A stretch of 64,000 bases of DNA, taken from positions 434,001-498,000 of the forward strand of contig JBBELK010000492.1 of assembly GCA_037783545.1 (NCBI GenBank), given 5' to 3'. The notes under the pieces were generated by a model. That model did no database searches. It was given only the letters and a program-made list of their open reading frames with translations, and was not told the DNA's origin. Shown piece by piece: positions 1 through 64,000 of this stretch; position 1 is the first letter of the stretch; each line of letters begins with the position of its first letter. The stretch comes from Henricia sp. BOLD:AAB3569. Lineage: Eukaryota > Echinodermata > Asteroidea > Spinulosida > Echinasteridae. Both the position numbers and the translations under genes were made by a program.

Positions 1-130
1 ACTGACTGGTTTCCGTACTTTGCTGGACTCCAAAATACGTTTTATAGAAATGGCTGTCTTTTGGTTGAGCGTCACCTTCAATGTTTCCATTCACCTGCAA
101 CCCAAAATTCCCTCCGCTATTTCTCCAGTT

Positions 131-201
131 GCATTGGTGGTTCAGTGGTAGAATTCTCGCCTTCCAAGCGGGAGACCCGGGTTCAATTCCCGGCTAATGC
201 A
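131..201 (+). tRNA. tRNA-Gly(TCC)
   Basis: Partial unit 0. Reference for the TCC type: 71 nt, no intron, no encoded CCA, anticodon loop CTTCCAA on stem CTCGC/GCGGG, acceptor GCATTGG/CTAATGC with one G-T wobble, A73. Later TCC entries marked consensus are identical to it. Confidence 0.96.
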
Positions 202-347
202 AAATAGCGGGTTCCCTGTACTTTTCCAGACTAGAAAGAAACGTTTCATAGAAATGGCCGTCTTTTGGTTGAGCGTCACCTTCTTTTCGGCACCCTCTGC
301 GCGGAATTATCCGAATTAGCCGAACATTTAGTCCGCACTTTCGAACA

Positions 348-418
348 GCACCGGTGGTTCAGTGGTAGAATTCTCGCCTGCCACGCGGGAGGCCCGGGTT
401 CGATTCCCGGCCGGTGCA
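348..418 (+). tRNA. tRNA-Gly(GCC)
   Basis: Partial unit 0. Reference for the GCC type: anticodon loop CTGCCAC, T loop TTCGATT, acceptor GCACCGG/CCGGTGC. The acceptor is fully paired and differs from the CCC gene on both strands of the stem. Confidence 0.97.
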
Positions 419-521
419 GATTGTTATAGATTCATTGTTTGACAGTTTTCTTGCAGGAGTAGTTTTACTTCAAGTGGGAATATGCCCGCAACCAAAATCT
501 CACTTCTAGCTTTTCTCGGGT

Positions 522-592
522 GCATTGGTGGTTCAGTGGTAGAATTCTCGCCTCCCACGCGGGAGACCCGGGTTCAATTCCCGGCCAATGCA
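522..592 (+). tRNA. tRNA-Gly(CCC)
   Basis: Unit 1. Reference for the CCC type: anticodon loop CTCCCAC, acceptor GCATTGG/CCAATGC fully paired, A73. As far as I recall it matches the vertebrate Gly-CCC type closely. Confidence 0.97.
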
Positions 593-708
593 AACTGACT
601 GGTTTCCGTACTTTGCTGGACTCCAAAATACGTTTTATAGAAATGGCTGTCACCTTCAATGTTTCCATTCACCTGCAACCCAAAATTCCCTCCGCTATTT
701 CTCCAGTT

Positions 709-779
709 GCATTGGTGGTTCAGTGGTAGAATTCTCGCCTTCCAAGCGGGAGACCCGGGTTCAATTCCCGGCTAATGCA
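709..779 (+). tRNA. tRNA-Gly(TCC)
   Basis: Unit 1, consensus. It follows the 15-bp spacer deletion. Confidence 0.96.
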
Positions 780-925
780 AAATAGCGGGTTCCCTGTACT
801 TTTCCAGACTCGAAAGAAACGTTTCATAGAAATGGCCGTCTTTTGGTTGAGCGTCACCTTCTTTTTGGCACCCTCTGCGCGGAATTATCCGAATTAGCCG
901 AACATTTAGTCCGCACTTTCGAACA

Positions 926-996
926 GCACCGGTGGTTCAGTGGTAGAATTCTCGCCTGCCACGCGGGAGGCCCGGGTTCGATTCCCGGCCGGTGCA
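926..996 (+). tRNA. tRNA-Gly(GCC)
   Basis: Unit 1, consensus. Confidence 0.97.
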
Positions 997-1099
997 GATT
1001 GTTATAGATTCATTGTTTGACAGTTTTCTTGCAGGAGTAGTTTTACTTCAAGTGGGAATATGCCCGCAACCAAAATCTCACTTCTAGCTTTTCTCGGGT

Positions 1100-1170
1100 G
1101 CATTGGTGGTTCAGTGGTAGAATTCTCGCCTCCCACGCGGGAGACCCGGGTTCAATTCCCGGCCAATGCA
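1100..1170 (+). tRNA. tRNA-Gly(CCC)
   Basis: Unit 2, consensus. Confidence 0.97.
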
Positions 1171-1295
1171 AACTGACTGGTTTCCGTACTTTGCTGGACT
1201 CCAAAATACGTTTTATAGAAATGGCTGTCTTTTGGTTGAGCGTCACCTTCAATGTTTCCATTCACCTGCAACCCAAAATTCCCTCCGCTATTTCT

Positions 1296-1339
1296 CGCCT
1301 TCCAAGCGGGAGACCCGGGTTCAATTCCCGGCTAATGCA
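1296..1339 (+). pseudogene. 5'-truncated tRNA-Gly(TCC)
   Basis: Unit 2. Only the last 44 nt remain (part of the anticodon stem to the 3' end). The A box and acceptor 5' strand are gone. The 33-bp deletion lies between two TTCTC words. Confidence 0.9.
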
Positions 1340-1485
1340 AAATAGCGGGTTCCCTGTACTTTTCCAGACTAGAAAGAAACGTTTCATAGAAATGGCCGTC
1401 TTTTGGTTGAGCGTCACCTTCTTTTCGGCACCCTCTGCGCGGAATTATCCGAATTAGCCGAACATTTAGTCCGCACTTTCGAACA

Positions 1486-1556
1486 GCACCGGTGGTTCAG
1501 TGGTAGAATTCTCGCCTGCCACGCGGGAGGCCCGGGTTCGATTCCCGGCCGGTGCA
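1486..1556 (+). tRNA. tRNA-Gly(GCC)
   Basis: Unit 2, consensus. Confidence 0.97.
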
Positions 1557-1659
1557 GATTGTTATAGATTCATTGTTTGACAGTTTTCTTGCAGGAGTAG
1601 TTTTACTTCAAGTGGGAATATGCCCGCAACCAAAATCTCACTTCTAGCTTTTCTCGGGT

Positions 1660-1730
1660 GCATTGGTGGTTCAGTGGTAGAATTCTCGCCTCCCACGCGG
1701 GAGACCCGGGTTCAATTCCCGGCCAATGCA
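1660..1730 (+). tRNA. tRNA-Gly(CCC)
   Basis: Unit 3, consensus. Confidence 0.97.
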
Positions 1731-1846
1731 AACTGACTGGTTTCCGTACTTTGCTGGACTCCAAAATACGTTTTATAGAAATGGCTGTCACCTTCAATGT
1801 TTCCATTCACCTGCAACCCAAAATTCCCTCCGCTATTTCTCCAGTT

Positions 1847-1917
1847 GCATTGGTGGTTCAGTGGTAGAATTCTCGCCTTCCAAGCGGGAGACCCGGGTTC
1901 AATTCCCGGCTAATGCA
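1847..1917 (+). tRNA. tRNA-Gly(TCC)
   Basis: Unit 3, consensus, after the 15-bp spacer deletion. Confidence 0.96.
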
Positions 1918-2063
1918 AAATAGCGGGTTCCCTGTACTTTTCCAGACTAGAAAGAAACGTTTCATAGAAATGGCCGTCTTTTGGTTGAGCGTCACCTTCT
2001 TTTTGGCACCCTCTGCGCGGAATTATCCGAATTAGCCGAACATTTAGTCCGCACTTTCGAACA

Positions 2064-2134
2064 GCACCGGTGGGTCAGTGGTAGAATTCTCGCCTGCCAC
2101 GCGGGAGGCCCGGGTTCGATTCCCGGCCGGTGCA
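2064..2134 (+). tRNA. tRNA-Gly(GCC), weakened A box
   Basis: Unit 3. T11 to G breaks a D-stem pair and a conserved pyrimidine of the A box. Confidence 0.85.
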
Positions 2135-2237
2135 GATTGTTATAGATTCATTGTTTGACAGTTTTCTTGCAGGAGTAGTTTTACTTCAAGTGGGAATATG
2201 CCCGCAACCAAAATCTCACTTCTAGCTTTTCTCGGGT

Positions 2238-2308
2238 GCATTGGTGGTTCAGTGGTAGAATTCTCGCCTCCCACGCGGGAGACCCGGGTTCAATTCCCGG
2301 CCAATGCA
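2238..2308 (+). tRNA. tRNA-Gly(CCC)
   Basis: Unit 4, consensus. Confidence 0.97.
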
Positions 2309-2433
2309 AACTGACTGGTTTCCGTACTTTGCTGGACTCCAAAATACGTTTTATAGAAATGGCTGTCTTTTGGTTGAGCGTCACCTTCAATGTTTCCATT
2401 CACCTGCAACCCAAAATTCCCTCCGCTATTTCT

Positions 2434-2477
2434 CGCCTTCCAAGCGGGAGACCCGGGTTCAATTCCCGGCTAATGCA
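2434..2477 (+). pseudogene. 5'-truncated tRNA-Gly(TCC)
   Basis: Unit 4, same 33-bp deletion as at 1296. Confidence 0.9.
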
Positions 2478-2623
2478 AAATAGCGGGTTCCCTGTACTTT
2501 TCCAGACTAGAAAGAAACGTTTCATAGAAATGGCCGTCTTTTGGTTGAGCGTCACCTTCTTTTCGGCACCCTCTGCGCGGAATTATCCGAATTAGCCGAA
2601 CATTTAGTCCGCACTTTCGAACA

Positions 2624-2694
2624 GCACCGGTGGTTCAGTGGTAGAATTCTCGCCTGCCACGCGGGAGGCCCGGGTTCGATTCCCGGCCGGTGCA
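2624..2694 (+). tRNA. tRNA-Gly(GCC)
   Basis: Unit 4, consensus. Confidence 0.97.
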
Positions 2695-2797
2695 GATTGT
2701 TATAGATTCATTGTTTGACAGTTTTCTTGCAGGAGTAGTTTTACTTCAAGTGGGAATATGCCCGCAACCAAAATCTCACTTCTAGCTTTTCTCGGGT

Positions 2798-2868
2798 GCA
2801 TTGGTGGTTCAGTGGTAGAATTCTCGCCTCCCACGCGGGAGACCCGGGTTCAATTCCCGGCCAATGCA
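2798..2868 (+). tRNA. tRNA-Gly(CCC)
   Basis: Unit 5, consensus. Confidence 0.97.
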
Positions 2869-2999
2869 AACTGACTGGTTTCCGTACTTTGCTGGACTCC
2901 AAAATACGTTTTATAGAAATGGCTGTCTTTTGGTTGAGCGTCACCTTCAATGTTTCCATTCACCTGCAACCCAAAATTCCCTCCGCTATTTCTCCAGTT

Positions 3000-3070
3000 G
3001 CATTGGTGGTTCAGTGGTAGAATTCTCCCCTTCCAAGCGGGAGACCCGGGTTCAATTCCCGGCTAATGCA
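3000..3070 (+). tRNA. tRNA-Gly(TCC), anticodon-stem mismatch
   Basis: Unit 5. G30 to C leaves a C-C mismatch at 30-40. Confidence 0.85.
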
Positions 3071-3216
3071 AAATAGCGGGTTCCCTGTACTTTTCCAGAC
3101 TAGAAAGAAACGTTTCATAGAAATGGCCGTCTTTTGGTTGAGCGTCACCTTCTTTTCGGCACCCTCTGCGCGGAATTATCCGAATTAGCCGAACATTTAG
3201 TCCGCACTTTCGAACA

Positions 3217-3287
3217 GCACCGGTGGTTCAGTGGTAGAATTCTCGCCTTCCACGCGGGAGGCCCGGGTTCGATTCCCGGCCGGTGCA
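3217..3287 (+). tRNA. tRNA-Gly, GCC body with TCC anticodon
   Basis: Unit 5. G34 to T in an otherwise consensus GCC gene; it would read GGA. Confidence 0.92.
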
Positions 3288-3390
3288 GATTGTTATAGAT
3301 TCACTGTTTGACAGTTTTCTTGCAGGAGTAGTTTTACTTCAAGTGGGAATATGCCCGCAACCAAAATCTCACTTCTAGCTTTTCTCGGGT

Positions 3391-3461
3391 GCATTGGTGG
3401 TTCAGTGGTAGAATTCTCGCCTCCCACGCGGGAGACCCGGGTTCAATTCCCGGCCAATGCA
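3391..3461 (+). tRNA. tRNA-Gly(CCC)
   Basis: Unit 6, consensus. Confidence 0.97.
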
Positions 3462-3592
3462 AACTGACTGGTTTCCGTACTTTGCTGGACTCCAAAATAC
3501 GTTTTATAGAAATGGCTGTCTTTTGGTTGAGCGTCACCTTCAATGTTTCCATTCACCTGCAACCCAAAATTCCCTCCGCTATTTCTCCAGTT

Positions 3593-3663
3593 GCATTGGT
3601 GGTTCAGTGGTAGAATTCTCGCCTTCCAAGCGGGAGACCCGGGTTCAATTCCCGGCTAATGCA
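3593..3663 (+). tRNA. tRNA-Gly(TCC)
   Basis: Unit 6, consensus. Confidence 0.96.
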
Positions 3664-3809
3664 AAATAGCGGGTTCCCTGTACTTTTCCAGACTAGAAAG
3701 AAACGTTTCATAGAAATGGCCGTCTTTTGGTTGAGCGTCACCTTCTTTTCGGCACCCTCTGCGCGGAATTATCCGAATTAGCCGAACATTTAGTCCGCAC
3801 TTTCGAACA

Positions 3810-3880
3810 GCACCGGTGGTTCAGTGGTAGAATTCTCGCCTGCCACGCGGGAGGCCCGGGTTCGATTCCCGGCCGGTGCA
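3810..3880 (+). tRNA. tRNA-Gly(GCC)
   Basis: Unit 6, consensus. Confidence 0.97.
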
Positions 3881-3983
3881 GATTGTTATAGATTCATTGT
3901 TTGACAGTTTTCTTGCAGGAGTAGTTTTACTTCAAGTGGGAATATGCCCGCAACCAAAATCTAACTTCTAGCTTTTCTCGGGT

Positions 3984-4054
3984 GCATTGGTGGTTCAGTG
4001 GTAGAATTCTCGCCTCCCACGCGGGAGACCCGGGTTCAATTCCCGGCCAATGCA
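3984..4054 (+). tRNA. tRNA-Gly(CCC)
   Basis: Unit 7, consensus. Confidence 0.97.
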
Positions 4055-4185
4055 AACTGACTGGTTTCCGTACTTTGCTGGACTCCAAAATACGTTATAT
4101 AGAAATGGCTGTCTTTTGGTTGAGCGTCACCTTCAATGTTTCCATTCACCTGCAACCCAAAATTCCCTCCGCTATTTCTCCAGTT

Positions 4186-4256
4186 GCATTGGTGGTTCAG
4201 TGGTAGAATTCTCGCCTTCCAAGCGGGAGACCCGGGTTCAATTCCCGGCTAATGCA
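4186..4256 (+). tRNA. tRNA-Gly(TCC)
   Basis: Unit 7, consensus. Confidence 0.96.
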
Positions 4257-4402
4257 AAATAGCGGGTTCCCTGTACTTTTCCAGACTAGAAAGAAACGTT
4301 TCATAGAAATGGCCGCCTTTTGGTTGAGCGTCACCTTCTTTTTGGTACCCTCTGCGCGGAATTATCCGAATTAGCCGAACATTTAGTCCGCACTTTCGAA
4401 CA

Positions 4403-4473
4403 GCACCGGTGGTTCAGTGGTAGAATTCTCGCCTGCCACGCGGGAGGCCCGGGTTCGATTCCCGGCCGGTGCA
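4403..4473 (+). tRNA. tRNA-Gly(GCC)
   Basis: Unit 7, consensus. Confidence 0.97.
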
Positions 4474-4576
4474 GATTGTTATAGATTCATTGTTTGACAG
4501 TTTTCTTGCAGGAGTAGTTTTACTTCAAGTGGGAATATGCCCGCAACCAAAATCTCACTTCTAGCTTTTCTCGGGT

Positions 4577-4647
4577 GCATTGGTGGTTCAGTGGTAGAAT
4601 TCTCGCCTCCCACGCGGGAGACCCGGGTTCAATTCCCGGCCAATGCA
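4577..4647 (+). tRNA. tRNA-Gly(CCC)
   Basis: Unit 8, consensus. Confidence 0.97.
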
Positions 4648-4772
4648 AACTGACTGGTTTCCGTACTTTGCTGGACTCCAAAATACGTTTTATAGAAATG
4701 GCTGTCTTTTGGTTGAGCGTCACCTTCAATGTTTCCATTCACCTGCAACCCAAATTTCCCTCCGCTATTTCT

Positions 4773-4816
4773 CGCCTTCCAAGCGGGAGACCCGGGTTCA
4801 ATTCCCGGCTAATGCA
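4773..4816 (+). pseudogene. 5'-truncated tRNA-Gly(TCC)
   Basis: Unit 8, same 33-bp deletion. Confidence 0.9.
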
Positions 4817-4962
4817 AAATAGCGGGTTCCCTGTACTTTTCCAGACTAGAAAGAAACGTTTCATAGAAATGGCCGTCTTTTGGTTGAGCGTCACCTTCTT
4901 TTCGGCACCCTCTGCGCGGAATTATCCGAATTAGCCGAACATTTAGTCCGCACTTTCGAACA

Positions 4963-5033
4963 GCACCGGTGGTTCAGTGGTAGAATTCTCGCCTTCCACG
5001 CGGGAGGCCCGGGTTCGATTCCCGGCCGGTGCA
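4963..5033 (+). tRNA. tRNA-Gly, GCC body with TCC anticodon
   Basis: Unit 8. G34 to T. It sits next to a truncated TCC gene, so it is the only full-length TCC reader in this unit. Confidence 0.92.
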
Positions 5034-5136
5034 GATTGTTATAGATTCATTGTTTGACAGTTTTCTTGCAGGAGTAGTTTTACTTCAAGTGGGTATATGC
5101 CCGCAACCAAAATCTCACTTCTAGCTTTTCTCGGGT

Positions 5137-5207
5137 GCATTGGTGGTTCAGTGGTAGAATTCTCGCCTCCCACGCGGGAGACCCGGGTTCAATTCCCGGC
5201 CAATGCA
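5137..5207 (+). tRNA. tRNA-Gly(CCC)
   Basis: Unit 9, consensus. Confidence 0.97.
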
Positions 5208-5338
5208 AACTGACTGGTTTCCGTACTTTGCTGGACTCCAAAATACGTTTTATAGAAATGGCTGTCTTTTGGTTGAGCGTCACCTTCAATGTTTCCATTC
5301 ACCTGCAACCCAAAAATCCCTCCGCTATTTCTCCAGTT

Positions 5339-5409
5339 GCATTGGTGGTTCAGTGGTAGAATTCTCGCCTTCCAAGCGGGAGACCCGGGTTCAATTCCCG
5401 GCTAATGCG
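5339..5409 (+). tRNA. tRNA-Gly(TCC), altered discriminator
   Basis: Unit 9. A73 to G. A73 is an identity element for eukaryotic glycyl-tRNA synthetase, so charging may be poor. Confidence 0.85.
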
Positions 5410-5555
5410 AAATAGCGGGTTCCCTGTACTTTTCTAGACTAGAAAGAAACGTTTCATAGAAATGGCCGTCTTTTGGTTGAGCGTCACCTTCTTTTCGGCA
5501 CCCTCTGCGCGGAATTATCCGAATTAGCCGAACATTTAGTCCGCACTTTCGAACA

Positions 5556-5626
5556 GCACCGGTGGTTCAGTGGTAGAATTCTCGCCTGCCACGCGGGAGG
5601 CCCGGGTTCGATTCCCGGCCGGTGCA
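5556..5626 (+). tRNA. tRNA-Gly(GCC)
   Basis: Unit 9, consensus. Confidence 0.97.
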
Positions 5627-5729
5627 AATTGTTATAGATTCATTGTTTGACAGTTTTCTTGCAGGAGTAGTTTTACTTCAAGTGGGAATATGCCCGCAAC
5701 CAAAATCTCACTTCTAGCTTTTCTCGGGT

Positions 5730-5800
5730 GCATTGGTGGTTCAGTGGTAGAATTCTCGCCTCCCACGCGGGAGACCCGGGTTCAATTCCCGGCCAATGCA
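5730..5800 (+). tRNA. tRNA-Gly(CCC)
   Basis: Unit 10, consensus. Confidence 0.97.
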
Positions 5801-5931
5801 AACTGACTGGTTTCCGTACTTTGCTGGACTCCAAAATGCGTTTTATAGAAATGGCTGTCTTTTGGTTGAGCGTCACCTTCAATGTTTCCATTCACCTGCA
5901 ACCCAAAAATCCCTCCGCTATTTCTCCAGTT

Positions 5932-6002
5932 GCATTGGTGGTTCAGTGGTAGAATTCTCGCCTTCCAAGCGGGAGACCCGGGTTCAATTCCCGGCTAATG
6001 CA
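5932..6002 (+). tRNA. tRNA-Gly(TCC)
   Basis: Unit 10, consensus. Confidence 0.96.
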
Positions 6003-6148
6003 AAATAGCGGGTTCCCTGTACTTTTCCAGACTAGAAAGAAACGTTTCATAGAAATGGCCGTCTTTTGGTTGAGCGTCACCTTCTTTTCGGCACCCTCTG
6101 CGCGGAATTATCCGAATTAGCCGAACATTTAGTCCGCACTTTCGAACA

Positions 6149-6219
6149 GCACCGGTGGTTCAGTGGTAGAATTCTCGCCTGCCACGCGGGAGGCCCGGGT
6201 TCGATTCCCGGCCGGTGCA
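6149..6219 (+). tRNA. tRNA-Gly(GCC)
   Basis: Unit 10, consensus. Confidence 0.97.
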
Positions 6220-6322
6220 GATTGTTATAGATTCATTGTTTGACAGTTTTCTTGCAGGAGTAGTTTTACTTCAAGTGGGAATATGCCCGCAACCAAAATC
6301 TCACTTCTAGCTTTTCTCGGGT

Positions 6323-6393
6323 GCATTGGTGGTTCAGTGGTAGAATTCTCGCCTCCCACGCGGGAGACCCGGGTTCAATTCCCGGCCAATGCA
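6323..6393 (+). tRNA. tRNA-Gly(CCC)
   Basis: Unit 11, consensus. Confidence 0.97.
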
Positions 6394-6524
6394 AACTGAC
6401 TGGTTTCCGTACTTTGCTGGACTCCAAAATACGTTTTATAGAAATGGCTGTCTTTTGGTTGAGCGTCACCTTCAATGTTTCCATTCACCTGCAACCCAAA
6501 ATTCCCTCCGCTATTTCTCCAGTT

Positions 6525-6595
6525 GCATTGGTGGTTCAGTGGTAGAATTCTCGCCTTCCAAGCGGGAGACCCGGGTTCAATTCCCGGCTAATGCA
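6525..6595 (+). tRNA. tRNA-Gly(TCC)
   Basis: Unit 11, consensus. Confidence 0.96.
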
Positions 6596-6741
6596 AAATA
6601 GCGGGTTCCCTGTACTTTTCCAGACTAGAAAGAAACGTTTCATAGAAATGGCCGTCTTTTGGTTGAGCGTCACCTTCTTTTTGGCACCCTCTGCGCGGAA
6701 TTATCCGAATTAGCCGAACATTTAGTCCGCACTTTCGAACA

Positions 6742-6812
6742 GCACCGGTGGTTCAGTGGTAGAATTCTCGCCTGCCACGCGGGAGGCCCGGGTTCGATTC
6801 CCGGCCGGTGCA
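6742..6812 (+). tRNA. tRNA-Gly(GCC)
   Basis: Unit 11, consensus. Confidence 0.97.
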
Positions 6813-6915
6813 GATTGTTATAGATTCATTGTTTGACAGTTTTCTTGCAGGAGTAGTTTTACTTCAAGTGGGAATATGCCCGCAACCAAAATCTCACTTC
6901 TGGCTTTTCTCGGGT

Positions 6916-6986
6916 GCATTGGTGGTTCAGTGGTAGAATTCTCGCCTCCCACGCGGGAGACCCGGGTTCAATTCCCGGCCAATGCA
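6916..6986 (+). tRNA. tRNA-Gly(CCC)
   Basis: Unit 12, consensus. Confidence 0.97.
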
Positions 6987-7111
6987 AACTGACTGGTTTC
7001 CGTACTTTGCTGGACTCCAAAATACGTTTTATAGAAATGGCTGTCTTTTGGTTGAGCGTCACCTTCAATGTTTCCATTCACCTGCAACCCAAAATTCCCT
7101 CCGCTATTTCT

Positions 7112-7155
7112 CGCCTTCCAAGCGGGAGACCCGGGTTCAATTCCCGGCTAATGCA
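7112..7155 (+). pseudogene. 5'-truncated tRNA-Gly(TCC)
   Basis: Unit 12, same 33-bp deletion. Confidence 0.9.
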
Positions 7156-7301
7156 AAATAGCGGGTTCCCTGTACTTTTCCAGACTAGAAAGAAACGTTT
7201 CATAGAAATGGCCGTCTTTTGGTTGAGCGTCACCTTCTTTTCGGCACCCTCTGCGCGGAATTATCCGAATTAGCCGAACATTTAGTCCGCACTTTCGAAC
7301 A

Positions 7302-7372
7302 GCACCGGTGGTTCAGTGGTAGAATTCTCGCCTGCCACGCGGGAGGCCCGGGTTCGATTCCCGGCCGGTGCA
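7302..7372 (+). tRNA. tRNA-Gly(GCC)
   Basis: Unit 12, consensus. Confidence 0.97.
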
Positions 7373-7475
7373 GATTGTTATAGATTCATTGTTTGACAGT
7401 TTTCTTGCAGGAGTAGTTTTACTTCAAGTGGGAATATGCCCGCAACCAAAATCTAACTTCTAGCTTTTCTCGGGT

Positions 7476-7546
7476 GCATTGGTGGTTCAGTGGTAGAATT
7501 CTCGCCTCCCACGCGGGAGACCCGGGTTCAATTCCCGGCCAATGCA
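7476..7546 (+). tRNA. tRNA-Gly(CCC)
   Basis: Unit 13, consensus. Confidence 0.97.
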
Positions 7547-7677
7547 AACTGACTGGTTTCCGTACTTTGCTGGACTCCAAAATACGTTATATAGAAATGG
7601 CTGTCTTTTGGTTGAGCGTCACCTTCAATGTTTCCATTCACCTGCAACCCAAAATTCCCTCCGCTATTTCTCCAGTT

Positions 7678-7748
7678 GCATTGGTGGTTCAGTGGTAGAA
7701 TTCTCGCCTTCCAAGCGGGAGACCCGGGTTCAATTCCCGGCTAATGCA
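7678..7748 (+). tRNA. tRNA-Gly(TCC)
   Basis: Unit 13, consensus. Confidence 0.96.
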
Positions 7749-7894
7749 AAATAGCGGGTTCCCTGTACTTTTCCAGACTAGAAAGAAACGTTTCATAGAA
7801 ATGGCCGCCTTTTGGTTGAGCGTCACCTTCTTTTTGGTACCCTCTGCGCGGAATTATCCGAATTAGCCGAACATTTAGTCCGCACTTTCGAACA

Positions 7895-7965
7895 GCACCG
7901 GTGGTTCAGTGGTAGAATTCTCGCCTGCCACGCGGGAGGCCCGGGTTCGATTCCCGGCCGGTGCA
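7895..7965 (+). tRNA. tRNA-Gly(GCC)
   Basis: Unit 13, consensus. Confidence 0.97.
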
Positions 7966-8068
7966 GATTGTTATAGATTCATTGTTTGACAGTTTTCTTG
8001 CAGGAGTAGTTTTACTTCAAGTGGGAATATGCCCGCAACCAAAATCTCACTTCTAGCTTTTCTCGGGT

Positions 8069-8139
8069 GCATTGGTGGTTCAGTGGTAGAATTCTCGCCT
8101 CCCACGCGGGAGACCCGGGTTCAATTCCCGGCCAATGCA
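8069..8139 (+). tRNA. tRNA-Gly(CCC)
   Basis: Unit 14, consensus. Confidence 0.97.
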
Positions 8140-8264
8140 AACTGACTGGTTTCCGTACTTTGCTGGACTCCAAAATACGTTTTATAGAAATGGCTGTCTT
8201 TTGGTTGAGCGTCACCTTCAATGTTTCCATTCACCTGCAACCCAAATTTCCCTCCGCTATTTCT

Positions 8265-8308
8265 CGCCTTCCAAGCGGGAGACCCGGGTTCAATTCCCGG
8301 CTAATGCA
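8265..8308 (+). pseudogene. 5'-truncated tRNA-Gly(TCC)
   Basis: Unit 14, same 33-bp deletion. Confidence 0.9.
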
Positions 8309-8454
8309 AAATAGCGGGTTCCCTGTACTTTTCCAGACTAGAAAGAAACGTTTCATAGAAATGGCCGTCTTTTGGTTGAGCGTCACCTTCTTTTCGGCAC
8401 CCTCTGCGCGGAATTATCCGAATTAGCCGAACATTTAGTCCGCACTTTCGAACA

Positions 8455-8525
8455 GCACCGGTGGTTCAGTGGTAGAATTCTCGCCTTCCACGCGGGAGGC
8501 CCGGGTTCGATTCCCGGCCGGTGCA
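8455..8525 (+). tRNA. tRNA-Gly, GCC body with TCC anticodon
   Basis: Unit 14. G34 to T, the higher-order-repeat partner of the gene at 4963. Confidence 0.92.
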
Positions 8526-8628
8526 GATTGTTATAGATTCATTGTTTGACAGTTTTCTTGCAGGAGTAGTTTTACTTCAAGTGGGTATATGCCCGCAACC
8601 AAAATCTCACTTCTAGCTTTTCTCGGGT

Positions 8629-8699
8629 GCATTGGTGGTTCAGTGGTAGAATTCTCGCCTCCCACGCGGGAGACCCGGGTTCAATTCCCGGCCAATGCA
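8629..8699 (+). tRNA. tRNA-Gly(CCC)
   Basis: Unit 15, consensus. Confidence 0.97.
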
Positions 8700-8830
8700 A
8701 ACTGACTGGTTTCCGTACTTTGCTGGACTCCAAAATACGTTTTATAGAAATGGCTGTCTTTTGGTTGAGCGTCACCTTCAATGTTTCCATTCACCTGCAA
8801 CCCAAAAATCCCTCCGCTATTTCTCCAGTT

Positions 8831-8901
8831 GCATTGGTGGTTCAGTGGTAGAATTCTCGCCTTCCAAGCGGGAGACCCGGGTTCAATTCCCGGCTAATGC
8901 G
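8831..8901 (+). tRNA. tRNA-Gly(TCC), altered discriminator
   Basis: Unit 15. A73 to G, the partner of the gene at 5339. Confidence 0.85.
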
Positions 8902-9047
8902 AAATAGCGGGTTCCCTGTACTTTTCTAGACTAGAAAGAAACGTTTCATAGAAATGGCCGTCTTTTGGTTGAGCGTCACCTTCTTTTCGGCACCCTCTGC
9001 GCGGAATTATCCGAATTAGCCGAACATTTAGTCCGCACTTTCGAACA

Positions 9048-9118
9048 GCACCGGTGGTTCAGTGGTAGAATTCTCGCCTGCCACGCGGGAGGCCCGGGTT
9101 CGATTCCCGGCCGGTGCA
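9048..9118 (+). tRNA. tRNA-Gly(GCC)
   Basis: Unit 15, consensus. Confidence 0.97.
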
Positions 9119-9221
9119 AATTGTTATAGATTCATTGTTTGACAGTTTTCTTGCAGGAGTAGTTTTACTTCAAGTGGGAATATGCCCGCAACCAAAATCT
9201 CACTTCTAGCTTTTCTCGGGT

Positions 9222-9292
9222 GCATTGGTGGTTCAGTGGTAGAATTCTCGCCTCCCACGCGGGAGACCCGGGTTCAATTCCCGGCCAATGCA
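9222..9292 (+). tRNA. tRNA-Gly(CCC)
   Basis: Unit 16, consensus. Confidence 0.97.
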
Positions 9293-9423
9293 AACTGACT
9301 GGTTTCCGTACTTTGCTGGACTCCAAAATGCGTTTTATAGAAATGGCTGTCTTTTGGTTGAGCGTCACCTTCAATGTTTCCATTCACCTGCAACCCAAAA
9401 ATCACTCCGCTATTTCTCCAGTT

Positions 9424-9494
9424 GCATTGGTGGTTCAGTGGTAGAATTCTCGCCTTCCAAGCGGGAGACCCGGGTTCAATTCCCGGCTAATGCA
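9424..9494 (+). tRNA. tRNA-Gly(TCC)
   Basis: Unit 16, consensus. Confidence 0.96.
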
Positions 9495-9640
9495 AAATAG
9501 CGGGTTCCCTGTACTTTTCCAGACTAGAAAGAAACGTTTCATAGAAATGGCCGTCTTTTGGTTGAGCGTCACCTTCTTTTCGGCACCCTCTGCGCGGAAT
9601 TATCCGAATTAGCCGAACATTTAGTCCGCACTTTCGAACA

Positions 9641-9711
9641 GCACCGGTGGTTCAGTGGTAGAATTCTCGCCTGCCACGCGGGAGGCCCGGGTTCGATTCC
9701 CGGCCGGTGCA
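9641..9711 (+). tRNA. tRNA-Gly(GCC)
   Basis: Unit 16, consensus. Confidence 0.97.
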
Positions 9712-9814
9712 GATTGTTATAGATTCATTGTTTGACAGTTTTCTTGCAGGAGTAGTTTTACTTCAAGTGGGAATATGCCCGCAACCAAAATCTCACTTCT
9801 AGCTTTTCTCGGGT

Positions 9815-9885
9815 GCATTGGTGGTTCAGTGGTAGAATTCTCGCCTCCCACGCGGGAGACCCGGGTTCAATTCCCGGCCAATGCA
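9815..9885 (+). tRNA. tRNA-Gly(CCC)
   Basis: Unit 17, consensus. Confidence 0.97.
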
Positions 9886-10016
9886 AACTGACTGGTTTCC
9901 GTACTTTGCTGGACTCCAAAATACGTTTTATAGAAATGGCTGTCTTTTGGTTGAGCGTCACCTTCAATGTTTCCATTCACCTGCAACCCAAAATTCCCTC
10001 CGCTATTTCTCCAGTT

Positions 10017-10087
10017 GCATTGGTGGTTCAGTGGTAGAATTCTCGCCTTCCAAGCGGGAGACCCGGGTTCAATTCCCGGCTAATGCA
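10017..10087 (+). tRNA. tRNA-Gly(TCC)
   Basis: Unit 17, consensus. Confidence 0.96.
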
Positions 10088-10233
10088 AAATAGCGGGTTC
10101 CCTGTACTTTTCCAGACTAGAAAGAAACGTTTCATAGAAATGGCCGTCTTTTGGTTGAGCGTCACCTTCTTTTTGGCACCCTCTGCGCGGAATTATCCGA
10201 ATTAGCCGAACATTTAGTCCGCACTTTCGAACA

Positions 10234-10304
10234 GCACCGGTGGTTCAGTGGTAGAATTCTCGCCTGCCACGCGGGAGGCCCGGGTTCGATTCCCGGCCGG
10301 TGCA
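10234..10304 (+). tRNA. tRNA-Gly(GCC)
   Basis: Unit 17, consensus. Confidence 0.97.
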
Positions 10305-10407
10305 GATTGTTATAGATTCATTGTTTGACAGTTTTCTTGCAGGAGTAGTTTTACTTCAAGTGGGAATATGCCCGCAACCAAAATCTCACTTCTGGCTTTT
10401 CTCGGGT

Positions 10408-10478
10408 GCATTGGTGGTTCAGTGGTAGAATTCTCGCCTCCCACGCGGGAGACCCGGGTTCAATTCCCGGCCAATGCA
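10408..10478 (+). tRNA. tRNA-Gly(CCC)
   Basis: Unit 18, consensus. Confidence 0.97.
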
Positions 10479-10604
10479 AACTGACTGGTTTCCGTACTTT
10501 GCTGGAACTCCAAAATACGTTTTATAGAAATGGCTGTCTTTTGGTTGAGCGTCACCTTCAATGTTTCCATTCACCTGCAACCCAAAATTCCCTCCGCTAT
10601 TTCT

Positions 10605-10648
10605 CGCCTTCCAAGCGGGAGACCCGGGTTCAATTCCCGGCTAATGCA
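10605..10648 (+). pseudogene. 5'-truncated tRNA-Gly(TCC)
   Basis: Unit 18, same 33-bp deletion; sixth and last copy of it. Confidence 0.9.
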
Positions 10649-10794
10649 AAATAGCGGGTTCCCTGTACTTTTCCAGACTAGAAAGAAACGTTTCATAGAA
10701 ATGGCCGTCTTTTGGTTGAGCGTCACCTTCTTTTCGGCACCCTCTGCGCGGAATTATCCGAATTAGCCGAACATTTAGTCCGCACTTTCGAACA

Positions 10795-10865
10795 GCACCG
10801 GTGGTTCAGTGGTAGAATTCTCGCCTGCCACGCGGGAGGCCCGGGTTCGATTCCCGGCCGGTGCA
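10795..10865 (+). tRNA. tRNA-Gly(GCC)
   Basis: Unit 18, consensus. Confidence 0.97.
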
Positions 10866-10968
10866 GATTGTTATAGATTCATTGTTTGACAGTTTTCTTG
10901 CAGGAGTAGTTTTACTTCAAGTGGGAATATGCCCGCAACCAAAATCTCACTTCTAGCTTTTCTCGGAA

Positions 10969-11039
10969 GCATTGGTGGTTCAGTGGTAGAATTATCGCCT
11001 CCCACGCGGGAGACCCGGGTTCAATTCCCGGCCAATGCA
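10969..11039 (+). tRNA. tRNA-Gly(CCC), anticodon-stem mismatch
   Basis: Unit 19. C27 to A opens the first anticodon-stem pair; the flank before the gene is also altered (TCGGAAGC). Confidence 0.85.
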
Positions 11040-11170
11040 AACTGACTGGTTTCCGTACTTTGCTGGACTCCAAAATACGTTTTATAGAAATGGCTGTCTT
11101 TTGGTTGAGCGTCACCTTCAATGTTTCCATTCACCTGCAACCCAAAATTCCCTCCGCTATTTCTCCAGTT

Positions 11171-11241
11171 GCATTGGTGGTTCAGTGGTAGAATTCTCGC
11201 CTTCCAAGCGGGAGACCCGGGTTCAATTCCCGGCTAATGCA
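11171..11241 (+). tRNA. tRNA-Gly(TCC)
   Basis: Unit 19, consensus. Confidence 0.96.
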
Positions 11242-11387
11242 AAATAGCGGGTTCCCTGTACTTTTCCAGACTAGAAAGAAACGTTTCATAGAAATGGCCG
11301 TCTTTTGGTTGAGCGTCACCTTCTTTTCGGCACCCTCTGCGCGGAATTATCCGAATTAGCCGAACATTTAGTCCGCACTTTCGAACA

Positions 11388-11458
11388 GCACCGGTGGTTC
11401 AGTGGTAGAATTCTCGCCTGCCACGCGGGAGGCCCGGGTTCGATTCCCGGCCGGTGCA
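11388..11458 (+). tRNA. tRNA-Gly(GCC)
   Basis: Unit 19, consensus. Confidence 0.97.
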
Positions 11459-11561
11459 GATTGTTATAGATTCATTGTTTGACAGTTTTCTTGCAGGAGT
11501 AGTTTTACTTCAAGTGGGAATATGCCCGCAACCAAAATCTCACTTCTAGCTTTTCTCGGGT

Positions 11562-11632
11562 GCATTGGTGGTTCAGTGGTAGAATTCTCGCCTCCCACGC
11601 GGGAGACCCCGGTTCAATTCCCGGCCAATGCA
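11562..11632 (+). tRNA. tRNA-Gly(CCC), T-stem mismatch
   Basis: Unit 20. G51 to C gives a C-C mismatch at 51-63. Confidence 0.85.
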
Positions 11633-11763
11633 AACTGACTGGTTTCCGTACTTTGCTGGACTCCAAAATACGTTTTATAGAAATGGCTGTCTTTTGGTTG
11701 AGCGTCACCTTCAATGTTTCCATTCACCTGCAACCCAAAATTCCCTCCGCTATTTCTCCAGTT

Positions 11764-11834
11764 GCATTGGTGGTTCAGTGGTAGAATTCTCGCCTTCCAA
11801 GCGGGAGACCCGGGTTCAATTCCCGGCTAATGCA
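11764..11834 (+). tRNA. tRNA-Gly(TCC)
   Basis: Unit 20, consensus. Confidence 0.96.
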
Positions 11835-11980
11835 AAATAGCCGGTTCCCTGTACTTTTCCAGACTAGAAAGAAACGTTTCATAGAAATGGCCGTCTCTTG
11901 GTTGAGCGTCACCTTCTTTTCGGCACCCTCTGCGCGGAATTATCCGAATTAGCCGAACATTTAGTCCGCACTTTCGAACA

Positions 11981-12051
11981 GCACCGGTGGTTCAGTGGTA
12001 GAATTCTCGCCTTCCACGCGGGAGGCCCGGGTTCGATTCCCGGCCGGTGCA
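11981..12051 (+). tRNA. tRNA-Gly, GCC body with TCC anticodon
   Basis: Unit 20. G34 to T, otherwise consensus. Confidence 0.92.
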
Positions 12052-12154
12052 GATTGTTATAGATTCATTGTTTGACAGTTTTCTTGCAGGAGTAGTTTTA
12101 CTTCAAGTGGGTATATGCCCGCAACCAAAATCTCACTTCTAGCTTTTCTCGGGT

Positions 12155-12225
12155 GCATTGGTGGTTCAGTGGTAGAATTCTCGCCTCCCACGCGGGAGAC
12201 CCGGGTTCAATTCCCGGCCAATGCA
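12155..12225 (+). tRNA. tRNA-Gly(CCC)
   Basis: Unit 21, consensus. Confidence 0.97.
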
Positions 12226-12356
12226 AACTGACTGGTTTCCGTACTTTGCTGGACTCCAAAATACGTTTTATAGAAATGGCTGTCTTTTGGTTGAGCGTCA
12301 CCTTCAATGTTTCCATTCACCTGCAACCCAAAAATCCCTCCGCTATTTCTCCAGTT

Positions 12357-12427
12357 GCATTGGTGGTTCAGTGGTAGAATTCTCGCCTTCCAAGCGGGAG
12401 ACCCGGGTTCAATTCCCGGCTAATGCA
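12357..12427 (+). tRNA. tRNA-Gly(TCC)
   Basis: Unit 21, consensus; first of two TCC genes here. Confidence 0.96.
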
Positions 12428-12457
12428 AAATAGCGGGTTCCCTGTACTTTTCCAGAC

Positions 12458-12475
12458 TAGTTGCATTGGTGGTTT
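12458..12475 (+). pseudogene. tRNA-Gly 5' fragment at a rearrangement junction
   Basis: A 5' piece (GCATTGGTGGTT) is spliced between the TCC trailer (CCAGACTAG) and the later word TAGAAATGGCTGTCACC. The GCC and CCC genes expected here are missing. Confidence 0.75.
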
Positions 12476-12545
12476 AGAAATGGCTGTCACCTTCAATGTT
12501 TCCATTCACCTGCAACCCAAAATTCCCTCCGCTATTTCTCCAGTT

Positions 12546-12616
12546 GCATTGGTGGTTCAGTGGTAGAATTCTCGCCTTCCAAGCGGGAGACCCGGGTTCA
12601 ATTCCCGGCTAATGCA
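12546..12616 (+). tRNA. tRNA-Gly(TCC)
   Basis: Unit 21, second TCC gene, created by the rearrangement at about 12460; consensus. Confidence 0.96.
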
Positions 12617-12762
12617 AAATAGCGGGTTCCCTGTACTTTTCCAGACTAGAAAGAAACGTTTCATAGAAATGGCCGTCTTTTGGTTGAGCGTCACCTTCTT
12701 TTCGGCACCCTCTGCGCGGAATTATCCGAATTAGCCGAACATTTAGTCCGCACTTTCGAACA

Positions 12763-12833
12763 GCACCGGTGGTTCAGTGGTAGAATTCTCGCCTGCCACG
12801 CGGGAGGCCCGGGTTCGATTCCCGGCCGGTGCA
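12763..12833 (+). tRNA. tRNA-Gly(GCC)
   Basis: Unit 21, consensus. Confidence 0.97.
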
Positions 12834-12936
12834 GATTGTTATAGATTCAATGTTTGACAGTTTTCTTGCAGGAGTAGTTTTACTTCAAGTGGGAATATGC
12901 CCGCAACCAAAATCTCACTTCTAGCTTTTCTCGGGT

Positions 12937-13007
12937 GCATTGGTGGTTCAGTGGTAGAATTCTCGCCTCCCACGCGGGAGACCCGGGTTCAATTCCCGGC
13001 CAATGCA
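12937..13007 (+). tRNA. tRNA-Gly(CCC)
   Basis: Unit 22, consensus. Confidence 0.97.
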
Positions 13008-13138
13008 AACTGACTGGTTTCCGTACTTTGCTGGACTCCAAAATACGTTTTATAGAAATGGCTGTCTTTTGGTTGAGCGTCACCTTCAATGTTTCCATTC
13101 ACCTGCAACCCAAAATTCCCTCCGCTATTTCTCCAGTT

Positions 13139-13209
13139 GCATTGGTGGTTCAGTGGTAGAATTCTCGCCTTCCAAGCGGGAGACCCGGGTTCAATTCCCG
13201 GCTAATGCA
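13139..13209 (+). tRNA. tRNA-Gly(TCC)
   Basis: Unit 22, consensus. Confidence 0.96.
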
Positions 13210-13355
13210 AAATAGCGGGTTCCCTGTACTTTTCCAGACTAGAAAGAAACGTTTCATAGAAATGGCCGTCTCTTGGTTGAGCGTCACCTTCTTTTCGGCA
13301 CCCTCTGCGCGGAATTATCCGAATTAGCCGAACATTTAGTCCGCACTTTCGAACA

Positions 13356-13426
13356 GCACCGGTGGTTCAGTGGTATAATTCTCGCCTTCCACGCGGTAGG
13401 CCCGGGTTCGATTCCCGGCCGGTGCA
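13356..13426 (+). tRNA. tRNA-Gly, GCC body with TCC anticodon and stem changes
   Basis: Unit 22. G22 to T (D stem), G34 to T (anticodon), G43 to T (opens pair 27-43). Marker of the third higher-order repeat. Confidence 0.85.
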
Positions 13427-13529
13427 GATTGTTATAGATTCATTGTTTGACAGTTTTCTTGCAGGAGTAGTTTTACTTCAAGTGGGAATATGCCCGCAAC
13501 CAAAATCTCACTTCTAGCTTTTCTCGGGT

Positions 13530-13600
13530 GCATTGGTGGTTCAGTGGTAGAATTCTCGCCTCCCACGCGGGAGACCCGGGTTCAATTCCCGGCCAATGCA
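13530..13600 (+). tRNA. tRNA-Gly(CCC)
   Basis: Unit 23, consensus. Confidence 0.97.
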
Positions 13601-13731
13601 AACTGACTGGTTTCCGTACTTTGCTGGACTCCAAAATACGTTTTATAGAAATGGCTGTCTTTTGGTTGAGCGTCACCTTCAATGTTTCCATTCACCTGCA
13701 ACCCAAAAATCCCTCCGCTATTTCTCCAGTT

Positions 13732-13802
13732 GCATTGGTGGTTCAGTGGTAGAATTCTCGCCTTCCAAGCGGGAGACCCGGGTTCAATTCCCGGCTAATG
13801 CA
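13732..13802 (+). tRNA. tRNA-Gly(TCC)
   Basis: Unit 23, consensus. Confidence 0.96.
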
Positions 13803-13948
13803 AAATAGCGGGTTCCCTGTACTTTTCCAGACTAGAAAGAAACGTTTCATAGAAATGGCCGTCTTTTGGTTGAGCGTCACCTTCTTTTGGGCACCCTCTG
13901 CGCGGAATTATCCGAATTAGCCGAACATTTAGTCCGCACTTTCGAACA

Positions 13949-14019
13949 GCACCGGTGGTTCAGTGGTAGAATTCTCGCCTGCCACGCGGGAGGCCCGGGT
14001 TCGATTCCCGGCCGGTGCA
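13949..14019 (+). tRNA. tRNA-Gly(GCC)
   Basis: Unit 23, consensus. Confidence 0.97.
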
Positions 14020-14122
14020 GATTGTTATAGATTCATTGTTTGACAGTTTTCTTGCAGGAGTAGTTTTACTTCAAGTGGGAATATGCCCGCAACCAAAATC
14101 TCACTTCTAGCTTTTCTCGGGT

Positions 14123-14193
14123 GCATTGGTGGTTCAGTGGTAGAATTCTCGCCTCCCACGCGGGAGACCCGGGTTCAATTCCCGGCCAATGCA
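14123..14193 (+). tRNA. tRNA-Gly(CCC)
   Basis: Unit 24, consensus. Confidence 0.97.
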
Positions 14194-14324
14194 AACTGAC
14201 TGGTTTCCGTACTTTGCTGGACTCCAAAATACGTTTTATAGAAATGGCTGTCTTTTGGTTGAGCGTCACCTTCAATGTTTCCATTCACTTGCAACCCAAA
14301 ATTCCCTCCGCTATTTCTCCAGTT

Positions 14325-14395
14325 GCATTGGTGGTTCAGTGGTAGAATTCTCGCCTTCCAAGCGGGAGACCCGGGTTCAATTCCCGGCTAATGCA
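14325..14395 (+). tRNA. tRNA-Gly(TCC)
   Basis: Unit 24, consensus. Confidence 0.96.
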
Positions 14396-14541
14396 AAATA
14401 GCGGGTTCCCTGTACTTTTCCAGACTAGAAAGAAACGTTTCATAGAAATGGCCGTCTTTTGGTTGAGCGTCACCTTCTTTTCGGCACCCTCTGCGCGGAA
14501 TTATCCGAATTAGCCGAACATTTAGTCCGCACTTTCGAACA

Positions 14542-14612
14542 GCACCGGTGGTTCAGTGGTAGAATTCTCGCCTGCCACGCGGGAGGCCCGGGTTCGATTC
14601 CCGGCCGGTGCA
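14542..14612 (+). tRNA. tRNA-Gly(GCC)
   Basis: Unit 24, consensus. Confidence 0.97.
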
Positions 14613-14715
14613 GATTGTTATAGATTCATTGTTTGACAGTTTTCTGGCAGGAGTAGTTTTACTTCAAGTGGGAATATGCCCGCAACCAAAATCTCACTTC
14701 TAGCTTTTCTCGGGT

Positions 14716-14786
14716 GCATTGGTGGTTCAGTGGAAGAATTCTCGCCTCCCACGCGGGAGACCCGGGTTCAATTCCCGGCCAATGCA
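14716..14786 (+). tRNA. tRNA-Gly(CCC), D-loop variant
   Basis: Unit 25. T20 to A, probably harmless. Confidence 0.93.
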
Positions 14787-14917
14787 AACTGACTGGTTTC
14801 CGTACTTTGCTGGACTCCAAAATACGTTTTATAGAAATGGCTGTCTTTTGGTTGAGCGTCACCTTCAATGTTTCCATTCACCTGCCACCCAAAATTCCCT
14901 CCGCTATTTCTCCAGTT

Positions 14918-14988
14918 GCATTGGTGGTTCAGTGGTAGAATTCTCGCCTTCCAAGCGGGAGACCCGGGTTCAATTCCCGGCTAATGCA
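14918..14988 (+). tRNA. tRNA-Gly(TCC)
   Basis: Unit 25, consensus. Confidence 0.96.
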
Positions 14989-15134
14989 AAATAGCGGGTT
15001 CCCTGTACTTTTCCAGACTAGAAAGAAACGTTTCATAGAAATGGCCGTCTTTTGGTTGAGCGTCACCTTCTTTTGGGCACCCTCTGCGCGGAATTATCCG
15101 AATTAGCCGAACATTTAGTCCGCACTTTCGAACA

Positions 15135-15205
15135 GCACCGGTGGTTCAGTGGTAGAATTCTCGCCTGCCACGCGGGAGGCCCGGGTTCGATTCCCGGCCG
15201 GTGCA
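15135..15205 (+). tRNA. tRNA-Gly(GCC)
   Basis: Unit 25, consensus. Confidence 0.97.
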
Positions 15206-15308
15206 GATTGTTATAGATTCATTGTTTGACAGTTTTCTTGCAGGAGTAGTTTTACTTCAAGTGGGAATATGCCCGCAACCAAAATCTCACTTCTAGCTTT
15301 TCTCGGGT

Positions 15309-15379
15309 GCATTGGTGGTTCAGTGGTACAATTCTCGCCTCCCGCGCGGGAGACCCGGGTTCAATTCCCGGCCAATGCA
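15309..15379 (+). tRNA. tRNA-Gly(CCC), D-stem and position-37 variant
   Basis: Unit 26. G22 to C (D-stem mismatch) and A37 to G next to the anticodon. Confidence 0.85.
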
Positions 15380-15510
15380 AACTGACTGGTTTCCGTACTT
15401 TGCTGGACTCCAAAATACGTTTTATAGAAATGGCTGTCTTTTGGTTGAGCGTCACCTTCAATGTTTCCATTCACCTGCAACCCAAAATTCCCTCCGCTAT
15501 TTCTCCAGTT

Positions 15511-15581
15511 GCATTGGTGGTTCAGTGGTAGAATTCTCGCCTTCCAAGCGGGAGACCCGGGTTCAATTCCCGGCTAATGCA
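15511..15581 (+). tRNA. tRNA-Gly(TCC)
   Basis: Unit 26, consensus. Confidence 0.96.
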
Positions 15582-15727
15582 AAATAGCGGGTTCCCTGTA
15601 CTTTTCCAGACTAGAAAGAAACGTTTCATAGAAATGGCCGTCTTTTGGTTGAGCGTCACCTTCTTTTCGGCACCCTCTGCGCGGAATTATCCGAATTAGC
15701 CGAACATTTAGTCCGCACTTTCGAACA

Positions 15728-15798
15728 GCACCGGTGGTTCAGTGGTAGAATTCTCGCCTGCCACGCGGGAGGCCCGGGTTCGATTCCCGGCCGGTGCA
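15728..15798 (+). tRNA. tRNA-Gly(GCC)
   Basis: Unit 26, consensus. Confidence 0.97.
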
Positions 15799-15901
15799 GA
15801 TTGTTAAAGATTCATTGTTTGACAGTTTTCTTGCAGGAGTAGTTTTACTTCAAGTGGGAATATGCCCGCAACCAAAATCTCACTTCTAGCTTTTCTCGGG
15901 T

Positions 15902-15972
15902 GCATTGGTGGTTCAGTGGTACAATTCTCGCCTCCCACGCGGGAGACCCGGGTTCAATTCCCGGCCAATGCA
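15902..15972 (+). tRNA. tRNA-Gly(CCC), D-stem variant
   Basis: Unit 27. G22 to C opens pair 13-22. Confidence 0.88.
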
Positions 15973-16103
15973 AACTGACTGGTTTCCGTACTTTGCTGGA
16001 CTCCAAAATACGTTTTATAGAAATGGCTGTCTTTTGGTTGAGCGTCACCTTCAATGTTTCCATTCACCTGCAACCCAAAATTCCCTCCGCTATTTCTCCA
16101 GTT

Positions 16104-16174
16104 GCATTGGTGGTTCAGTGGTAGAATTCTCGCCTTCCAAGCGGGAGACCCGGGTTCAATTCCCGGCTAATGCA
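16104..16174 (+). tRNA. tRNA-Gly(TCC)
   Basis: Unit 27, consensus. Confidence 0.96.
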
Positions 16175-16320
16175 AAATAGCGGGTTCCCTGTACTTTTCC
16201 AGACTAGAAAGAAACGTTTCATAGAAATGGCCGTCTTTTGGTTGAGCGTCACCTTCTTTTCGGCACCCTCTGCGCGGAATTATCCGAATTAGCCGAACAT
16301 TTAGTCCGCACTTTCGAACA

Positions 16321-16391
16321 GCACCGGTGGTTCAGTGGTAGAATTCTCGCCTGCCACGCGGGAGGCCCGGGTTCGATTCCCGGCCGGTGCA
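16321..16391 (+). tRNA. tRNA-Gly(GCC)
   Basis: Unit 27, consensus. Confidence 0.97.
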
Positions 16392-16494
16392 GACTGTTAT
16401 AGATTCATTGTTTGACAGTTTTCTTGCAGGAGTAGTTTTACTTCAAGTGGGAATATGCCCGCAACCAAAATCTCACTTCTAGCTTTTCTCGGGT

Positions 16495-16565
16495 GCATTG
16501 GTGGTTCAGTGGTAGAATTCTCGCCTCCCACGCGGGAGACCCGGGTTCAATTCCCGGCCAATGCA
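16495..16565 (+). tRNA. tRNA-Gly(CCC)
   Basis: Unit 28, consensus. Confidence 0.97.
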
Positions 16566-16681
16566 AACTGACTGGTTTCCGTACTTTGCTGGACTCCAAA
16601 ATACGTTTTATAGAAATGGCTGTCACCTTCAATGTTTCCATTCACCTGCAACCCAAAATTCCCTCCGCTATTTCTCCAGTT

Positions 16682-16752
16682 GCATTGGTGGTTCAGTGGT
16701 AGAATTCTCGCCTTCCAAGCGGGAGACCCGGGTTCAATTCCCGGCTAATGCA
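16682..16752 (+). tRNA. tRNA-Gly(TCC)
   Basis: Unit 28, consensus, after the 15-bp spacer deletion also seen in units 1, 3 and 34. Confidence 0.96.
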
Positions 16753-16898
16753 AAATAGCGGGTTCCCTGTACTTTTCCAGACTAGAAAGAAACGTTTCAT
16801 AGAAATGGCCGTCTTTTGGTTGAGCGTCACCTTCTTTTCGGCACCCTCTGCGCGGAATTATCCGAATTAGCCGAACATTTAGTCCGCACTTTCGAACA

Positions 16899-16969
16899 GC
16901 ACCGGTGGTTCAGTGGTAGAATTCTCGCCTGCCACGCGGGAGGCCCGGGTTCGATTCCCGGCCGGTGCA
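16899..16969 (+). tRNA. tRNA-Gly(GCC)
   Basis: Unit 28, consensus. Confidence 0.97.
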
Positions 16970-17072
16970 GATTGTTATAGATTCAATGTTTGACAGTTTT
17001 CTTGCAGGAGTAGTTTTACTTCAAGTGGGAATATGCCCGCAACCAAAATCTCACTTCTAGCTTTTCTCGGGT

Positions 17073-17143
17073 GCATTGGTGGTTCAGTGGTAGAATTCTC
17101 GCCTCCCACGCGGGAGACCCGGGTTCAATTCCCGGCCAATGCA
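17073..17143 (+). tRNA. tRNA-Gly(CCC)
   Basis: Unit 29, consensus. Confidence 0.97.
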
Positions 17144-17274
17144 AACTGACTGGTTTCCGTACTTTGCTGGACTCCAAAATACGTTTTATAGAAATGGCTG
17201 TCTTTTGGTTGAGCGTCACCTTCAATGTTTCCATTCACCTGCAACCCAAAATTCCCTCCGCTATTTCTCCAGTT

Positions 17275-17345
17275 GCATTGGTGGTTCAGTGGTAGAATTC
17301 TCGCCTTCCAAGCGGGAGACCCGGGTTCAATTCCCGGCTAATGCA
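17275..17345 (+). tRNA. tRNA-Gly(TCC)
   Basis: Unit 29, consensus. Confidence 0.96.
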
Positions 17346-17491
17346 AAATAGCGGGTTCCCTGTACTTTTCCAGACTAGAAAGAAACGTTTCATAGAAATG
17401 GCCGTCTCTTGGTTGAGCGTCACCTTCTTTTCGGCACCCTCTGCGCGGAATTATCCGAATTAGCCGAACATTTAGTCCGCACTTTCGAACA

Positions 17492-17562
17492 GCACCGGTG
17501 GTTCAGTGGTATAATTCTCGCCTTCCACGCGGTAGGCCCGGGTTCGATTCCCGGCCGGTGCA
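17492..17562 (+). tRNA. tRNA-Gly, GCC body with TCC anticodon and stem changes
   Basis: Unit 29. Same three changes as at 13356. Confidence 0.85.
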
Positions 17563-17665
17563 GATTGTTATAGATTCATTGTTTGACAGTTTTCTTGCAG
17601 GAGTAGTTTTACTTCAAGTGGGAATATGCCCGCAACCAAAATCTCACTTCTAGCTTTTCTCGGGT

Positions 17666-17736
17666 GCATTGGTGGTTCAGTGGTAGAATTCTCGCCTCCC
17701 ACGCGGGAGACCCGGGTTCAATTCCCGGCCAATGCA
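17666..17736 (+). tRNA. tRNA-Gly(CCC)
   Basis: Unit 30, consensus. Confidence 0.97.
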
Positions 17737-17867
17737 AACTGACTGGTTTCCGTACTTTGCTGGACTCCAAAATACGTTTTATAGAAATGGCTGTCTTTTG
17801 GTTGAGCGTCACCTTCAATGTTTCCATTCACCTGCAACCCAAAAATCCCTCCGCTATTTCTCCAGTT

Positions 17868-17938
17868 GCATTGGTGGTTCAGTGGTAGAATTCTCGCCTT
17901 CCAAGCGGGAGACCCGGGTTCAATTCCCGGCTAATGCA
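17868..17938 (+). tRNA. tRNA-Gly(TCC)
   Basis: Unit 30, consensus. Confidence 0.96.
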
Positions 17939-18084
17939 AAATAGCGGGTTCCCTGTACTTTTCCAGACTAGAAAGAAACGTTTCATAGAAATGGCCGTCT
18001 TTTGGTTGAGCGTCACCTTCTTTTCGGCACCCTCTGCGCGGAATTATCCGAATTAGCCGAACATTTAGTCCGCACTTTCGAACA

Positions 18085-18155
18085 GCACCGGTGGTTCAGT
18101 GGTAGAATTCTCGCCTGCCACGCGGGAGGCCCGGGTTCGATTCCCGGCCGGTGCA
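18085..18155 (+). tRNA. tRNA-Gly(GCC)
   Basis: Unit 30, consensus. Confidence 0.97.
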
Positions 18156-18258
18156 GATTGTTATAGATTCATTGTTTGACAGTTTTCTTGCAGGAGTAGT
18201 TTTACTTCAAGTGGGAATATGCCCGCAACCAAAATCTCACTTCTAGCTTTTCTCGGGT

Positions 18259-18329
18259 GCATTGGTGGTTCAGTGGTAGAATTCTCGCCTCCCACGCGGG
18301 AGACCCGGGTTCAATTCCCGGCCAATGCA
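18259..18329 (+). tRNA. tRNA-Gly(CCC)
   Basis: Unit 31, consensus. Confidence 0.97.
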
Positions 18330-18460
18330 AACTGACTGGTTTCCGTACTTTGCTGGACTCCAAAATACGTTTTATAGAAATGGCTGTCTTTTGGTTGAGC
18401 GTCACCTTCAATGTTTCCATTCACTTGCAACCCAAAATTCCCTCCGCTATTTCTCCAGTT

Positions 18461-18531
18461 GCATTGGTGGTTCAGTGGTAGAATTCTCGCCTTCCAAGCG
18501 GGAGACCCGGGTTCAATTCCCGGCTAATGCA
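18461..18531 (+). tRNA. tRNA-Gly(TCC)
   Basis: Unit 31, consensus. Confidence 0.96.
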
Positions 18532-18677
18532 AAATAGCGGGTTCCCTGTACTTTTCCAGACTAGAAAGAAACGTTTCATAGAAATGGCCGTATTTTGGTT
18601 GAGCGTCACCTTCTTTTCGGCACCCTCTGCGCGGAATTATCCGAAATAGCCGAACATTTAGTCCGCACTGTCGAACA

Positions 18678-18748
18678 GCATCGGTGGTTCAGTGGTAGAA
18701 TTCTCGCCTGCCACGCGGGAGGCCCGGGTTCGATTCCCGGCCGGTGCA
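18678..18748 (+). tRNA. tRNA-Gly(GCC), acceptor wobble
   Basis: Unit 31. C4 to T gives a T-G wobble at 4-69, which is tolerated. Confidence 0.94.
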
Positions 18749-18851
18749 GATTGTTATAGATTCATTGTTTGATAGTTTTCTTGCAGGAGTAGTTTTACTT
18801 CAAGTGGGAATATGCCCGCAACCAAAATCTCACTTCTAGCTTTTCTCGGGT

Positions 18852-18922
18852 GCATTGGTGGTTCAGTGGTAGAATTCTCGCCTCCCACGCGGGAGACCCG
18901 GGTTCAATTCCCGGCCAATGCA
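18852..18922 (+). tRNA. tRNA-Gly(CCC)
   Basis: Unit 32, consensus. Confidence 0.97.
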
Positions 18923-19053
18923 AACTGACTGGTTTCCGTACTTTGCTGGACTCCAAAATACGTTTTATAGAAATGGCTGTCTTTTGGTTGAGCGTCACCT
19001 TCAATGTTTCCATTCACCTGCAACCCAAAATTCCCTCCGCTATTTCTCCAGTT

Positions 19054-19124
19054 GCATTGGTGGTTCAGTGGTAGAATTCTCGCCTTCCAAGCGGGAGACC
19101 CGGGTTCAATTCCCGGCTAATGCA
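19054..19124 (+). tRNA. tRNA-Gly(TCC)
   Basis: Unit 32, consensus. Confidence 0.96.
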
Positions 19125-19270
19125 AAATAGCGGGTTCCCTGTACTTTTCCAGACTAGAAAGAAACGTTTCATAGAAATGGCCGTCTTTTGGTTGAGCGTC
19201 ACCTTCTTTTCGGCACCCTCTGCGCGGAATTATCCGAATTAGCCGAACATTTAGTCCGCACTTTCGAACA

Positions 19271-19341
19271 GCACCGGTGGTTCAGTGGTAGAATTCTCGC
19301 CTGCCACGCGGGAGGCCCGGGTTCGATTCCCGGCCGGTGCA
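19271..19341 (+). tRNA. tRNA-Gly(GCC)
   Basis: Unit 32, consensus. Confidence 0.97.
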
Positions 19342-19444
19342 GATTGTTAAAGATTCATTGTTTGACAGTTTTCTTGCAGGAGTAGTTTTACTTCAAGTGG
19401 GAATATGCCCGCAACCAAAATCTCACTTCTAGCTTTTCTCGGGT

Positions 19445-19515
19445 GCATTGGTGGTTCAGTGGTACAATTCTCGCCTCCCACGCGGGAGACCCGGGTTCAA
19501 TTCCCGGCCAATGCA
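19445..19515 (+). tRNA. tRNA-Gly(CCC), D-stem variant
   Basis: Unit 33. G22 to C, as at 15902. Confidence 0.88.
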
Positions 19516-19646
19516 AACTGACTGGTTTCCGTACTTTGCTGGACTCCAAAATACGTTTTATAGAAATGGCTGTCTTTTGGTTGAGCGTCACCTTCAATGT
19601 TTCCATTCACCTGCAACCCAAAATTCCCTCCGCTATTTCTCCAGTT

Positions 19647-19717
19647 GCATTGGTGGTTCAGTGGTAGAATTCTCGCCTTCCAAGCGGGAGACCCGGGTTC
19701 AATTCCCGGCTAATGCA
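19647..19717 (+). tRNA. tRNA-Gly(TCC)
   Basis: Unit 33, consensus. Confidence 0.96.
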
Positions 19718-19863
19718 AAATAGCGGGTTCCCTGTACTTTTCCAGACTAGAAAGAAACGTTTCATAGAAATGGCCGTCTTTTGGTTGAGCGTCACCTTCT
19801 TTTCGGCACCCTCTGCGCGGAATTATCCGAATTAGCCGAACATTTAGTCCGCACTTTCGAACA

Positions 19864-19934
19864 GCACCGGTGGTTCAGTGGTAGAATTCTCGCCTGCCAC
19901 GCGGGAGGCCCGGGTTCGATTCCCGGCCGGTGCA
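19864..19934 (+). tRNA. tRNA-Gly(GCC)
   Basis: Unit 33, consensus. Confidence 0.97.
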
Positions 19935-20037
19935 GACTGTTATAGATTCATTGTTTGACAGTTTTCTTGCAGGAGTAGTTTTACTTCAAGTGGGAATATG
20001 CCCGCAACCAAAATCTCACTTCTAGCTTTTCTCGGGT

Positions 20038-20108
20038 GCATTGGTGGTTCAGTGGTAGAATTCTCGCCTCCCACGCGGGAGACCCGGGTTCAATTCCCGG
20101 CCAATGCA
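20038..20108 (+). tRNA. tRNA-Gly(CCC)
   Basis: Unit 34, consensus. Confidence 0.97.
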
Positions 20109-20224
20109 AACTGACTGGTTTCCGTACTTTGCTGGACTCCAAAATACGTTTTATAGAAATGGCTGTCACCTTCAATGTTTCCATTCACCTGCAACCCAAA
20201 ATTCCCTCCGCTATTTCTCCAGTT

Positions 20225-20295
20225 GCATTGGTGGTTCAGTGGTAGAATTCTCGCCTTCCAAGCGGGAGACCCGGGTTCAATTCCCGGCTAATGCA
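20225..20295 (+). tRNA. tRNA-Gly(TCC)
   Basis: Unit 34, consensus, after the 15-bp deletion. Confidence 0.96.
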
Positions 20296-20441
20296 AAATA
20301 GCGGGTTCCCTGTACTTTTCCAGACTAGAAAGAAACGTTTCATAGAAATGGCCGTCTTTTGGTTGAGCGTCACCTTCTTTTCGGCACCCTCTGCGCGGAA
20401 TTATCCGAATTAGCCGAACATTTAGTCCGCACTTTCGAACA

Positions 20442-20512
20442 GCACCGGTGGTTCAGTGGTAGAATTCTCGCCTGCCACGCGGGAGGCCCGGGTTCGATTC
20501 CCGGCCGGTGCA
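20442..20512 (+). tRNA. tRNA-Gly(GCC)
   Basis: Unit 34, consensus. Confidence 0.97.
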
Positions 20513-20615
20513 GATTGTTATAGATTCAATGTTTGACAGTTTTCTTGCAGGAGTAGTTTTACTTCAAGTGGGAATATGCCCGCAACCAAAATCTCACTTC
20601 TAGCTTTTCTCGGGT

Positions 20616-20686
20616 GCATTGGTGGTTCAGTGGTAGAATTCTCGCCTCCCACGCGGGAGACCCGGGTTCAATTCCCGGCCAATGCA
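20616..20686 (+). tRNA. tRNA-Gly(CCC)
   Basis: Unit 35, consensus. Confidence 0.97.
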
Positions 20687-20817
20687 AACTGACTGGTTTC
20701 CGTACTTTGCTGGACTCCAAAATACGTTTTATAGAAATGGCTGTCTTTTGGTTGAGCGTCACCTTCAATGTTTCCATTCACCTGCAACCCAAAATTCCCT
20801 CCGCTATTTCTCCAGTT

Positions 20818-20888
20818 GCATTGGTGGTTCAGTGGTAGAATTCTCGCCTTCCAAGCGGGAGACCCGGGTTCAATTCCCGGCTAATGCA
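20818..20888 (+). tRNA. tRNA-Gly(TCC)
   Basis: Unit 35, consensus. Confidence 0.96.
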
Positions 20889-21034
20889 AAATAGCGGGTT
20901 CCCTGTACTTTTCCAGACTAGAAAGAAACGTTTCATAGAAATGGCCGTCTCTTGGTTGAGCGTCACCTTCTTTTCGGCACCCTCTGCGCGGAATTATCCG
21001 AATTAGCCGAACATTTAGTCCGCACTTTCGAACA

Positions 21035-21105
21035 GCACCGGTGGTTCAGTGGTATAATTCTCGCCTTCCACGCGGTAGGCCCGGGTTCGATTCCCGGCCG
21101 GTGCA
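21035..21105 (+). tRNA. tRNA-Gly, GCC body with TCC anticodon and stem changes
   Basis: Unit 35. Same three changes as at 13356. Confidence 0.85.
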
Positions 21106-21208
21106 GATTGTTATAGATTCATTGTTTGACAGTTTTCTTGCAGGAGTAGTTTTACTTCAAGTGGGAATATGCCCGCAACCAAAATCTCACTTCTAGCTTT
21201 TCTCGGGT

Positions 21209-21279
21209 GCATTGGTGGTTCAGTGGTAGAATTCTCGCCTCCCACGCGGGAGACCCGGGTTCAATTCCCGGCCAATGCA
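21209..21279 (+). tRNA. tRNA-Gly(CCC)
   Basis: Unit 36, consensus. Confidence 0.97.
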
Positions 21280-21410
21280 AACTGACTGGTTTCCGTACTT
21301 TGCTGGACTCCAAAATACGTTTTATAGAAATGGCTGTCTTTTGGTTGAGCGTCACCTTCAATGTTTCCATTCACCTGCAACCCAAAAATCCCTCCGCTAT
21401 TTCTCCAGTT

Positions 21411-21481
21411 GCATTGGTGGTTCAGTGGTAGAATTCTCGCCTTCCAAGCGGGAGACCCGGGTTCAATTCCCGGCTAATGCA
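21411..21481 (+). tRNA. tRNA-Gly(TCC)
   Basis: Unit 36, consensus. Confidence 0.96.
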
Positions 21482-21627
21482 AAATAGCGGGTTCCCTGTA
21501 CTTTTCCAGACTAGAAAGAAACGTTTCATAGAAATGGCCGTCTTTTGGTTGAGCGTCACCTTCTTTTCGGCACCCTCTGCGCGGAATTATCCGAATTAGC
21601 CGAACATTTAGTCCGCACTTTCGAACA

Positions 21628-21698
21628 GCACCGGTGGTTCAGTGGTAGAATTCTCGCCTGCCACGCGGGAGGCCCGGGTTCGATTCCCGGCCGGTGCA
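21628..21698 (+). tRNA. tRNA-Gly(GCC)
   Basis: Unit 36, consensus. Confidence 0.97.
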
Positions 21699-21801
21699 GA
21701 TTGTTATAGATTCATTGTTTGACAGTTTTCTTGCAGGAGTAGTTTTACTTCAAGTGGGAATATGCCCGCAACCAAAATCTCACTTCTAGCTTTTCTCGGG
21801 T

Positions 21802-21872
21802 GCATTGGTGGTTCAGTGGTAGAATTCTCGCCTCCCACGCGGGAGACCCGGGTTCAATTCCCGGCCAATGCA
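21802..21872 (+). tRNA. tRNA-Gly(CCC)
   Basis: Unit 37, consensus. Confidence 0.97.
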
Positions 21873-22003
21873 AACTGACTGGTTTCCGTACTTTGCTGGA
21901 CTCCAAAATACGTTTTATAGAAATGGCTGTCTTTTGGTTGAGCGTCACCTTCAATGTTTCCATTCACTTGCAACCCAAAATTCCCTCCGCTATTTCTCCA
22001 GTT

Positions 22004-22074
22004 GCATTGGTGGTTCAGTGGTAGAATTCTCGCCTTCCAAGCGGGAGACCCGGGTTCAATTCCCGGCTAATGCA
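22004..22074 (+). tRNA. tRNA-Gly(TCC)
   Basis: Unit 37, consensus. Confidence 0.96.
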
Positions 22075-22220
22075 AAATAGCGGGTTCCCTGTACTTTTCC
22101 AGACTAGAAAGAAACGTTTCATAGAAATGGCCGTATTTTGGTTGAGCGTCACCTTCTTTTCGGCACCCTCTGCGCGGAATTATCCGAAATAGCCGAACAT
22201 TTAGTCCGCACTGTCGAACA

Positions 22221-22291
22221 GCATCGGTGGTTCAGTGGTAGAATTCTCGCCTGCCACGCGGGAGGCCCGGGTTCGATTCCCGGCCGGTGCA
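22221..22291 (+). tRNA. tRNA-Gly(GCC), acceptor wobble
   Basis: Unit 37. C4 to T. Confidence 0.94.
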
Positions 22292-22394
22292 GATTGTTAT
22301 AGATTCATTGTTTGATAGTTTTCTTGCAGGAGTAGTTTTACTTCAAGTGGGAATATGCCCGCAACCAAAATCTCACTTCTAGCTTTTCTCGGGT

Positions 22395-22465
22395 GCATTG
22401 GTGGTTCAGTGGTAGAATTCTCACCTCCCACGCGGGAGACCCAGGTTCAATTCCCGGCCAATGCA
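22395..22465 (+). tRNA. tRNA-Gly(CCC), two stem mismatches
   Basis: Unit 38. G30 to A and G51 to A open one anticodon-stem and one T-stem pair. Confidence 0.8.
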
Positions 22466-22596
22466 AACTGACTGGTTTCCGTACTTTGCTGGACTCCAAA
22501 ATACGTTTTATAGAAATGGCTGTCTTTTGGTTGAGCGTCACCTTCAATGTTTCCATTCACCTGCAACCCAAAATTCCCTCCGCTATTTCTCCAGTT

Positions 22597-22667
22597 GCAT
22601 TGGTGGTTCAGTGGTAGAATTCTCGCCTTCCAAGCGGGAGACCCGGGTTCAATTCCCGGCTAATGCA
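22597..22667 (+). tRNA. tRNA-Gly(TCC)
   Basis: Unit 38, consensus. Confidence 0.96.
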
Positions 22668-22813
22668 AAATAGCGGGTTCCCTGTACTTTTCCAGACTAG
22701 AAAGAAACGTTTCATAGAAATGGCCGTCTTTTGGTTGAGCGTCACCTTCTTTTCGGCACCCTCTGCGCGGAATTATCCGAATTAGCCGAACATTTAGTGC
22801 GCACTGTCAAACA

Positions 22814-22884
22814 GCATCGGTGGTTCAGTGGTAGAATTCTCGCCTGCCACGCGGGAGGCCCGGGTTCGATTCCCGGCCGGTGCA
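22814..22884 (+). tRNA. tRNA-Gly(GCC), acceptor wobble
   Basis: Unit 38. C4 to T. Confidence 0.94.
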
Positions 22885-22987
22885 GATTGTTATAGATTCA
22901 TTGTTTGACAGTTTTCTTGCAGGAGTAGTTTTACTTCAAGTGGGAATATGCCCGCAACCAAAATCTCACTTCTAGCTTTTCTCGGGT

Positions 22988-23058
22988 GCATTGGTGGTTC
23001 AGTGGTAGAATTCTCGCCTCCCACGCAGGAGACCCGGGTTCAATTCCCGGCCAATGCA
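22988..23058 (+). tRNA. tRNA-Gly(CCC), anticodon-stem mismatch
   Basis: Unit 39. G41 to A opens pair 29-41. Confidence 0.85.
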
Positions 23059-23189
23059 AACTGACTGGTTTCCGTACTTTGCTGGACTCCAAAATACGTT
23101 TTATAGAAATGGCTGTCTTTTGGTTGAGCGTCACCTTCAATGTTTCCATTCACCTGCAACCCCAAATTCCCTCCGCTATTTCTCCAGTT

Positions 23190-23260
23190 GCATTGGTGGT
23201 TCAGTGGTAGAATTCTCGCCATCCAAGAGGGAGACCCGGGTTCAATTCCCGGCTAATGCA
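23190..23260 (+). pseudogene. tRNA-Gly(TCC), probably defective
   Basis: Unit 39. T33 to A removes the near-universal U33 of the anticodon turn, and C40 to A opens pair 30-40. The GCC gene expected at about 23410 is deleted (join GAGC/GGTGCAG near 23332). Confidence 0.8.
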
Positions 23261-23442
23261 AAATAGCGGGTTCCCTGTACTTTTCCAGACTAGAAAGAAA
23301 CGTTTCATAGAAATGGCCGTCTTTTGGTTGAGCGGTGCAGATTGTTATAGATTCATTGTTTGACAGTTTTCTTGCAGGAGTATTTTTACTTCAAGCGGGA
23401 ATATGCCCGCAACCAAAATCTCACTTCTAGCTTTTCTCGGGT

Positions 23443-23513
23443 GCATTGGTGGTTCAGTGGTAGAATTCTCGCCTCCCACGCGAGAGAACCGGGTTCAATT
23501 CCCGGCCAATGCA
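23443..23513 (+). tRNA. tRNA-Gly(CCC), variant
   Basis: Unit 40. G42 to A makes a better T-A pair at 28-42; C48 to A in the variable region. Confidence 0.88.
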
Positions 23514-23633
23514 AAATGACTGGTTTCCGTACTTTGCTGGACTCCAAAATACGTTTTATAGAAATGGTTGAGCGTCACCTTGAATGTTTCCATTCACCTG
23601 CAACCCAAAATTCCCTCCGCTTTTTCTTCAGTT

Positions 23634-23704
23634 GCATTGGTGGTTCAGTGGTAGAATTCTCTCCTCCCACGCGGGAGACCCGGGTTCAATTCCCGGCCAA
23701 TGCA
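23634..23704 (+). tRNA. tRNA-Gly(CCC) in the TCC slot
   Basis: Unit 40. The 5' flank (CAGTTGCATTGG) is that of a TCC gene, but the body and 3' flank are CCC, with G30 to T. It looks like gene conversion or crossover between slots. Confidence 0.85.
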
Positions 23705-23835
23705 AACTGACTGGTTTCCGTACTTTGCTGGACTCCAAAATACGTTTTATAGAAATGGCTGTCTTTTGGTTGAGCGTCACCTTCAATGTTTCCATTCACC
23801 TGCAACCCAAAATTCCCTCCGCTATTTCTCCAGTT

Positions 23836-23906
23836 GCATTGGTGGTTCAGTGGTAGAATTCTCGCCTTTCAAGCGGGAGACCCGGGTTCAATTCCCGGCT
23901 AATGCA
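23836..23906 (+). tRNA. tRNA-Gly body with TTC anticodon
   Basis: Unit 40. C35 to T turns the anticodon to UUC, which would read GAA (Glu). C35 is also an identity base for glycyl-tRNA synthetase, so the product is more likely poorly charged than toxic. May be a pseudogene. Confidence 0.75.
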
Positions 23907-24052
23907 AAATAGCGGGTTCCCTGTACTTTTCCAGACTAGAAAGAAACGTTTCATAGAAATGGCCGTCTTTTGGTTGAGCGTCACCTTCTTTTCGGCACCC
24001 TCTGCGCGGAATTATCCGAATTAGCCGAACATTTAGTCCGCACTATCGAACA

Positions 24053-24123
24053 GCATCGGTGGTTCAGTGGTAGAATTCTCGCCTGCCACGCGGGAGGCCC
24101 GGGTTCGATTCCCGGCCGGTGCA
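24053..24123 (+). tRNA. tRNA-Gly(GCC), acceptor wobble
   Basis: Unit 40. C4 to T. Confidence 0.94.
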
Positions 24124-24226
24124 GATTGTTATAGATTCATTGTTTGACAGTTTTCTTGCAGGAGTATTTTTACTTCAAGCGGGAATATGCCCGCAACCAA
24201 AATCTCACTTCTAGCTTTTCTCGGGT

Positions 24227-24297
24227 GCATTGGTGGTTCAGTGGTAGAATTCTCGCCTCCCACGCGAGAGACCGGGGTTCAATTCCCGGCCAATGCA
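24227..24297 (+). tRNA. tRNA-Gly(CCC), T-stem mismatch
   Basis: Unit 41. G42 to A improves the anticodon stem; C50 to G opens pair 50-64. Confidence 0.82.
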
Positions 24298-24428
24298 AAC
24301 TGACTGGTTTCCGTACTTTGCTGGACTCCAAAATACGTTTTATAGAAATGGCTGTCTTTTGGTTGAGCGTCACCTTCAATGTTTCCATTCACCTGCAACC
24401 CAAAATTCCCTCCGCTTTTTCTCCAGTT

Positions 24429-24499
24429 GCATTGGTGGTTCAGTGGTAGAATTCTCTCCTCCCACGCGGGAGACCCGGGTTCAATTCCCGGCCAATGCA
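24429..24499 (+). tRNA. tRNA-Gly(CCC) in the TCC slot
   Basis: Unit 41. Same converted gene as at 23634, G30 to T. Confidence 0.85.
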
Positions 24500-24630
24500 A
24501 ACTGACTGGTTTCCGTACTTTGCTGGACTTCAAAATACGTTTTATAGAAATGGCTGTCTTTTGGTTGAGCGTCACCTTCAATGTTTCCATTCACCTGCAA
24601 CCCAAAATTCCCTCCGCTATTTCTCCATTT

Positions 24631-24701
24631 CCATTGGTGGTTCAGTGGTAGAATTCTCGCCTTCCAAGCGGGAGACCCGGGTTCAATTCCCGGCTAATGC
24701 A
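24631..24701 (+). tRNA. tRNA-Gly(TCC), first base changed
   Basis: Unit 41. G1 to C destroys pair 1-72, needed for 5' processing and charging; probably defective. Confidence 0.75.
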
Positions 24702-24847
24702 AAATAGCGGGTTCCCTGTACTTTTCCAGACTAGAAAGAAACGTTTCATAGAAATGGCCGTCTTTTGGTTGAGCGTCACCTTCTTTTCGGCACCCTCTGC
24801 GCGGAATTATCCGAATTAGCCGAACATTTAGTCCGCACTGTCGAACA

Positions 24848-24918
24848 GCATCGGTGGTTCAGTGGTAGAATTCTCGCCTGCCACGCGGGAGGCCCGGGTT
24901 CGATTCCCGGCCGGTGCA
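24848..24918 (+). tRNA. tRNA-Gly(GCC), acceptor wobble
   Basis: Unit 41. C4 to T. Last full-length GCC gene of the array. Confidence 0.94.
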
Positions 24919-25021
24919 GATTGTTATAGATTCATTGTTTGACAGTTTTCTTGCAGGAGTAGTTTTACTTCAAGTGGGAATATGCCCGCAACCAAAATCT
25001 CACTTCTATCTTTTCTCGGGT

Positions 25022-25092
25022 GCATTGGTGGTTCAGTGGTAGAATTCTCGCCTCCCACGCGGGAGACCCGGGTTCAATTCCCGGCCAATGCA
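25022..25092 (+). tRNA. tRNA-Gly(CCC)
   Basis: Unit 42, consensus. Confidence 0.97.
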
Positions 25093-25223
25093 AACTGACT
25101 GGTTTCCGTACTTTGCTGGACTCCAAAATACGTTTTATAGAAATGGCTGTCTTTTGGTTGAGCGTCACCTTCAATGTTTCCATTCACCTGCAACCCAAAA
25201 TTCCCTCCGCTGTTTCTCCAGTT

Positions 25224-25294
25224 GCATTGGTGGTTCAGTGGTAGAATTCTCGCCTTCCAAGCGGGAGACCCGGGTTCAATTCCCGGCTAATGCA
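25224..25294 (+). tRNA. tRNA-Gly(TCC)
   Basis: Unit 42, consensus; first of a 97-bp tandem pair. Confidence 0.96.
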
Positions 25295-25320
25295 AAATTC
25301 CCTCCGCTATTTCTCCAGTT

Positions 25321-25391
25321 GCATTGGTGGTTCAGTGGTAGAATTCCCGCCTTCCCAGCGGGAGACCCGGGTTCAATTCCCGGCTAATGCA
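25321..25391 (+). tRNA. tRNA-Gly(TCC), position-37 variant
   Basis: Unit 42. T28 to C strengthens the stem; A37 to C puts a pyrimidine beside the anticodon, which is rare. Confidence 0.82.
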
Positions 25392-25511
25392 AAATAGCGG
25401 GTTCCCTGTACTTTTCCAGACTAGAAAGAAACGTTTTATAGAAATGGCCGGCGTCTTTTGGTTGAGCGTCACCTTTTTTTCGGCACCCTCTGCGCGGAAT
25501 TATCCGAATTA

Positions 25512-25554
25512 GCCTGCCACGCGGGAGGCCTGGGTTCGATTCCCGGCCGATGCA
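25512..25554 (+). pseudogene. 5'-truncated tRNA-Gly(GCC)
   Basis: Only the anticodon-loop-to-3'-end part remains, joined to the spacer word GAATTA. The A box is gone. Confidence 0.88.
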
Positions 25555-25657
25555 GATTGTTATAGATTCATTGTTTGACAATTTTCTTGCAGGAGTAGTT
25601 TTACTTCAAGTGGGAATATTCCCGCAACCAAAATCTCACTTCTAGCTTTTCTCGGGT

Positions 25658-25728
25658 ACATTGGTGGTTCAGTGGTAGAATTCTCGCCTCCCACGCGGGA
25701 GACCCGGGTTCGATTCCCGGCCGATGCA
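25658..25728 (+). tRNA. tRNA-Gly(CCC), chimeric, first base changed
   Basis: CCC anticodon with a GCC-type T loop (TTCGATT). G1 to A breaks pair 1-72; acceptor 3' strand CCGATGC. It is followed directly by the GCC-type trailer, so it is a CCC/GCC recombinant. Confidence 0.78.
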
Positions 25729-25831
25729 GATTGTTATAGATTCATTGTTTGACAATTTTCTTGCAGGAGTAGTTTTACTTCAAGTGGGAATATTCCCGCA
25801 ACCAAAATCTCACTTCTAGCTTTTCTCGGGT

Positions 25832-25902
25832 ACATTGGTGGTTCAGTGGTAGAATTCTCGCCTCCCACGCGGGAGACCCGGGTTCGATTCCCGGCCGATG
25901 CA
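25832..25902 (+). tRNA. tRNA-Gly(CCC), chimeric, first base changed
   Basis: Duplicate of the gene at 25658, 174 bp away. Last tRNA of the array. Confidence 0.78.
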
Positions 25903-25987
25903 GATTGTTATAGATTCATTGTTTGACAGTTTTCTTGCAGGATTAGTTTTACTTCAAGTGGGAATATGCCCGCAACTAAAATCTCAC

Positions 25988-26987
25988 CGATTTGAAAGCT
26001 ATAAGACGGATGTCTTTTTTTTAGCTCCGTACCTTTCACGGCGCCCTCTGTTAAAAAGTTAAACCTAATCATTTAGGGCCTGGAGACGGAGTATTCGGTC
26101 GTTGGTGAAAGTTGTTTGTGTATTTTATAGGATTTCTCCGACCATTTTGGCTGTAGTATATTTGTACCTTGTCTAGAAGGTAGGATTTTGTACCCTTTAT
26201 TAAAATTGGTATTTTGTTCGTATACATTGAACAAAGATTTTAAGGAAATTACCTCCTGGAATCAACACATAATGTAATTTTAAGATATACTTCCCACTTG
26301 CACTTTTGTCGCAAATGTTGCTTTTCTGTAGAAAAATCACATTTTCTACTTCAAAAATTGCCTTCAGTTAGTGCACAAGATAAACATTCACGCGCGCGCG
26401 CAGCGCCCTCTGTTGTCGCGCTTACGCACAGGCCGCTCGCCGCGTCATTTTGTGCATTACTTTATGCAGTAATTTTATCATTTATTTATCTCAGAAATGC
26501 AACATTTGCGACGGAAGTGTCAGTGGGAAGTATATCTTCGAATTAAATAAGCTATCGATTGCACTATATAACTTCACCCAAATCCGTGTTCAATGTATAC
26601 GAAAAAAATACCAAACCTATTCAATTACCTACCGGGAAGGCTTTGATTTTCCATATCTTCGTGCAAAATGAAAGATAGTGAGAACAACAACTTTCAAGAA
26701 AAATCTGACGTCACTGCGTGATCTCAGTGAAAAGATACGCGAAGGAGAGCCTCCGCGCGCGAAATTACATGTGCGTGAATTTAGATGACTGCATGTATTG
26801 CTGTACGGGTTTACTACGGAAGTCGTTATCTCAAAGTGGCTCGTTTTGATGCCGTGTGCATGCAAAAAATCCTGCAGACGGCCTTGGACAAGGCTACCAG
26901 CAGGCAAGTCGTCCGGTCAGCTTCGTCTGATGATCAGTGACGCAGATCTATCTGTGGTGACGACTTTAAATCTCTGTTCTTCTAGAT
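25988..26987. other. Flank right of the array, no gene recognised
   Basis: I see no exon-like reading frame with matching splice sites and no known protein motif here. It has some AT-rich parts and a CG-rich patch near 26390-26440. Confidence 0.5.
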
Positions 26988-27392
26988 GAGGGCGCAATTT
27001 CTCTATTAAACGCCCAGACCACGGCCATGTCGGCCAGGCACTCCTTTTTCGTGGGATTATATAGTTTCTCTCGGCTGTGTTCATGCCTGAAGTAGAATGG
27101 CGTCGAGTCCTACGTCGCTGGCGTCATGAGGTGCAACGGTCATCTGCCCACATATCCGGAGTGAAGATCGAGAGAGGTAAATACCGTGGAACCGTGCAGC
27201 GACTCAAGGATGGTGGCATACAATGGTTGACATGGGGAATGCATCATACATGTCATGCATGTACTTGGTGACCGCGTTTAGGTCCCCGATAGTCAATACA
27301 CATCTTGTATTCACCTGACTTCTTTGGGACCATGTCAACAGGTGCCGCCCAAGGGGATGATGACAAGGGTTCAATCTTGCCCGAGGCCATAA
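26988..27392 (-). pseudogene. Decayed Ty3/Gypsy-like pol fragment (reverse transcriptase and RNase H)
   Basis: Read on the - strand in several frames, this contains words typical of Ty3/Gypsy pol. First comes IEPLSSSPWAAPVDMVPKK with DYRGPKR after it (start of reverse transcriptase). Next is LESLHGSTVFTSLDLHSGY, where the real enzyme continues to its palm domain. After a large deletion come DASDVGLDAILLQA and NPTKKECLADMAVVWA, which resemble the RNase H-like tether. Frames shift and stops occur, so no active enzyme remains. It runs from about 27392 down to about 26988; no long terminal repeats were seen. The family call rests on remembered motifs. Confidence 0.72.
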
Positions 27393-28311
27393 GCTTCTAA
27401 ACGTGTAGAGATTTTGATTTTAGGCTAATCATGGAGGAAGAAACTATGTTTCCCGTAACATTTTTGTCAAGCCCAAATGAGGCAACTACATGCAGACATG
27501 TATTTCATTATTCATTATTCATTATTTTGTAGCATTTGCAAAATAACGTCTATTTGATCAAAACTTACCGTAGGGCACTCTAGTATTATCCTCTGAGTGA
27601 TAGTGTGTTAAAACACGACCCCGATCAACTTATACACAAATTTGTATTTATTAAAATATCTTGTAAACCACTGTTACAAATGTTAACGCACTGCCGGCCA
27701 GCCGCGCCGATACTCTGCTTCTGGGGTATTTTTATGGAGGAAGAAAATTACGTTAACATTTGTTGGCAGGAGGACGAGAATGAGCACCTCGCCCAAAATG
27801 TGAAATTCGAGCGCTGCTTTTAAAAATCCAACCAAAATGTCCGGAGAAAAAAAATTAAAAACTTGATATTTTTGGGGAAAATACAAAATAATGAGTTGTT
27901 TTAGGATTTTAGCATCTCAAACGCGGCCGCAAAATCCAAACGCGGGCGGGTTACGGGAAACATAAAATTGAGTTTCATTAGCCTTACCCAAAAATTGCAG
28001 TTGTGAAGAGACTTGGTTAAAGATTTCGTTTGGGGCTGCGTTTTTGATAAGAGAAAAATTTAGTTTCACTGAAAGGACTTAATAATACATAGGCCTACAT
28101 GTCCTTTCAGAAAAAGAAAACGGGGCTGAGGTAACCTTAGCTACAGCTTTTCTGATTCCCAAAGTGGTGCCCGGAGTCTCATTCACCTCAATATTTATAC
28201 CTGGGTCTTTCCACAGTAATGGGTACATTTCTGTGACATACAAGATCTTAGGTCCGAGTTCACTTCAAATGTCTTAATTTTATCTTTACATTATCCAGTT
28301 AAACCGGGGAA
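27393..28311. other. No gene recognised
   Basis: AT-rich sequence with no recognisable exon or repeat apart from a short ATTATTCATT run near 27507. Confidence 0.5.
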
Positions 28312-28527
28312 ATAACTTTTACCCCAAGGAGTAAGAAAAATAGTCCTACAACATACATTTCTGAAAACCCTGTGCACAAATTTTCGTATTACGTATGTAA
28401 CAAAGACAGAAAAAAATGTCACAAATTGATCTGTCCATGTTACATACGTAATAGGAAAATTTGTACACAAGCTTTTCAGAAATGTATGTTGTGGCCGCAA
28501 TTTCTTACCTTTTTGGGCAAAAGTTAT
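28312..28527. mobile_element. Foldback (MITE-like) element, arms about 90 bp
   Basis: The left arm (28312-28401) and right arm (28439-28527) are imperfect inverse complements. Both contain GTTACATACGTAAT and CATACATTTCTGAAAA or its complement. The loop is about 37 bp. Confidence 0.8.
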
Positions 28528-28834
28528 CTCCTAACAATAGTACAAGGAAATTTATTTAAGTTTGAGATATACTGAAGACATTTGAAAGGAATTATTGACT
28601 TATCTTTCAAATAGGCCCATTAGTGTGGAAAGACCCACCTACATGTAGGATGGCTCTTTATTAGGAAAGGAAAACAGGAGAGGGCCTAAATACATGTATT
28701 GTGGGAGTATCAGTGCATTCTGAAGGGGGGCCAATTTGCTCTTTTTAGAGTCTAGCTGCGCGGATTTGCTTTTGAGGGCAAACAAAACACACAAAAATAT
28801 AGCCTGCTAAATTTGAAATGCACATGGGTCCCCG

Positions 28835-28990
28835 CCCATAAAACACGCCAAGTACAGAAAGAACAATTAAGCTGTGTTTGAGTCTGTTTCTAGACCAAGG
28901 TATTCCGGTAACCAGCCTACATGTATTTGCAGTTGGGCAAAGCTCACCGCGTGTAGTCGCTGCATGCAACCGCGCCGGGTTGACCGGGAT
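28835..28990. mobile_element. Single end of the inverted-repeat family at 42902-43832
   Basis: The words ACACGCCAAGTACAGAAAG, AGACCAAGGTATTCCGGTAA and CACCGCGTG parallel the right end of the element at 43600-43750. No partner end is seen close by. Confidence 0.6.
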
Positions 28991-29129
28991 TTCTTCAGGC
29001 CTTTCTTCGCGGCTCGTCTATACCGCCGGCGCCGTAAGAAAAGCCGGCCACAGCCTTGGGGAGTACATGTACATTGTACACGTATGTAGCCCTGCTGCCA
29101 AAGGCGCTCAAACACATAAACTTTCGCTA

Positions 29130-29252
29130 CCCTCTCAGGTACATGTACGGTACCCTTTTTGCTCCTCTGGGTGGAGAGAAGCAATGTGTGGCAAAGTACC
29201 TTGCTCAAGGGTACACGCATCATTGAAGGGCTCGGCCAGGATTTGAACCTTT
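29130..29252. repeat. SINE-like dispersed repeat
   Basis: Contains ACCTTGCTCAAGGGTACA followed by CCAGGATTTGAACC, a complement of a tRNA B box. This layout is common in animal SINE-type repeats. Its first 36 bases recur at 34155-34190. Confidence 0.5.
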
Positions 29253-29276
29253 GGAACTACATGTAACCTACTTCCA

Positions 29277-30101
29277 AAAACTGGGTGGCTTTCAAGAACA
29301 GCACTTTTTTTTTCCCATCAAAATCGTTGCTCAAAATGGAATCTTTAGACAATTAAGTCATTTTACAGGAAATTGCTATTTTTGGTAAAATCAAAATCTC
29401 TACACGTTCTACATACCTCCCTGGCCGTAATTTTCTCAAAACTTACGTACACATCTCCGTTTTTAACAATTTGACGATCGAATTCAACTTCATAAACTTC
29501 AACTCGTGCTGACTCGTGGCATCGTTATTTTCAGAGCAATGGCGCTCGCCTCTAACAATTTCAAGCACCAGACCAGTTCCAGCACGTACCATTTTTGGAC
29601 GAGGGGGGGATTTTTTTAGTGTGCCACTGTGTGGTCGGTGAATGAAGGATTCACGTCAAATTACCACCAAACGGCTTTTTGTCAAAGCGACCCGCGTGGC
29701 AACTTTACGAGTGAAAAGTCATTTGACGTGAATCCTTCATTCACCGACCACACAGTGGCACACTAAAACAAATCCCCCCCTCGTCCAAAAATGGTACGTG
29801 CTGGAACTGGTCTGGTGCTTGAAATTGTTAGAGGTGAGCGCCATTGCTCTGAAAATAACGATGCCACGAGTCAGCACGAGTTGAAGTTTATGAAGTTGAA
29901 TTCGATCGTCAAATTGTTAAAAACGGAGGTGTGTACGTAAGTTTTGAGGAAATTACGGCCAGGGAGATATGTAGAACGTGTAGAGATTTAGATTTTACCA
30001 AAAATAGCAATTTCCTGTAAAATGACTTGTCTAAAGATTCCATTTTGAGCAACGATTTTGATGGGGAAAAAAAGTGCTGTTCTTGAAAGCCACCCAGTTT
30101 G
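29277..30101. mobile_element. Large foldback element, arms about 385 bp around a 59-bp loop
   Basis: 29277-29661 and 29721-30101 are near-perfect inverse complements with few differences, for example one T-rich versus one A-rich run near the loop. The loop is 29662-29720. Flanks on both sides contain TTTGGAACTACATGTAAC in the same orientation (29252 and 30121), which could be an old host duplication. It ends about 230 bases before the first coding exon of the transporter gene. Confidence 0.88.
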
Positions 30102-30336
30102 GTCTGGGTGGCTTTCAGTATTTGGAACTACATGTAACCCAGGTTTTGAATACAATCCACTAGACTGCTCTGCCACAGCACTTTACTATTTTTCTCCATT
30201 TTTAATGTCTCGTGACAGATTGTATTACATTGTACATAATGTAACCATATTGTGCAAATATACATACATACATACATACATGTACGTGTACATGTATGTA
30301 ACTATAATAACCATTCTTGTTCCTACTACTCAGAAA

Positions 30337-30532
30337 ATGCCTGCCCAGCCAGAGGTATCCGAGTTTCGCCATTGGCCAGTTTTGCTGGCTACATTCTCCT
30401 CCACTATTCTGACCTATGGCACACCTACCTCCATGGGGCTTTTCTATGTGGAATGGCACATGGAGTATCCTGAGAGCTCTGCACTGGTTGGGTGGCTCTC
30501 CTCTTCGATGTTTGCAATGCTACTGTGCTTTT
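30337..30532 (+). CDS. SLC16-like exon 1 (residues 1-65)
   Basis: Acceptor-like TCCTACTACTCAG ends at 30333; donor TTTT/GTGAGC. Covers helix 1 and the start of helix 2. A transposon lies 20 bases past the donor. Confidence 0.87.
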
Positions 30533-33500
30533 GTGAGCCACAACTAAGGATATACAGGGTGGATAAAAAACAAACGAAACCGAGATATTATCGCTAATTG
30601 TGACTGAAGTAGGGCACGTATGAATAAACGGGAGATATCATCTGTTAGGGTGGAATCTCCTCTTTAAAATGACACCCTGATCATGTCATTATGTTTCCGG
30701 TTGACTGAGCAGTGATCAATGTTATGCAAGGGTCTAGTTTGGGATTTGCGCCACTTTCTTCAATGGCGTCCAGTCATGGCCTGAACCATGGCATGGCCTG
30801 TTTGGACGATCAAGTATCCATTGGCTAAACCTAAGATGCCTCTGAAGATCGCCAGAAAGCAGTTAATGTCTTACGAACCACAATTCTGTAAAGGTACCAC
30901 CGAACAATTATGTTGAACATGGTTAGGGCCAGTCCCGGCTAAACCATTTCGTCTATGACTGCTGCGTTCTCCCTGCTGCATGCAGGGCTTGCTGAATTGC
31001 GTTAATGTTTTCGGATTACCGACCAGTTCTCCTTCGCCCAGACCTTGGACTCAACAAAAACTCGCTGCATTCCCATGTAGGACTGAATGTTCTGTTTAAG
31101 AAAATGCAGGTTTTTTCCCACCAACATTTGTATCGACATGTTAATTTCCGAGTTGTCCTTGGCTACTGGATACTTTGTCCGGCGTCCAAACAGGCTATGC
31201 CATGCATTAAAGAAAGTGGCACAAATCCATAACTTGACCCTTGCATAACACTGGTCACTGCTCAGTCAACCGGAAACATAATGACATGATCAGGCTATCA
31301 TTTTAAAGAGGAGATTCCACCCTAACAGATGATATCTCCCGATTATTCATACGTGCCCTACGTCGGTTACAATTAGCAGTAATATCTCGGTTTCATTTTT
31401 TTTTCATCCACCCTGTATAACACTAAAAAAGTCAGTGAAACAAAACAATATGCTGTTTGGAACTTCCAATTAAAGGGACACAACGGCTTACTGTTTACAT
31501 AATGTAGCAATCCTTGACAATAATATTTCGATGGTCGTTGTGAAAAACAATTATCAAAATTATCAAATTACTAGAAATGTCTAAAATTAACAAAAGAGAC
31601 AAATGTTGGGCTATACGCTTTACCAGCCATCGCGATGTATTATGTACATATATCATGTGTTTGTAAATAAAGGTGGCGTTCGATATGGGTCGACACGTGT
31701 TTAACGTCGATTCCTTGTTTTCCCTGACTCATCACACCTTGCATGATCCCTCAGGTCAGCACTGACTCAAGGAAGCACATCGAACGCAACATTTTGGTGT
31801 CTTTAGCGCCCTCATTAGGCCTATGCTGTTTTTTTCTTCGATATTATTTATCGCCGCGAACGCGAACGCGAAGCGAAGACACGAAAATCAACACCCAGAA
31901 ACCCTTCTTTTGAAATCTGTTGGCAGATTTGTGTACAAATTGGACATTATTTTCCAACAAAAAGAGAAACCAACCGCGAATGACAAAACCAACTTGCACT
32001 TCGCGCTGGTTTCTACGGCTGCAAATACAACTACGTAACTCACAAGACGCGTGACTTTTCGGAACCAGAATCTGGTTCCAAAAAGTCGCGTGACCTTGAA
32101 TTTTTGAAAAATGCTCAAAAACGGCCAAATTTGACGGCCTCTTTTCATGTATATCTAATTTACTCTGGAAAGCACTTAAGAATAAAGTATGAGTCTATTT
32201 CGAGCCCAAAATACCCCAACAAAGCCGGTGTGTCCCTTTAATACCTTTTTGTCCTACAATTTTGTATTTTCTCAACAATCCATTATAACTACAAGGCCCA
32301 TCCAGCCAGCGTTTCCCATTTCAAAATTGCATTTCTCTTCCCCTTACTTTACCTCCACTCCTCCTCCCCACTCCTCCCCACTCCCCCTCCCCACTCCAAG
32401 CACACCCTTTCACCTGCCTCAACCCCACCCTTCATCCTCCTTTGACTCCACCCTCCTGCTTTGACATGTGGGCTATTTCACAATAAGTGGTCATTTGAGT
32501 AAATTACAGTATAACCCATCCTGGATAACTTTATCAGTGCAAATACATGTTATGAGTGATTTTATGTGACGGGTAATATGAAGGACAAGCTACAGAACTA
32601 TTTTTACATAATTCTACGAGTTATTCGTTTTGAATTTCTCTATTTACATGCACTTTTAACACCATTTTGGAGTCTCATTTCAAGTTTTACCGTAGTTTAA
32701 GTGGAATCATTTGTTGATGATGCATTATTGTGGTGAATTTGGTGATCAATCATGGATATATAGTGTTCAACAATATTGTAAAACTTGGGTTGGTGTAATT
32801 CGGTCGAAAATTTTTAATTTTATGAACATTTCAAAATAAAGTGGATTTCCCGTTAAATAAAATATGGTAATGTCCTCTCCAGGACAAGGTATTCATGACA
32901 ATGGAATAGTTTGGAAATATGTACTTACAAGTATGTTTGTATCATCTACAGGACACATTTGATGGAGTAAATATGACAATTTGATCGTGGGAGAGATTTG
33001 AGTAAATATTATCAAGATCATATTCAGGGTTGTGAAAATCCGTTAAAAATTTGTCCTCTCCAGGACAGCAGTTAATTGTAATATAACATGTCAACCATGA
33101 TTGAAATATGTTATGTTATGTTTGTAAAATTAACAGTACCATTCCTTCTAACAGGACATTGCATGGCATTACCATTTCAACATTTAGTCTGGCCATTATA
33201 TTGTGATATTTTGTGTTTAACAAAATGTCCTCTCCAGACAACCCATTACAAATCATTATTTCATTGGAAAAAATAGACATGTTAATCATAATGCCACGCT
33301 CTGAAATTTTAGGAATTATTAGTATACATCCTGAAGTTTTTAGATCAACAGAGTTTTTGTGAGTTGGACAAGTTTGAAATTTGACCCCCATTTGCCAGTG
33401 AGACTGAAAGTGTACACTTATTGTGAAATAGCCCATGTTTGACCCCACCCTTCCTCCTGCTTTAGCCCCACCTTGCTTTATCTAGCTCTATCTGGGCTTT

Positions 33501-36500
33501 TTGTGAGTACACCTCACAATAAGTTAAAGATATTGTGGGGTGCACATGTACGCAGATATTTTATTGAGGGTATGCATTCTGCTTAAATGGTTTTGTATAT
33601 GATTTGACAATTGTATCTGCATGACAGACACATCTTGCCGTAGGAATATGTACATGTAGGTAAAAACAGTCATTTGAAGAAAAACAAAATCCAAAATTGA
33701 ACCACATCAATATTCCTAACTCGATGTGAGTAGAATATCTGGGATGCACAATTTTTTCATATTTGGGGTTAACTAAATTTCCATTCCTGTCTGTTTAGCA
33801 CCACTAATTGGAGCTCTGACCAAGTACTTTGGGGTTCGACCAGTTGTTGCAGCCGGAGCCTTGCTGTCATCTTGCGGTCTGTTGATCACATCATTTGTAC
33901 AAGAATTCTTTGTGATGTTCATCACAATCCCTTTCATAACAGGTAAGGGGATTATATATTCTAAATCAACCACACCAAGACATGAAACTATCAGCTCAAA
34001 AGTTTATTATCTAAATTGGAATTGCCCTCATACTTGTATAGTCAGAGAATGTTGCTGAAATCTGGGAACAAATTCCTTACCAAATAATTTCTTCACCAAT
34101 GTGTTAGTGACGGTGTCTACTAGAACACCTTTTAATAAGTTGAAATTCAATTCCCTCTCGGGTACATGTACGGTACCCTTTTTGCTCCTCACTTAAAAAA
34201 AAAACACACAATGGCATCGATTTTCTTCCCTGCGGTTTTCAAGAAGTGTCGAGTGAAAAGACAAACACTGCTTAACTGACGTCTGTTTATTGGCACGCAC
34301 GGACTGTGGTCACCAGTGTATCGGTGTCATGTCATGGCCATGTGTGAGATTGCGTGCACTCAAAAAGGGGTTTCCCCACTTCGCATCGTGCGCACCTGTA
34401 GGCCTGTACGCACTTTCCATTTTGGGGGTCGTCATATTGAATGATGCATACACATGTACATGCATTACATGTAGAACTTCACACGTGCTCGCGCGTGTAT
34501 TTAGCGTGTCCATAAAAACACCATCCAGGGTTAAAAATCAGTGCTACGATGTTGACATAAATCAAGGATTTCGTTGCTGGAATCGACCCCAAAAACAAGG
34601 ACTAGATTAAACTAAGGTAAATCGAAGCCTCCATGCTGCAATTAACCATATGCATAGGCCGTTCATGTAACATTGTGTAAAGGCGCGTTCACACTATCGC
34701 GGAAAAATCACACTGTTCCATTGGTTTGTACACAAACTGGTTTGCCGCTTGTGCGCGGCCTATCGCGATGCGCAAAACGTTTTCAGCTGGGTCAAAGTTC
34801 AAATTTGTTGAACTTTGACCGCGGTGCGCTGACCTTTCCAACGCGCAGCCAGTGAGGTATCAGAGAAGCCCCAAGTTACCAGAGTGGAATTTTCTATTTT
34901 GGAATAATCGGCGATTAGGAACTCATGCAATGCGGTGAGCGCAGCGCGAAAGTGTGAATTTTCCGCGATAGTGTGAACGTCCCTTAAGTCAGCAAAATGA
35001 CGACTTACGGCAGATGTCGGCATTCGCGTCAGTCGGCACAAATTTTCGGGTCCCAAGAGTACCGACTTAGCCGGAGTTTACTGTACATGTATATAAACAT
35101 AAAAACGTCGAAATTGAGACCAATCAGCAGTTTGTTCATGTTTGTGTACATGTATGTCCATTCCTTTTACCACCGAGTATCCTAAATTTCATGCACACAG
35201 AAACTACAAAGGGAACGTTTTCCCCACATTGTGTCTGTTACAGCATCGCAAATGACGGACAGGACAGTTATCGCTACAAGAGTGTATTGGCAAACCATTT
35301 TAAACATATTTTCTTCTAAAGGATATAGAATACACTGTACACAAACAAATGGATTTATGTAAAACGCGGGTGTGATAGAATCAGTAGCCATAGCTACGGA
35401 CCAGTGACCCCGATGTGACGTCATGACTCTGCCCGTGAATTTTCTCCTGTTTTCCCTACAATCTACTGTAGCATTTTGGACTGACAAGAGGAGAAAACAT
35501 TCGTACAATCTTGAGTAAAAAAGGTCCAAATTTTCCAAAAGCATGTGTACAACTTTTCCTTAAAGACCCAGAATTGTTCGTCATTTGCAATAATATGACC
35601 CGGTTTGACCCAAATTTTATTTCGTTGAGTTGACAACAACAAAAAAACTTACCCAAAGTGTTGATAATGGACTCCCCCTACTGCCCCTATAGAGCCTTTG
35701 CACGGCGGCCATGACAGGGGGCAGTCACATTGTCACAGTGCGTCATGCATGAGTAGGCACTTTGTGGTTCTATTGTTACATCATTTAAATATGAAAACCT
35801 GCCCCCTGTCATGGCCGTCGGTGCAGAAGCTCTATAGGGCGGTTTCACAGCTGTCATGGGTCACTAAACTCTCCCATGTTTGCCTTCCAAATCAAGGAGA
35901 GAACAAAAGAGCCACGTGGGGAAACACGTGGCTGCTACAATGTAGCAGAAAAGAACGAGGCTCTATTGTTCTCCTTTCTTCTGGATGACAAACACGAGAT
36001 ATGTTTAATGACCCGTGACAGCTGTGAAACTGCTCATAGACGAATTTCACATTAGCCCGTTCTGCGGACTTCCATTCAAAATTGAGGCTCTTCGTGTCAA
36101 GTCAGCAGTACGTGTGCGCTACAAGTACACACAGTGACTGTGTACGTGTGCTGATATTTTGGAGCGATTGTGCATGCAGCGCACATACGTACATTAGTTC
36201 ACTTGCTTAAGACGAGGAACCTGGTGTGCAGACAAGGGGCAATTTCAAATTAAGTTTTTACGTTTTTAAATCTGTACTGCATTTTTAAGAAGCTGTCCCG
36301 GGCATTCCAAGGGAAATTGAATTTTATCTTTTAAGAGGTGTTTTTGGACACCTTCAGGAACAAATTGGTGAAGAAATTATTTGGTAAGGAATTTGTTCCC
36401 AGATTTGCCAGATGTCGGATAATTTTCCCTGACTAAATGATATTAAACACGTAATCAATGCAAGTTTGTTTGCATTCTAAATTTCAAAAACCAATTGAGA

Positions 36501-39500
36501 TAACATCACCATTTCTATGGACATTTGTTGATTGGCCATTAAAAGGTTTCCTGTTTGTATTTTACATTACATGTACAGGTTGTTTACTTTACTTTTTTTT
36601 CTTTTTTTACGGTATTGTACATTGTATTTGTGTTTTTACTGCCCTCAATTTACAGCAATTGGCTTCAGTATGTGCTATACCAGTGTGGTATCCATTATCA
36701 GCGAGTGTTTCCACAAGCATTACGGCCTGGCCAACAGTATCACTTTGACTGGGGCTAGTGTTGGCATGGTAGGACTTCCTTTCCTGTTTCGCTTCCTGAT
36801 CGAGGCATATGGCTGGAGAGGGGCCCTCATGGTAATCAGTGCATTGCTGTGCAACGTCCTGGCCTTTGCTTGGCTCATGAAACCACCCCACACTGCGAAG
36901 AACAAACCTGTTATTAGGAGTGATAGCAACAGACATCCACCAGAAGACTTCGAGCTGATGATCATCCATGATGATAATCAGGTCAGTGAAGTTTGTCGCA
37001 GCGACAGATGCAAACCAAATGATAGCAATGCTACAGAGAATAATGCACTAAGAGCCACTGATGATAACTGCAGCTCTGCATTTCCAGCTGGGTTCTCAGA
37101 TGGCAAAACAAAGGAGAGAAACTGTCTTTCAAAACGTCTTGTGTTTTTTGTGGATCATTCAGGCTTGTCCCTTCTCTGGACCAATCGGGTATACGCCATC
37201 TTCCTGATCATGGTAATGAGCGGCGGCACAATTTACGGCATTACTCTGCCATTCCTTGTTGCTCACGCTAAGTCAGTTGGCATTCCAGAACTAAGAGCTA
37301 CGCTGCTGATATCCTTTATCGGAGTTGGGAACATAGCAAGTAGAGTGATCCAAGGCCGTTTGGTTGACGCCAAGGTGTTCCAAGAAGCCTACATTTATGG
37401 TGTGTCCACAGCCCTGGCCATGATCGCCGGACCGGTCATTGCTGTTACTGATAACTATGCACAGCTTGTAGTTTGCACAACCTTGATAGGCCTTTCTGCA
37501 GGAGTGTACATTCCGCTACAGGCAACAATGATCCGCCAGATTGTCGGCAAGGAGAGATTTCCTGGTGGCTTTGGTGTTAGCCTCGTTAGTGTTGCTATTG
37601 GCAATATGTCGTCTGCACTCATTGGAGGTATGTATGGCAAGTGCTGCAATTTGTGGTTGGATGTGTAAGGGCAATTTCACAGTCAGGAACGTTACATTTT
37701 TCTATCGTCTGTTATATCACCATGCAAGCCTGTCAGTTCTGCATTATGATACTGTACATGTACCATCAATGCATCTTACCAACGTCTTACCAACGTTTCC
37801 TCTAATGGGACACAGCTGAATTTACAAACCACATTTCTTATATTGCTTGTTTACTGGTGTGAATATTCTGTACACCCATTAATGTTTGTGCCTGATTCTG
37901 AAAGAAAAACATTTTAGTGATCATTTCTAAATCTGATTAATGACTTCTTCAAGACTTGTACTGATGTATTTGAGTCACCACCCCCTCCCCCCCCACTCCG
38001 TTGGCGGGGGACTTATTGTTTGTGCCGAAGCAAAATTTTGTGAGCTGAGTTTGAAAGCAACCAAGACCATTCAGTCCCTGGGAATATGAATTTTGGGGGC
38101 AGAAAAGTGGAAAGTTGATCCTCATACATGTACGTGCACATTGAAAATGTCGATACATGTGGAAAATACTGGGGGGATGTGTTTGCGCCCCCCCCCCCCC
38201 CCCCCCCCCCCCCTACTTTTGAGGCATGAACTCTTTAACCCGACGACTGGTATATAAAAATTGCCGAGTTCAAAACAGCCACTACGTCTAGACCAATACC
38301 CTAACCACTTTCTAAAACGAAAACTGATTGGCCAAATTTCACGCTTAAGCTATTTTTTTCATGCACAGATTAGGCCAATACATTACACCAACACAATGAC
38401 GTAGGCTAACGGACATGCCAACTCAATGATACCGCGTGCTATCATGGTGAGCGTTTTTTCGTCAAAAAAAAGCTTACTTTTGCCACAATTTACATGAGTG
38501 AAATTGTGCATCATGGCATCCTGCAGCATGATCCCGGAGACCTAGTGGGAGACATTACTTTAGAGCAGTCACACAGTTTGTACACCATGATTTTTACCCA
38601 GTAAATTTCACAGTTTGCCAGACTGTAGACTAGTTCGAGTATTAACTTGGTCGCGATATCTGTAGGGTCCAAGATACTTGACAGGTACCGGGTATCCATT
38701 AATTCCCAGCTCTGAAACCCCCAAAAAACAATAGTTTTCACCCTCAAAATGGCCACAAATACACTTAACACGACATCCGAGGATCAAATGGGTATCGAGG
38801 TTTCAGCCGAGGTCAAATACATTGTAACTTATTACTTACCTTTTTGGCAAAAGTGCAATTTTCTGTGTCATCGAGTCCGGATGAAATGCCTGCATCAAAG
38901 CGTGTACAATGTAGTTAATGCAACTCTCACCTGCTGGGTAGGGTTCGCATCAACTACATACACGCTTTGATGCACCTCTTGCATTTGGGCTCGATGGCAC
39001 TTCGCTCATTCAAACGATGCATGCGTGACACGCAAGAAATTTGTAACGGAAGGAACGGTCTCGACATCGGACAGAAAATTGCACTTTTTCCAAAAAGGTA
39101 AGTAAGTTACTACATGTAGTTACACCTCGGCTTAAACCTCAATATCCATTTGTCCCTCAGATGTCGTATCAAGTGTACTTCACACACATGACTTGAGAAG
39201 CACGCAAGGAGTGAGACTGGGGGTAGGTATGACCTACATGGGGCGGGTGGCGGGTGGGGTCTCAGGTCTTCAACAGAACATACTCCTCTAGTTTTATTGT
39301 ATTTTATGTACTTGTAGGGGTGTGACCAGATCACATTTTTGATGCCCCCATTTTCCCCAGGGTGTTGAGATTTTGATATTATATACAATCCTCATACATT
39401 GAATTCTCGTTAAGTGATTGGTCATGTTGGTTAAAAGTAGATCACATGACATAGATTAGTTCAACCATTTCCGGGTGCAAGTCATCTTCCTTTCGCAAGG

Positions 39501-42324
39501 GTCTTTCCTGCGCACATACTTTGCTTGCCAAGAGCCCTTGCTGAATCGACTGGGTCTGGGATGTATTTCAGGAATATATATGAATATTGATTAGCCAGTG
39601 ACAGTGATCGCAACTGACCAATCACGCCCAGCGCATGTTTCTCGGTCAGCGCATGCAGTGCCGATAATATACTAAAGCAGACGTGCACGTAGCACGACAT
39701 TCAAAATGCATCATAGCTACACGGACGCTGTTGCCAACAGCAAGAGCCATTCACGCGCCTCGCTCCGTTTAGTGGTAGCGTCCACTTTTACTAAGGGGTG
39801 GGGTCTAATGTTTAAATGAACAGTCATTGTAAGGGCATTTTTTAATAGGCCTATCTTTATTCAGAGATTCTGCGTTTAGCTTTTAGCGAAATATAGTAAG
39901 TCTTCCTTCAGTTACGAACATTTATACTGCGTGCAAGATAAAATGATATACATGTACATAAAAAGATCTCCCCCACACAAATTGTGGTAATTGCGGCTAC
40001 GATGTCGCGAGATAAACAACACGCGAGATGGTTGTTCGAAACGTCTTCATTAAAAGGTCAAAAGATCCAGGTCAAAAGATATCTTGGCTCTCATTGGTTG
40101 AACAGCCCGAGACCTGAAATACAGCCCAGACCCAGTCAATTCAGCAAGGGCTCTTGGCAAGCGAAGTATGTGCGCAGGAAAGACCCTTGCGAAAGGAAGT
40201 ACTATTGTTTTCATGTCATAGTATGGTCATACATTGTAGGTAGTACATTTTTAAGTACATTGTACTATTCCCCAGCGCGTAAGGAATAACGTGCATGTGT
40301 GCAAGTTGGGTCGAACAATCCCCACCCCACAACTTCATCAGCCTCCCCACCTCCCCCGCTCCGTTCATCACTGTTCCTAGGAGTACTTCATGATGTCATT
40401 TAATAATGATGAATTGAACTCGCCATGACATGCTACGGTACGTAGCTTCTTGTCATGATGCCATTAGTCCTTGACACAATGTGCTCAGTTTCCATGTACA
40501 TGTACAGTAAAGTGTTCTTTGTGGCATCAAACTTATAACTGTAATGTACATGTACATGTACTGTGTTTAGTGTACGATATGTGAAAGAGGGTACATGTAC
40601 GCCTCTTTCGTTTCTCTCATTTGGTCTTGCGTAAGGCTGTGCCTAATGAATCGAATATTCCAATATTCGATCGTCCATCGAATATTCAAATAGCATTTTA
40701 CCAAATCGAATATTCGGTATATGTGCTTTTTCCACTCCAAACCAAACATGTCCTTCAGCTAGAAAGAAGTGTAAACCCTTTTTCCTTTGCCGAAATGGTC
40801 GCTTTGATGTCATATTTGAGTCTAAGATAATTTCTGCAAAAACTGTTCAGGCGAGAGACTGCTACATGTACATGTATACACACACAATGTATGTATACTA
40901 TGTACATGTATGCAAGTTACAATAGTCTTTAGTTTCAGCACAGACTATTTTTTGAGGCGGCAAATAAAAGGCTACTGTACATGTATAACTAACTGAGCTG
41001 TGAGTGCGGATGTGCCAGAATCCATTAATTTCACAGCAGACCTTTTTGTCAAAATCATAGAAAACAAATTACGCATCGAATATGGAATATTCGATCGAAA
41101 ATAAAACTGATTTTTCGAATAGTAAATTAATCTAAAATGCACAGACCTTGTCTCGTGTTGAGGTATGTAGGGGCAGTAGCGAGAGTCCCTCTGTCACATC
41201 TCGTGCTGGGTAAAAACTCATGTGTGCTTTTATCCACAATAAACGCTACGGTACATGCACAAAGTACATGTACATATGTATAACAAGGCATTCATGTTAT
41301 GCATGGTACATATACACTGGTAAAAAAAAGCTTTTATAGCTACATGCCTAGTGGGTGGTTCAAATCAGTTATACCGGTAGGTTTTAGCACAGAACTTCAC
41401 TTCTCAATTAATAAAATGGTACTCCATGGCTGCTAAATTACTTGAACCAGCTACCGGGTACATGTACTTAACACTAGCCAACTCGGTGGGCGAGTAGTTA
41501 AAGACGTCTGCCTATACAGTGTACATGTAGTATGCAGGAGGTTGTGGGTTCGAGCCCGACCCAAGGATGCTACATCATGTGTTTTTTTCCTCTCATAGTG
41601 GCTCTATCTGGAAAACACCGAGTATATTGATTGCTTTCGATGACGTAGAACATCCGGGAATATCTGGTGGTCAACAGTCACGCGCGTGCCAATAGACGCA
41701 CATAAACACGCGTAAAAAATACTTACCAGCATATTTTCATTCGAAGATGCCGCACGCGGGCGTTGTAATACGTTTAAATTATTGAGCATGCACTCGGCTT
41801 GTAAAAACGAAAGTGCTTTTACTTGATCGCGATGTGTATCCGGAAGAAATGTGTTTTTATCTTTCTCGATACAACAGCCATATATGGTGCAACAACATAA
41901 AGCTAGTTCAAGCAACAGAGGTAAGTGCAACCAATGCGCTTTTCTTGCTCTTTTTGCCGGTTATTACTCGAGCCACGTGGGTCATGAAAAATGCCCACCA
42001 AAATGGTGGATGGAAGGGGTGACGTCACCGGAAAGCAATCAATACAGGGCTAATCAAGTTACATGTACATGTACCTCAGGTAGTACAAAACAAACCCTAA
42101 TTTATTCACTCTCCTTGATGCTAGCCAAGTCACATAGAGTAACAACTTTTTTTGTAAACTTTGCTATATGAACTACAGGTTTCTTGTATGATGTGACAGG
42201 CAGTTACAGTGCAGCCTTCAACTATATGGGCTGCATGGCTGGTCTGTGCACTGCAATAGTTCTCGGTCTGCACCTACTGTGGACCAGACTGGTCCCAGAC
42301 AGCAGATGGCCAAGAATCGATTAG
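30337..42324 (+). CDS. Monocarboxylate-transporter-like protein (SLC16 family), 4 coding exons, 485 aa
   Basis: Twelve-helix transporter of the major facilitator superfamily, expected at the plasma membrane or another membrane. Exons are 30337-30532, 33799-33942, 36656-37627 and 42179-42324. All junctions are GT-AG and phase 1, joining to 1458 nt with the stop TAG. The start follows an AG acceptor-like site by three bases (CAG/AAAATG), so a non-coding first exon lies upstream. Six N-terminal helices run to about residue 188. Hydrophilic residues 189-285 form the central loop typical of SLC16. Family signs are HYGLANSITLTGASVG (135-150) and GGFLYDVTGSYSAAF (437-451). The N-terminal DGGWGW motif is absent (EFRHWP instead), and the helix-8 Asp of MCT1 aligns with Asn339 while Arg343 is kept. 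The substrate cannot be told; an orphan MCT (types 9-14) is likely. Confidence 0.9.
30553..31417. mobile_element. Inverted-repeat DNA transposon, TA target duplication
   Basis: The ends are CAGGGTGGATAAAAAACAAA and its complement, flanked by TA on both sides. The arms stay similar for more than 180 bp, and weaker inverse similarity continues to about 30835 and 31150. No transposase frame is seen, so it is non-autonomous. TA duplication points to a Tc1/mariner-type mover. Confidence 0.82.
31470..32241. mobile_element. Element with inverted ends TTAAAGGGACACAACGGCTT
   Basis: Left end at 31470; right end is the complement at about 32222-32241 with one mismatch in 20. Inside is a 46-bp palindrome near 32048-32094. 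Part of the same sequence recurs near 53518-53545. Confidence 0.6.
31672..31793. mobile_element. Short MITE-like element
   Basis: Ends GTGGCGTTCGATATG and its near complement CACATCGAACGCAAC, about 120 bp apart. It lies inside the element at 31470-32241. Confidence 0.55.
32340..32464. repeat. Pyrimidine-rich low-complexity tract
   Basis: Repeats of CCACTCCTCCTCC on the + strand for about 120 bp in transporter intron 1. Confidence 0.75.
32465..33437. mobile_element. 973-bp non-autonomous element with 23-25-bp inverted ends
   Basis: Left CATGTGGGCTATTTCACAAT and right complement ending AAATAGCCCATG; both flanks contain TTTGAC. Inside, TGTCCTCTCCAGGACA or a close form occurs at 32871, 33052 and 33226, about 175-180 bp apart. 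Confidence 0.7.
33799..33942 (+). CDS. SLC16-like exon 2 (residues 66-113)
   Basis: Acceptor CTGTCTGTTTAG, donor ACAG/GTAAGG. Encodes PLIGALTKYFGVRPVVAAG and the next helix. Confidence 0.9.
34678..34986. mobile_element. MITE with ends CGTTCACACTATCGCGG
   Basis: Inverted ends of about 38 bp at 34680-34717 and 34947-34984; an internal palindrome GGTCAAAGTTC/GAACTTTGACC sits at about 34791-34820. In transporter intron 2. Confidence 0.8.
35689..35836. mobile_element. 148-bp MITE, copy A
   Basis: Near-palindromic, with ends TATAGAGCCTTTGCACGGCG and the complement. A second copy in reverse orientation is at 54891-55028. Confidence 0.85.
35839..36033. mobile_element. 195-bp MITE next to copy A
   Basis: Ends CGGTTTCACAGCTGTCATGG and complement; inner words GGAGAGAACAA and complement also pair, with CACGTGG/CCACGTG in the centre. 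Confidence 0.82.
36034..36655. other. Intron 2 remainder, nothing recognised
   Basis: AT-rich intron sequence before the exon 3 acceptor, with a T-run at 36590-36608. Confidence 0.55.
36656..37627 (+). CDS. SLC16-like exon 3 (residues 114-437)
   Basis: Acceptor CCTCAATTTACAG, donor GGAG/GTATGT. This large exon holds helices 4-6, the central loop and most of helices 7-12. The reading frame is open upstream of the acceptor, but that part is intron. Confidence 0.92.
37628..38761. other. Intron 3, left part
   Basis: No exon is needed here, because exon 3 joins exon 4 in phase. It holds the poly-C run listed separately. Confidence 0.55.
38188..38213 (+). repeat. Homopolymer of 26 C
   Basis: Uninterrupted C run following GTTTGCG. 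The length is likely variable or mis-sequenced; the G-rich strand could fold. Confidence 0.9.
38762..39177. mobile_element. Foldback element, arms about 120 bp plus an inner palindrome
   Basis: ACACTTAACACGACATCC at the left pairs with ATGTCGTATCAAGTGT at the right. Inner arms pair at TACCTTTTTGG and at GCATCAAAGCGTGTA/TACACGCTTTGATGC (38893-38970). Confidence 0.8.
39483..40202. mobile_element. Inverted-repeat element, arms about 80-90 bp
   Basis: Left CTTTCGCAAGGGTCTTTCCT onwards (39483-39565) pairs with the right arm 40115-40202. Sequence like its outer flanks recurs at 50885-51020. Confidence 0.78.
40630..41150. repeat. Possible degraded inverted-repeat element rich in TCGAATATTCG
   Basis: Both ends hold multiple TCGAATATTC words (40648-40705 and 41075-41125) beside GGCTGTGC and its complement. 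A hAT-like origin is only a guess. Confidence 0.4.
41478..41570 (+). repeat. tRNA-derived SINE head
   Basis: Contains a tRNA-like A-box region (GGTGGGCGAGTAGTTAAAGA) and B box GGTTCGAGCCC with a long variable arm, like a Leu/Ser-type tRNA. The cloverleaf is not clean, so it is not called a tRNA gene. Confidence 0.65.
42179..42324 (+). CDS. SLC16-like exon 4 (residues 438-485, stop)
   Basis: Acceptor TATATGAACTACAG; begins FLYDVTGSYSAAF, the usual last-helix region, and ends RWPRID then TAG. Confidence 0.9.
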
Positions 42325-42478
42325 AAGCACGTTCCAGATGCTTCTTCCGTGTAACACCAACTTACACCAGAGTGCATTAAATATTTCTTTCAGGGTTATT
42401 ACCGGTATATGGGTACTTTCAAACCATCAAATATAAAAAGTGACCTGCGTTTTCCGTCTTTTGTTTTTTAGGTATGAC

Positions 42479-42613
42479 TAAAGCGGGCCTCCCACTGTGC
42501 GATTTTTGCTACGATTTGGTACGATTGTGTGTAGAGTCTATAGGCAGTCTCCGATAATCGTACCAATTTGTAGGAAATTCGTATCCAAAATCGCACAGTG
42601 GGAGGCCCGCTTA
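42479..42613. mobile_element. 135-bp MITE with TA ends
   Basis: Ends AGCGGGCCTCCCACTGTGCG and complement, with a TA at each end. Confidence 0.85.
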
Positions 42614-42901
42614 AGTGATTATTTTTAGGGATTATGACCCAGGGACCGCCGGGGTGAATGAATTCGATACAAATGTGGACAAATGTCCACATGATTTTGG
42701 GAAATCTGGATGCAATGAAAAGCAACTTGGCTCCACCGGGATTCTTTTTTTTTTTTCACACAGATATCAATCTTGCTTTTAACCATTGGCCTTACATGTA
42801 CTCCTCCTAGGGCACAGAGAACTAAAATTATGGAGAATTCACATTGATCATTGCACTTTATTGTACTATTAAGAAAAAAGTTGTACATTGTACCTCATAC
42901 C

Positions 42902-43832
42902 TAGCCTTGTCGAAGTCTGTGAGCTTCAGCTTGTCTTACGATGGTCACTGGCAAAATCTAGGCCTGTATACATGTAGAGCTAAATCCCAGGGTGGTGGCA
43001 TCATTAGCGACCTCACGCGGTGAACTGTAGCCAGTGAATAGACTGGTTACCGGAATATTTTGGTCTGAAAACCAGACTACACGTGCGAGGCTAAATCACA
43101 GCCTTGTTCTTTCTGTACACGACTTGTTTTATGGGCGGGGACTCTTTATGCTAATTTTTCAAAAGGAGAGCACGAGACGTAAGCTCATTGGTTAACGATT
43201 GTTTTGACGGAGCAATACGGCGCTGTTTGAAAAATAGCAGACCTTTTGTACGTACCTATTGGTAACATCACAAACACGTCATACCCTCTTGCAGAAAATA
43301 TGTAAGGGCTTTCTTCTGGTCTTCATGAAAGTCATCAATTTGCAATTTCCTCAGTTGTAACACTACGTGATGATTTCGCCATATTGCATCAGAGACATGG
43401 AGAGATGTCATGTACATTGTACAACATGTACAAACGCTTATGCTTGCAAACCGGTCACATGCACTATTTGACCCGAGGGTCAAAATAGTGAGCTCTGATT
43501 GGATGTTACATGTATGTAAGACATGAATATTTATTACCACTCGGGTTTTGCATAAGTAATTGCGTCAGATTTCCAACGCGCGCAGATATAAAGAAACACA
43601 TAACACGCCAAGTAAAGAAAGAACAAGGCTGTGATTTAGCCTAGCGCGTGTAGTCTGGTTTTCAGACCAAGATATTCCGTAACCAGCCTAGTCGCTGGCT
43701 ACAGTTCACCGCGTGAGGTCGCTAATGATGCCGCCGCGCTTGGATTTATCTCTGGTAGTCATACGGGCCTAGATGTTGCCAGCGGCCAGTGACCATACTT
43801 AGACAAGCTCACGCCAGACTTGGACAAGGCTA
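42902..43832. mobile_element. 931-bp non-autonomous inverted-repeat transposon
   Basis: The ends TAGCCTTGTC and GACAAGGCTA continue as inverse complements for about 235 bp each side, including GGTGAACTGTAGCCAG, TTTTGGTCTGAAAACCAGAC and AACAAGGCTGTGATTTAGCC. A related single end is at 28835-28990. Confidence 0.82.
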
Positions 43833-44069
43833 CATGTACCTCGTACCCCAATTTTAAATTACCGTGTTAATTTTTTTCTTTTTTATTCAGAAGTAGGTTA
43901 ATTAGGCTAATTTCTTAAATTGGACATCAAAAAGGACATCCCATTTTTTTCTTTGTTTTTATTTCTGATAATACATGTACAAGGTTCTTGTTAACAAGGC
44001 AAGTTCATAATCATCTGGTATGGTGCTCAATCACCATTTGAAAGAAACAATGATATGATAGCGAAATCG

Positions 44070-44140
44070 TAAGGTCCTCATCGGGATTCCAACCCGAGAC
44101 CTCTGACTCGCCGGGAATGTCAGCTGAGCTAAAGGCACAG
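44070..44140 (-). repeat. tRNA-derived SINE head
   Basis: On the - strand: CTTTAGCTCAGCTGACATTC then GAGGTCTCGGGTTGGAATCC, matching A- and B-box regions of a tRNA. Acceptor pairing is lost. Confidence 0.65.
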
Positions 44141-45398
44141 TGGTATACCCCTCAGGTTTTCCTTTTTTCTTTTGCTCGCTCTCCGTCTCTGTGTTACAAT
44201 GAGATGAGAGTGCAAAACCAATGTACGCAAAGTAACATTCGGTACTCAATGGAAGCTTTGATGAGATGTTACAAGAGTCTCATGTACATGTATTGTACGT
44301 GCCATCATTTTAAAATCATCTGTAATTATAGATCTCAGGTTGCATTTTTCATGAGTTTACTGCATGTGATAAGACGTACAAATAATGTTCGATACTAGGT
44401 CTGGTATGACTTTCTCAAAATACATTGTAACTACCATTCTATTGCAACAGTGCGCCTTTAACGCACTCCTGCGTACAGTGGCCCTGTTGAAACAGGCCCC
44501 CATTTCGCGGTGGAACAAGCGACAGAAATCTTGTCGCCTCTGCTGGACCAATCAGGATGCTTGGCAGTGCATTGCAGCATGATTGCAGGCATTCAAATGT
44601 AACGCGCGCAGATTGTAAACGCCGTGCATGCATGTGCTCGGTAACGCTGGCCGTTGTCCGCATCGGCGATTGGCTGCTATTTAAAGGATACTGGGGAATC
44701 CGTTCGATTACATTAGTCAGTATGCATCCCTGTTATTAATTTGAAAAACTGCGGAGTAAATTAAGATCGTCGTTTGAAAGTTTAGTAGGAATGGGACAGT
44801 CATAAGAAACGGAACCCAATACAATTTCTGTAAAGTATAGAAATCGTTTCTTTTCGGCATAACATGACCGAATTGATTAAATTACATCAAAATGACTCTG
44901 GTGTGAGTTGGCTCAAGACAACAGCCAGCTCACTCCACAGATTTGCGTGGATTTCCTCAGGGTATTGTTACGTCGCTTTGCAGAGTGGAAATTCCCTGAG
45001 ATCTCAGGATGTGTAACTACATGAAACATTAAGAGTCCAACCTTGTTAATCCATTGGACTTTTAATATTACCAATTTAAACAGGAATTGTCAGAAGTGAA
45101 AAACAAAGGAGGACTTGGAATTGTCCTTGTTCAGTTGTTACATGTACATGTATAAGCAGTAATCTGTGTGTACAGGGGTTTATGAGGTACATGCATTGTT
45201 GTCCTATTTTCCCTTTTCTTTAGAATTCCTCTGTGGGGTACCACTGTTCCTTTTGAATTTCTTTATGGGGTACCATTGTTCCATTGTGTTTTGTACCCCA
45301 CAAGTGCGTCTGTGTTAGACCACAATGTTGTACTAACAGGGCCTATTTATATTGAGGCATTAACGGACATAAGTACAGTATATAGAGGGTGTATGACA
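44141..45398. other. No gene recognised
   Basis: No convincing exon or repeat end was seen. A short direct repeat GGGGTACCAYTGTTCC occurs at about 45236 and 45269. Confidence 0.5.
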
Positions 45399-45774
45399 AA
45401 AAATTGTAGATAAAATGGAAATTATATTATTTTTAGAAAATTGGCTAACACATCATGCACATCGGTAGACATAAGTTTCATGTTTTTATTAACGTCGTTA
45501 TCATGTTGTGAAGGGGCTAGCTAAACTTTCCGAAAAGCTGATAGCAAACAAAGGACATGTCATATTGACTTCTCATGCTCCTTGATCCTGTTTTGCATCT
45601 TCCATTTTTTGGCCCAAGTTAATTTGAGCTTTGTTTACAAAACTAGCCCCTGTTCAGCCAGGCGTGAAATTCCCAACATGACGGTAATTAAAGCATGAAA
45701 CTGACAGTATGTCTACTGATATGTGTGAGCCAATTTTCTAAATATAATACAATTTCCATTTCATCTACAATTTT
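45399..45774. mobile_element. Foldback element, arms about 80 bp
   Basis: AAAATTGTAGATAAAATGGA at the left pairs with TCCATTTCATCTACAATTTT at the right. AGAAAATTGGCT and GTAGACATA also pair. Confidence 0.78.
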
Positions 45775-48611
45775 ATGGGTGTATGCTTTTTATTTACAAT
45801 TTATAAATATTTGCACAAATGTAGCTTAATTGTAACATTTCTTTGTAAGTTTGAAAATCTGGTATTTTTAGCAATACAATACAATGTATATATGTGGGTT
45901 CCCCTTTTGGACAAATTTGCCTTTTGCATTATTTTTTACAGGATCGTTTTCAGTTTGTATTAGTGTAGAACTATTAAACAGTGCATGCAATTAAAGCATC
46001 TTATTTTTTGTAAAATAATGGCATGAACTTTCCAAACTCATTCCATAATACATTGCTTTTGAAGATGTGAAAGCAATAATTTGTTAAATTGCTATTTAGG
46101 GAGCATGACCAGATTTTTTTCAAAAAATTTGATTTCGTTCTAACCTAACAAAATATATAAAATATGGGATATATTGTTAATCTTTGTTTTATGACAGACC
46201 CCATACATGTATTTACGCCTTATTTCTCATTTTACGTGAAAGTCATGTCATGCAGTTTAGACACTTCAGCATGGTAATAAAAAGTCACCTCTTGCATACA
46301 GAATAAATTGAGGGTGAGGCCATTACCAATTTTTAGAATTTATTATTTGCAGTAACCCAAGATTTTACTTTATCACAAGTTGACAGCAATAAACCGCCTT
46401 TTTCAATTCACCTTTTGCGTTTACACTTGTAGTGCCTACCCAGCTTCAACTCCCCTTTTTGGAAATTGCAGAGTTCGATTCGGCAAAGGCGAATCGAGTG
46501 TAAACAGGCCGTTAGTGGCTGAAATTTCTACAAGGCAGTTTACCAACATCTAGTCGCTGGGCTAGGGCCATTTAATTGCGAACAATCCTCGGATTTCTTA
46601 AGTGTATTTTCAGTTGTAGTCTACCTTAATTGGGACATCCCAAAACAGTATTCTAAAAGTGTCACAGCCGGTGCTGTGCCGTTCAGGAGTAAAATCCGAT
46701 TTTGAGTGCTATGACCACAAACATCGTCCCACTGTGACCTGCTTTCACATTTAGGATGAGAATATGACTAAAATCCACATAAAAAAATGCATAGCCATAG
46801 TCACTGATAGTCCATAGGGTTCTGTGGTTTTTAGTTTGTGTTTCATGACTGCCAAGGGAAAAAACCTTGTTACCAGACCCCACCCGGATCAGGAAATTGG
46901 GTCAAAAATGACTAAAAACATTCACAACATGGACTAATTATACATTTAGAAATTTGCCTGAGATCATCATCTTTCATATGAGTGGTTAATGGTCACTCTA
47001 CATGTACATGTAGCTAAAAAATTGTAGTCGGGACGCTCGTCAAGGCTAACCCTAATTCACAAATATCGCAATTTTCAGTGTTGCGTAAAATTATACATGT
47101 ACATAAATATACATATATATACAAAATCAACGTATAAGCGGCGGCTTATATTCTGAAAATTACGGTATGTCTTGCAACATTTAGTGTGGTATGAAGTGTC
47201 GTCCCATATAGGATGTTTGTGCTAAAATTTAATTAAATTTTTTGCTTTTTTGGGTTGATTTTAAGTTAAACTATTGGAAAACGGCAGGGTTAAGATTTTC
47301 CGACCCCTCGAAGACTTCAGGTCCCTCTCCTATTTTCAGCAATAATGAACAGATTCACATAATATTGGGGTAATTTTAGATGTTTTTGAAGACGCCAAGT
47401 CCATTTATGACACTTTCAAAGTAACCAGGAGTGGCCATCACTGACTTCTGGTGCAGAAGTGTCATTATCCCCATCATATTCAAGGTCATTTTCGCACAAC
47501 CCTCTAAAGATTTTACTAACAAAGAATATGTTTTTATAATTATTTACTTTGGTTTTAACCGTTCTCCATAACCAGTCTTACATATATCTGTGTGTGCCCT
47601 GGATTTTTAGTTTTAATCTTTTATTTATCTGTACTTTGTTTTAGTTTTCTTTGCTTGTCTTGTTGGTTTATATTTTACTGTTTATCGTCCTGTACATGTA
47701 TAATTGTATTTAGTCTTGTTTTATTTATACGGGGCAATAGATATTAATTTGGGCAAATTACATTTTCCACGACCCGTGGCGACTGTGCCAAAATAATAAA
47801 ATAAAATCGGTGAAACCTAAGACACTACCATTTACAGGTCAAGCTTTCTGTATGAAGTAATAGTCATTAAAACACTTCAAACATTTAAAAGTGGTTCGGT
47901 GCATACTACCTACCCGTCGTCATAAATTAACTCATGACTCTTTGTACCTACATGTCTGCTTCATGTACATGTAAGCATCAATCCTGTTCGTATTTGTAAT
48001 AGTGTGGCAAAATTGGGAAGACTGGCAAACTATTTAAGACGCCTAAATTCAGTTAGGCAATAATGGTGTCATTGATTGTCCTACACTCTGTTAATGATAG
48101 AGAGGAATCTCGCCGCTACCACCATTGTGGCGAACACGGAAGGAATGGGATTAATGACCATGACAAATCCCACTGCTGGGGCCAACCAATTTCCCGGGAT
48201 TGGTCGGCCGAAAGTACGGTATCCCACGATACTCTACAGTAGTGCTTCTACCAGGCGAAATAGTTCAAGGCCGAAACTTAGAGTTTAACCTCTGGTAATT
48301 GAGCTTTCGAAGGCGTGTGGCCTCCAATCAAGGTGACCATACCACGAGAAAGCAAATCGAGTTCACACTCACCAGTACATGTAAAGTGCACATTTAATAT
48401 TTAAAGCCAGTATACATGATTTGCAAACAAACATGACAAAGCAAAACTGTACGACATATTTTGCATTCGGACTGTAAATGTATGTCAACCATATAAAATC
48501 ACGGTGCATTGTACTCTCATCTAATATTTTTGCAATGTCTGGCAGCAATAGACTGAATCAGCTCTATAACCTGCTTATTGGAAAGGTACAATTATGTTTG
48601 CATCAAATTTA
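45775..48611. other. No gene recognised
   Basis: AT-rich and without a clear coding exon. A possible inverted pair lies near 46407-46510 (GTTTACACT with AGTGTAAAC). The 48076-48288 frame has no family that I recognise. Confidence 0.45.
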
Positions 48612-49205
48612 AAATAATAATAATAATAAATTCTTATAGAGCAGCCTCCATAAAAATTTTCTCATGGCACTTTACATATACAGTAAAAGCACATTAAAAT
48701 ACAGCACATTAAAAAGTACAAAACAAAACACAAATAATTTAACAATTTTATATCTTCCAAAAAAAAAGTGTTTTAAGAGATCCTTTAAAAATTTCATATG
48801 AAACGGCACCACCTACTAACAGTGGCAGGGCATTCCAAAGTCTCGGTGCACAGACCTGGAATGCCATGTCACTGTAGTACTTGTTACCGCCAATAGGTTG
48901 GAACAAATACAATTTTCCCTGAGAATTCGATCTCAAACAGCGGCCAATATCACGGACACGCAGGAGCTCAGCTAAATAATCCGGGGCCACACCGTTTAAA
49001 ATTTTGTATGTCAAACAAAGAATTTTGAATTCGATTCTCTGTTGCACCGGGAGCCAATGCAGCTCTTTCATAACTGGAGTGATATTTTCATATTTGTTAA
49101 TCCTGGTAACTAGACGGGCAGCAGAGTTTTGTATCACTTGTAATTTTCGAACTTCTTTGGAAGGAATACCAAAAAGAAGGCTGTTGCAGCAATAATCAAT
49201 CCAGG
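48612..49205 (-). mobile_element. 5'-truncated CR1-like LINE, end of reverse transcriptase and 3' tail
   Basis: The - strand reads WIDYCCNSLLFGIPSKEV, then VIQNSAARLVTRINKYENIT, HWLPVQQRIEFKILCLTYK and LWNALP. This is the standard C-terminal end of non-LTR retrotransposon polymerases. The frame runs from about 49205 to a stop at 48748. About 130 bp of 3' sequence and a (TTA)n tail at 48612-48630 follow. The catalytic palm is missing, so the copy is dead on arrival, as is usual for LINE insertions. Confidence 0.88.
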
Positions 49206-49414
49206 GTGTAAGAAATCCAGGAAAAGAAATGCAACACTTGCGTTTAAACTGGCATTGCTACAAGTGCCACTACATGTATCGCCCCTAATATAGAACTGGT
49301 TCAGGCCTCAGTCACGGAACAATTAAAAAAGTCAACTGCACAAAACACCCGACCAAAATGTCATAAGCTAGCTTCAATTTTTACCACAAAAAAAATAATA
49401 CTGTTCGCATACAC

Positions 49415-49552
49415 CAGCAGCCGATTTCACGAAAAATTGTGTAGTTTCCGTAACTTTTGGATATGGCATTTAGTCCCATAGGCTTACGGTAATTATTACA
49501 GAAATGTTGTGCAGCTTACGCAATGCGTAAGGTTTCGTGAAATCGGCTGCTG
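49415..49552. mobile_element. 138-bp MITE
   Basis: Ends CAGCAGCCGATTTCACGAAA and complement. Confidence 0.8.
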
Positions 49553-50036
49553 TACCAATAAGTTTACCAAATTCATGTATTATTTGGCAAGCAGTTTTAC
49601 TCAGTTTAAACCTGTGGATCTGCTTCGCTTAGGAAAGTGTACATTTGTCACAGAAACATCAAATATACCATTTTAAAGCGCAAATTGAGCGCTAAAATAA
49701 AAAAAGTAATCTTATTTGCACAGCTGGGTGTATGTATAAACTTAGGCTTTGTATCTTACCTTCACATGTACCTTCCAGACATTGCATGATCTGTTTAAAA
49801 AAACTCCAGATTAAAATAGCAATGAAAACTATTAAAAATACAAATAGATTAATAAATATACAGATAGATTTTAAAATCTGTTCATGAAAAACACCAAATA
49901 CATTTTGGACTCACTGCACAAAAATGCCTAATTTTGGCACAAATTTAAGCATGTACTTTCTGAAATAAAGTTCACATTGCCTTTATCCTTTTGCCAATTA
50001 AAAAAATTTAAAAATTGGGGCGAGAGAAAAATCAAA

Positions 50037-50107
50037 ACGGCCTTATCGGGATTGAAACCCGAGACCTGCTGAGCTATATCATACATGTACCTGCCAACAT
50101 TGCCGAG
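50037..50107 (-). repeat. tRNA-derived SINE piece
   Basis: On the - strand: ATATAGCTCAGCAGGTCTCG and GGTTTCAATCCCGATAAGG. It pairs in inverted orientation with 50365-50425. Confidence 0.6.
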
Positions 50108-50364
50108 TAAAAAAATTGGACTGTACAGTCGAGTTGACCTTGTACTGCACCCATTTTCATGTACACAACACATGCGGCGCGTGCGGGGAGTCAGGTAAAG
50201 TCGACTGTTCCGATTTTCAACACTTTAAACACTCACAAATCGTAACAAATACGATAAAATCGGACTAGTTGGCATTCCTCCCTCGGGTATTCCCCATGGA
50301 CCCAATTTTTCTCTGTCATGTCAGTATTGCATGGCAGCACAACTGGGCAAAGTAACATGTTCAT

Positions 50365-50425
50365 CTGCCCGGTGAGTCAGAGGTCTTGGGTTAGAATCCC
50401 GATAAGGCCCTTTTCCTCTCATCCC
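50365..50425 (+). repeat. tRNA-derived SINE piece
   Basis: GTGAGTCAGAGGTCTTGGGT followed by TAGAATCCCGATAAGG resembles the 3' half of the SINE at 44070. Confidence 0.6.
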
Positions 50426-50884
50426 AAGTTTGGTTGTTTCATTTCATTAAGCACCTTACCAGATGTGTGAAAATCACAACATGTACATGCTACATGTGAG
50501 GTGTTTCAAAATAAAATTTCAATTTTATGTCCTTTTAACAGCCTGTTTAGCAATAACGATCAGCTACATGTATTTCATAGGTTTTTTTCTGTGCACCCAC
50601 AAATATTACTCCGTAAATGTTGTTTTGGAAATATATGTACATGTGCCCCATGCGTAATGCTTTTCGTGTCGACCTTAAAATGTCCCATGCGCAACACTAA
50701 TTTTGCTAATTCGCCACTTTGATATCTATGAACTGAAACAATTAATGGCCCTGCTGAAAGGTAATTATAACATCGCAAAATTCAAAATCTTTAACGCTAT
50801 GGATATATTTCAAGTCACTTAAATTATTATTATCTGGTCGACAGATATTTCATGTTACAAAAATGTATATACCTCAAACATGGA

Positions 50885-51020
50885 CCCTCATTCAGTAATT
50901 GGTTAAAAATAGATACATGTAGTTCAACCATTTCCATGCGCAGGTGAACAAATTACTATTGATTGACCTTTCGCATAGGTCAAAGGTAGTACATTTTTAT
51001 GTACTATTTCCCAGTGCATG
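50885..51020. repeat. Dispersed repeat related to the flanks of 39483-40202
   Basis: AATTGGTTAAAAATAGAT, GTTCAACCATTTCC and GTAGTACATTTTTATGTACTATT parallel 39417-39480 and 40240-40275. Confidence 0.5.
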
Positions 51021-51407
51021 TGCTGGAGCGCTGGCTTTCGTGTAAAGCAACCAGTAGCCATGGTGTTCGCATACATTTAAGCAGACAACATGCATTATGG
51101 CTCTCACCAAAACTCAATTCTGTCCTGAAATACCAATCATTGGACGCAAACAAAATCAATGCAGGAGGTAGGCCTATATAAAACAAAATTATTGACTGCT
51201 CTTTATGCAAGTAATCTTGAAACGGCTGGCCTACTAATTTTCCTCGGCCTGTGGCTTAAGGAAAATAGTAGGCCTGCCGTCTCCAGATAACAATAGTTTG
51301 CATTGCATGTACATGTATGTACCTCATGCGTAGATTCCTGTCATCTGATTGGTTAAAAGTAGGGGCATTGAATTAGCTAGACCCCGTCATTTCTTGACAT
51401 CGCTCTG

Positions 51408-51554
51408 TTACCCTTCATCAGCAAATGCAATAAGCAATTTGGATGTCTTGTAGGGTCTCTCCATGTGCAGTGAGTGTCCACAGCGTTCTAACAAATGAAC
51501 CCGACTCTTGGGGATGCCTTCCTTGAGTACAGTAGCTCCAGATGGGTGAAGAAG
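51408..51554 (-). CDS. ABHD6: ABHD6 last exon (residues 290-337, stop), catalytic histidine
   Basis: Acceptor GGTTTCTCATCACAG; encodes VHLLERCGHSLHMERPYKTS and ends FADEG, TAA. Confidence 0.95.
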   Translation of the reverse strand, partial: LLHPSGATVLKEGIPKSRVHLLERCGHSLHMERPYKTSKLLIAFADEG

Positions 51555-54500
51555 CTGTGATGAGAAACCATGCAAATGCCTCATTTCAGTCTTGGAAGCC
51601 AACAATTCAGGAATTTAATAAAATTGGATGTGGGGATGTTAATTAACATTATGGATTTGCAAGTCATTGAAAACAATAGCAAAGTGTTATTTTGTGCACT
51701 TTTTCAATTACAGTAAACTATCATTATAGCACTCTTCAAGGACCGAAATAATAACCAATGCATACATGGTACATGTATGTGGGTCTTTCTATAAATTAGG
51801 GGTCCAATGTTGGTGTCCCCCGTTACATTTGTTTTTGTAAATTTAGGACACATTTAAATACTTTCCATCTCAAAGAGTGAGTACATAAAGTACAATTCAT
51901 ACAAAATGGTTTAAACCCATTTTTATGATTTTTGTACGAAAAATAACACATATCAGGTGTAACGGGCGACACTAAATGTCACACTTTTGGACCCCTAATT
52001 TATAGAAATATACATGTACAATGCAGAGAATAACAGCCGGGACTTAGAAAAAGGATGGAGCTTTGTATACAGGGGGCGTTATAACGAGAGTTTACTGTAA
52101 ACACAATGCAGTATATGGAAGTTGCAAGTCTGTTGAAGCTTAAGTCCCAACCATTTCAAGATCAAGTCTCATACAAGTCCCAACTTGAGAGGGACCCTAA
52201 TTCCCAATGGATGCTCTGTGACATTTCTACCAAGAAGGGGGTAGTGTTCTTTGTAATGTTGGTCATTCCATGAAAATGTGATACAGAGCTTCCCTCATAA
52301 TTACATCATGGCCCTTCTGGATGGGGAGTTGATTTTTATAAATACCAGGCTTTACAGGGGACAACAACCCTCCATCATACCTCGTTAACAAGAGGTCCTT
52401 GGGAATTTACAGACTACCTTGTTATAACATGAACCTTGTCTTATCAAGAAATTGGAACCTCCAGTTTTGCTCGTTATACATGTAAACAGAATGTTGTATT
52501 AAGTTGTAACGAGTCTCCCTCTGCTCCAGTCCCAAGTCAAGTCAAACTGCCCTCGAGTCCCAAGTCAAGTCAAGCATATTGGTCAGTTCGGGTCGTCAAG
52601 TAGTCACGACAGTAAGTTTTTTCAAGCTAATTTAAAAGTAAAGTCATTTGAGGTTTGAGTTTCAAGTCAAGTCAAGTTGGTGAAAATTAAGACTCGAGTC
52701 TGAGTCGCGAGTCCGAGTCGCGAGTTATTACAACCCTAGATTATTATCGAGGTCCACCAACTGTAATATGGGCCTCATGAATTAAACATATTTAAGTTGT
52801 TGATATTACCCCAATCATGGGGGTGTGGGGGAAAGGCAATTTAGGAGTTTGTCAAATTATCAAGAGGACACTGAGCCAGCTTATTCAGCTAGAGGCAAGA
52901 TATTTAATCCTCAAATCTTCCTCACCAATGACAATTGTTTCTTGCATGTATGCTTGCAAAATTTCAGCAAAGATACCATGATAATCTTAAGTTTAATAAT
53001 CTTAAAAGAAACCAAAATAAAATGTAAAACAAGGCATACATGTACAGGTACCTTATCATGTTGACCCCATAGTACGAGCGTAGGAATGGTGATACCCGGC
53101 ATGTTTGATCGTAGACTGTCCTTGGAATTTGGTCCCATCATGTCAGTCAGTACTGTGCAAGTTCAAATTGATTACAAATTTCATTCGGTGGACAAATAAC
53201 TAATAATTAACGTACATATTTTGCACACCCAACACCCATGTAAGCAAAATTTACTGCTTTTGTGAGTTGGGTTGTGTTAAAAGAGAAGCGTATACCCACG
53301 AAACAAAAGATATTGTACTTGTACCCGGTAACCTACGTGTATACATGTACATGTCCTATGGAAAAGTTGACAAGAACTTCACAAATAAAGCATGGCAGTT
53401 CTAGCAATGTTTTGTTGTTTTCTTGACAGTCGTTCCAAACTGGGAAAGAGTATGAGGTATGGTAAAAAAAATATGGTTTATTTTGGGTGGATAGTTAATT
53501 TTAGCTCCTCGTAATGAACACAACGGCTTTGTTGGGCTCGAAATACATGTAGACCTACATTGTATACATGTACATGATTCTGAAGGTTTTTCTGAAATAA
53601 ATTAAAGAAATCCTGGAAAGAAACCACCAAATTTGGCCATTTTTAACCAGATTTCTGGTTTGGATATTTAGTTTACATGGTCTTGTGAGTTAGTTTTATT
53701 TCCAGCCGTGTTACTGCACAAAATTCAGCTGTGATTTTATTCGACAAAAGACACTGATTCAAGTACTATACGAGGTTATGAAGGAAAAAATGATATGATA
53801 AATATGACAAATCGAGCGCAAGACTTTGAATCAGAGAGTCTGAGTAATGGAGCGTGTTCCACGGGACGCGTAGTGGGGTTAACGAGATATGAAGCCCCGT
53901 GGCAAAATCCATGCACTGCATGTTCATGTAGACCAATGGTCAAAACAGTGCAACCAACCAACAGTGCATACGTGCATGTTTGTCAAAAAACGCTATGTTT
54001 GAATGCACTGTGTGCATTCTGATCATTCACAACGTGTAGTTGCTGCAAACTTGGCAGCGTGCACGTTCATCACACGAAACACTTTTTGATGTAATGTACC
54101 GTAGGTACAGTAAGTAATTGCACCGCATTTTAAACTTTGATGTCTGTGTCCCAGATGATCTGTCCAGTGTATTTTTAGCCATGTCATCTTGCGCAATAAT
54201 GTCGCTTGAATTTTGTAGTTGCAACGGCTGGTAAAGTGTATAACTTTGACTTCTTTTGTTAATTTTAAAAATTTTGAGATAATTACGTGACATTTTGGTG
54301 ATTTTTATCTAACAACCACCATTGAAAAATTATTGTCAATTATTGTCAATCACTACATTATGTAAACAGTGAGCCAGTTTGTTCCTACCGGTATTTATCA
54401 ATGTCATCTCCAATAAACCTTTATCACGGTGCGTCCATCTTTGTCTTGTTCCCCATAGTACCTGTCGGGCACGATCAGTGTGTGTGTAATAATAATAATA

Positions 54501-57500
54501 TAATCTTGCGTTGTTGTTTTGGGAGAATCGCTGTCCGCGCTGCGTGTTTTCTTGATCGCGCGACATTGTGATGCAACATGAACATTTTCAACACGGGGCC
54601 AAACTATTTTTTCTGCAAGCCTCGCTTTGGTCACGTTCATTTTAATAGGAGAAAATGGAAGATGGCCGCACCGTGATGAAGGTCTATACCTCCAGTCCAC
54701 GACCTCAGGCAACTACATGTACATGCACTATCAACCCTCGCATCACATTTTTGTTGTGACCCACCACCACAAAACCAAAATGTGTTCCCCGTTATGAATT
54801 CTTATTCTATTAAACAGTATGTTTTAAGAAAAAGAAAAAAATGTCCATTCATAAATACCTTAGACAGTTTATGCATCCCTATATAGCTTCTGCACCGGCG
54901 GCCATGACAGGGGGCAGGTTTTCGTATTTAAATGATGTGACAATGGAACCACAAAGCACCTACTCATGCTTGACACACAGTGACAATGTGACTGTCCCCT
55001 GTCATGGCCGCCGTGCAAAGGCTCTATTGGCTGAGAGCACGTCATGTGGGCAGTCTTAAACTAGCGATAATGACCGGTGATAAATGCCCGGCCGGCTGGC
55101 CTGCGTTTGTGCCCTAGTCAGCGCGCGTATACATGGTATACGGAATACGCACATGCACACAGAAACTGCACGCGCCCGAAAGCAAATTGTGCACTGTGCA
55201 AGCACGCGCAACACGTTACGCCTGCATTACGCGTAACGCGCACGATCGAACAAATACAGCTAGCAGTTGTACAAACGCGGTGTTGACACTGTGGGTTTAG
55301 GAAAGTGAACGCAAAACGACGAGCTAATTTTGATGAGTTTTAACGATTTACACGAAAAGGTATTTATGAATGGGGTCCTGGGCGCTGATAATGCCCTCGC
55401 CTGCCGGCTCGGGCATTATCAGCGCCCAGGACCCCTACCGGTACAAATGTAGGTGGTTTTAAACGTATGTTTAAGATTGGACAAACCTACTTTTAATCCC
55501 TAATTTAAATCAGTGTCTGCATGTATATTTAGGATTGATGTTATTTTAATGTTATTTCATATTGGTATGGACAGTCTCCTTAACAGTAAACAAGTCTGCA
55601 TGAAGTATAAGTTGGCAGTTGCTAAGGTGATTTTGTGATTCTGTATGTTAAATAATGTTAAATATCAGCCTAAACTTTAACGGCCATAACATCCTGTTGC
55701 AGTTTTTAAAATGCTGTATCTCAAAAAATATACTACCGATACAAGTCAACTTAGACCCCTTTCTCGCTAGAGAAATCGCTTAGTTCGACGATGATTTGAC
55801 GAAGAGATTTAATTCCTTCCATGAAAGAAATAGCTTCATTCGACGAAGAGAACGCTTCACTCAACGAAGCAAATTTGTAATGTGAACGGCTCCCTTCGTT
55901 CGACGAAGCGATTTGGCAGGCCTGTTGCACGTCGAGCGCCTAGCAAGAGTTGTTTTTGACGCGCCGCTGGAAAACCACACAGCGCGTCTAGACGCTTTAA
56001 GCTCAGCGCCTGATGCGCGACGCACATGTACGACCTCCCACAACTTCATATCTTATTTTAAAGCTGATAATGCCAGCTATCAAATGGTGTAAAAATCTGC
56101 CTGGTTTTGGGGTGGTGGGTCACATTTGTATTTCAATAAACAAAACTTACCTTTATTGTAAAATTTATTGCTGTTTTTCCTGAGGAGCTTCATGCCTTTC
56201 CAATACTGTAATTGAAAGAAAAATAATTTATTCGCACAACTACATCAATCCAATGTCATGAAATAATTTTCTATCAAATTACTCACGTCGCCCCGACTTC
56301 AATGCCAACACCAAAAAAGTCCATTTTACATGCAAGTTCAACTGATATCTCTCGTCGAACAAGGTACAATAACCATCGTTCAAGGAAGATAGCTGGTATT
56401 TATTAATGACAATGATAGGACACCCGCGAATGAAAAACTACAGGATGTACTATAAAAATGTGTGGTGCATGCTCATATGAAAGTGCAACAATGGCAAGTT
56501 AAGCAATATCGATACAGATGATCATGAGTTGTTATACCACGGCGATAGTCCCTACAGGCAAAGTGTGTGGCTTGTTGAAAAACACAAGAAATAAACTATT
56601 ACTAATTTTTCACCTGCATGCCCATTGTACAGATAACGTTGTGCAGTATGTTTAATTCCTGTTCGATGGGCATATTTATGGGGAACTTACATGTCCAGAA
56701 CAGTCCTGAGGACCACCATTAATGTCGAGCCCTAAAGTTAATGAAAATAAACTGACAGTCCCAAGTCGACTATCACACCATTTCAAGTGTCAATTAGTCA
56801 CGTTTCAAACCCCAGAATATTTTGACTGAGGTGCAACTTGAGTTCAAGTGCGAGACTTATTCAGCCACCAACTCGCTATTTGGCAAAGCATAGTCAAATT
56901 TCTGTCTGAACTCACAAGACTTGGCACTTTGGGAGCCTCGTGCATTAAAAATGGCAACAGCTTGGAATATTCTTCGCATGTTTCAGGAAGCATGCCCCTG
57001 GTCGCATTAGGTAGCCTGCCGTCACTCGTTGCAAGCTCAAAATCGCTGGGAATGCTAGTACGAATACCTGCAGAATGAGTTGAAGTGATTTGCCACACAT
57101 TCAAGTACATGTAATCTGATCTGCATGTTACTTAATTTTTTGCAGTGGACTTCATTGATTATAATTTTGAAGGGAATTGTTAATTTGTTATAACTAACTT
57201 TATTTAGTTAATCTTAACTATTCAAAAAGCCTTTGGAATATACAGCTATGTAAAGTAAGGCGCGAGGTCAAAATAGAAACGGTCTGTATACCAGTAAACG
57301 ATTCGAGTTAATCCCTCTTCAAATCATTTCTCCGTTGACAGAAAACCGTGTGCCGCGGTTTGAAGGGAGCCGTTTCCAACTTGGTCGATGATTGACAGGT
57401 TCAAAACTAGCCGCCTGCACGAAGGGAACAAAAGGCTGCTACTGGCCGACGACTTCAAAGGGAGCCACCCGACCCTCCAGCTGGGCGCACCCCAGGGCAT

Positions 57501-60500
57501 GAATGGGTTGTGGTTAAACACCCTTGTTCGGGCTGTCACGTGATAAACAGTGGCAGCCAGTCAGCCAGGACTTGTCACACAATGGCCTGTAATCAGATAA
57601 GCTCTCTATTGCTCAGCGAACGTGAGCTGGGTTGAACATTATCTATCGTCTGGCCAAACAAGTTGAATCGTTTGCTTGTTCACTGAAAACGGTGTATCGT
57701 TTATGTACCGTTTCCCGGTATACAGACTATTTTGACCTCGCGCCGAATTCACTGGCCAAACATCTTTTAAACCAAGCTTATATGTAAAGATATGTTTTGC
57801 TGAATTTTTTTTTTCCCTATTACCATAAAATGTACCAGTAAAAATGTACCAGTCAAAAACAGGATTTTACAAATTTCCCCAACTCTCCTATATGCCCGTG
57901 TTCTTAGATTCCTCCACCTTACCATGGGTCCCACCTACAGCACATGTGCAACAGGATAGCGTCCATTTGCCCAATAATAGTGGTCTTGCTAATTAATATC
58001 TAAAACCCTGATACTCACGCTCTGTGCTAGCTTGCACAATCTGAAGTTTTTGATCCTAATTACAAGTTTGGACGCTCTGACTGCAAGGCCAACGTCCAAA
58101 ATAGATTGACAGGTAGGCAGTCAGAATTTAACCCTTAATAAAGACTTTGGTAACTGGGGATCACCCAATTTCCACGACACAATAATTGTTTGCTGAAGAC
58201 TCTTGTCACACTGCTAATGTGTACATGTATGCACAAATATTTGATCTGTGCTCAAACCTTTCTTGAACCAGGCCTGGATGCACGCATCCCTGTGTTCACT
58301 TAATAGCCTCCATTCTAGGCTGCCATTACCTGTACCGTAAGTCCAAACCTTTGGCACAAATAACCTCCCGCACTGTCCATATATAACTGTCTTTGCTGAG
58401 GTCAAAGGCAGTTACGGCATCCCAATTTATTGTGGTACATGTATTACTATAGTACAATTACGAGATTTTATCCATGTGACCCCAAATTTATTGTACACAT
58501 ATCATAATCAGTCGACAAAACTCTCATCGTCCTATTGTAATCCAACTGTAATCGGAGAACAATAAATATATATTTATGATTGATTATTACAATCCTTCCC
58601 ACCCATGCAGTAACCTTCCCCACATGCACACGCGTACTTTCTGCTTCACCATACGCGCCTGGCTTACTTTTTAATTCACAGGGCACCAGGCACGCGCGGC
58701 GCAGTGAAGTAGGAAGCACGCACACAGCATGGGAAAGCCAACGCAAGGGACGATGGGATGGATTACAATACAATTGAAGAGACTGTTAATCGTATGATCC
58801 ACTTTATCATGTTTATTATATACGATTACAATCCGACTATAATCAATATTACTATCGTATCATAATCGTATCACAATCAAGTAATTACAAAAATATTCCT
58901 GTGTGACCCCGGCCTAATGCAAGGAGGCGGATACATCTTTTTGCAGCAAGAGTTGGTTTCATGAAAAGTTTCCATGCACACAACAAGACTGCATCTTTAA
59001 TGACGCATTAAGACTGCATCAACAAGACTGCATCTTTAATGTTCAAGATTTTTTCTTTATTCCGTTTATTCTCATATTTATGTTCGTTGGGTTGTGTTGC
59101 CTTTCGTGGCAAGAAATCAAGCAATGTAATGCTTAGTTGACTTACCAGCTGGGCAAAACAGTGTGAGTTTGACTAGGTCTTCTGAATATTTGGCAGCATA
59201 GACCCCGGCCACGCCCCCGCCCATGGATATGCCAACCAGGTGGAATGGCCGCTTACGTAGACCTACTGCCTGTGTGAACTAAACAGAAACAAGATTAACT
59301 GATTTCCACCACACCCATTTTTTAAATTTTTGTATGTTTTCATCATGCATAAGTGAACAGTCCAATTTAAGCCTATTCAGTTAAAAAGCTAAGCCCCAGG
59401 GGTAAAGAGTCTTTGTAAAACCCAGAAATACAAACACACTCTCTTGGTTCAGTCAGCTCTCATCATTGGCTATAATGTTTAGACACCATACTGTAAACTT
59501 TTTTTATTTTTTTAAAGTCCAACACTACTTGTGGTTGCCGTTGGTGGAATTTAATCACAAGACTACACGAGTACGAACAGATGCTTGCATCTACACAATT
59601 AAAAAATAGAAATGAGTAGCAATAAAAAGCACTTCTCAACTTCGCCGCGTTAGGCATTGCTCAGCGCACCTGGACAAGATGACAACCAGAACCCTGCGAT
59701 GGCAGCAGTAGCACATGAGCCAGAAAAGATAAAGCAATGGAAGAGTATTCCAAAGATAACAGGAGCACCAAGAGGAGCATCAAGGAAGGCAAGCGCAGCT
59801 ACATGAAGACACTGGTAGTGGAATTAGTTTATTTTTTCCCCCATGATTAGCCGCGATTTTGCCAGGTAGCGCAGACACACTGATCGTGCCCGACACGTAT
59901 TATATGGGGAACAAGACAAAGATGGACGCACCGTGATAAAGGTCTACTGGTCACATCACTAAGGTGCCACATGTACCATACTGTCTTGAGAAATGTGGCT
60001 GCAAAATGGGAAGATGGCCATCTAACAAAGGAGGCAACGATAGCAAATATGACTGTACCTGTCGTATCCTAGCAGCTTGGGCTTGTAACGTGAAGCTGTC
60101 ACTCATTTTACGTGTTGTACCACCATGCCCAGGCAAGTCAATTGCAATTATGTGCCAGTCCTTTGGTAGATGCTGGAGACAAAATAACAAGAAAATTACT
60201 TTCAATCATGACAGCTGTCCCTATAGAGAACATACAAATTGTCATTGAAAACGAGGTTCTCAGAACTTTCTTTTGTGATGAAATTTGAAAATGAAAATCC
60301 TAATACAATGGCTCTGCATCTGAAACGAGGCTGGCAGTGCAAATTTAAAATTTGTCAATAGACCGTATTCCTGAACGCGTGAGGGCGCTCGAACAAGGTG
60401 ATTTGGGGGAAAATGTCCATAGACGACTGTAGAAAAGTGGGGGTACGTGCATACGTAGGGAAAAATAAACGTTCAGAAGGCGTGTGCGCGTAGCGCGTTT

Positions 60501-62225
60501 TGTGTTCGAACATAACGCACGATGGGCGCGGACCAGGCGCGGACCACTTGACAGCGCCCTCCACGTTCAGGAATACGGCCTATTGTACATTTGACAAATG
60601 TACCTTGATAAACGGCCACCACATGTCTTTAGCAGCTGAGAAGCCATGCAAAAACAACATGGAGGGTCGTGTAGGGTGCGGCTCTCCCCGCTCAGCATAG
60701 GCAAATGTGAAGTGACCGATCGTGACAGAACTTGAATGGAAGCCAATGTGCCACATGCTGAACCTGACAATACAAAAAGCAACAGGACATATACAGTCAG
60801 GCAGTTTTTTTTTTATGGAATTACTCATTCCATTTATTCGTTTAATCCTAACTCCATAGGGTGTATGTTATATTGATTTTGGAGGATTGAGGAGTGTTAA
60901 TTACCCCATAGAAAATTCAGCCGGGATTCCCGGCGGGATCCCGGCGGGATCCCGGCGGGATTCCAACTGGGATCCCGGCGGGATCCCGGCGGGAAAAACT
61001 TGCGGGAAAATTTGGCGGGATTTACCGGGATCCCGGTTAACCGGGATTCCAGCCGGGATCCCAACCGGGATCCCGGTAAATCCCGCCGGGATCCCGCCGG
61101 GATTGCACCGGGATCCCGGTAAATCCCGCCGGGATCCCGGTAATCCCGCCGGGATCCCGGTAAATCTGACCGGGATCCCGGCGGGATCCCGGCGGGATTC
61201 CACCGGGATCCCGGCGGGATTCCACCAGGTTCCGAGTAAATCTGACCACGATCCCAGCAGGATTCTCCCGGGATATACCAGTACGTGTACATAACAAATT
61301 AACATATGTACATGTACATGTCATCTGGGTGAAAAGAAGTGAGTTATAATTTTAAAAGACGGGCAATTCTTTTGATACATATTTGCCAATTTTAGATCAA
61401 ATTAAACTTGCGTACAAAACATAAGAACTAGACTAGCTGACTTCCAAGTAATCCAAGTGTTTTCTCACGACGAGTCTTCAATTTTCTTTTCCCTCCTCGA
61501 GGCTCAAAACTCTTGAGGCTGCATGGAGCAATTTCCTTGGCACACATAATTGTTTACATGTACTGAATTGACCAGAATATGTTTTGCCTTAAAAGTTAAA
61601 ATGACTCATAAAAGTCACATTTTTAGGAGGTTAATTATCTGAGAATTTTGAAATGTACATGTACATCCATGTTTTTACAGTGTGGAACTTCTTGTACTTC
61701 CTAATTATGCTTTGTATAGTGGCAACTGAACTCTTTCAGTGTCCAGGCTTTTTCAGTGTCCATGTTTTTAACATTTAACCGTAAAGTGGCAAACGTTTCG
61801 CGTTTTTTTAAAGTCACAGGCCTACATGTACACATGTTGCCATTTTAAAAGAAAAAGATAGGCCTATAAAATCGAGATGGTACTTGTACAATAATGTACA
61901 ATATACAATACCGGCACGTTCACAGTCCATATGATGATAGATCATACAAGTACAACATTATCACTGAGAGTTAAAAAATGTTTTCACATAAAAAAATAGT
62001 GCTTTAAACAGCTAGGGCTGTAACTAAAATTCCACAATTTGAAGTGGGAAAGAAAGGCCACAATGTTTCTAACCTTGTGTAGAGTCTGAAAACGAGGTCT
62101 GGACGGAAGTAAATCACTGCGGCAATGGAGATTATCCATGGAGAAAAGAGAATTATGAAGGGCATCATCATAAAGCCGATGCACAGGAGTGGTGGCACCA
62201 GGGCTAGCTTGATGATTGTGTGCAT
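51408..62225 (-). CDS. ABHD6: Monoacylglycerol lipase ABHD6, 8 coding exons, 337 aa
   Basis: Membrane-anchored alpha/beta hydrolase that hydrolyses monoacylglycerols, including 2-arachidonoylglycerol, and other lysolipids. Exons, in order: 62225-62074, 60763-60604, 60172-60059, 59278-59146, 57067-56916, 56205-56151, 53152-53052, 51554-51408. All have GT-AG borders and matching phases, total 1014 nt, giving 337 residues, the length I recall for human ABHD6. The start lies in the context GCCACCATG. Residues 8-39 form the N-terminal membrane anchor. HGFS (90-93) is the oxyanion motif. GISMGG carries the nucleophile Ser160. The acid is Asp288 in LWGQHDK and the base is His316 in CGHS. MERPYKTSKLLIAF matches the C terminus. 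Neighbour genes suggest no operon. Residues 191-215 are the least like vertebrate ABHD6. Confidence 0.94.
51789..52005. mobile_element. 217-bp MITE in an ABHD6 intron
   Basis: Ends CTATAAATTAGGGGTCCAA and complement; GGTGTC...CGTTACA also pairs inward. Confidence 0.8.
52515..52735. repeat. Degenerate AAGTC/GAGTC simple repeat
   Basis: Runs of CAAGTCAAGTC and GAGTCGCGAGTCC in an ABHD6 intron. Confidence 0.75.
53052..53152 (-). CDS. ABHD6: ABHD6 exon (residues 256-289), catalytic aspartate
   Basis: Acceptor GAACTTGCACAG, donor GATAAG/GTACCT. Encodes SNMPGITIPTLVLWGQHDK. Confidence 0.93.
53153..54409. other. ABHD6 intron, nothing further recognised
   Basis: Contains a stretch near 53515-53545 related to the inverted ends at 31470 and 32241, and no exon-like segment. 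Confidence 0.5.
54410..54486. repeat. Dispersed 77-bp repeat, copy 1
   Basis: The complement of 59874-59950, near-identical (GGGGAACAAGACAAAGATGG core). A piece with the same translation (DGRTV.KVY) is at about 54658-54690. Confidence 0.75.
54891..55028. mobile_element. MITE copy B (family of 35689-35836)
   Basis: Same sequence in the opposite orientation: GGCGGCCATGACAGGGGGCA and ATTTAAATGATGTGACA are shared. Confidence 0.85.
55372..55435. repeat. Perfect 25-bp hairpin with a 14-base loop
   Basis: GGGGTCCTGGGCGCTGATAA continues to a perfect complement ending at 55435. Confidence 0.9.
55757..55917. repeat. Cluster of TTCGACGAAG words
   Basis: CTTCATTCGACGAAG, CTTCACTCAACGAAG and CTTCGTTCGACGAAG are near-palindromes within 80 bp. 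Confidence 0.6.
56151..56205 (-). CDS. ABHD6: ABHD6 55-nt micro-exon (residues 238-255)
   Basis: Found by searching for the missing protein segment. Acceptor TTTCTTTCAATTACAG, donor ATAAAG/GTAAGT. Encodes YWKGMKLLRKNSNKFYNK. The phases 0 and 1 fit both neighbours, and the peptide lines up with the NNFYRKLF part of vertebrate ABHD6. No start codon lies upstream, so an ORF scan would miss it. Confidence 0.88.
56916..57067 (-). CDS. ABHD6: ABHD6 exon (residues 187-237)
   Basis: Acceptor CTCATTCTGCAG, donor GTCTT/GTGAGT. Contains the lid part, ending LLPFLMHEAPKVPSL. Confidence 0.9.
57259..57744. mobile_element. 486-bp inverted-repeat element in an ABHD6 intron
   Basis: Ends GGCGCGAGGTCAAAATAG and complement; TCTGTATACC and AAACG words continue the pairing with small gaps. 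Confidence 0.78.
57745..59145. other. ABHD6 intron, nothing clearly recognised
   Basis: 58500-58900 holds many TAATC/GATTA words in both orientations and may be an old foldback, but I could not fix its ends. Confidence 0.45.
59146..59278 (-). CDS. ABHD6: ABHD6 exon (residues 143-186), catalytic serine
   Basis: Acceptor TTGTTTCTGTTTAG, donor AGCTG/GTAAGT. Encodes RPFHLVGISMGGGVAGVYAA and LFCPAG. Confidence 0.95.
59874..59950. repeat. Dispersed 77-bp repeat, copy 2
   Basis: Complement of 54410-54486. Confidence 0.75.
60059..60172 (-). CDS. ABHD6: ABHD6 exon (residues 105-142)
   Basis: Acceptor TTATTTTGTCTCCAG, donor CGACAG/GTACAG. Encodes HLPKDWHIIAIDLPGHGGTT. Confidence 0.93.
60356..60585. 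mobile_element. 230-bp MITE just past an ABHD6 splice donor
   Basis: Ends CAATAGACCGTATTCCTGAA and complement. The outer end is 18 bases from the donor at 60603. Confidence 0.82.
60604..60763 (-). CDS. ABHD6: ABHD6 exon (residues 51-104)
   Basis: Acceptor TTTTTGTATTGTCAG, donor ATCAAG/GTACAT. Encodes FAYAERGEPHPTRPSMLFLH and the oxyanion motif. Confidence 0.93.
60920..61275. repeat. Palindromic GGGATCCCGGC minisatellite
   Basis: About 350 bp of CGGGATCCCGGCGGGATTCC variants in the first ABHD6 coding intron. The core GGGATCCC is its own complement, so both strands show open frames rich in Gly, Ile, Pro and Arg; these are not genes. Confidence 0.92.
61276..62073. other. ABHD6 intron, no other feature seen
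   Basis: AT-rich, with several ACATGTACAT words. Confidence 0.5.
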
Positions 62226-62324
62226 GGTGGCAGATAGAGTTGCTGGAGTTTCAAGTGTTGATATTGGCTGTGTTTGTGTTCCAAACACCTCCGTTTGTCC
62301 AATGAGAAAAGTTGTTTCAAAAGC
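62074..62324 (-). CDS. ABHD6: ABHD6 exon with start codon (coding 62225-62074, residues 1-50)
   Basis: An acceptor CTTCTCACTGAAACAG ends at 62325, so about 99 nt of 5' UTR are probably in this exon. Donor ACAAG/GTTAGA. The coding part is two hydrophobic stretches. Confidence 0.88.
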
Positions 62325-64000
62325 CTGTTTCAGTGAGAAGGAGAAATGAATTGTAAAATTTAAGAGCAAGACCCAATTGAAGCCCACAGTTAAATTAGTT
62401 CAAGTCTGGAGGCATTACAATAAATATCATGCCTCTTAAAACTGCATTCTTTGCCTTGTGTGAACTGTCCATATGACATGTATGACGTGTACATACACAT
62501 GTACAATGTATACTTGTTAGACCATAGTCGTGCTGCTGAAGCCACTTTCAACCGTGTCCCCTGAATCAGTTCTATAGAATGCAATGCTCCTTAAATTATG
62601 ACGGTACGTACATGTACCAGTCTACCTAGATCTATACTACATGTACGTACAGTACTGAAAAAAATGTATGGCCGCCTGCACACGATCCCGTACTTGTACA
62701 TGTACGTGCCTAGCTTGTTGGCACCTTCCTAACCAGCAAATCGGGGATAAGATTTGTTCTTGTTTCGAGACAATAGCAAGATTCAGGGCTTCGACTGAAT
62801 ACAGTACATGTACATGTATGACTGAGAAGTCCGACACCTTCCCTAACCTGGCACATTTTTACAATTACTGTCCGTAGTCAAATGTTTTGTTATCCCCCAA
62901 ACTCGCTGTCAAATGCAATTATGGATCTTTCTCAAATGACGTCACTATACCTGCAGGTTGCCATGTGCATTAGGTAGGGACTTGGAAATCCGTGACATCA
63001 TCAGTCGTGCAGTCGTGACACTATTATTGGTCAAATCCGTAACCGAAGTTTGCAAGCTTGATGGACTGCTGCGTGAAATTGCACTGTAAATCATGTTGTC
63101 TTTATAGTTTCGGTCATTTAATCTGCCAGGCTGATTTCTTTTTGGTGCAGGTCTATTGGGGCTGGTTTTCTTTGTATTTGTACCAAATATCACGCAAATC
63201 CACCTGTGCAGTGGTGAGATTTTCCGCCCCAAAATATCACCAAAATCGGCAGCTGACAAGCGCCGTCAACTACCTACATGTAGTCTTGATTCAAGATACC
63301 AATACGGGCATGACTATATCAGTTGGCATAACAAACCTGCACCTACATGTATAGCGAAACTTGAATTTAATAAGACTATAACCAAGAAAAAAATAACGTG
63401 CTTCGTGCCAAGAAGGGCGCTTTGCATCACATCACAATTTTTAAAGTTGCTGTCTATTCGTTTTTATTGACGATTCAGCACGCATATTTGACAAATTTTA
63501 ACAAGCATCAAACAGGAACTGCTTGATGAATTTTTGCAACAAAAGTATTTTTGATATCTGTTGCAACTTGTCTGTTGTGTGAAAATGGTTTTAACTCAAA
63601 ATATAAATTTTGAATTTTTATTCCAAGTCGCTACATTAGGTTTTTCAGCGTAAATTTGTGTGACGCGCGCATCAGCTGCGCTGTACATTATTTCAAACAA
63701 CATGCACTCCTGTTTAAAACATTTTCCATGATGTGCATGTACATACACATATACACTGTACGTACTACCTGATGGTGTTTAATACAAAAAACCATGTAGT
63801 TTTCCTATAAAAAAGACCGACTGCGAGAGTGGTTTATTCAAATTTTGAAATGCTGACACGTACATAATGTACTCAGGGGCTGATCCAGGAATTTTCGGCC
63901 CGTCAGATTTTGTTATATATATATACATATATAAAGTATTCAATCTTTCACTTGTACATTGCTGAGTGATGCACTTACCTTAATATGATGGGGAAGACTT
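62325..64000. other. Upstream of ABHD6, no feature recognised
   Basis: A further 5' UTR exon and promoter of ABHD6 should lie here or beyond the window, but I cannot place them. TACATGTACATGTA words occur near 62590-62820. Confidence 0.45.

Follow-up and report, generated by a model that had tools for sequence, protein, structure and literature searches.

Homogeneous tRNA clusters, in which all genes serve one amino acid, are a recognised class, and the large clusters described in Nematostella and teleost fish, with fifty and more members and a turnover lacking a regular pattern, resemble the sea-star locus reported here; however, a unit holding all isoacceptors is not among the features described for them (PMC2888827). 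In Arabidopsis, the SYY tRNA-Ser/Tyr/Tyr cluster is reported to comprise 27 units in almost 40 kb (PMC10701932). For another sea star, Asterias amurensis, two assemblies are reported with 6,779 and 14,926 tRNAs, a spread of which unevenly assembled tandem arrays could be the source. Among the matches listed from the open-licence PMC literature, we found no report of a tandem glycine unit carrying all isoacceptors. Such a unit is described below from a 64-kb window (the whole stretch of DNA analysed), in which every array feature given lies on the + strand.

Extent and composition of the array

ARAGORN detected 126 tRNA genes in the 64-kb window, all on the + strand between positions 130 and 25903, and Rfam RF00005 also returned 126 matches, scoring 48.0–67.3 bits (gathering score 29); the two lists were compared by eye. 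Together with a blastn search using the repeat unit, these genes define a tandem tRNA-Gly array at 1..25987. Its left end is cut by the window edge and its right end lies at approximately 25987; its length therefore exceeds 26 kb.

The array is made up of 41 head-to-tail, near-identical units on one strand, the ends of which were placed by hand from the unit blastn. Relative to the reference unit (3463..4055: spacer, TCC gene at 3593–3663, spacer, GCC gene at 3810–3880, spacer, CCC gene at 3984–4054), 30 full-length 593-bp units align at 98.4–100 % identity, and a chance repeat can thus be discounted. The modal length is 593 bp (31/41 units, one of which, 12416–13008, has a recombinant head and was delimited by a hand cut), with four further units of 578 bp, five of 560 bp and one of 561 bp. 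The order TCC-GCC-CCC is present in 29/41 units, and 19/41 combine it with zero broken pairs and A73 throughout. The other 12 comprise six with a truncated TCC gene (two of these also with a changed GCC slot), five with a changed GCC slot only and one with a TTC anticodon. By anticodon, the array holds 125 glycine genes (46 CCC, 45 TCC and 34 GCC) and one TTC gene in a glycine body.

A preliminary description had reported 126 glycine tRNA genes on one strand, in 593-bp units that each form a complete cassette with the isoacceptors at equal dose. The giant tandem tRNA-Gly array, with a unit that usually carries three isoacceptors, was borne out, as were the 126 genes on one strand and the modal unit length; however, one gene (23835–23907) reads TTC, ten units depart from 593 bp, and neither the completeness of every unit nor the equality of dose stood up to the counts given above.

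To the right of the array (25988–64000), no unit match was found on either strand and ARAGORN made no tRNA call. An MCT14-like and an ABHD6-like gene are located in this flank, and the latter points to a sea star as the source. Eight flank frames were searched against Pfam, and two of them matched MFS_1, one under the cut-off (21.3 vs 33.4 bits); the remaining six returned no match at E 0.001. Within the window, a tRNA-derived SINE, with a degenerate tRNA head on a SINE body and scattered copies, was ruled out, given the complete 71-nt genes, A73 in 124/126 of them, the tandem arrangement and the lack of tRNA calls or unit matches in 25988–64000.

Structure and signals of the three gene slots

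The commonest sequences of the slots are represented by the genes at 131..201 (TCC, 32 identical copies), 348..418 (GCC, 28 identical copies) and 522..592 (CCC, 32 identical copies). Across 71 positions, the consensus bodies are identical at 68 (TCC-CCC), 64 (GCC-CCC) and 62 (TCC-GCC), in agreement with the earlier claim that the three genes share nearly a single body. The TCC and CCC genes thus differ at 3/71 sites, and their downstream spacers are homologous as well (63/74 aligned columns identical). The old, between-slot differences preserve the fold, acceptor pairs 4:67 and 5:66 being altered on both sides and so compensated. No broken pair was found in 107 of the 126 genes, while 15 have one and four have two; the array does not consist mostly of pseudogenes, an outcome that would have counted against the preliminary description by its own terms.

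Downstream of the TCC slot, the first TTTT lies at 20 nt in 38/38 genes that have this flank. The corresponding distance is +27 nt for the GCC slot (39/39) and, for the CCC slot, +40 nt in 40/43, +59 in two and +41 in one. These T4 runs look usable as terminators, and the internal promoter boxes, judged by eye against what we take to be the consensus, look usable too.

The spacer preceding the GCC slot contains a recurrent motif, GCACCCTCTG, of which the array has 40 copies; two copies of GCGCCCTCTG lie just outside the array (42 matches vs 0.12 expected). A CTCF-like boundary, by analogy with human 1q23.3, was considered for both sequences and rejected, the fit by eye to what we take to be the CTCF consensus being poor.

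Deviant and hybrid genes

In the 560-bp unit at 1172..1731, a deletion of 33 bp, bounded by two copies of TTCTC, has taken away the A box of the TCC gene together with the rest of its 5′ 28 nt. The truncated sequence is found in 6/41 units; the deletion junction was compared in unit 1172..1731. A TCC anticodon occupies the GCC slot in seven genes (3217..3287 and those at 4963, 8455, 11981, 13356, 17492 and 21035), and ARAGORN assigned a TTC (Glu) anticodon to the TCC-slot gene at 23835..23907, which retains a glycine body. Two types of hybrid gene were identified. The first (23634..23704, second copy 24429–24499) has the upstream flank of the TCC slot, a CCC anticodon and the downstream flank of the CCC slot. 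The second (25658..25728) joins the upstream flank and 5′ half of a CCC gene to a 3′ half resembling that of GCC genes, followed by the GCC downstream flank; its first acceptor pair is A:C, and a second copy lies 174 bp on, at 25832–25902.

Block duplications and edge decay

The block at 4056..6987 is duplicated at 7548–10479 with one mismatch in 2932 bp, and the six-unit block at 15381..18923 is followed by a copy at 18924–22466 with two mismatches in 3543 bp. At the right edge the array decays: in the last bin, 17 of 26 genes have a sequence other than the three commonest ones, vs 3–6 of 24–26 in the four other bins. Such near-identical duplications at a lag of six units, the hybrid genes and the edge decay indicate unequal exchange and homogenisation; with these features, head-to-tail units and tRNA folds, the locus can be placed among the tandem tRNA arrays (tDNA macrosatellites).

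Variation in genes and spacers

Mean pairwise differences among units u01–u39, with recombinant u22 (12416–13008) included, amount to 6.55. Young, between-unit variants number 19 in 213 gene sites vs 38 in 380 spacer sites, a ratio of 0.89 (95 % CI 0.49–1.59) computed with positions 1–70 of u22 left out and indels uncounted. These positions were dropped because the head of u22 (12416 on) is recombinant and not mutated; it supplies 22 of 60 spacer variants. Keeping it gives variable sites at 18/213 in genes vs 54/380 in spacers (p 0.049), whereas without it 38 spacer variants are left and the difference is no longer significant. CpG sites are denser in genes (34/213) than in spacers (34/380), and outside CpG sites 13 variants fall in 179 gene sites vs 34 in 346 spacer sites. 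A mild deficit of variants in genes is thus possible. Among the young gene variants, 16/19 look damaging vs 65 % expected (p 0.09), scored with a list of unpaired positions that we take to be conserved.

There is, then, no significant sign of copy-level purifying selection relative to the spacers, on an interval that still allows an approximately halved rate in genes and is wide because divergence among units is low. Selection on the whole array is nevertheless compatible with a lack of constraint on single copies where these are redundant.

Origin and possible roles of the array

We favour, at a probability of roughly 0.7, the view that this is an ordinary tandem array of Pol III-type tRNA-Gly genes in the nuclear genome. 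On this view, the isoacceptor cassette grew out of duplications at the locus and changes of anticodon, no single copy is indispensable, and the proportions of the isoacceptors are untuned. One local glycine tRNA gene would have given rise to the three isoacceptor genes in this way, the TCC gene being presumably a CCC gene changed at the three sites; the direction of descent is our inference. The trimer would then have spread and been homogenised via unequal exchange, in six-unit blocks and with crossovers inside the near-identical tRNA bodies, and because of this the all-isoacceptor cassette is most likely a by-product of array growth. Intact copies are probably transcribable and would add to the glycine tRNA pool.

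A tentative alternative is that the array, silent in most tissues, becomes active in oocytes or early embryos so as to load translation there. The argument is one of analogy: oocyte-specific tandem tRNA genes of Xenopus are described in a commentary as targets of Pol III that carry the 5fC mark when the zygotic genome is activated (PMC11500080), and a like role has been proposed, though not demonstrated, for the tRNA genes of zebrafish Chr4.

Slightly less probable is a largely silent satellite that happens to hold tRNA genes, with negligible expression. The neutral-looking variation, higher-order blocks and amplification of damaged copies would suit it; however, the 107 genes with all pairs intact and the usable-looking terminators and presumed promoter boxes argue against it. 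The Arabidopsis SYY cluster, reported to be silent in most tissues (PMC12308677), speaks in favour of a silent satellite.

It is doubtful that the array is the main glycine decoding locus of the sea star, in which an anticodon-switched TCC gene with a CCC body would supply GGA decoding, and a single co-regulated tandem locus, its isoacceptor balance drifting by recombination, would be the source of all GGN tRNAs.

A little more doubtful still is the proposal, made in the preliminary description, of a cassette matched to demand, with isoacceptors kept together at equal dose for collagen or other glycine-rich proteins. Most units do hold all three anticodons and most genes are intact; SYY is reported to support a Ser/Tyr-rich glycoprotein, its authors naming collagen as a possible metazoan parallel (PMC12308677), and in sea urchin tRNA gene number is reported to correlate with codon use genome-wide (PMC3704236). 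However, the dose of 46:45:34, the 29/41 complete units, the lack of significant copy-level constraint and the TCC gene broken in 6/41 units leave the proposal unsupported, as does codon use. The 10 exon pieces in the window (two genes, n=58 glycine codons) contain 24 GGC, 14 GGT, 10 GGA and 10 GGG; GGC and GGT thus make up 38/58, and GCC (34 array genes vs 91 for TCC+CCC) is under-represented against them (Fisher p 1.5e-6; neither gene is a collagen, and the gene dose is that of the array). The commonest array anticodon, CCC, is dedicated to GGG; in sea urchin, the glycine codon with the strongest link to codon bias is reported to be GGC (PMC3704236).

A false expansion of part of the array's length, for example by haplotypes joined end to end, might account for blocks with one to two mismatches across ~3 kb but is very improbable, as simple joining would not create the private variants, indels, hybrids and right-edge decay seen among the units.

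The ordinary, recombining array that we favour offers a clean example from nature of a single tandem array within which the isoacceptors for one amino acid would have arisen and are still exchanging. Its TCC gene is close to CCC, its GCC slot has turned to TCC in seven genes, and its edge holds hybrids; the question whether tRNA gene dose in giant arrays is selected or drifts can therefore be posed with it.

Comparison with known systems

Like the sea-star array, Arabidopsis SYY has a head-to-tail unit of three tRNA genes, with core genes flanked by variants and pseudogenes; it differs in being a plant locus for two amino acids with demonstrated expression and deletion phenotype (PMC12308677). 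The Bombyx silk-gland tRNA-Ala cluster shares the tandem repeats for one amino acid but serves alanine and is tied to silk demand (cited in PMC12308677). The Xenopus oocyte arrays are likewise tandem tRNA genes in a deuterostome; stage-specific activation is reported for them (PMC11500080). Finally, the human 1q23.3 tRNA VNTR is also a tandem macrosatellite with several tRNA genes per unit, glycine among them, and 98 % unit identity; its 7.3-kb unit carries five genes for four amino acids on both strands and a CTCF site, whereas that of the sea star spans 593 bp and encodes glycine tRNAs on one strand (PMC4041453).

Array extent and gene anatomy

Within the 64-kb window, ARAGORN identified 126 tRNA genes, every one on the plus strand and within positions 130–25903, and the Rfam tRNA model returned the same count (126 matches over the gathering score, 48.0–67.3 bits), in agreement with the single-strand array of the preliminary description. 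The array runs off the left edge of the window and ends on the right near position 25987; BLASTn (E value up to 1) revealed no unit-like match on either strand of 25988–64000. The genes had all been assigned to glycine; however, 125 carry glycine anticodons (CCC 46, TCC 45, GCC 34) and one (23835–23907) carries a glutamate (TTC) anticodon in a glycine body. By tRNA identity rules, its transcript, if made, is likely to be charged poorly by GlyRS.

Array genes are 71 nt long, have A73 in 124 of 126 cases and do not encode CCA. Both internal promoter boxes are present, judged against their consensus. The first TTTT lies 20 nt downstream in the TCC slot (38/38), 27 nt in the GCC slot (39/39) and 40 nt in the CCC slot (40/43), a slot being one of the three gene positions of the repeat unit and six genes with other flanks being kept separate. 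No broken pair was found in 107/126 genes and, judged by sequence, most copies look capable of making tRNA; a majority of pseudogenes, the result that had been named as refuting the original proposal, was thus not observed.

Unit structure and completeness

We set the boundaries of 41 units by hand from BLASTn matches. Slot order is TCC, GCC, CCC, and unit length is 593 bp (n=31, including u22, the unit starting at 12416, which has a recombinant head at unit positions 1–70), 578 bp (n=4), 560 bp (n=5) or 561 bp (n=1). The units hold 117/126 genes, with the other nine located at 12357 and from 23190 on. All three anticodons are present in 29/41 units, and 19/41 additionally have A73 and no broken pair in all three genes. 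The 12 incomplete units comprise five with TCC-TCC-CCC, six with a truncated TCC gene (remaining pair GCC-CCC in four, TCC-CCC in two) and one with TTC-GCC-CCC. Seven GCC-slot genes in all (3217, 4963, 8455, 11981, 13356, 17492 and 21035) have been changed to a TCC anticodon by a single base, three of which bear two pair-breaking changes each. The claim that each unit is a complete glycine cassette therefore holds for 29 units but not for 12, and, given the anticodon counts, that of equal isoacceptor dose is overstated.

Origin and growth of the array

The three reference genes, one for each slot, have no broken pairs and differ, in 71 sites, by 3 (TCC vs CCC), 7 (GCC vs CCC) and 9 (TCC vs GCC), with both sides of acceptor pairs 4:67 and 5:66 altered between slots. 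These differences are old and fold-preserving. Spacers 3′ of the CCC and TCC genes are identical in 63/74 alignment columns, and the GCC flanks give short matches only. Together with the slot differences, the spacer alignment supports a common ancestral monomer for the CCC and TCC genes and their linkage by an anticodon change, the direction of which we infer.

Differences between units are young. Excluding the u22 head, the 213 gene sites carry 19 distinct variants and the 380 spacer sites carry 38 (ratio 0.89, 95 % CI 0.49–1.59); with it, spacer variants number 60 (site-level test, P=0.049). Gene variants fall at a pair, anticodon or conserved unpaired position in 16/19 cases, vs 65 % expected (P=0.09). 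Outside CpG sites, the counts are 13/179 in genes and 34/346 in spacers; therefore, a weak deficit of variants in genes is possible.

Unit similarity peaks at lag six (lags 1–12 compared), with mean differences of 2.67 in the left half (4.27–5.56 at other lags) and 5.17 in the right half (at least 6.27 at other lags). Two mismatches in 3543 sites separate region 15381–18923 from 18924–22466, and one in 2932 separates 4056–6987 from 7548–10479. Hybrid genes combine a TCC flank upstream with a CCC flank downstream (23634, 24429) or a CCC flank upstream with a GCC flank downstream (25658, 25832), as crossovers within the shared tRNA body would do. The truncated TCC sequence, present in 6/41 units, lacks the first 28 nt of the gene; in the one unit whose junction was compared, two TTCTC copies bracket the 33-bp deletion responsible. 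Genes unlike the three commonest sequences make up 17/26 in the last bin vs 3–6 of 24–26 in the four others. Unequal exchange with poorly homogenised edges would account for the block copies, hybrids and right-end decay, and the array pattern is the usual picture of such exchange.

Flanking sequences

Just beyond the array edge, GCGCCCTCTG occurs at 26041–26050 and 26403–26412; it is one base off GCACCCTCTG, a sequence of the spacer that precedes the GCC slot, and the copies outside the array may belong to a dispersed repeat. MCT14-like monocarboxylate transporter exons lie at 30445–37665 (plus strand; MFS_1 over cut-off in one frame, under in another). For exon 36535–37665, the top match is unnamed (48 %) and the four best named matches are sea stars (44–46 %). 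An ABHD6-like monoacylglycerol lipase gene of at least seven exon pieces occupies 51411–62225 (minus strand); among the best 120 of 176 matches, the seven joined pieces show 70 % identity to Acanthaster planci and 66 % to Asterias amurensis, falling to 44 % for the brittle star Amphiura filiformis. The matches of both genes point to a sea star as the source of the window. An open frame at 48748–49257 (minus strand) resembles by eye a LINE reverse-transcriptase C-terminal fragment; it had no Pfam match at E 0.001. A short tandem repeat at 60922–61233 is CGGGATCCCGG-rich, with frames open on both strands.

Codon use

Ten exon pieces from both flanking genes, a small sample of ordinary genes and not collagen, contain GGC 24, GGT 14, GGA 10 and GGG 10, so 38/58 glycine codons would be decoded by GCC tRNA. 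GCC is the rarest glycine anticodon of the array (34/125; Fisher P=1.5e-6 vs codon use, with dose taken from array glycine genes alone), and the suggestion of a supply matched to glycine demand, as for collagen, fares poorly accordingly. For the sea urchin S. purpuratus, excerpted text describes GGC as the glycine codon with the strongest link to codon bias, a preferred glycine codon that is not the same in two gene groups and a genome-wide correlation of tRNA copy number with codon use (PMC3704236). This correlation would favour dose mattering in general, yet would misfit the anticodon ratio of the array.

Comparison with known tRNA arrays

Large tandem tRNA arrays are already known, as excerpts describe for the human 1q23.3 VNTR (PMC4041453), the Arabidopsis SYY cluster (PMC12308677) and Xenopus oocyte arrays (PMC11500080), and clusters of fifty and more occur in Nematostella and fish (PMC2888827). 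Excerpts on two assemblies of another sea star, Asterias amurensis, report 14,926 and 6,779 tRNAs, arrangement and intactness unstated; beside these totals, 125 glycine genes are thus not exceptional. Among the matches listed in open-licence PMC, we found no report of a short unit holding all isoacceptors of one amino acid, and it is this short unit, with exactly three isoacceptors of a single amino acid, that is less usual.
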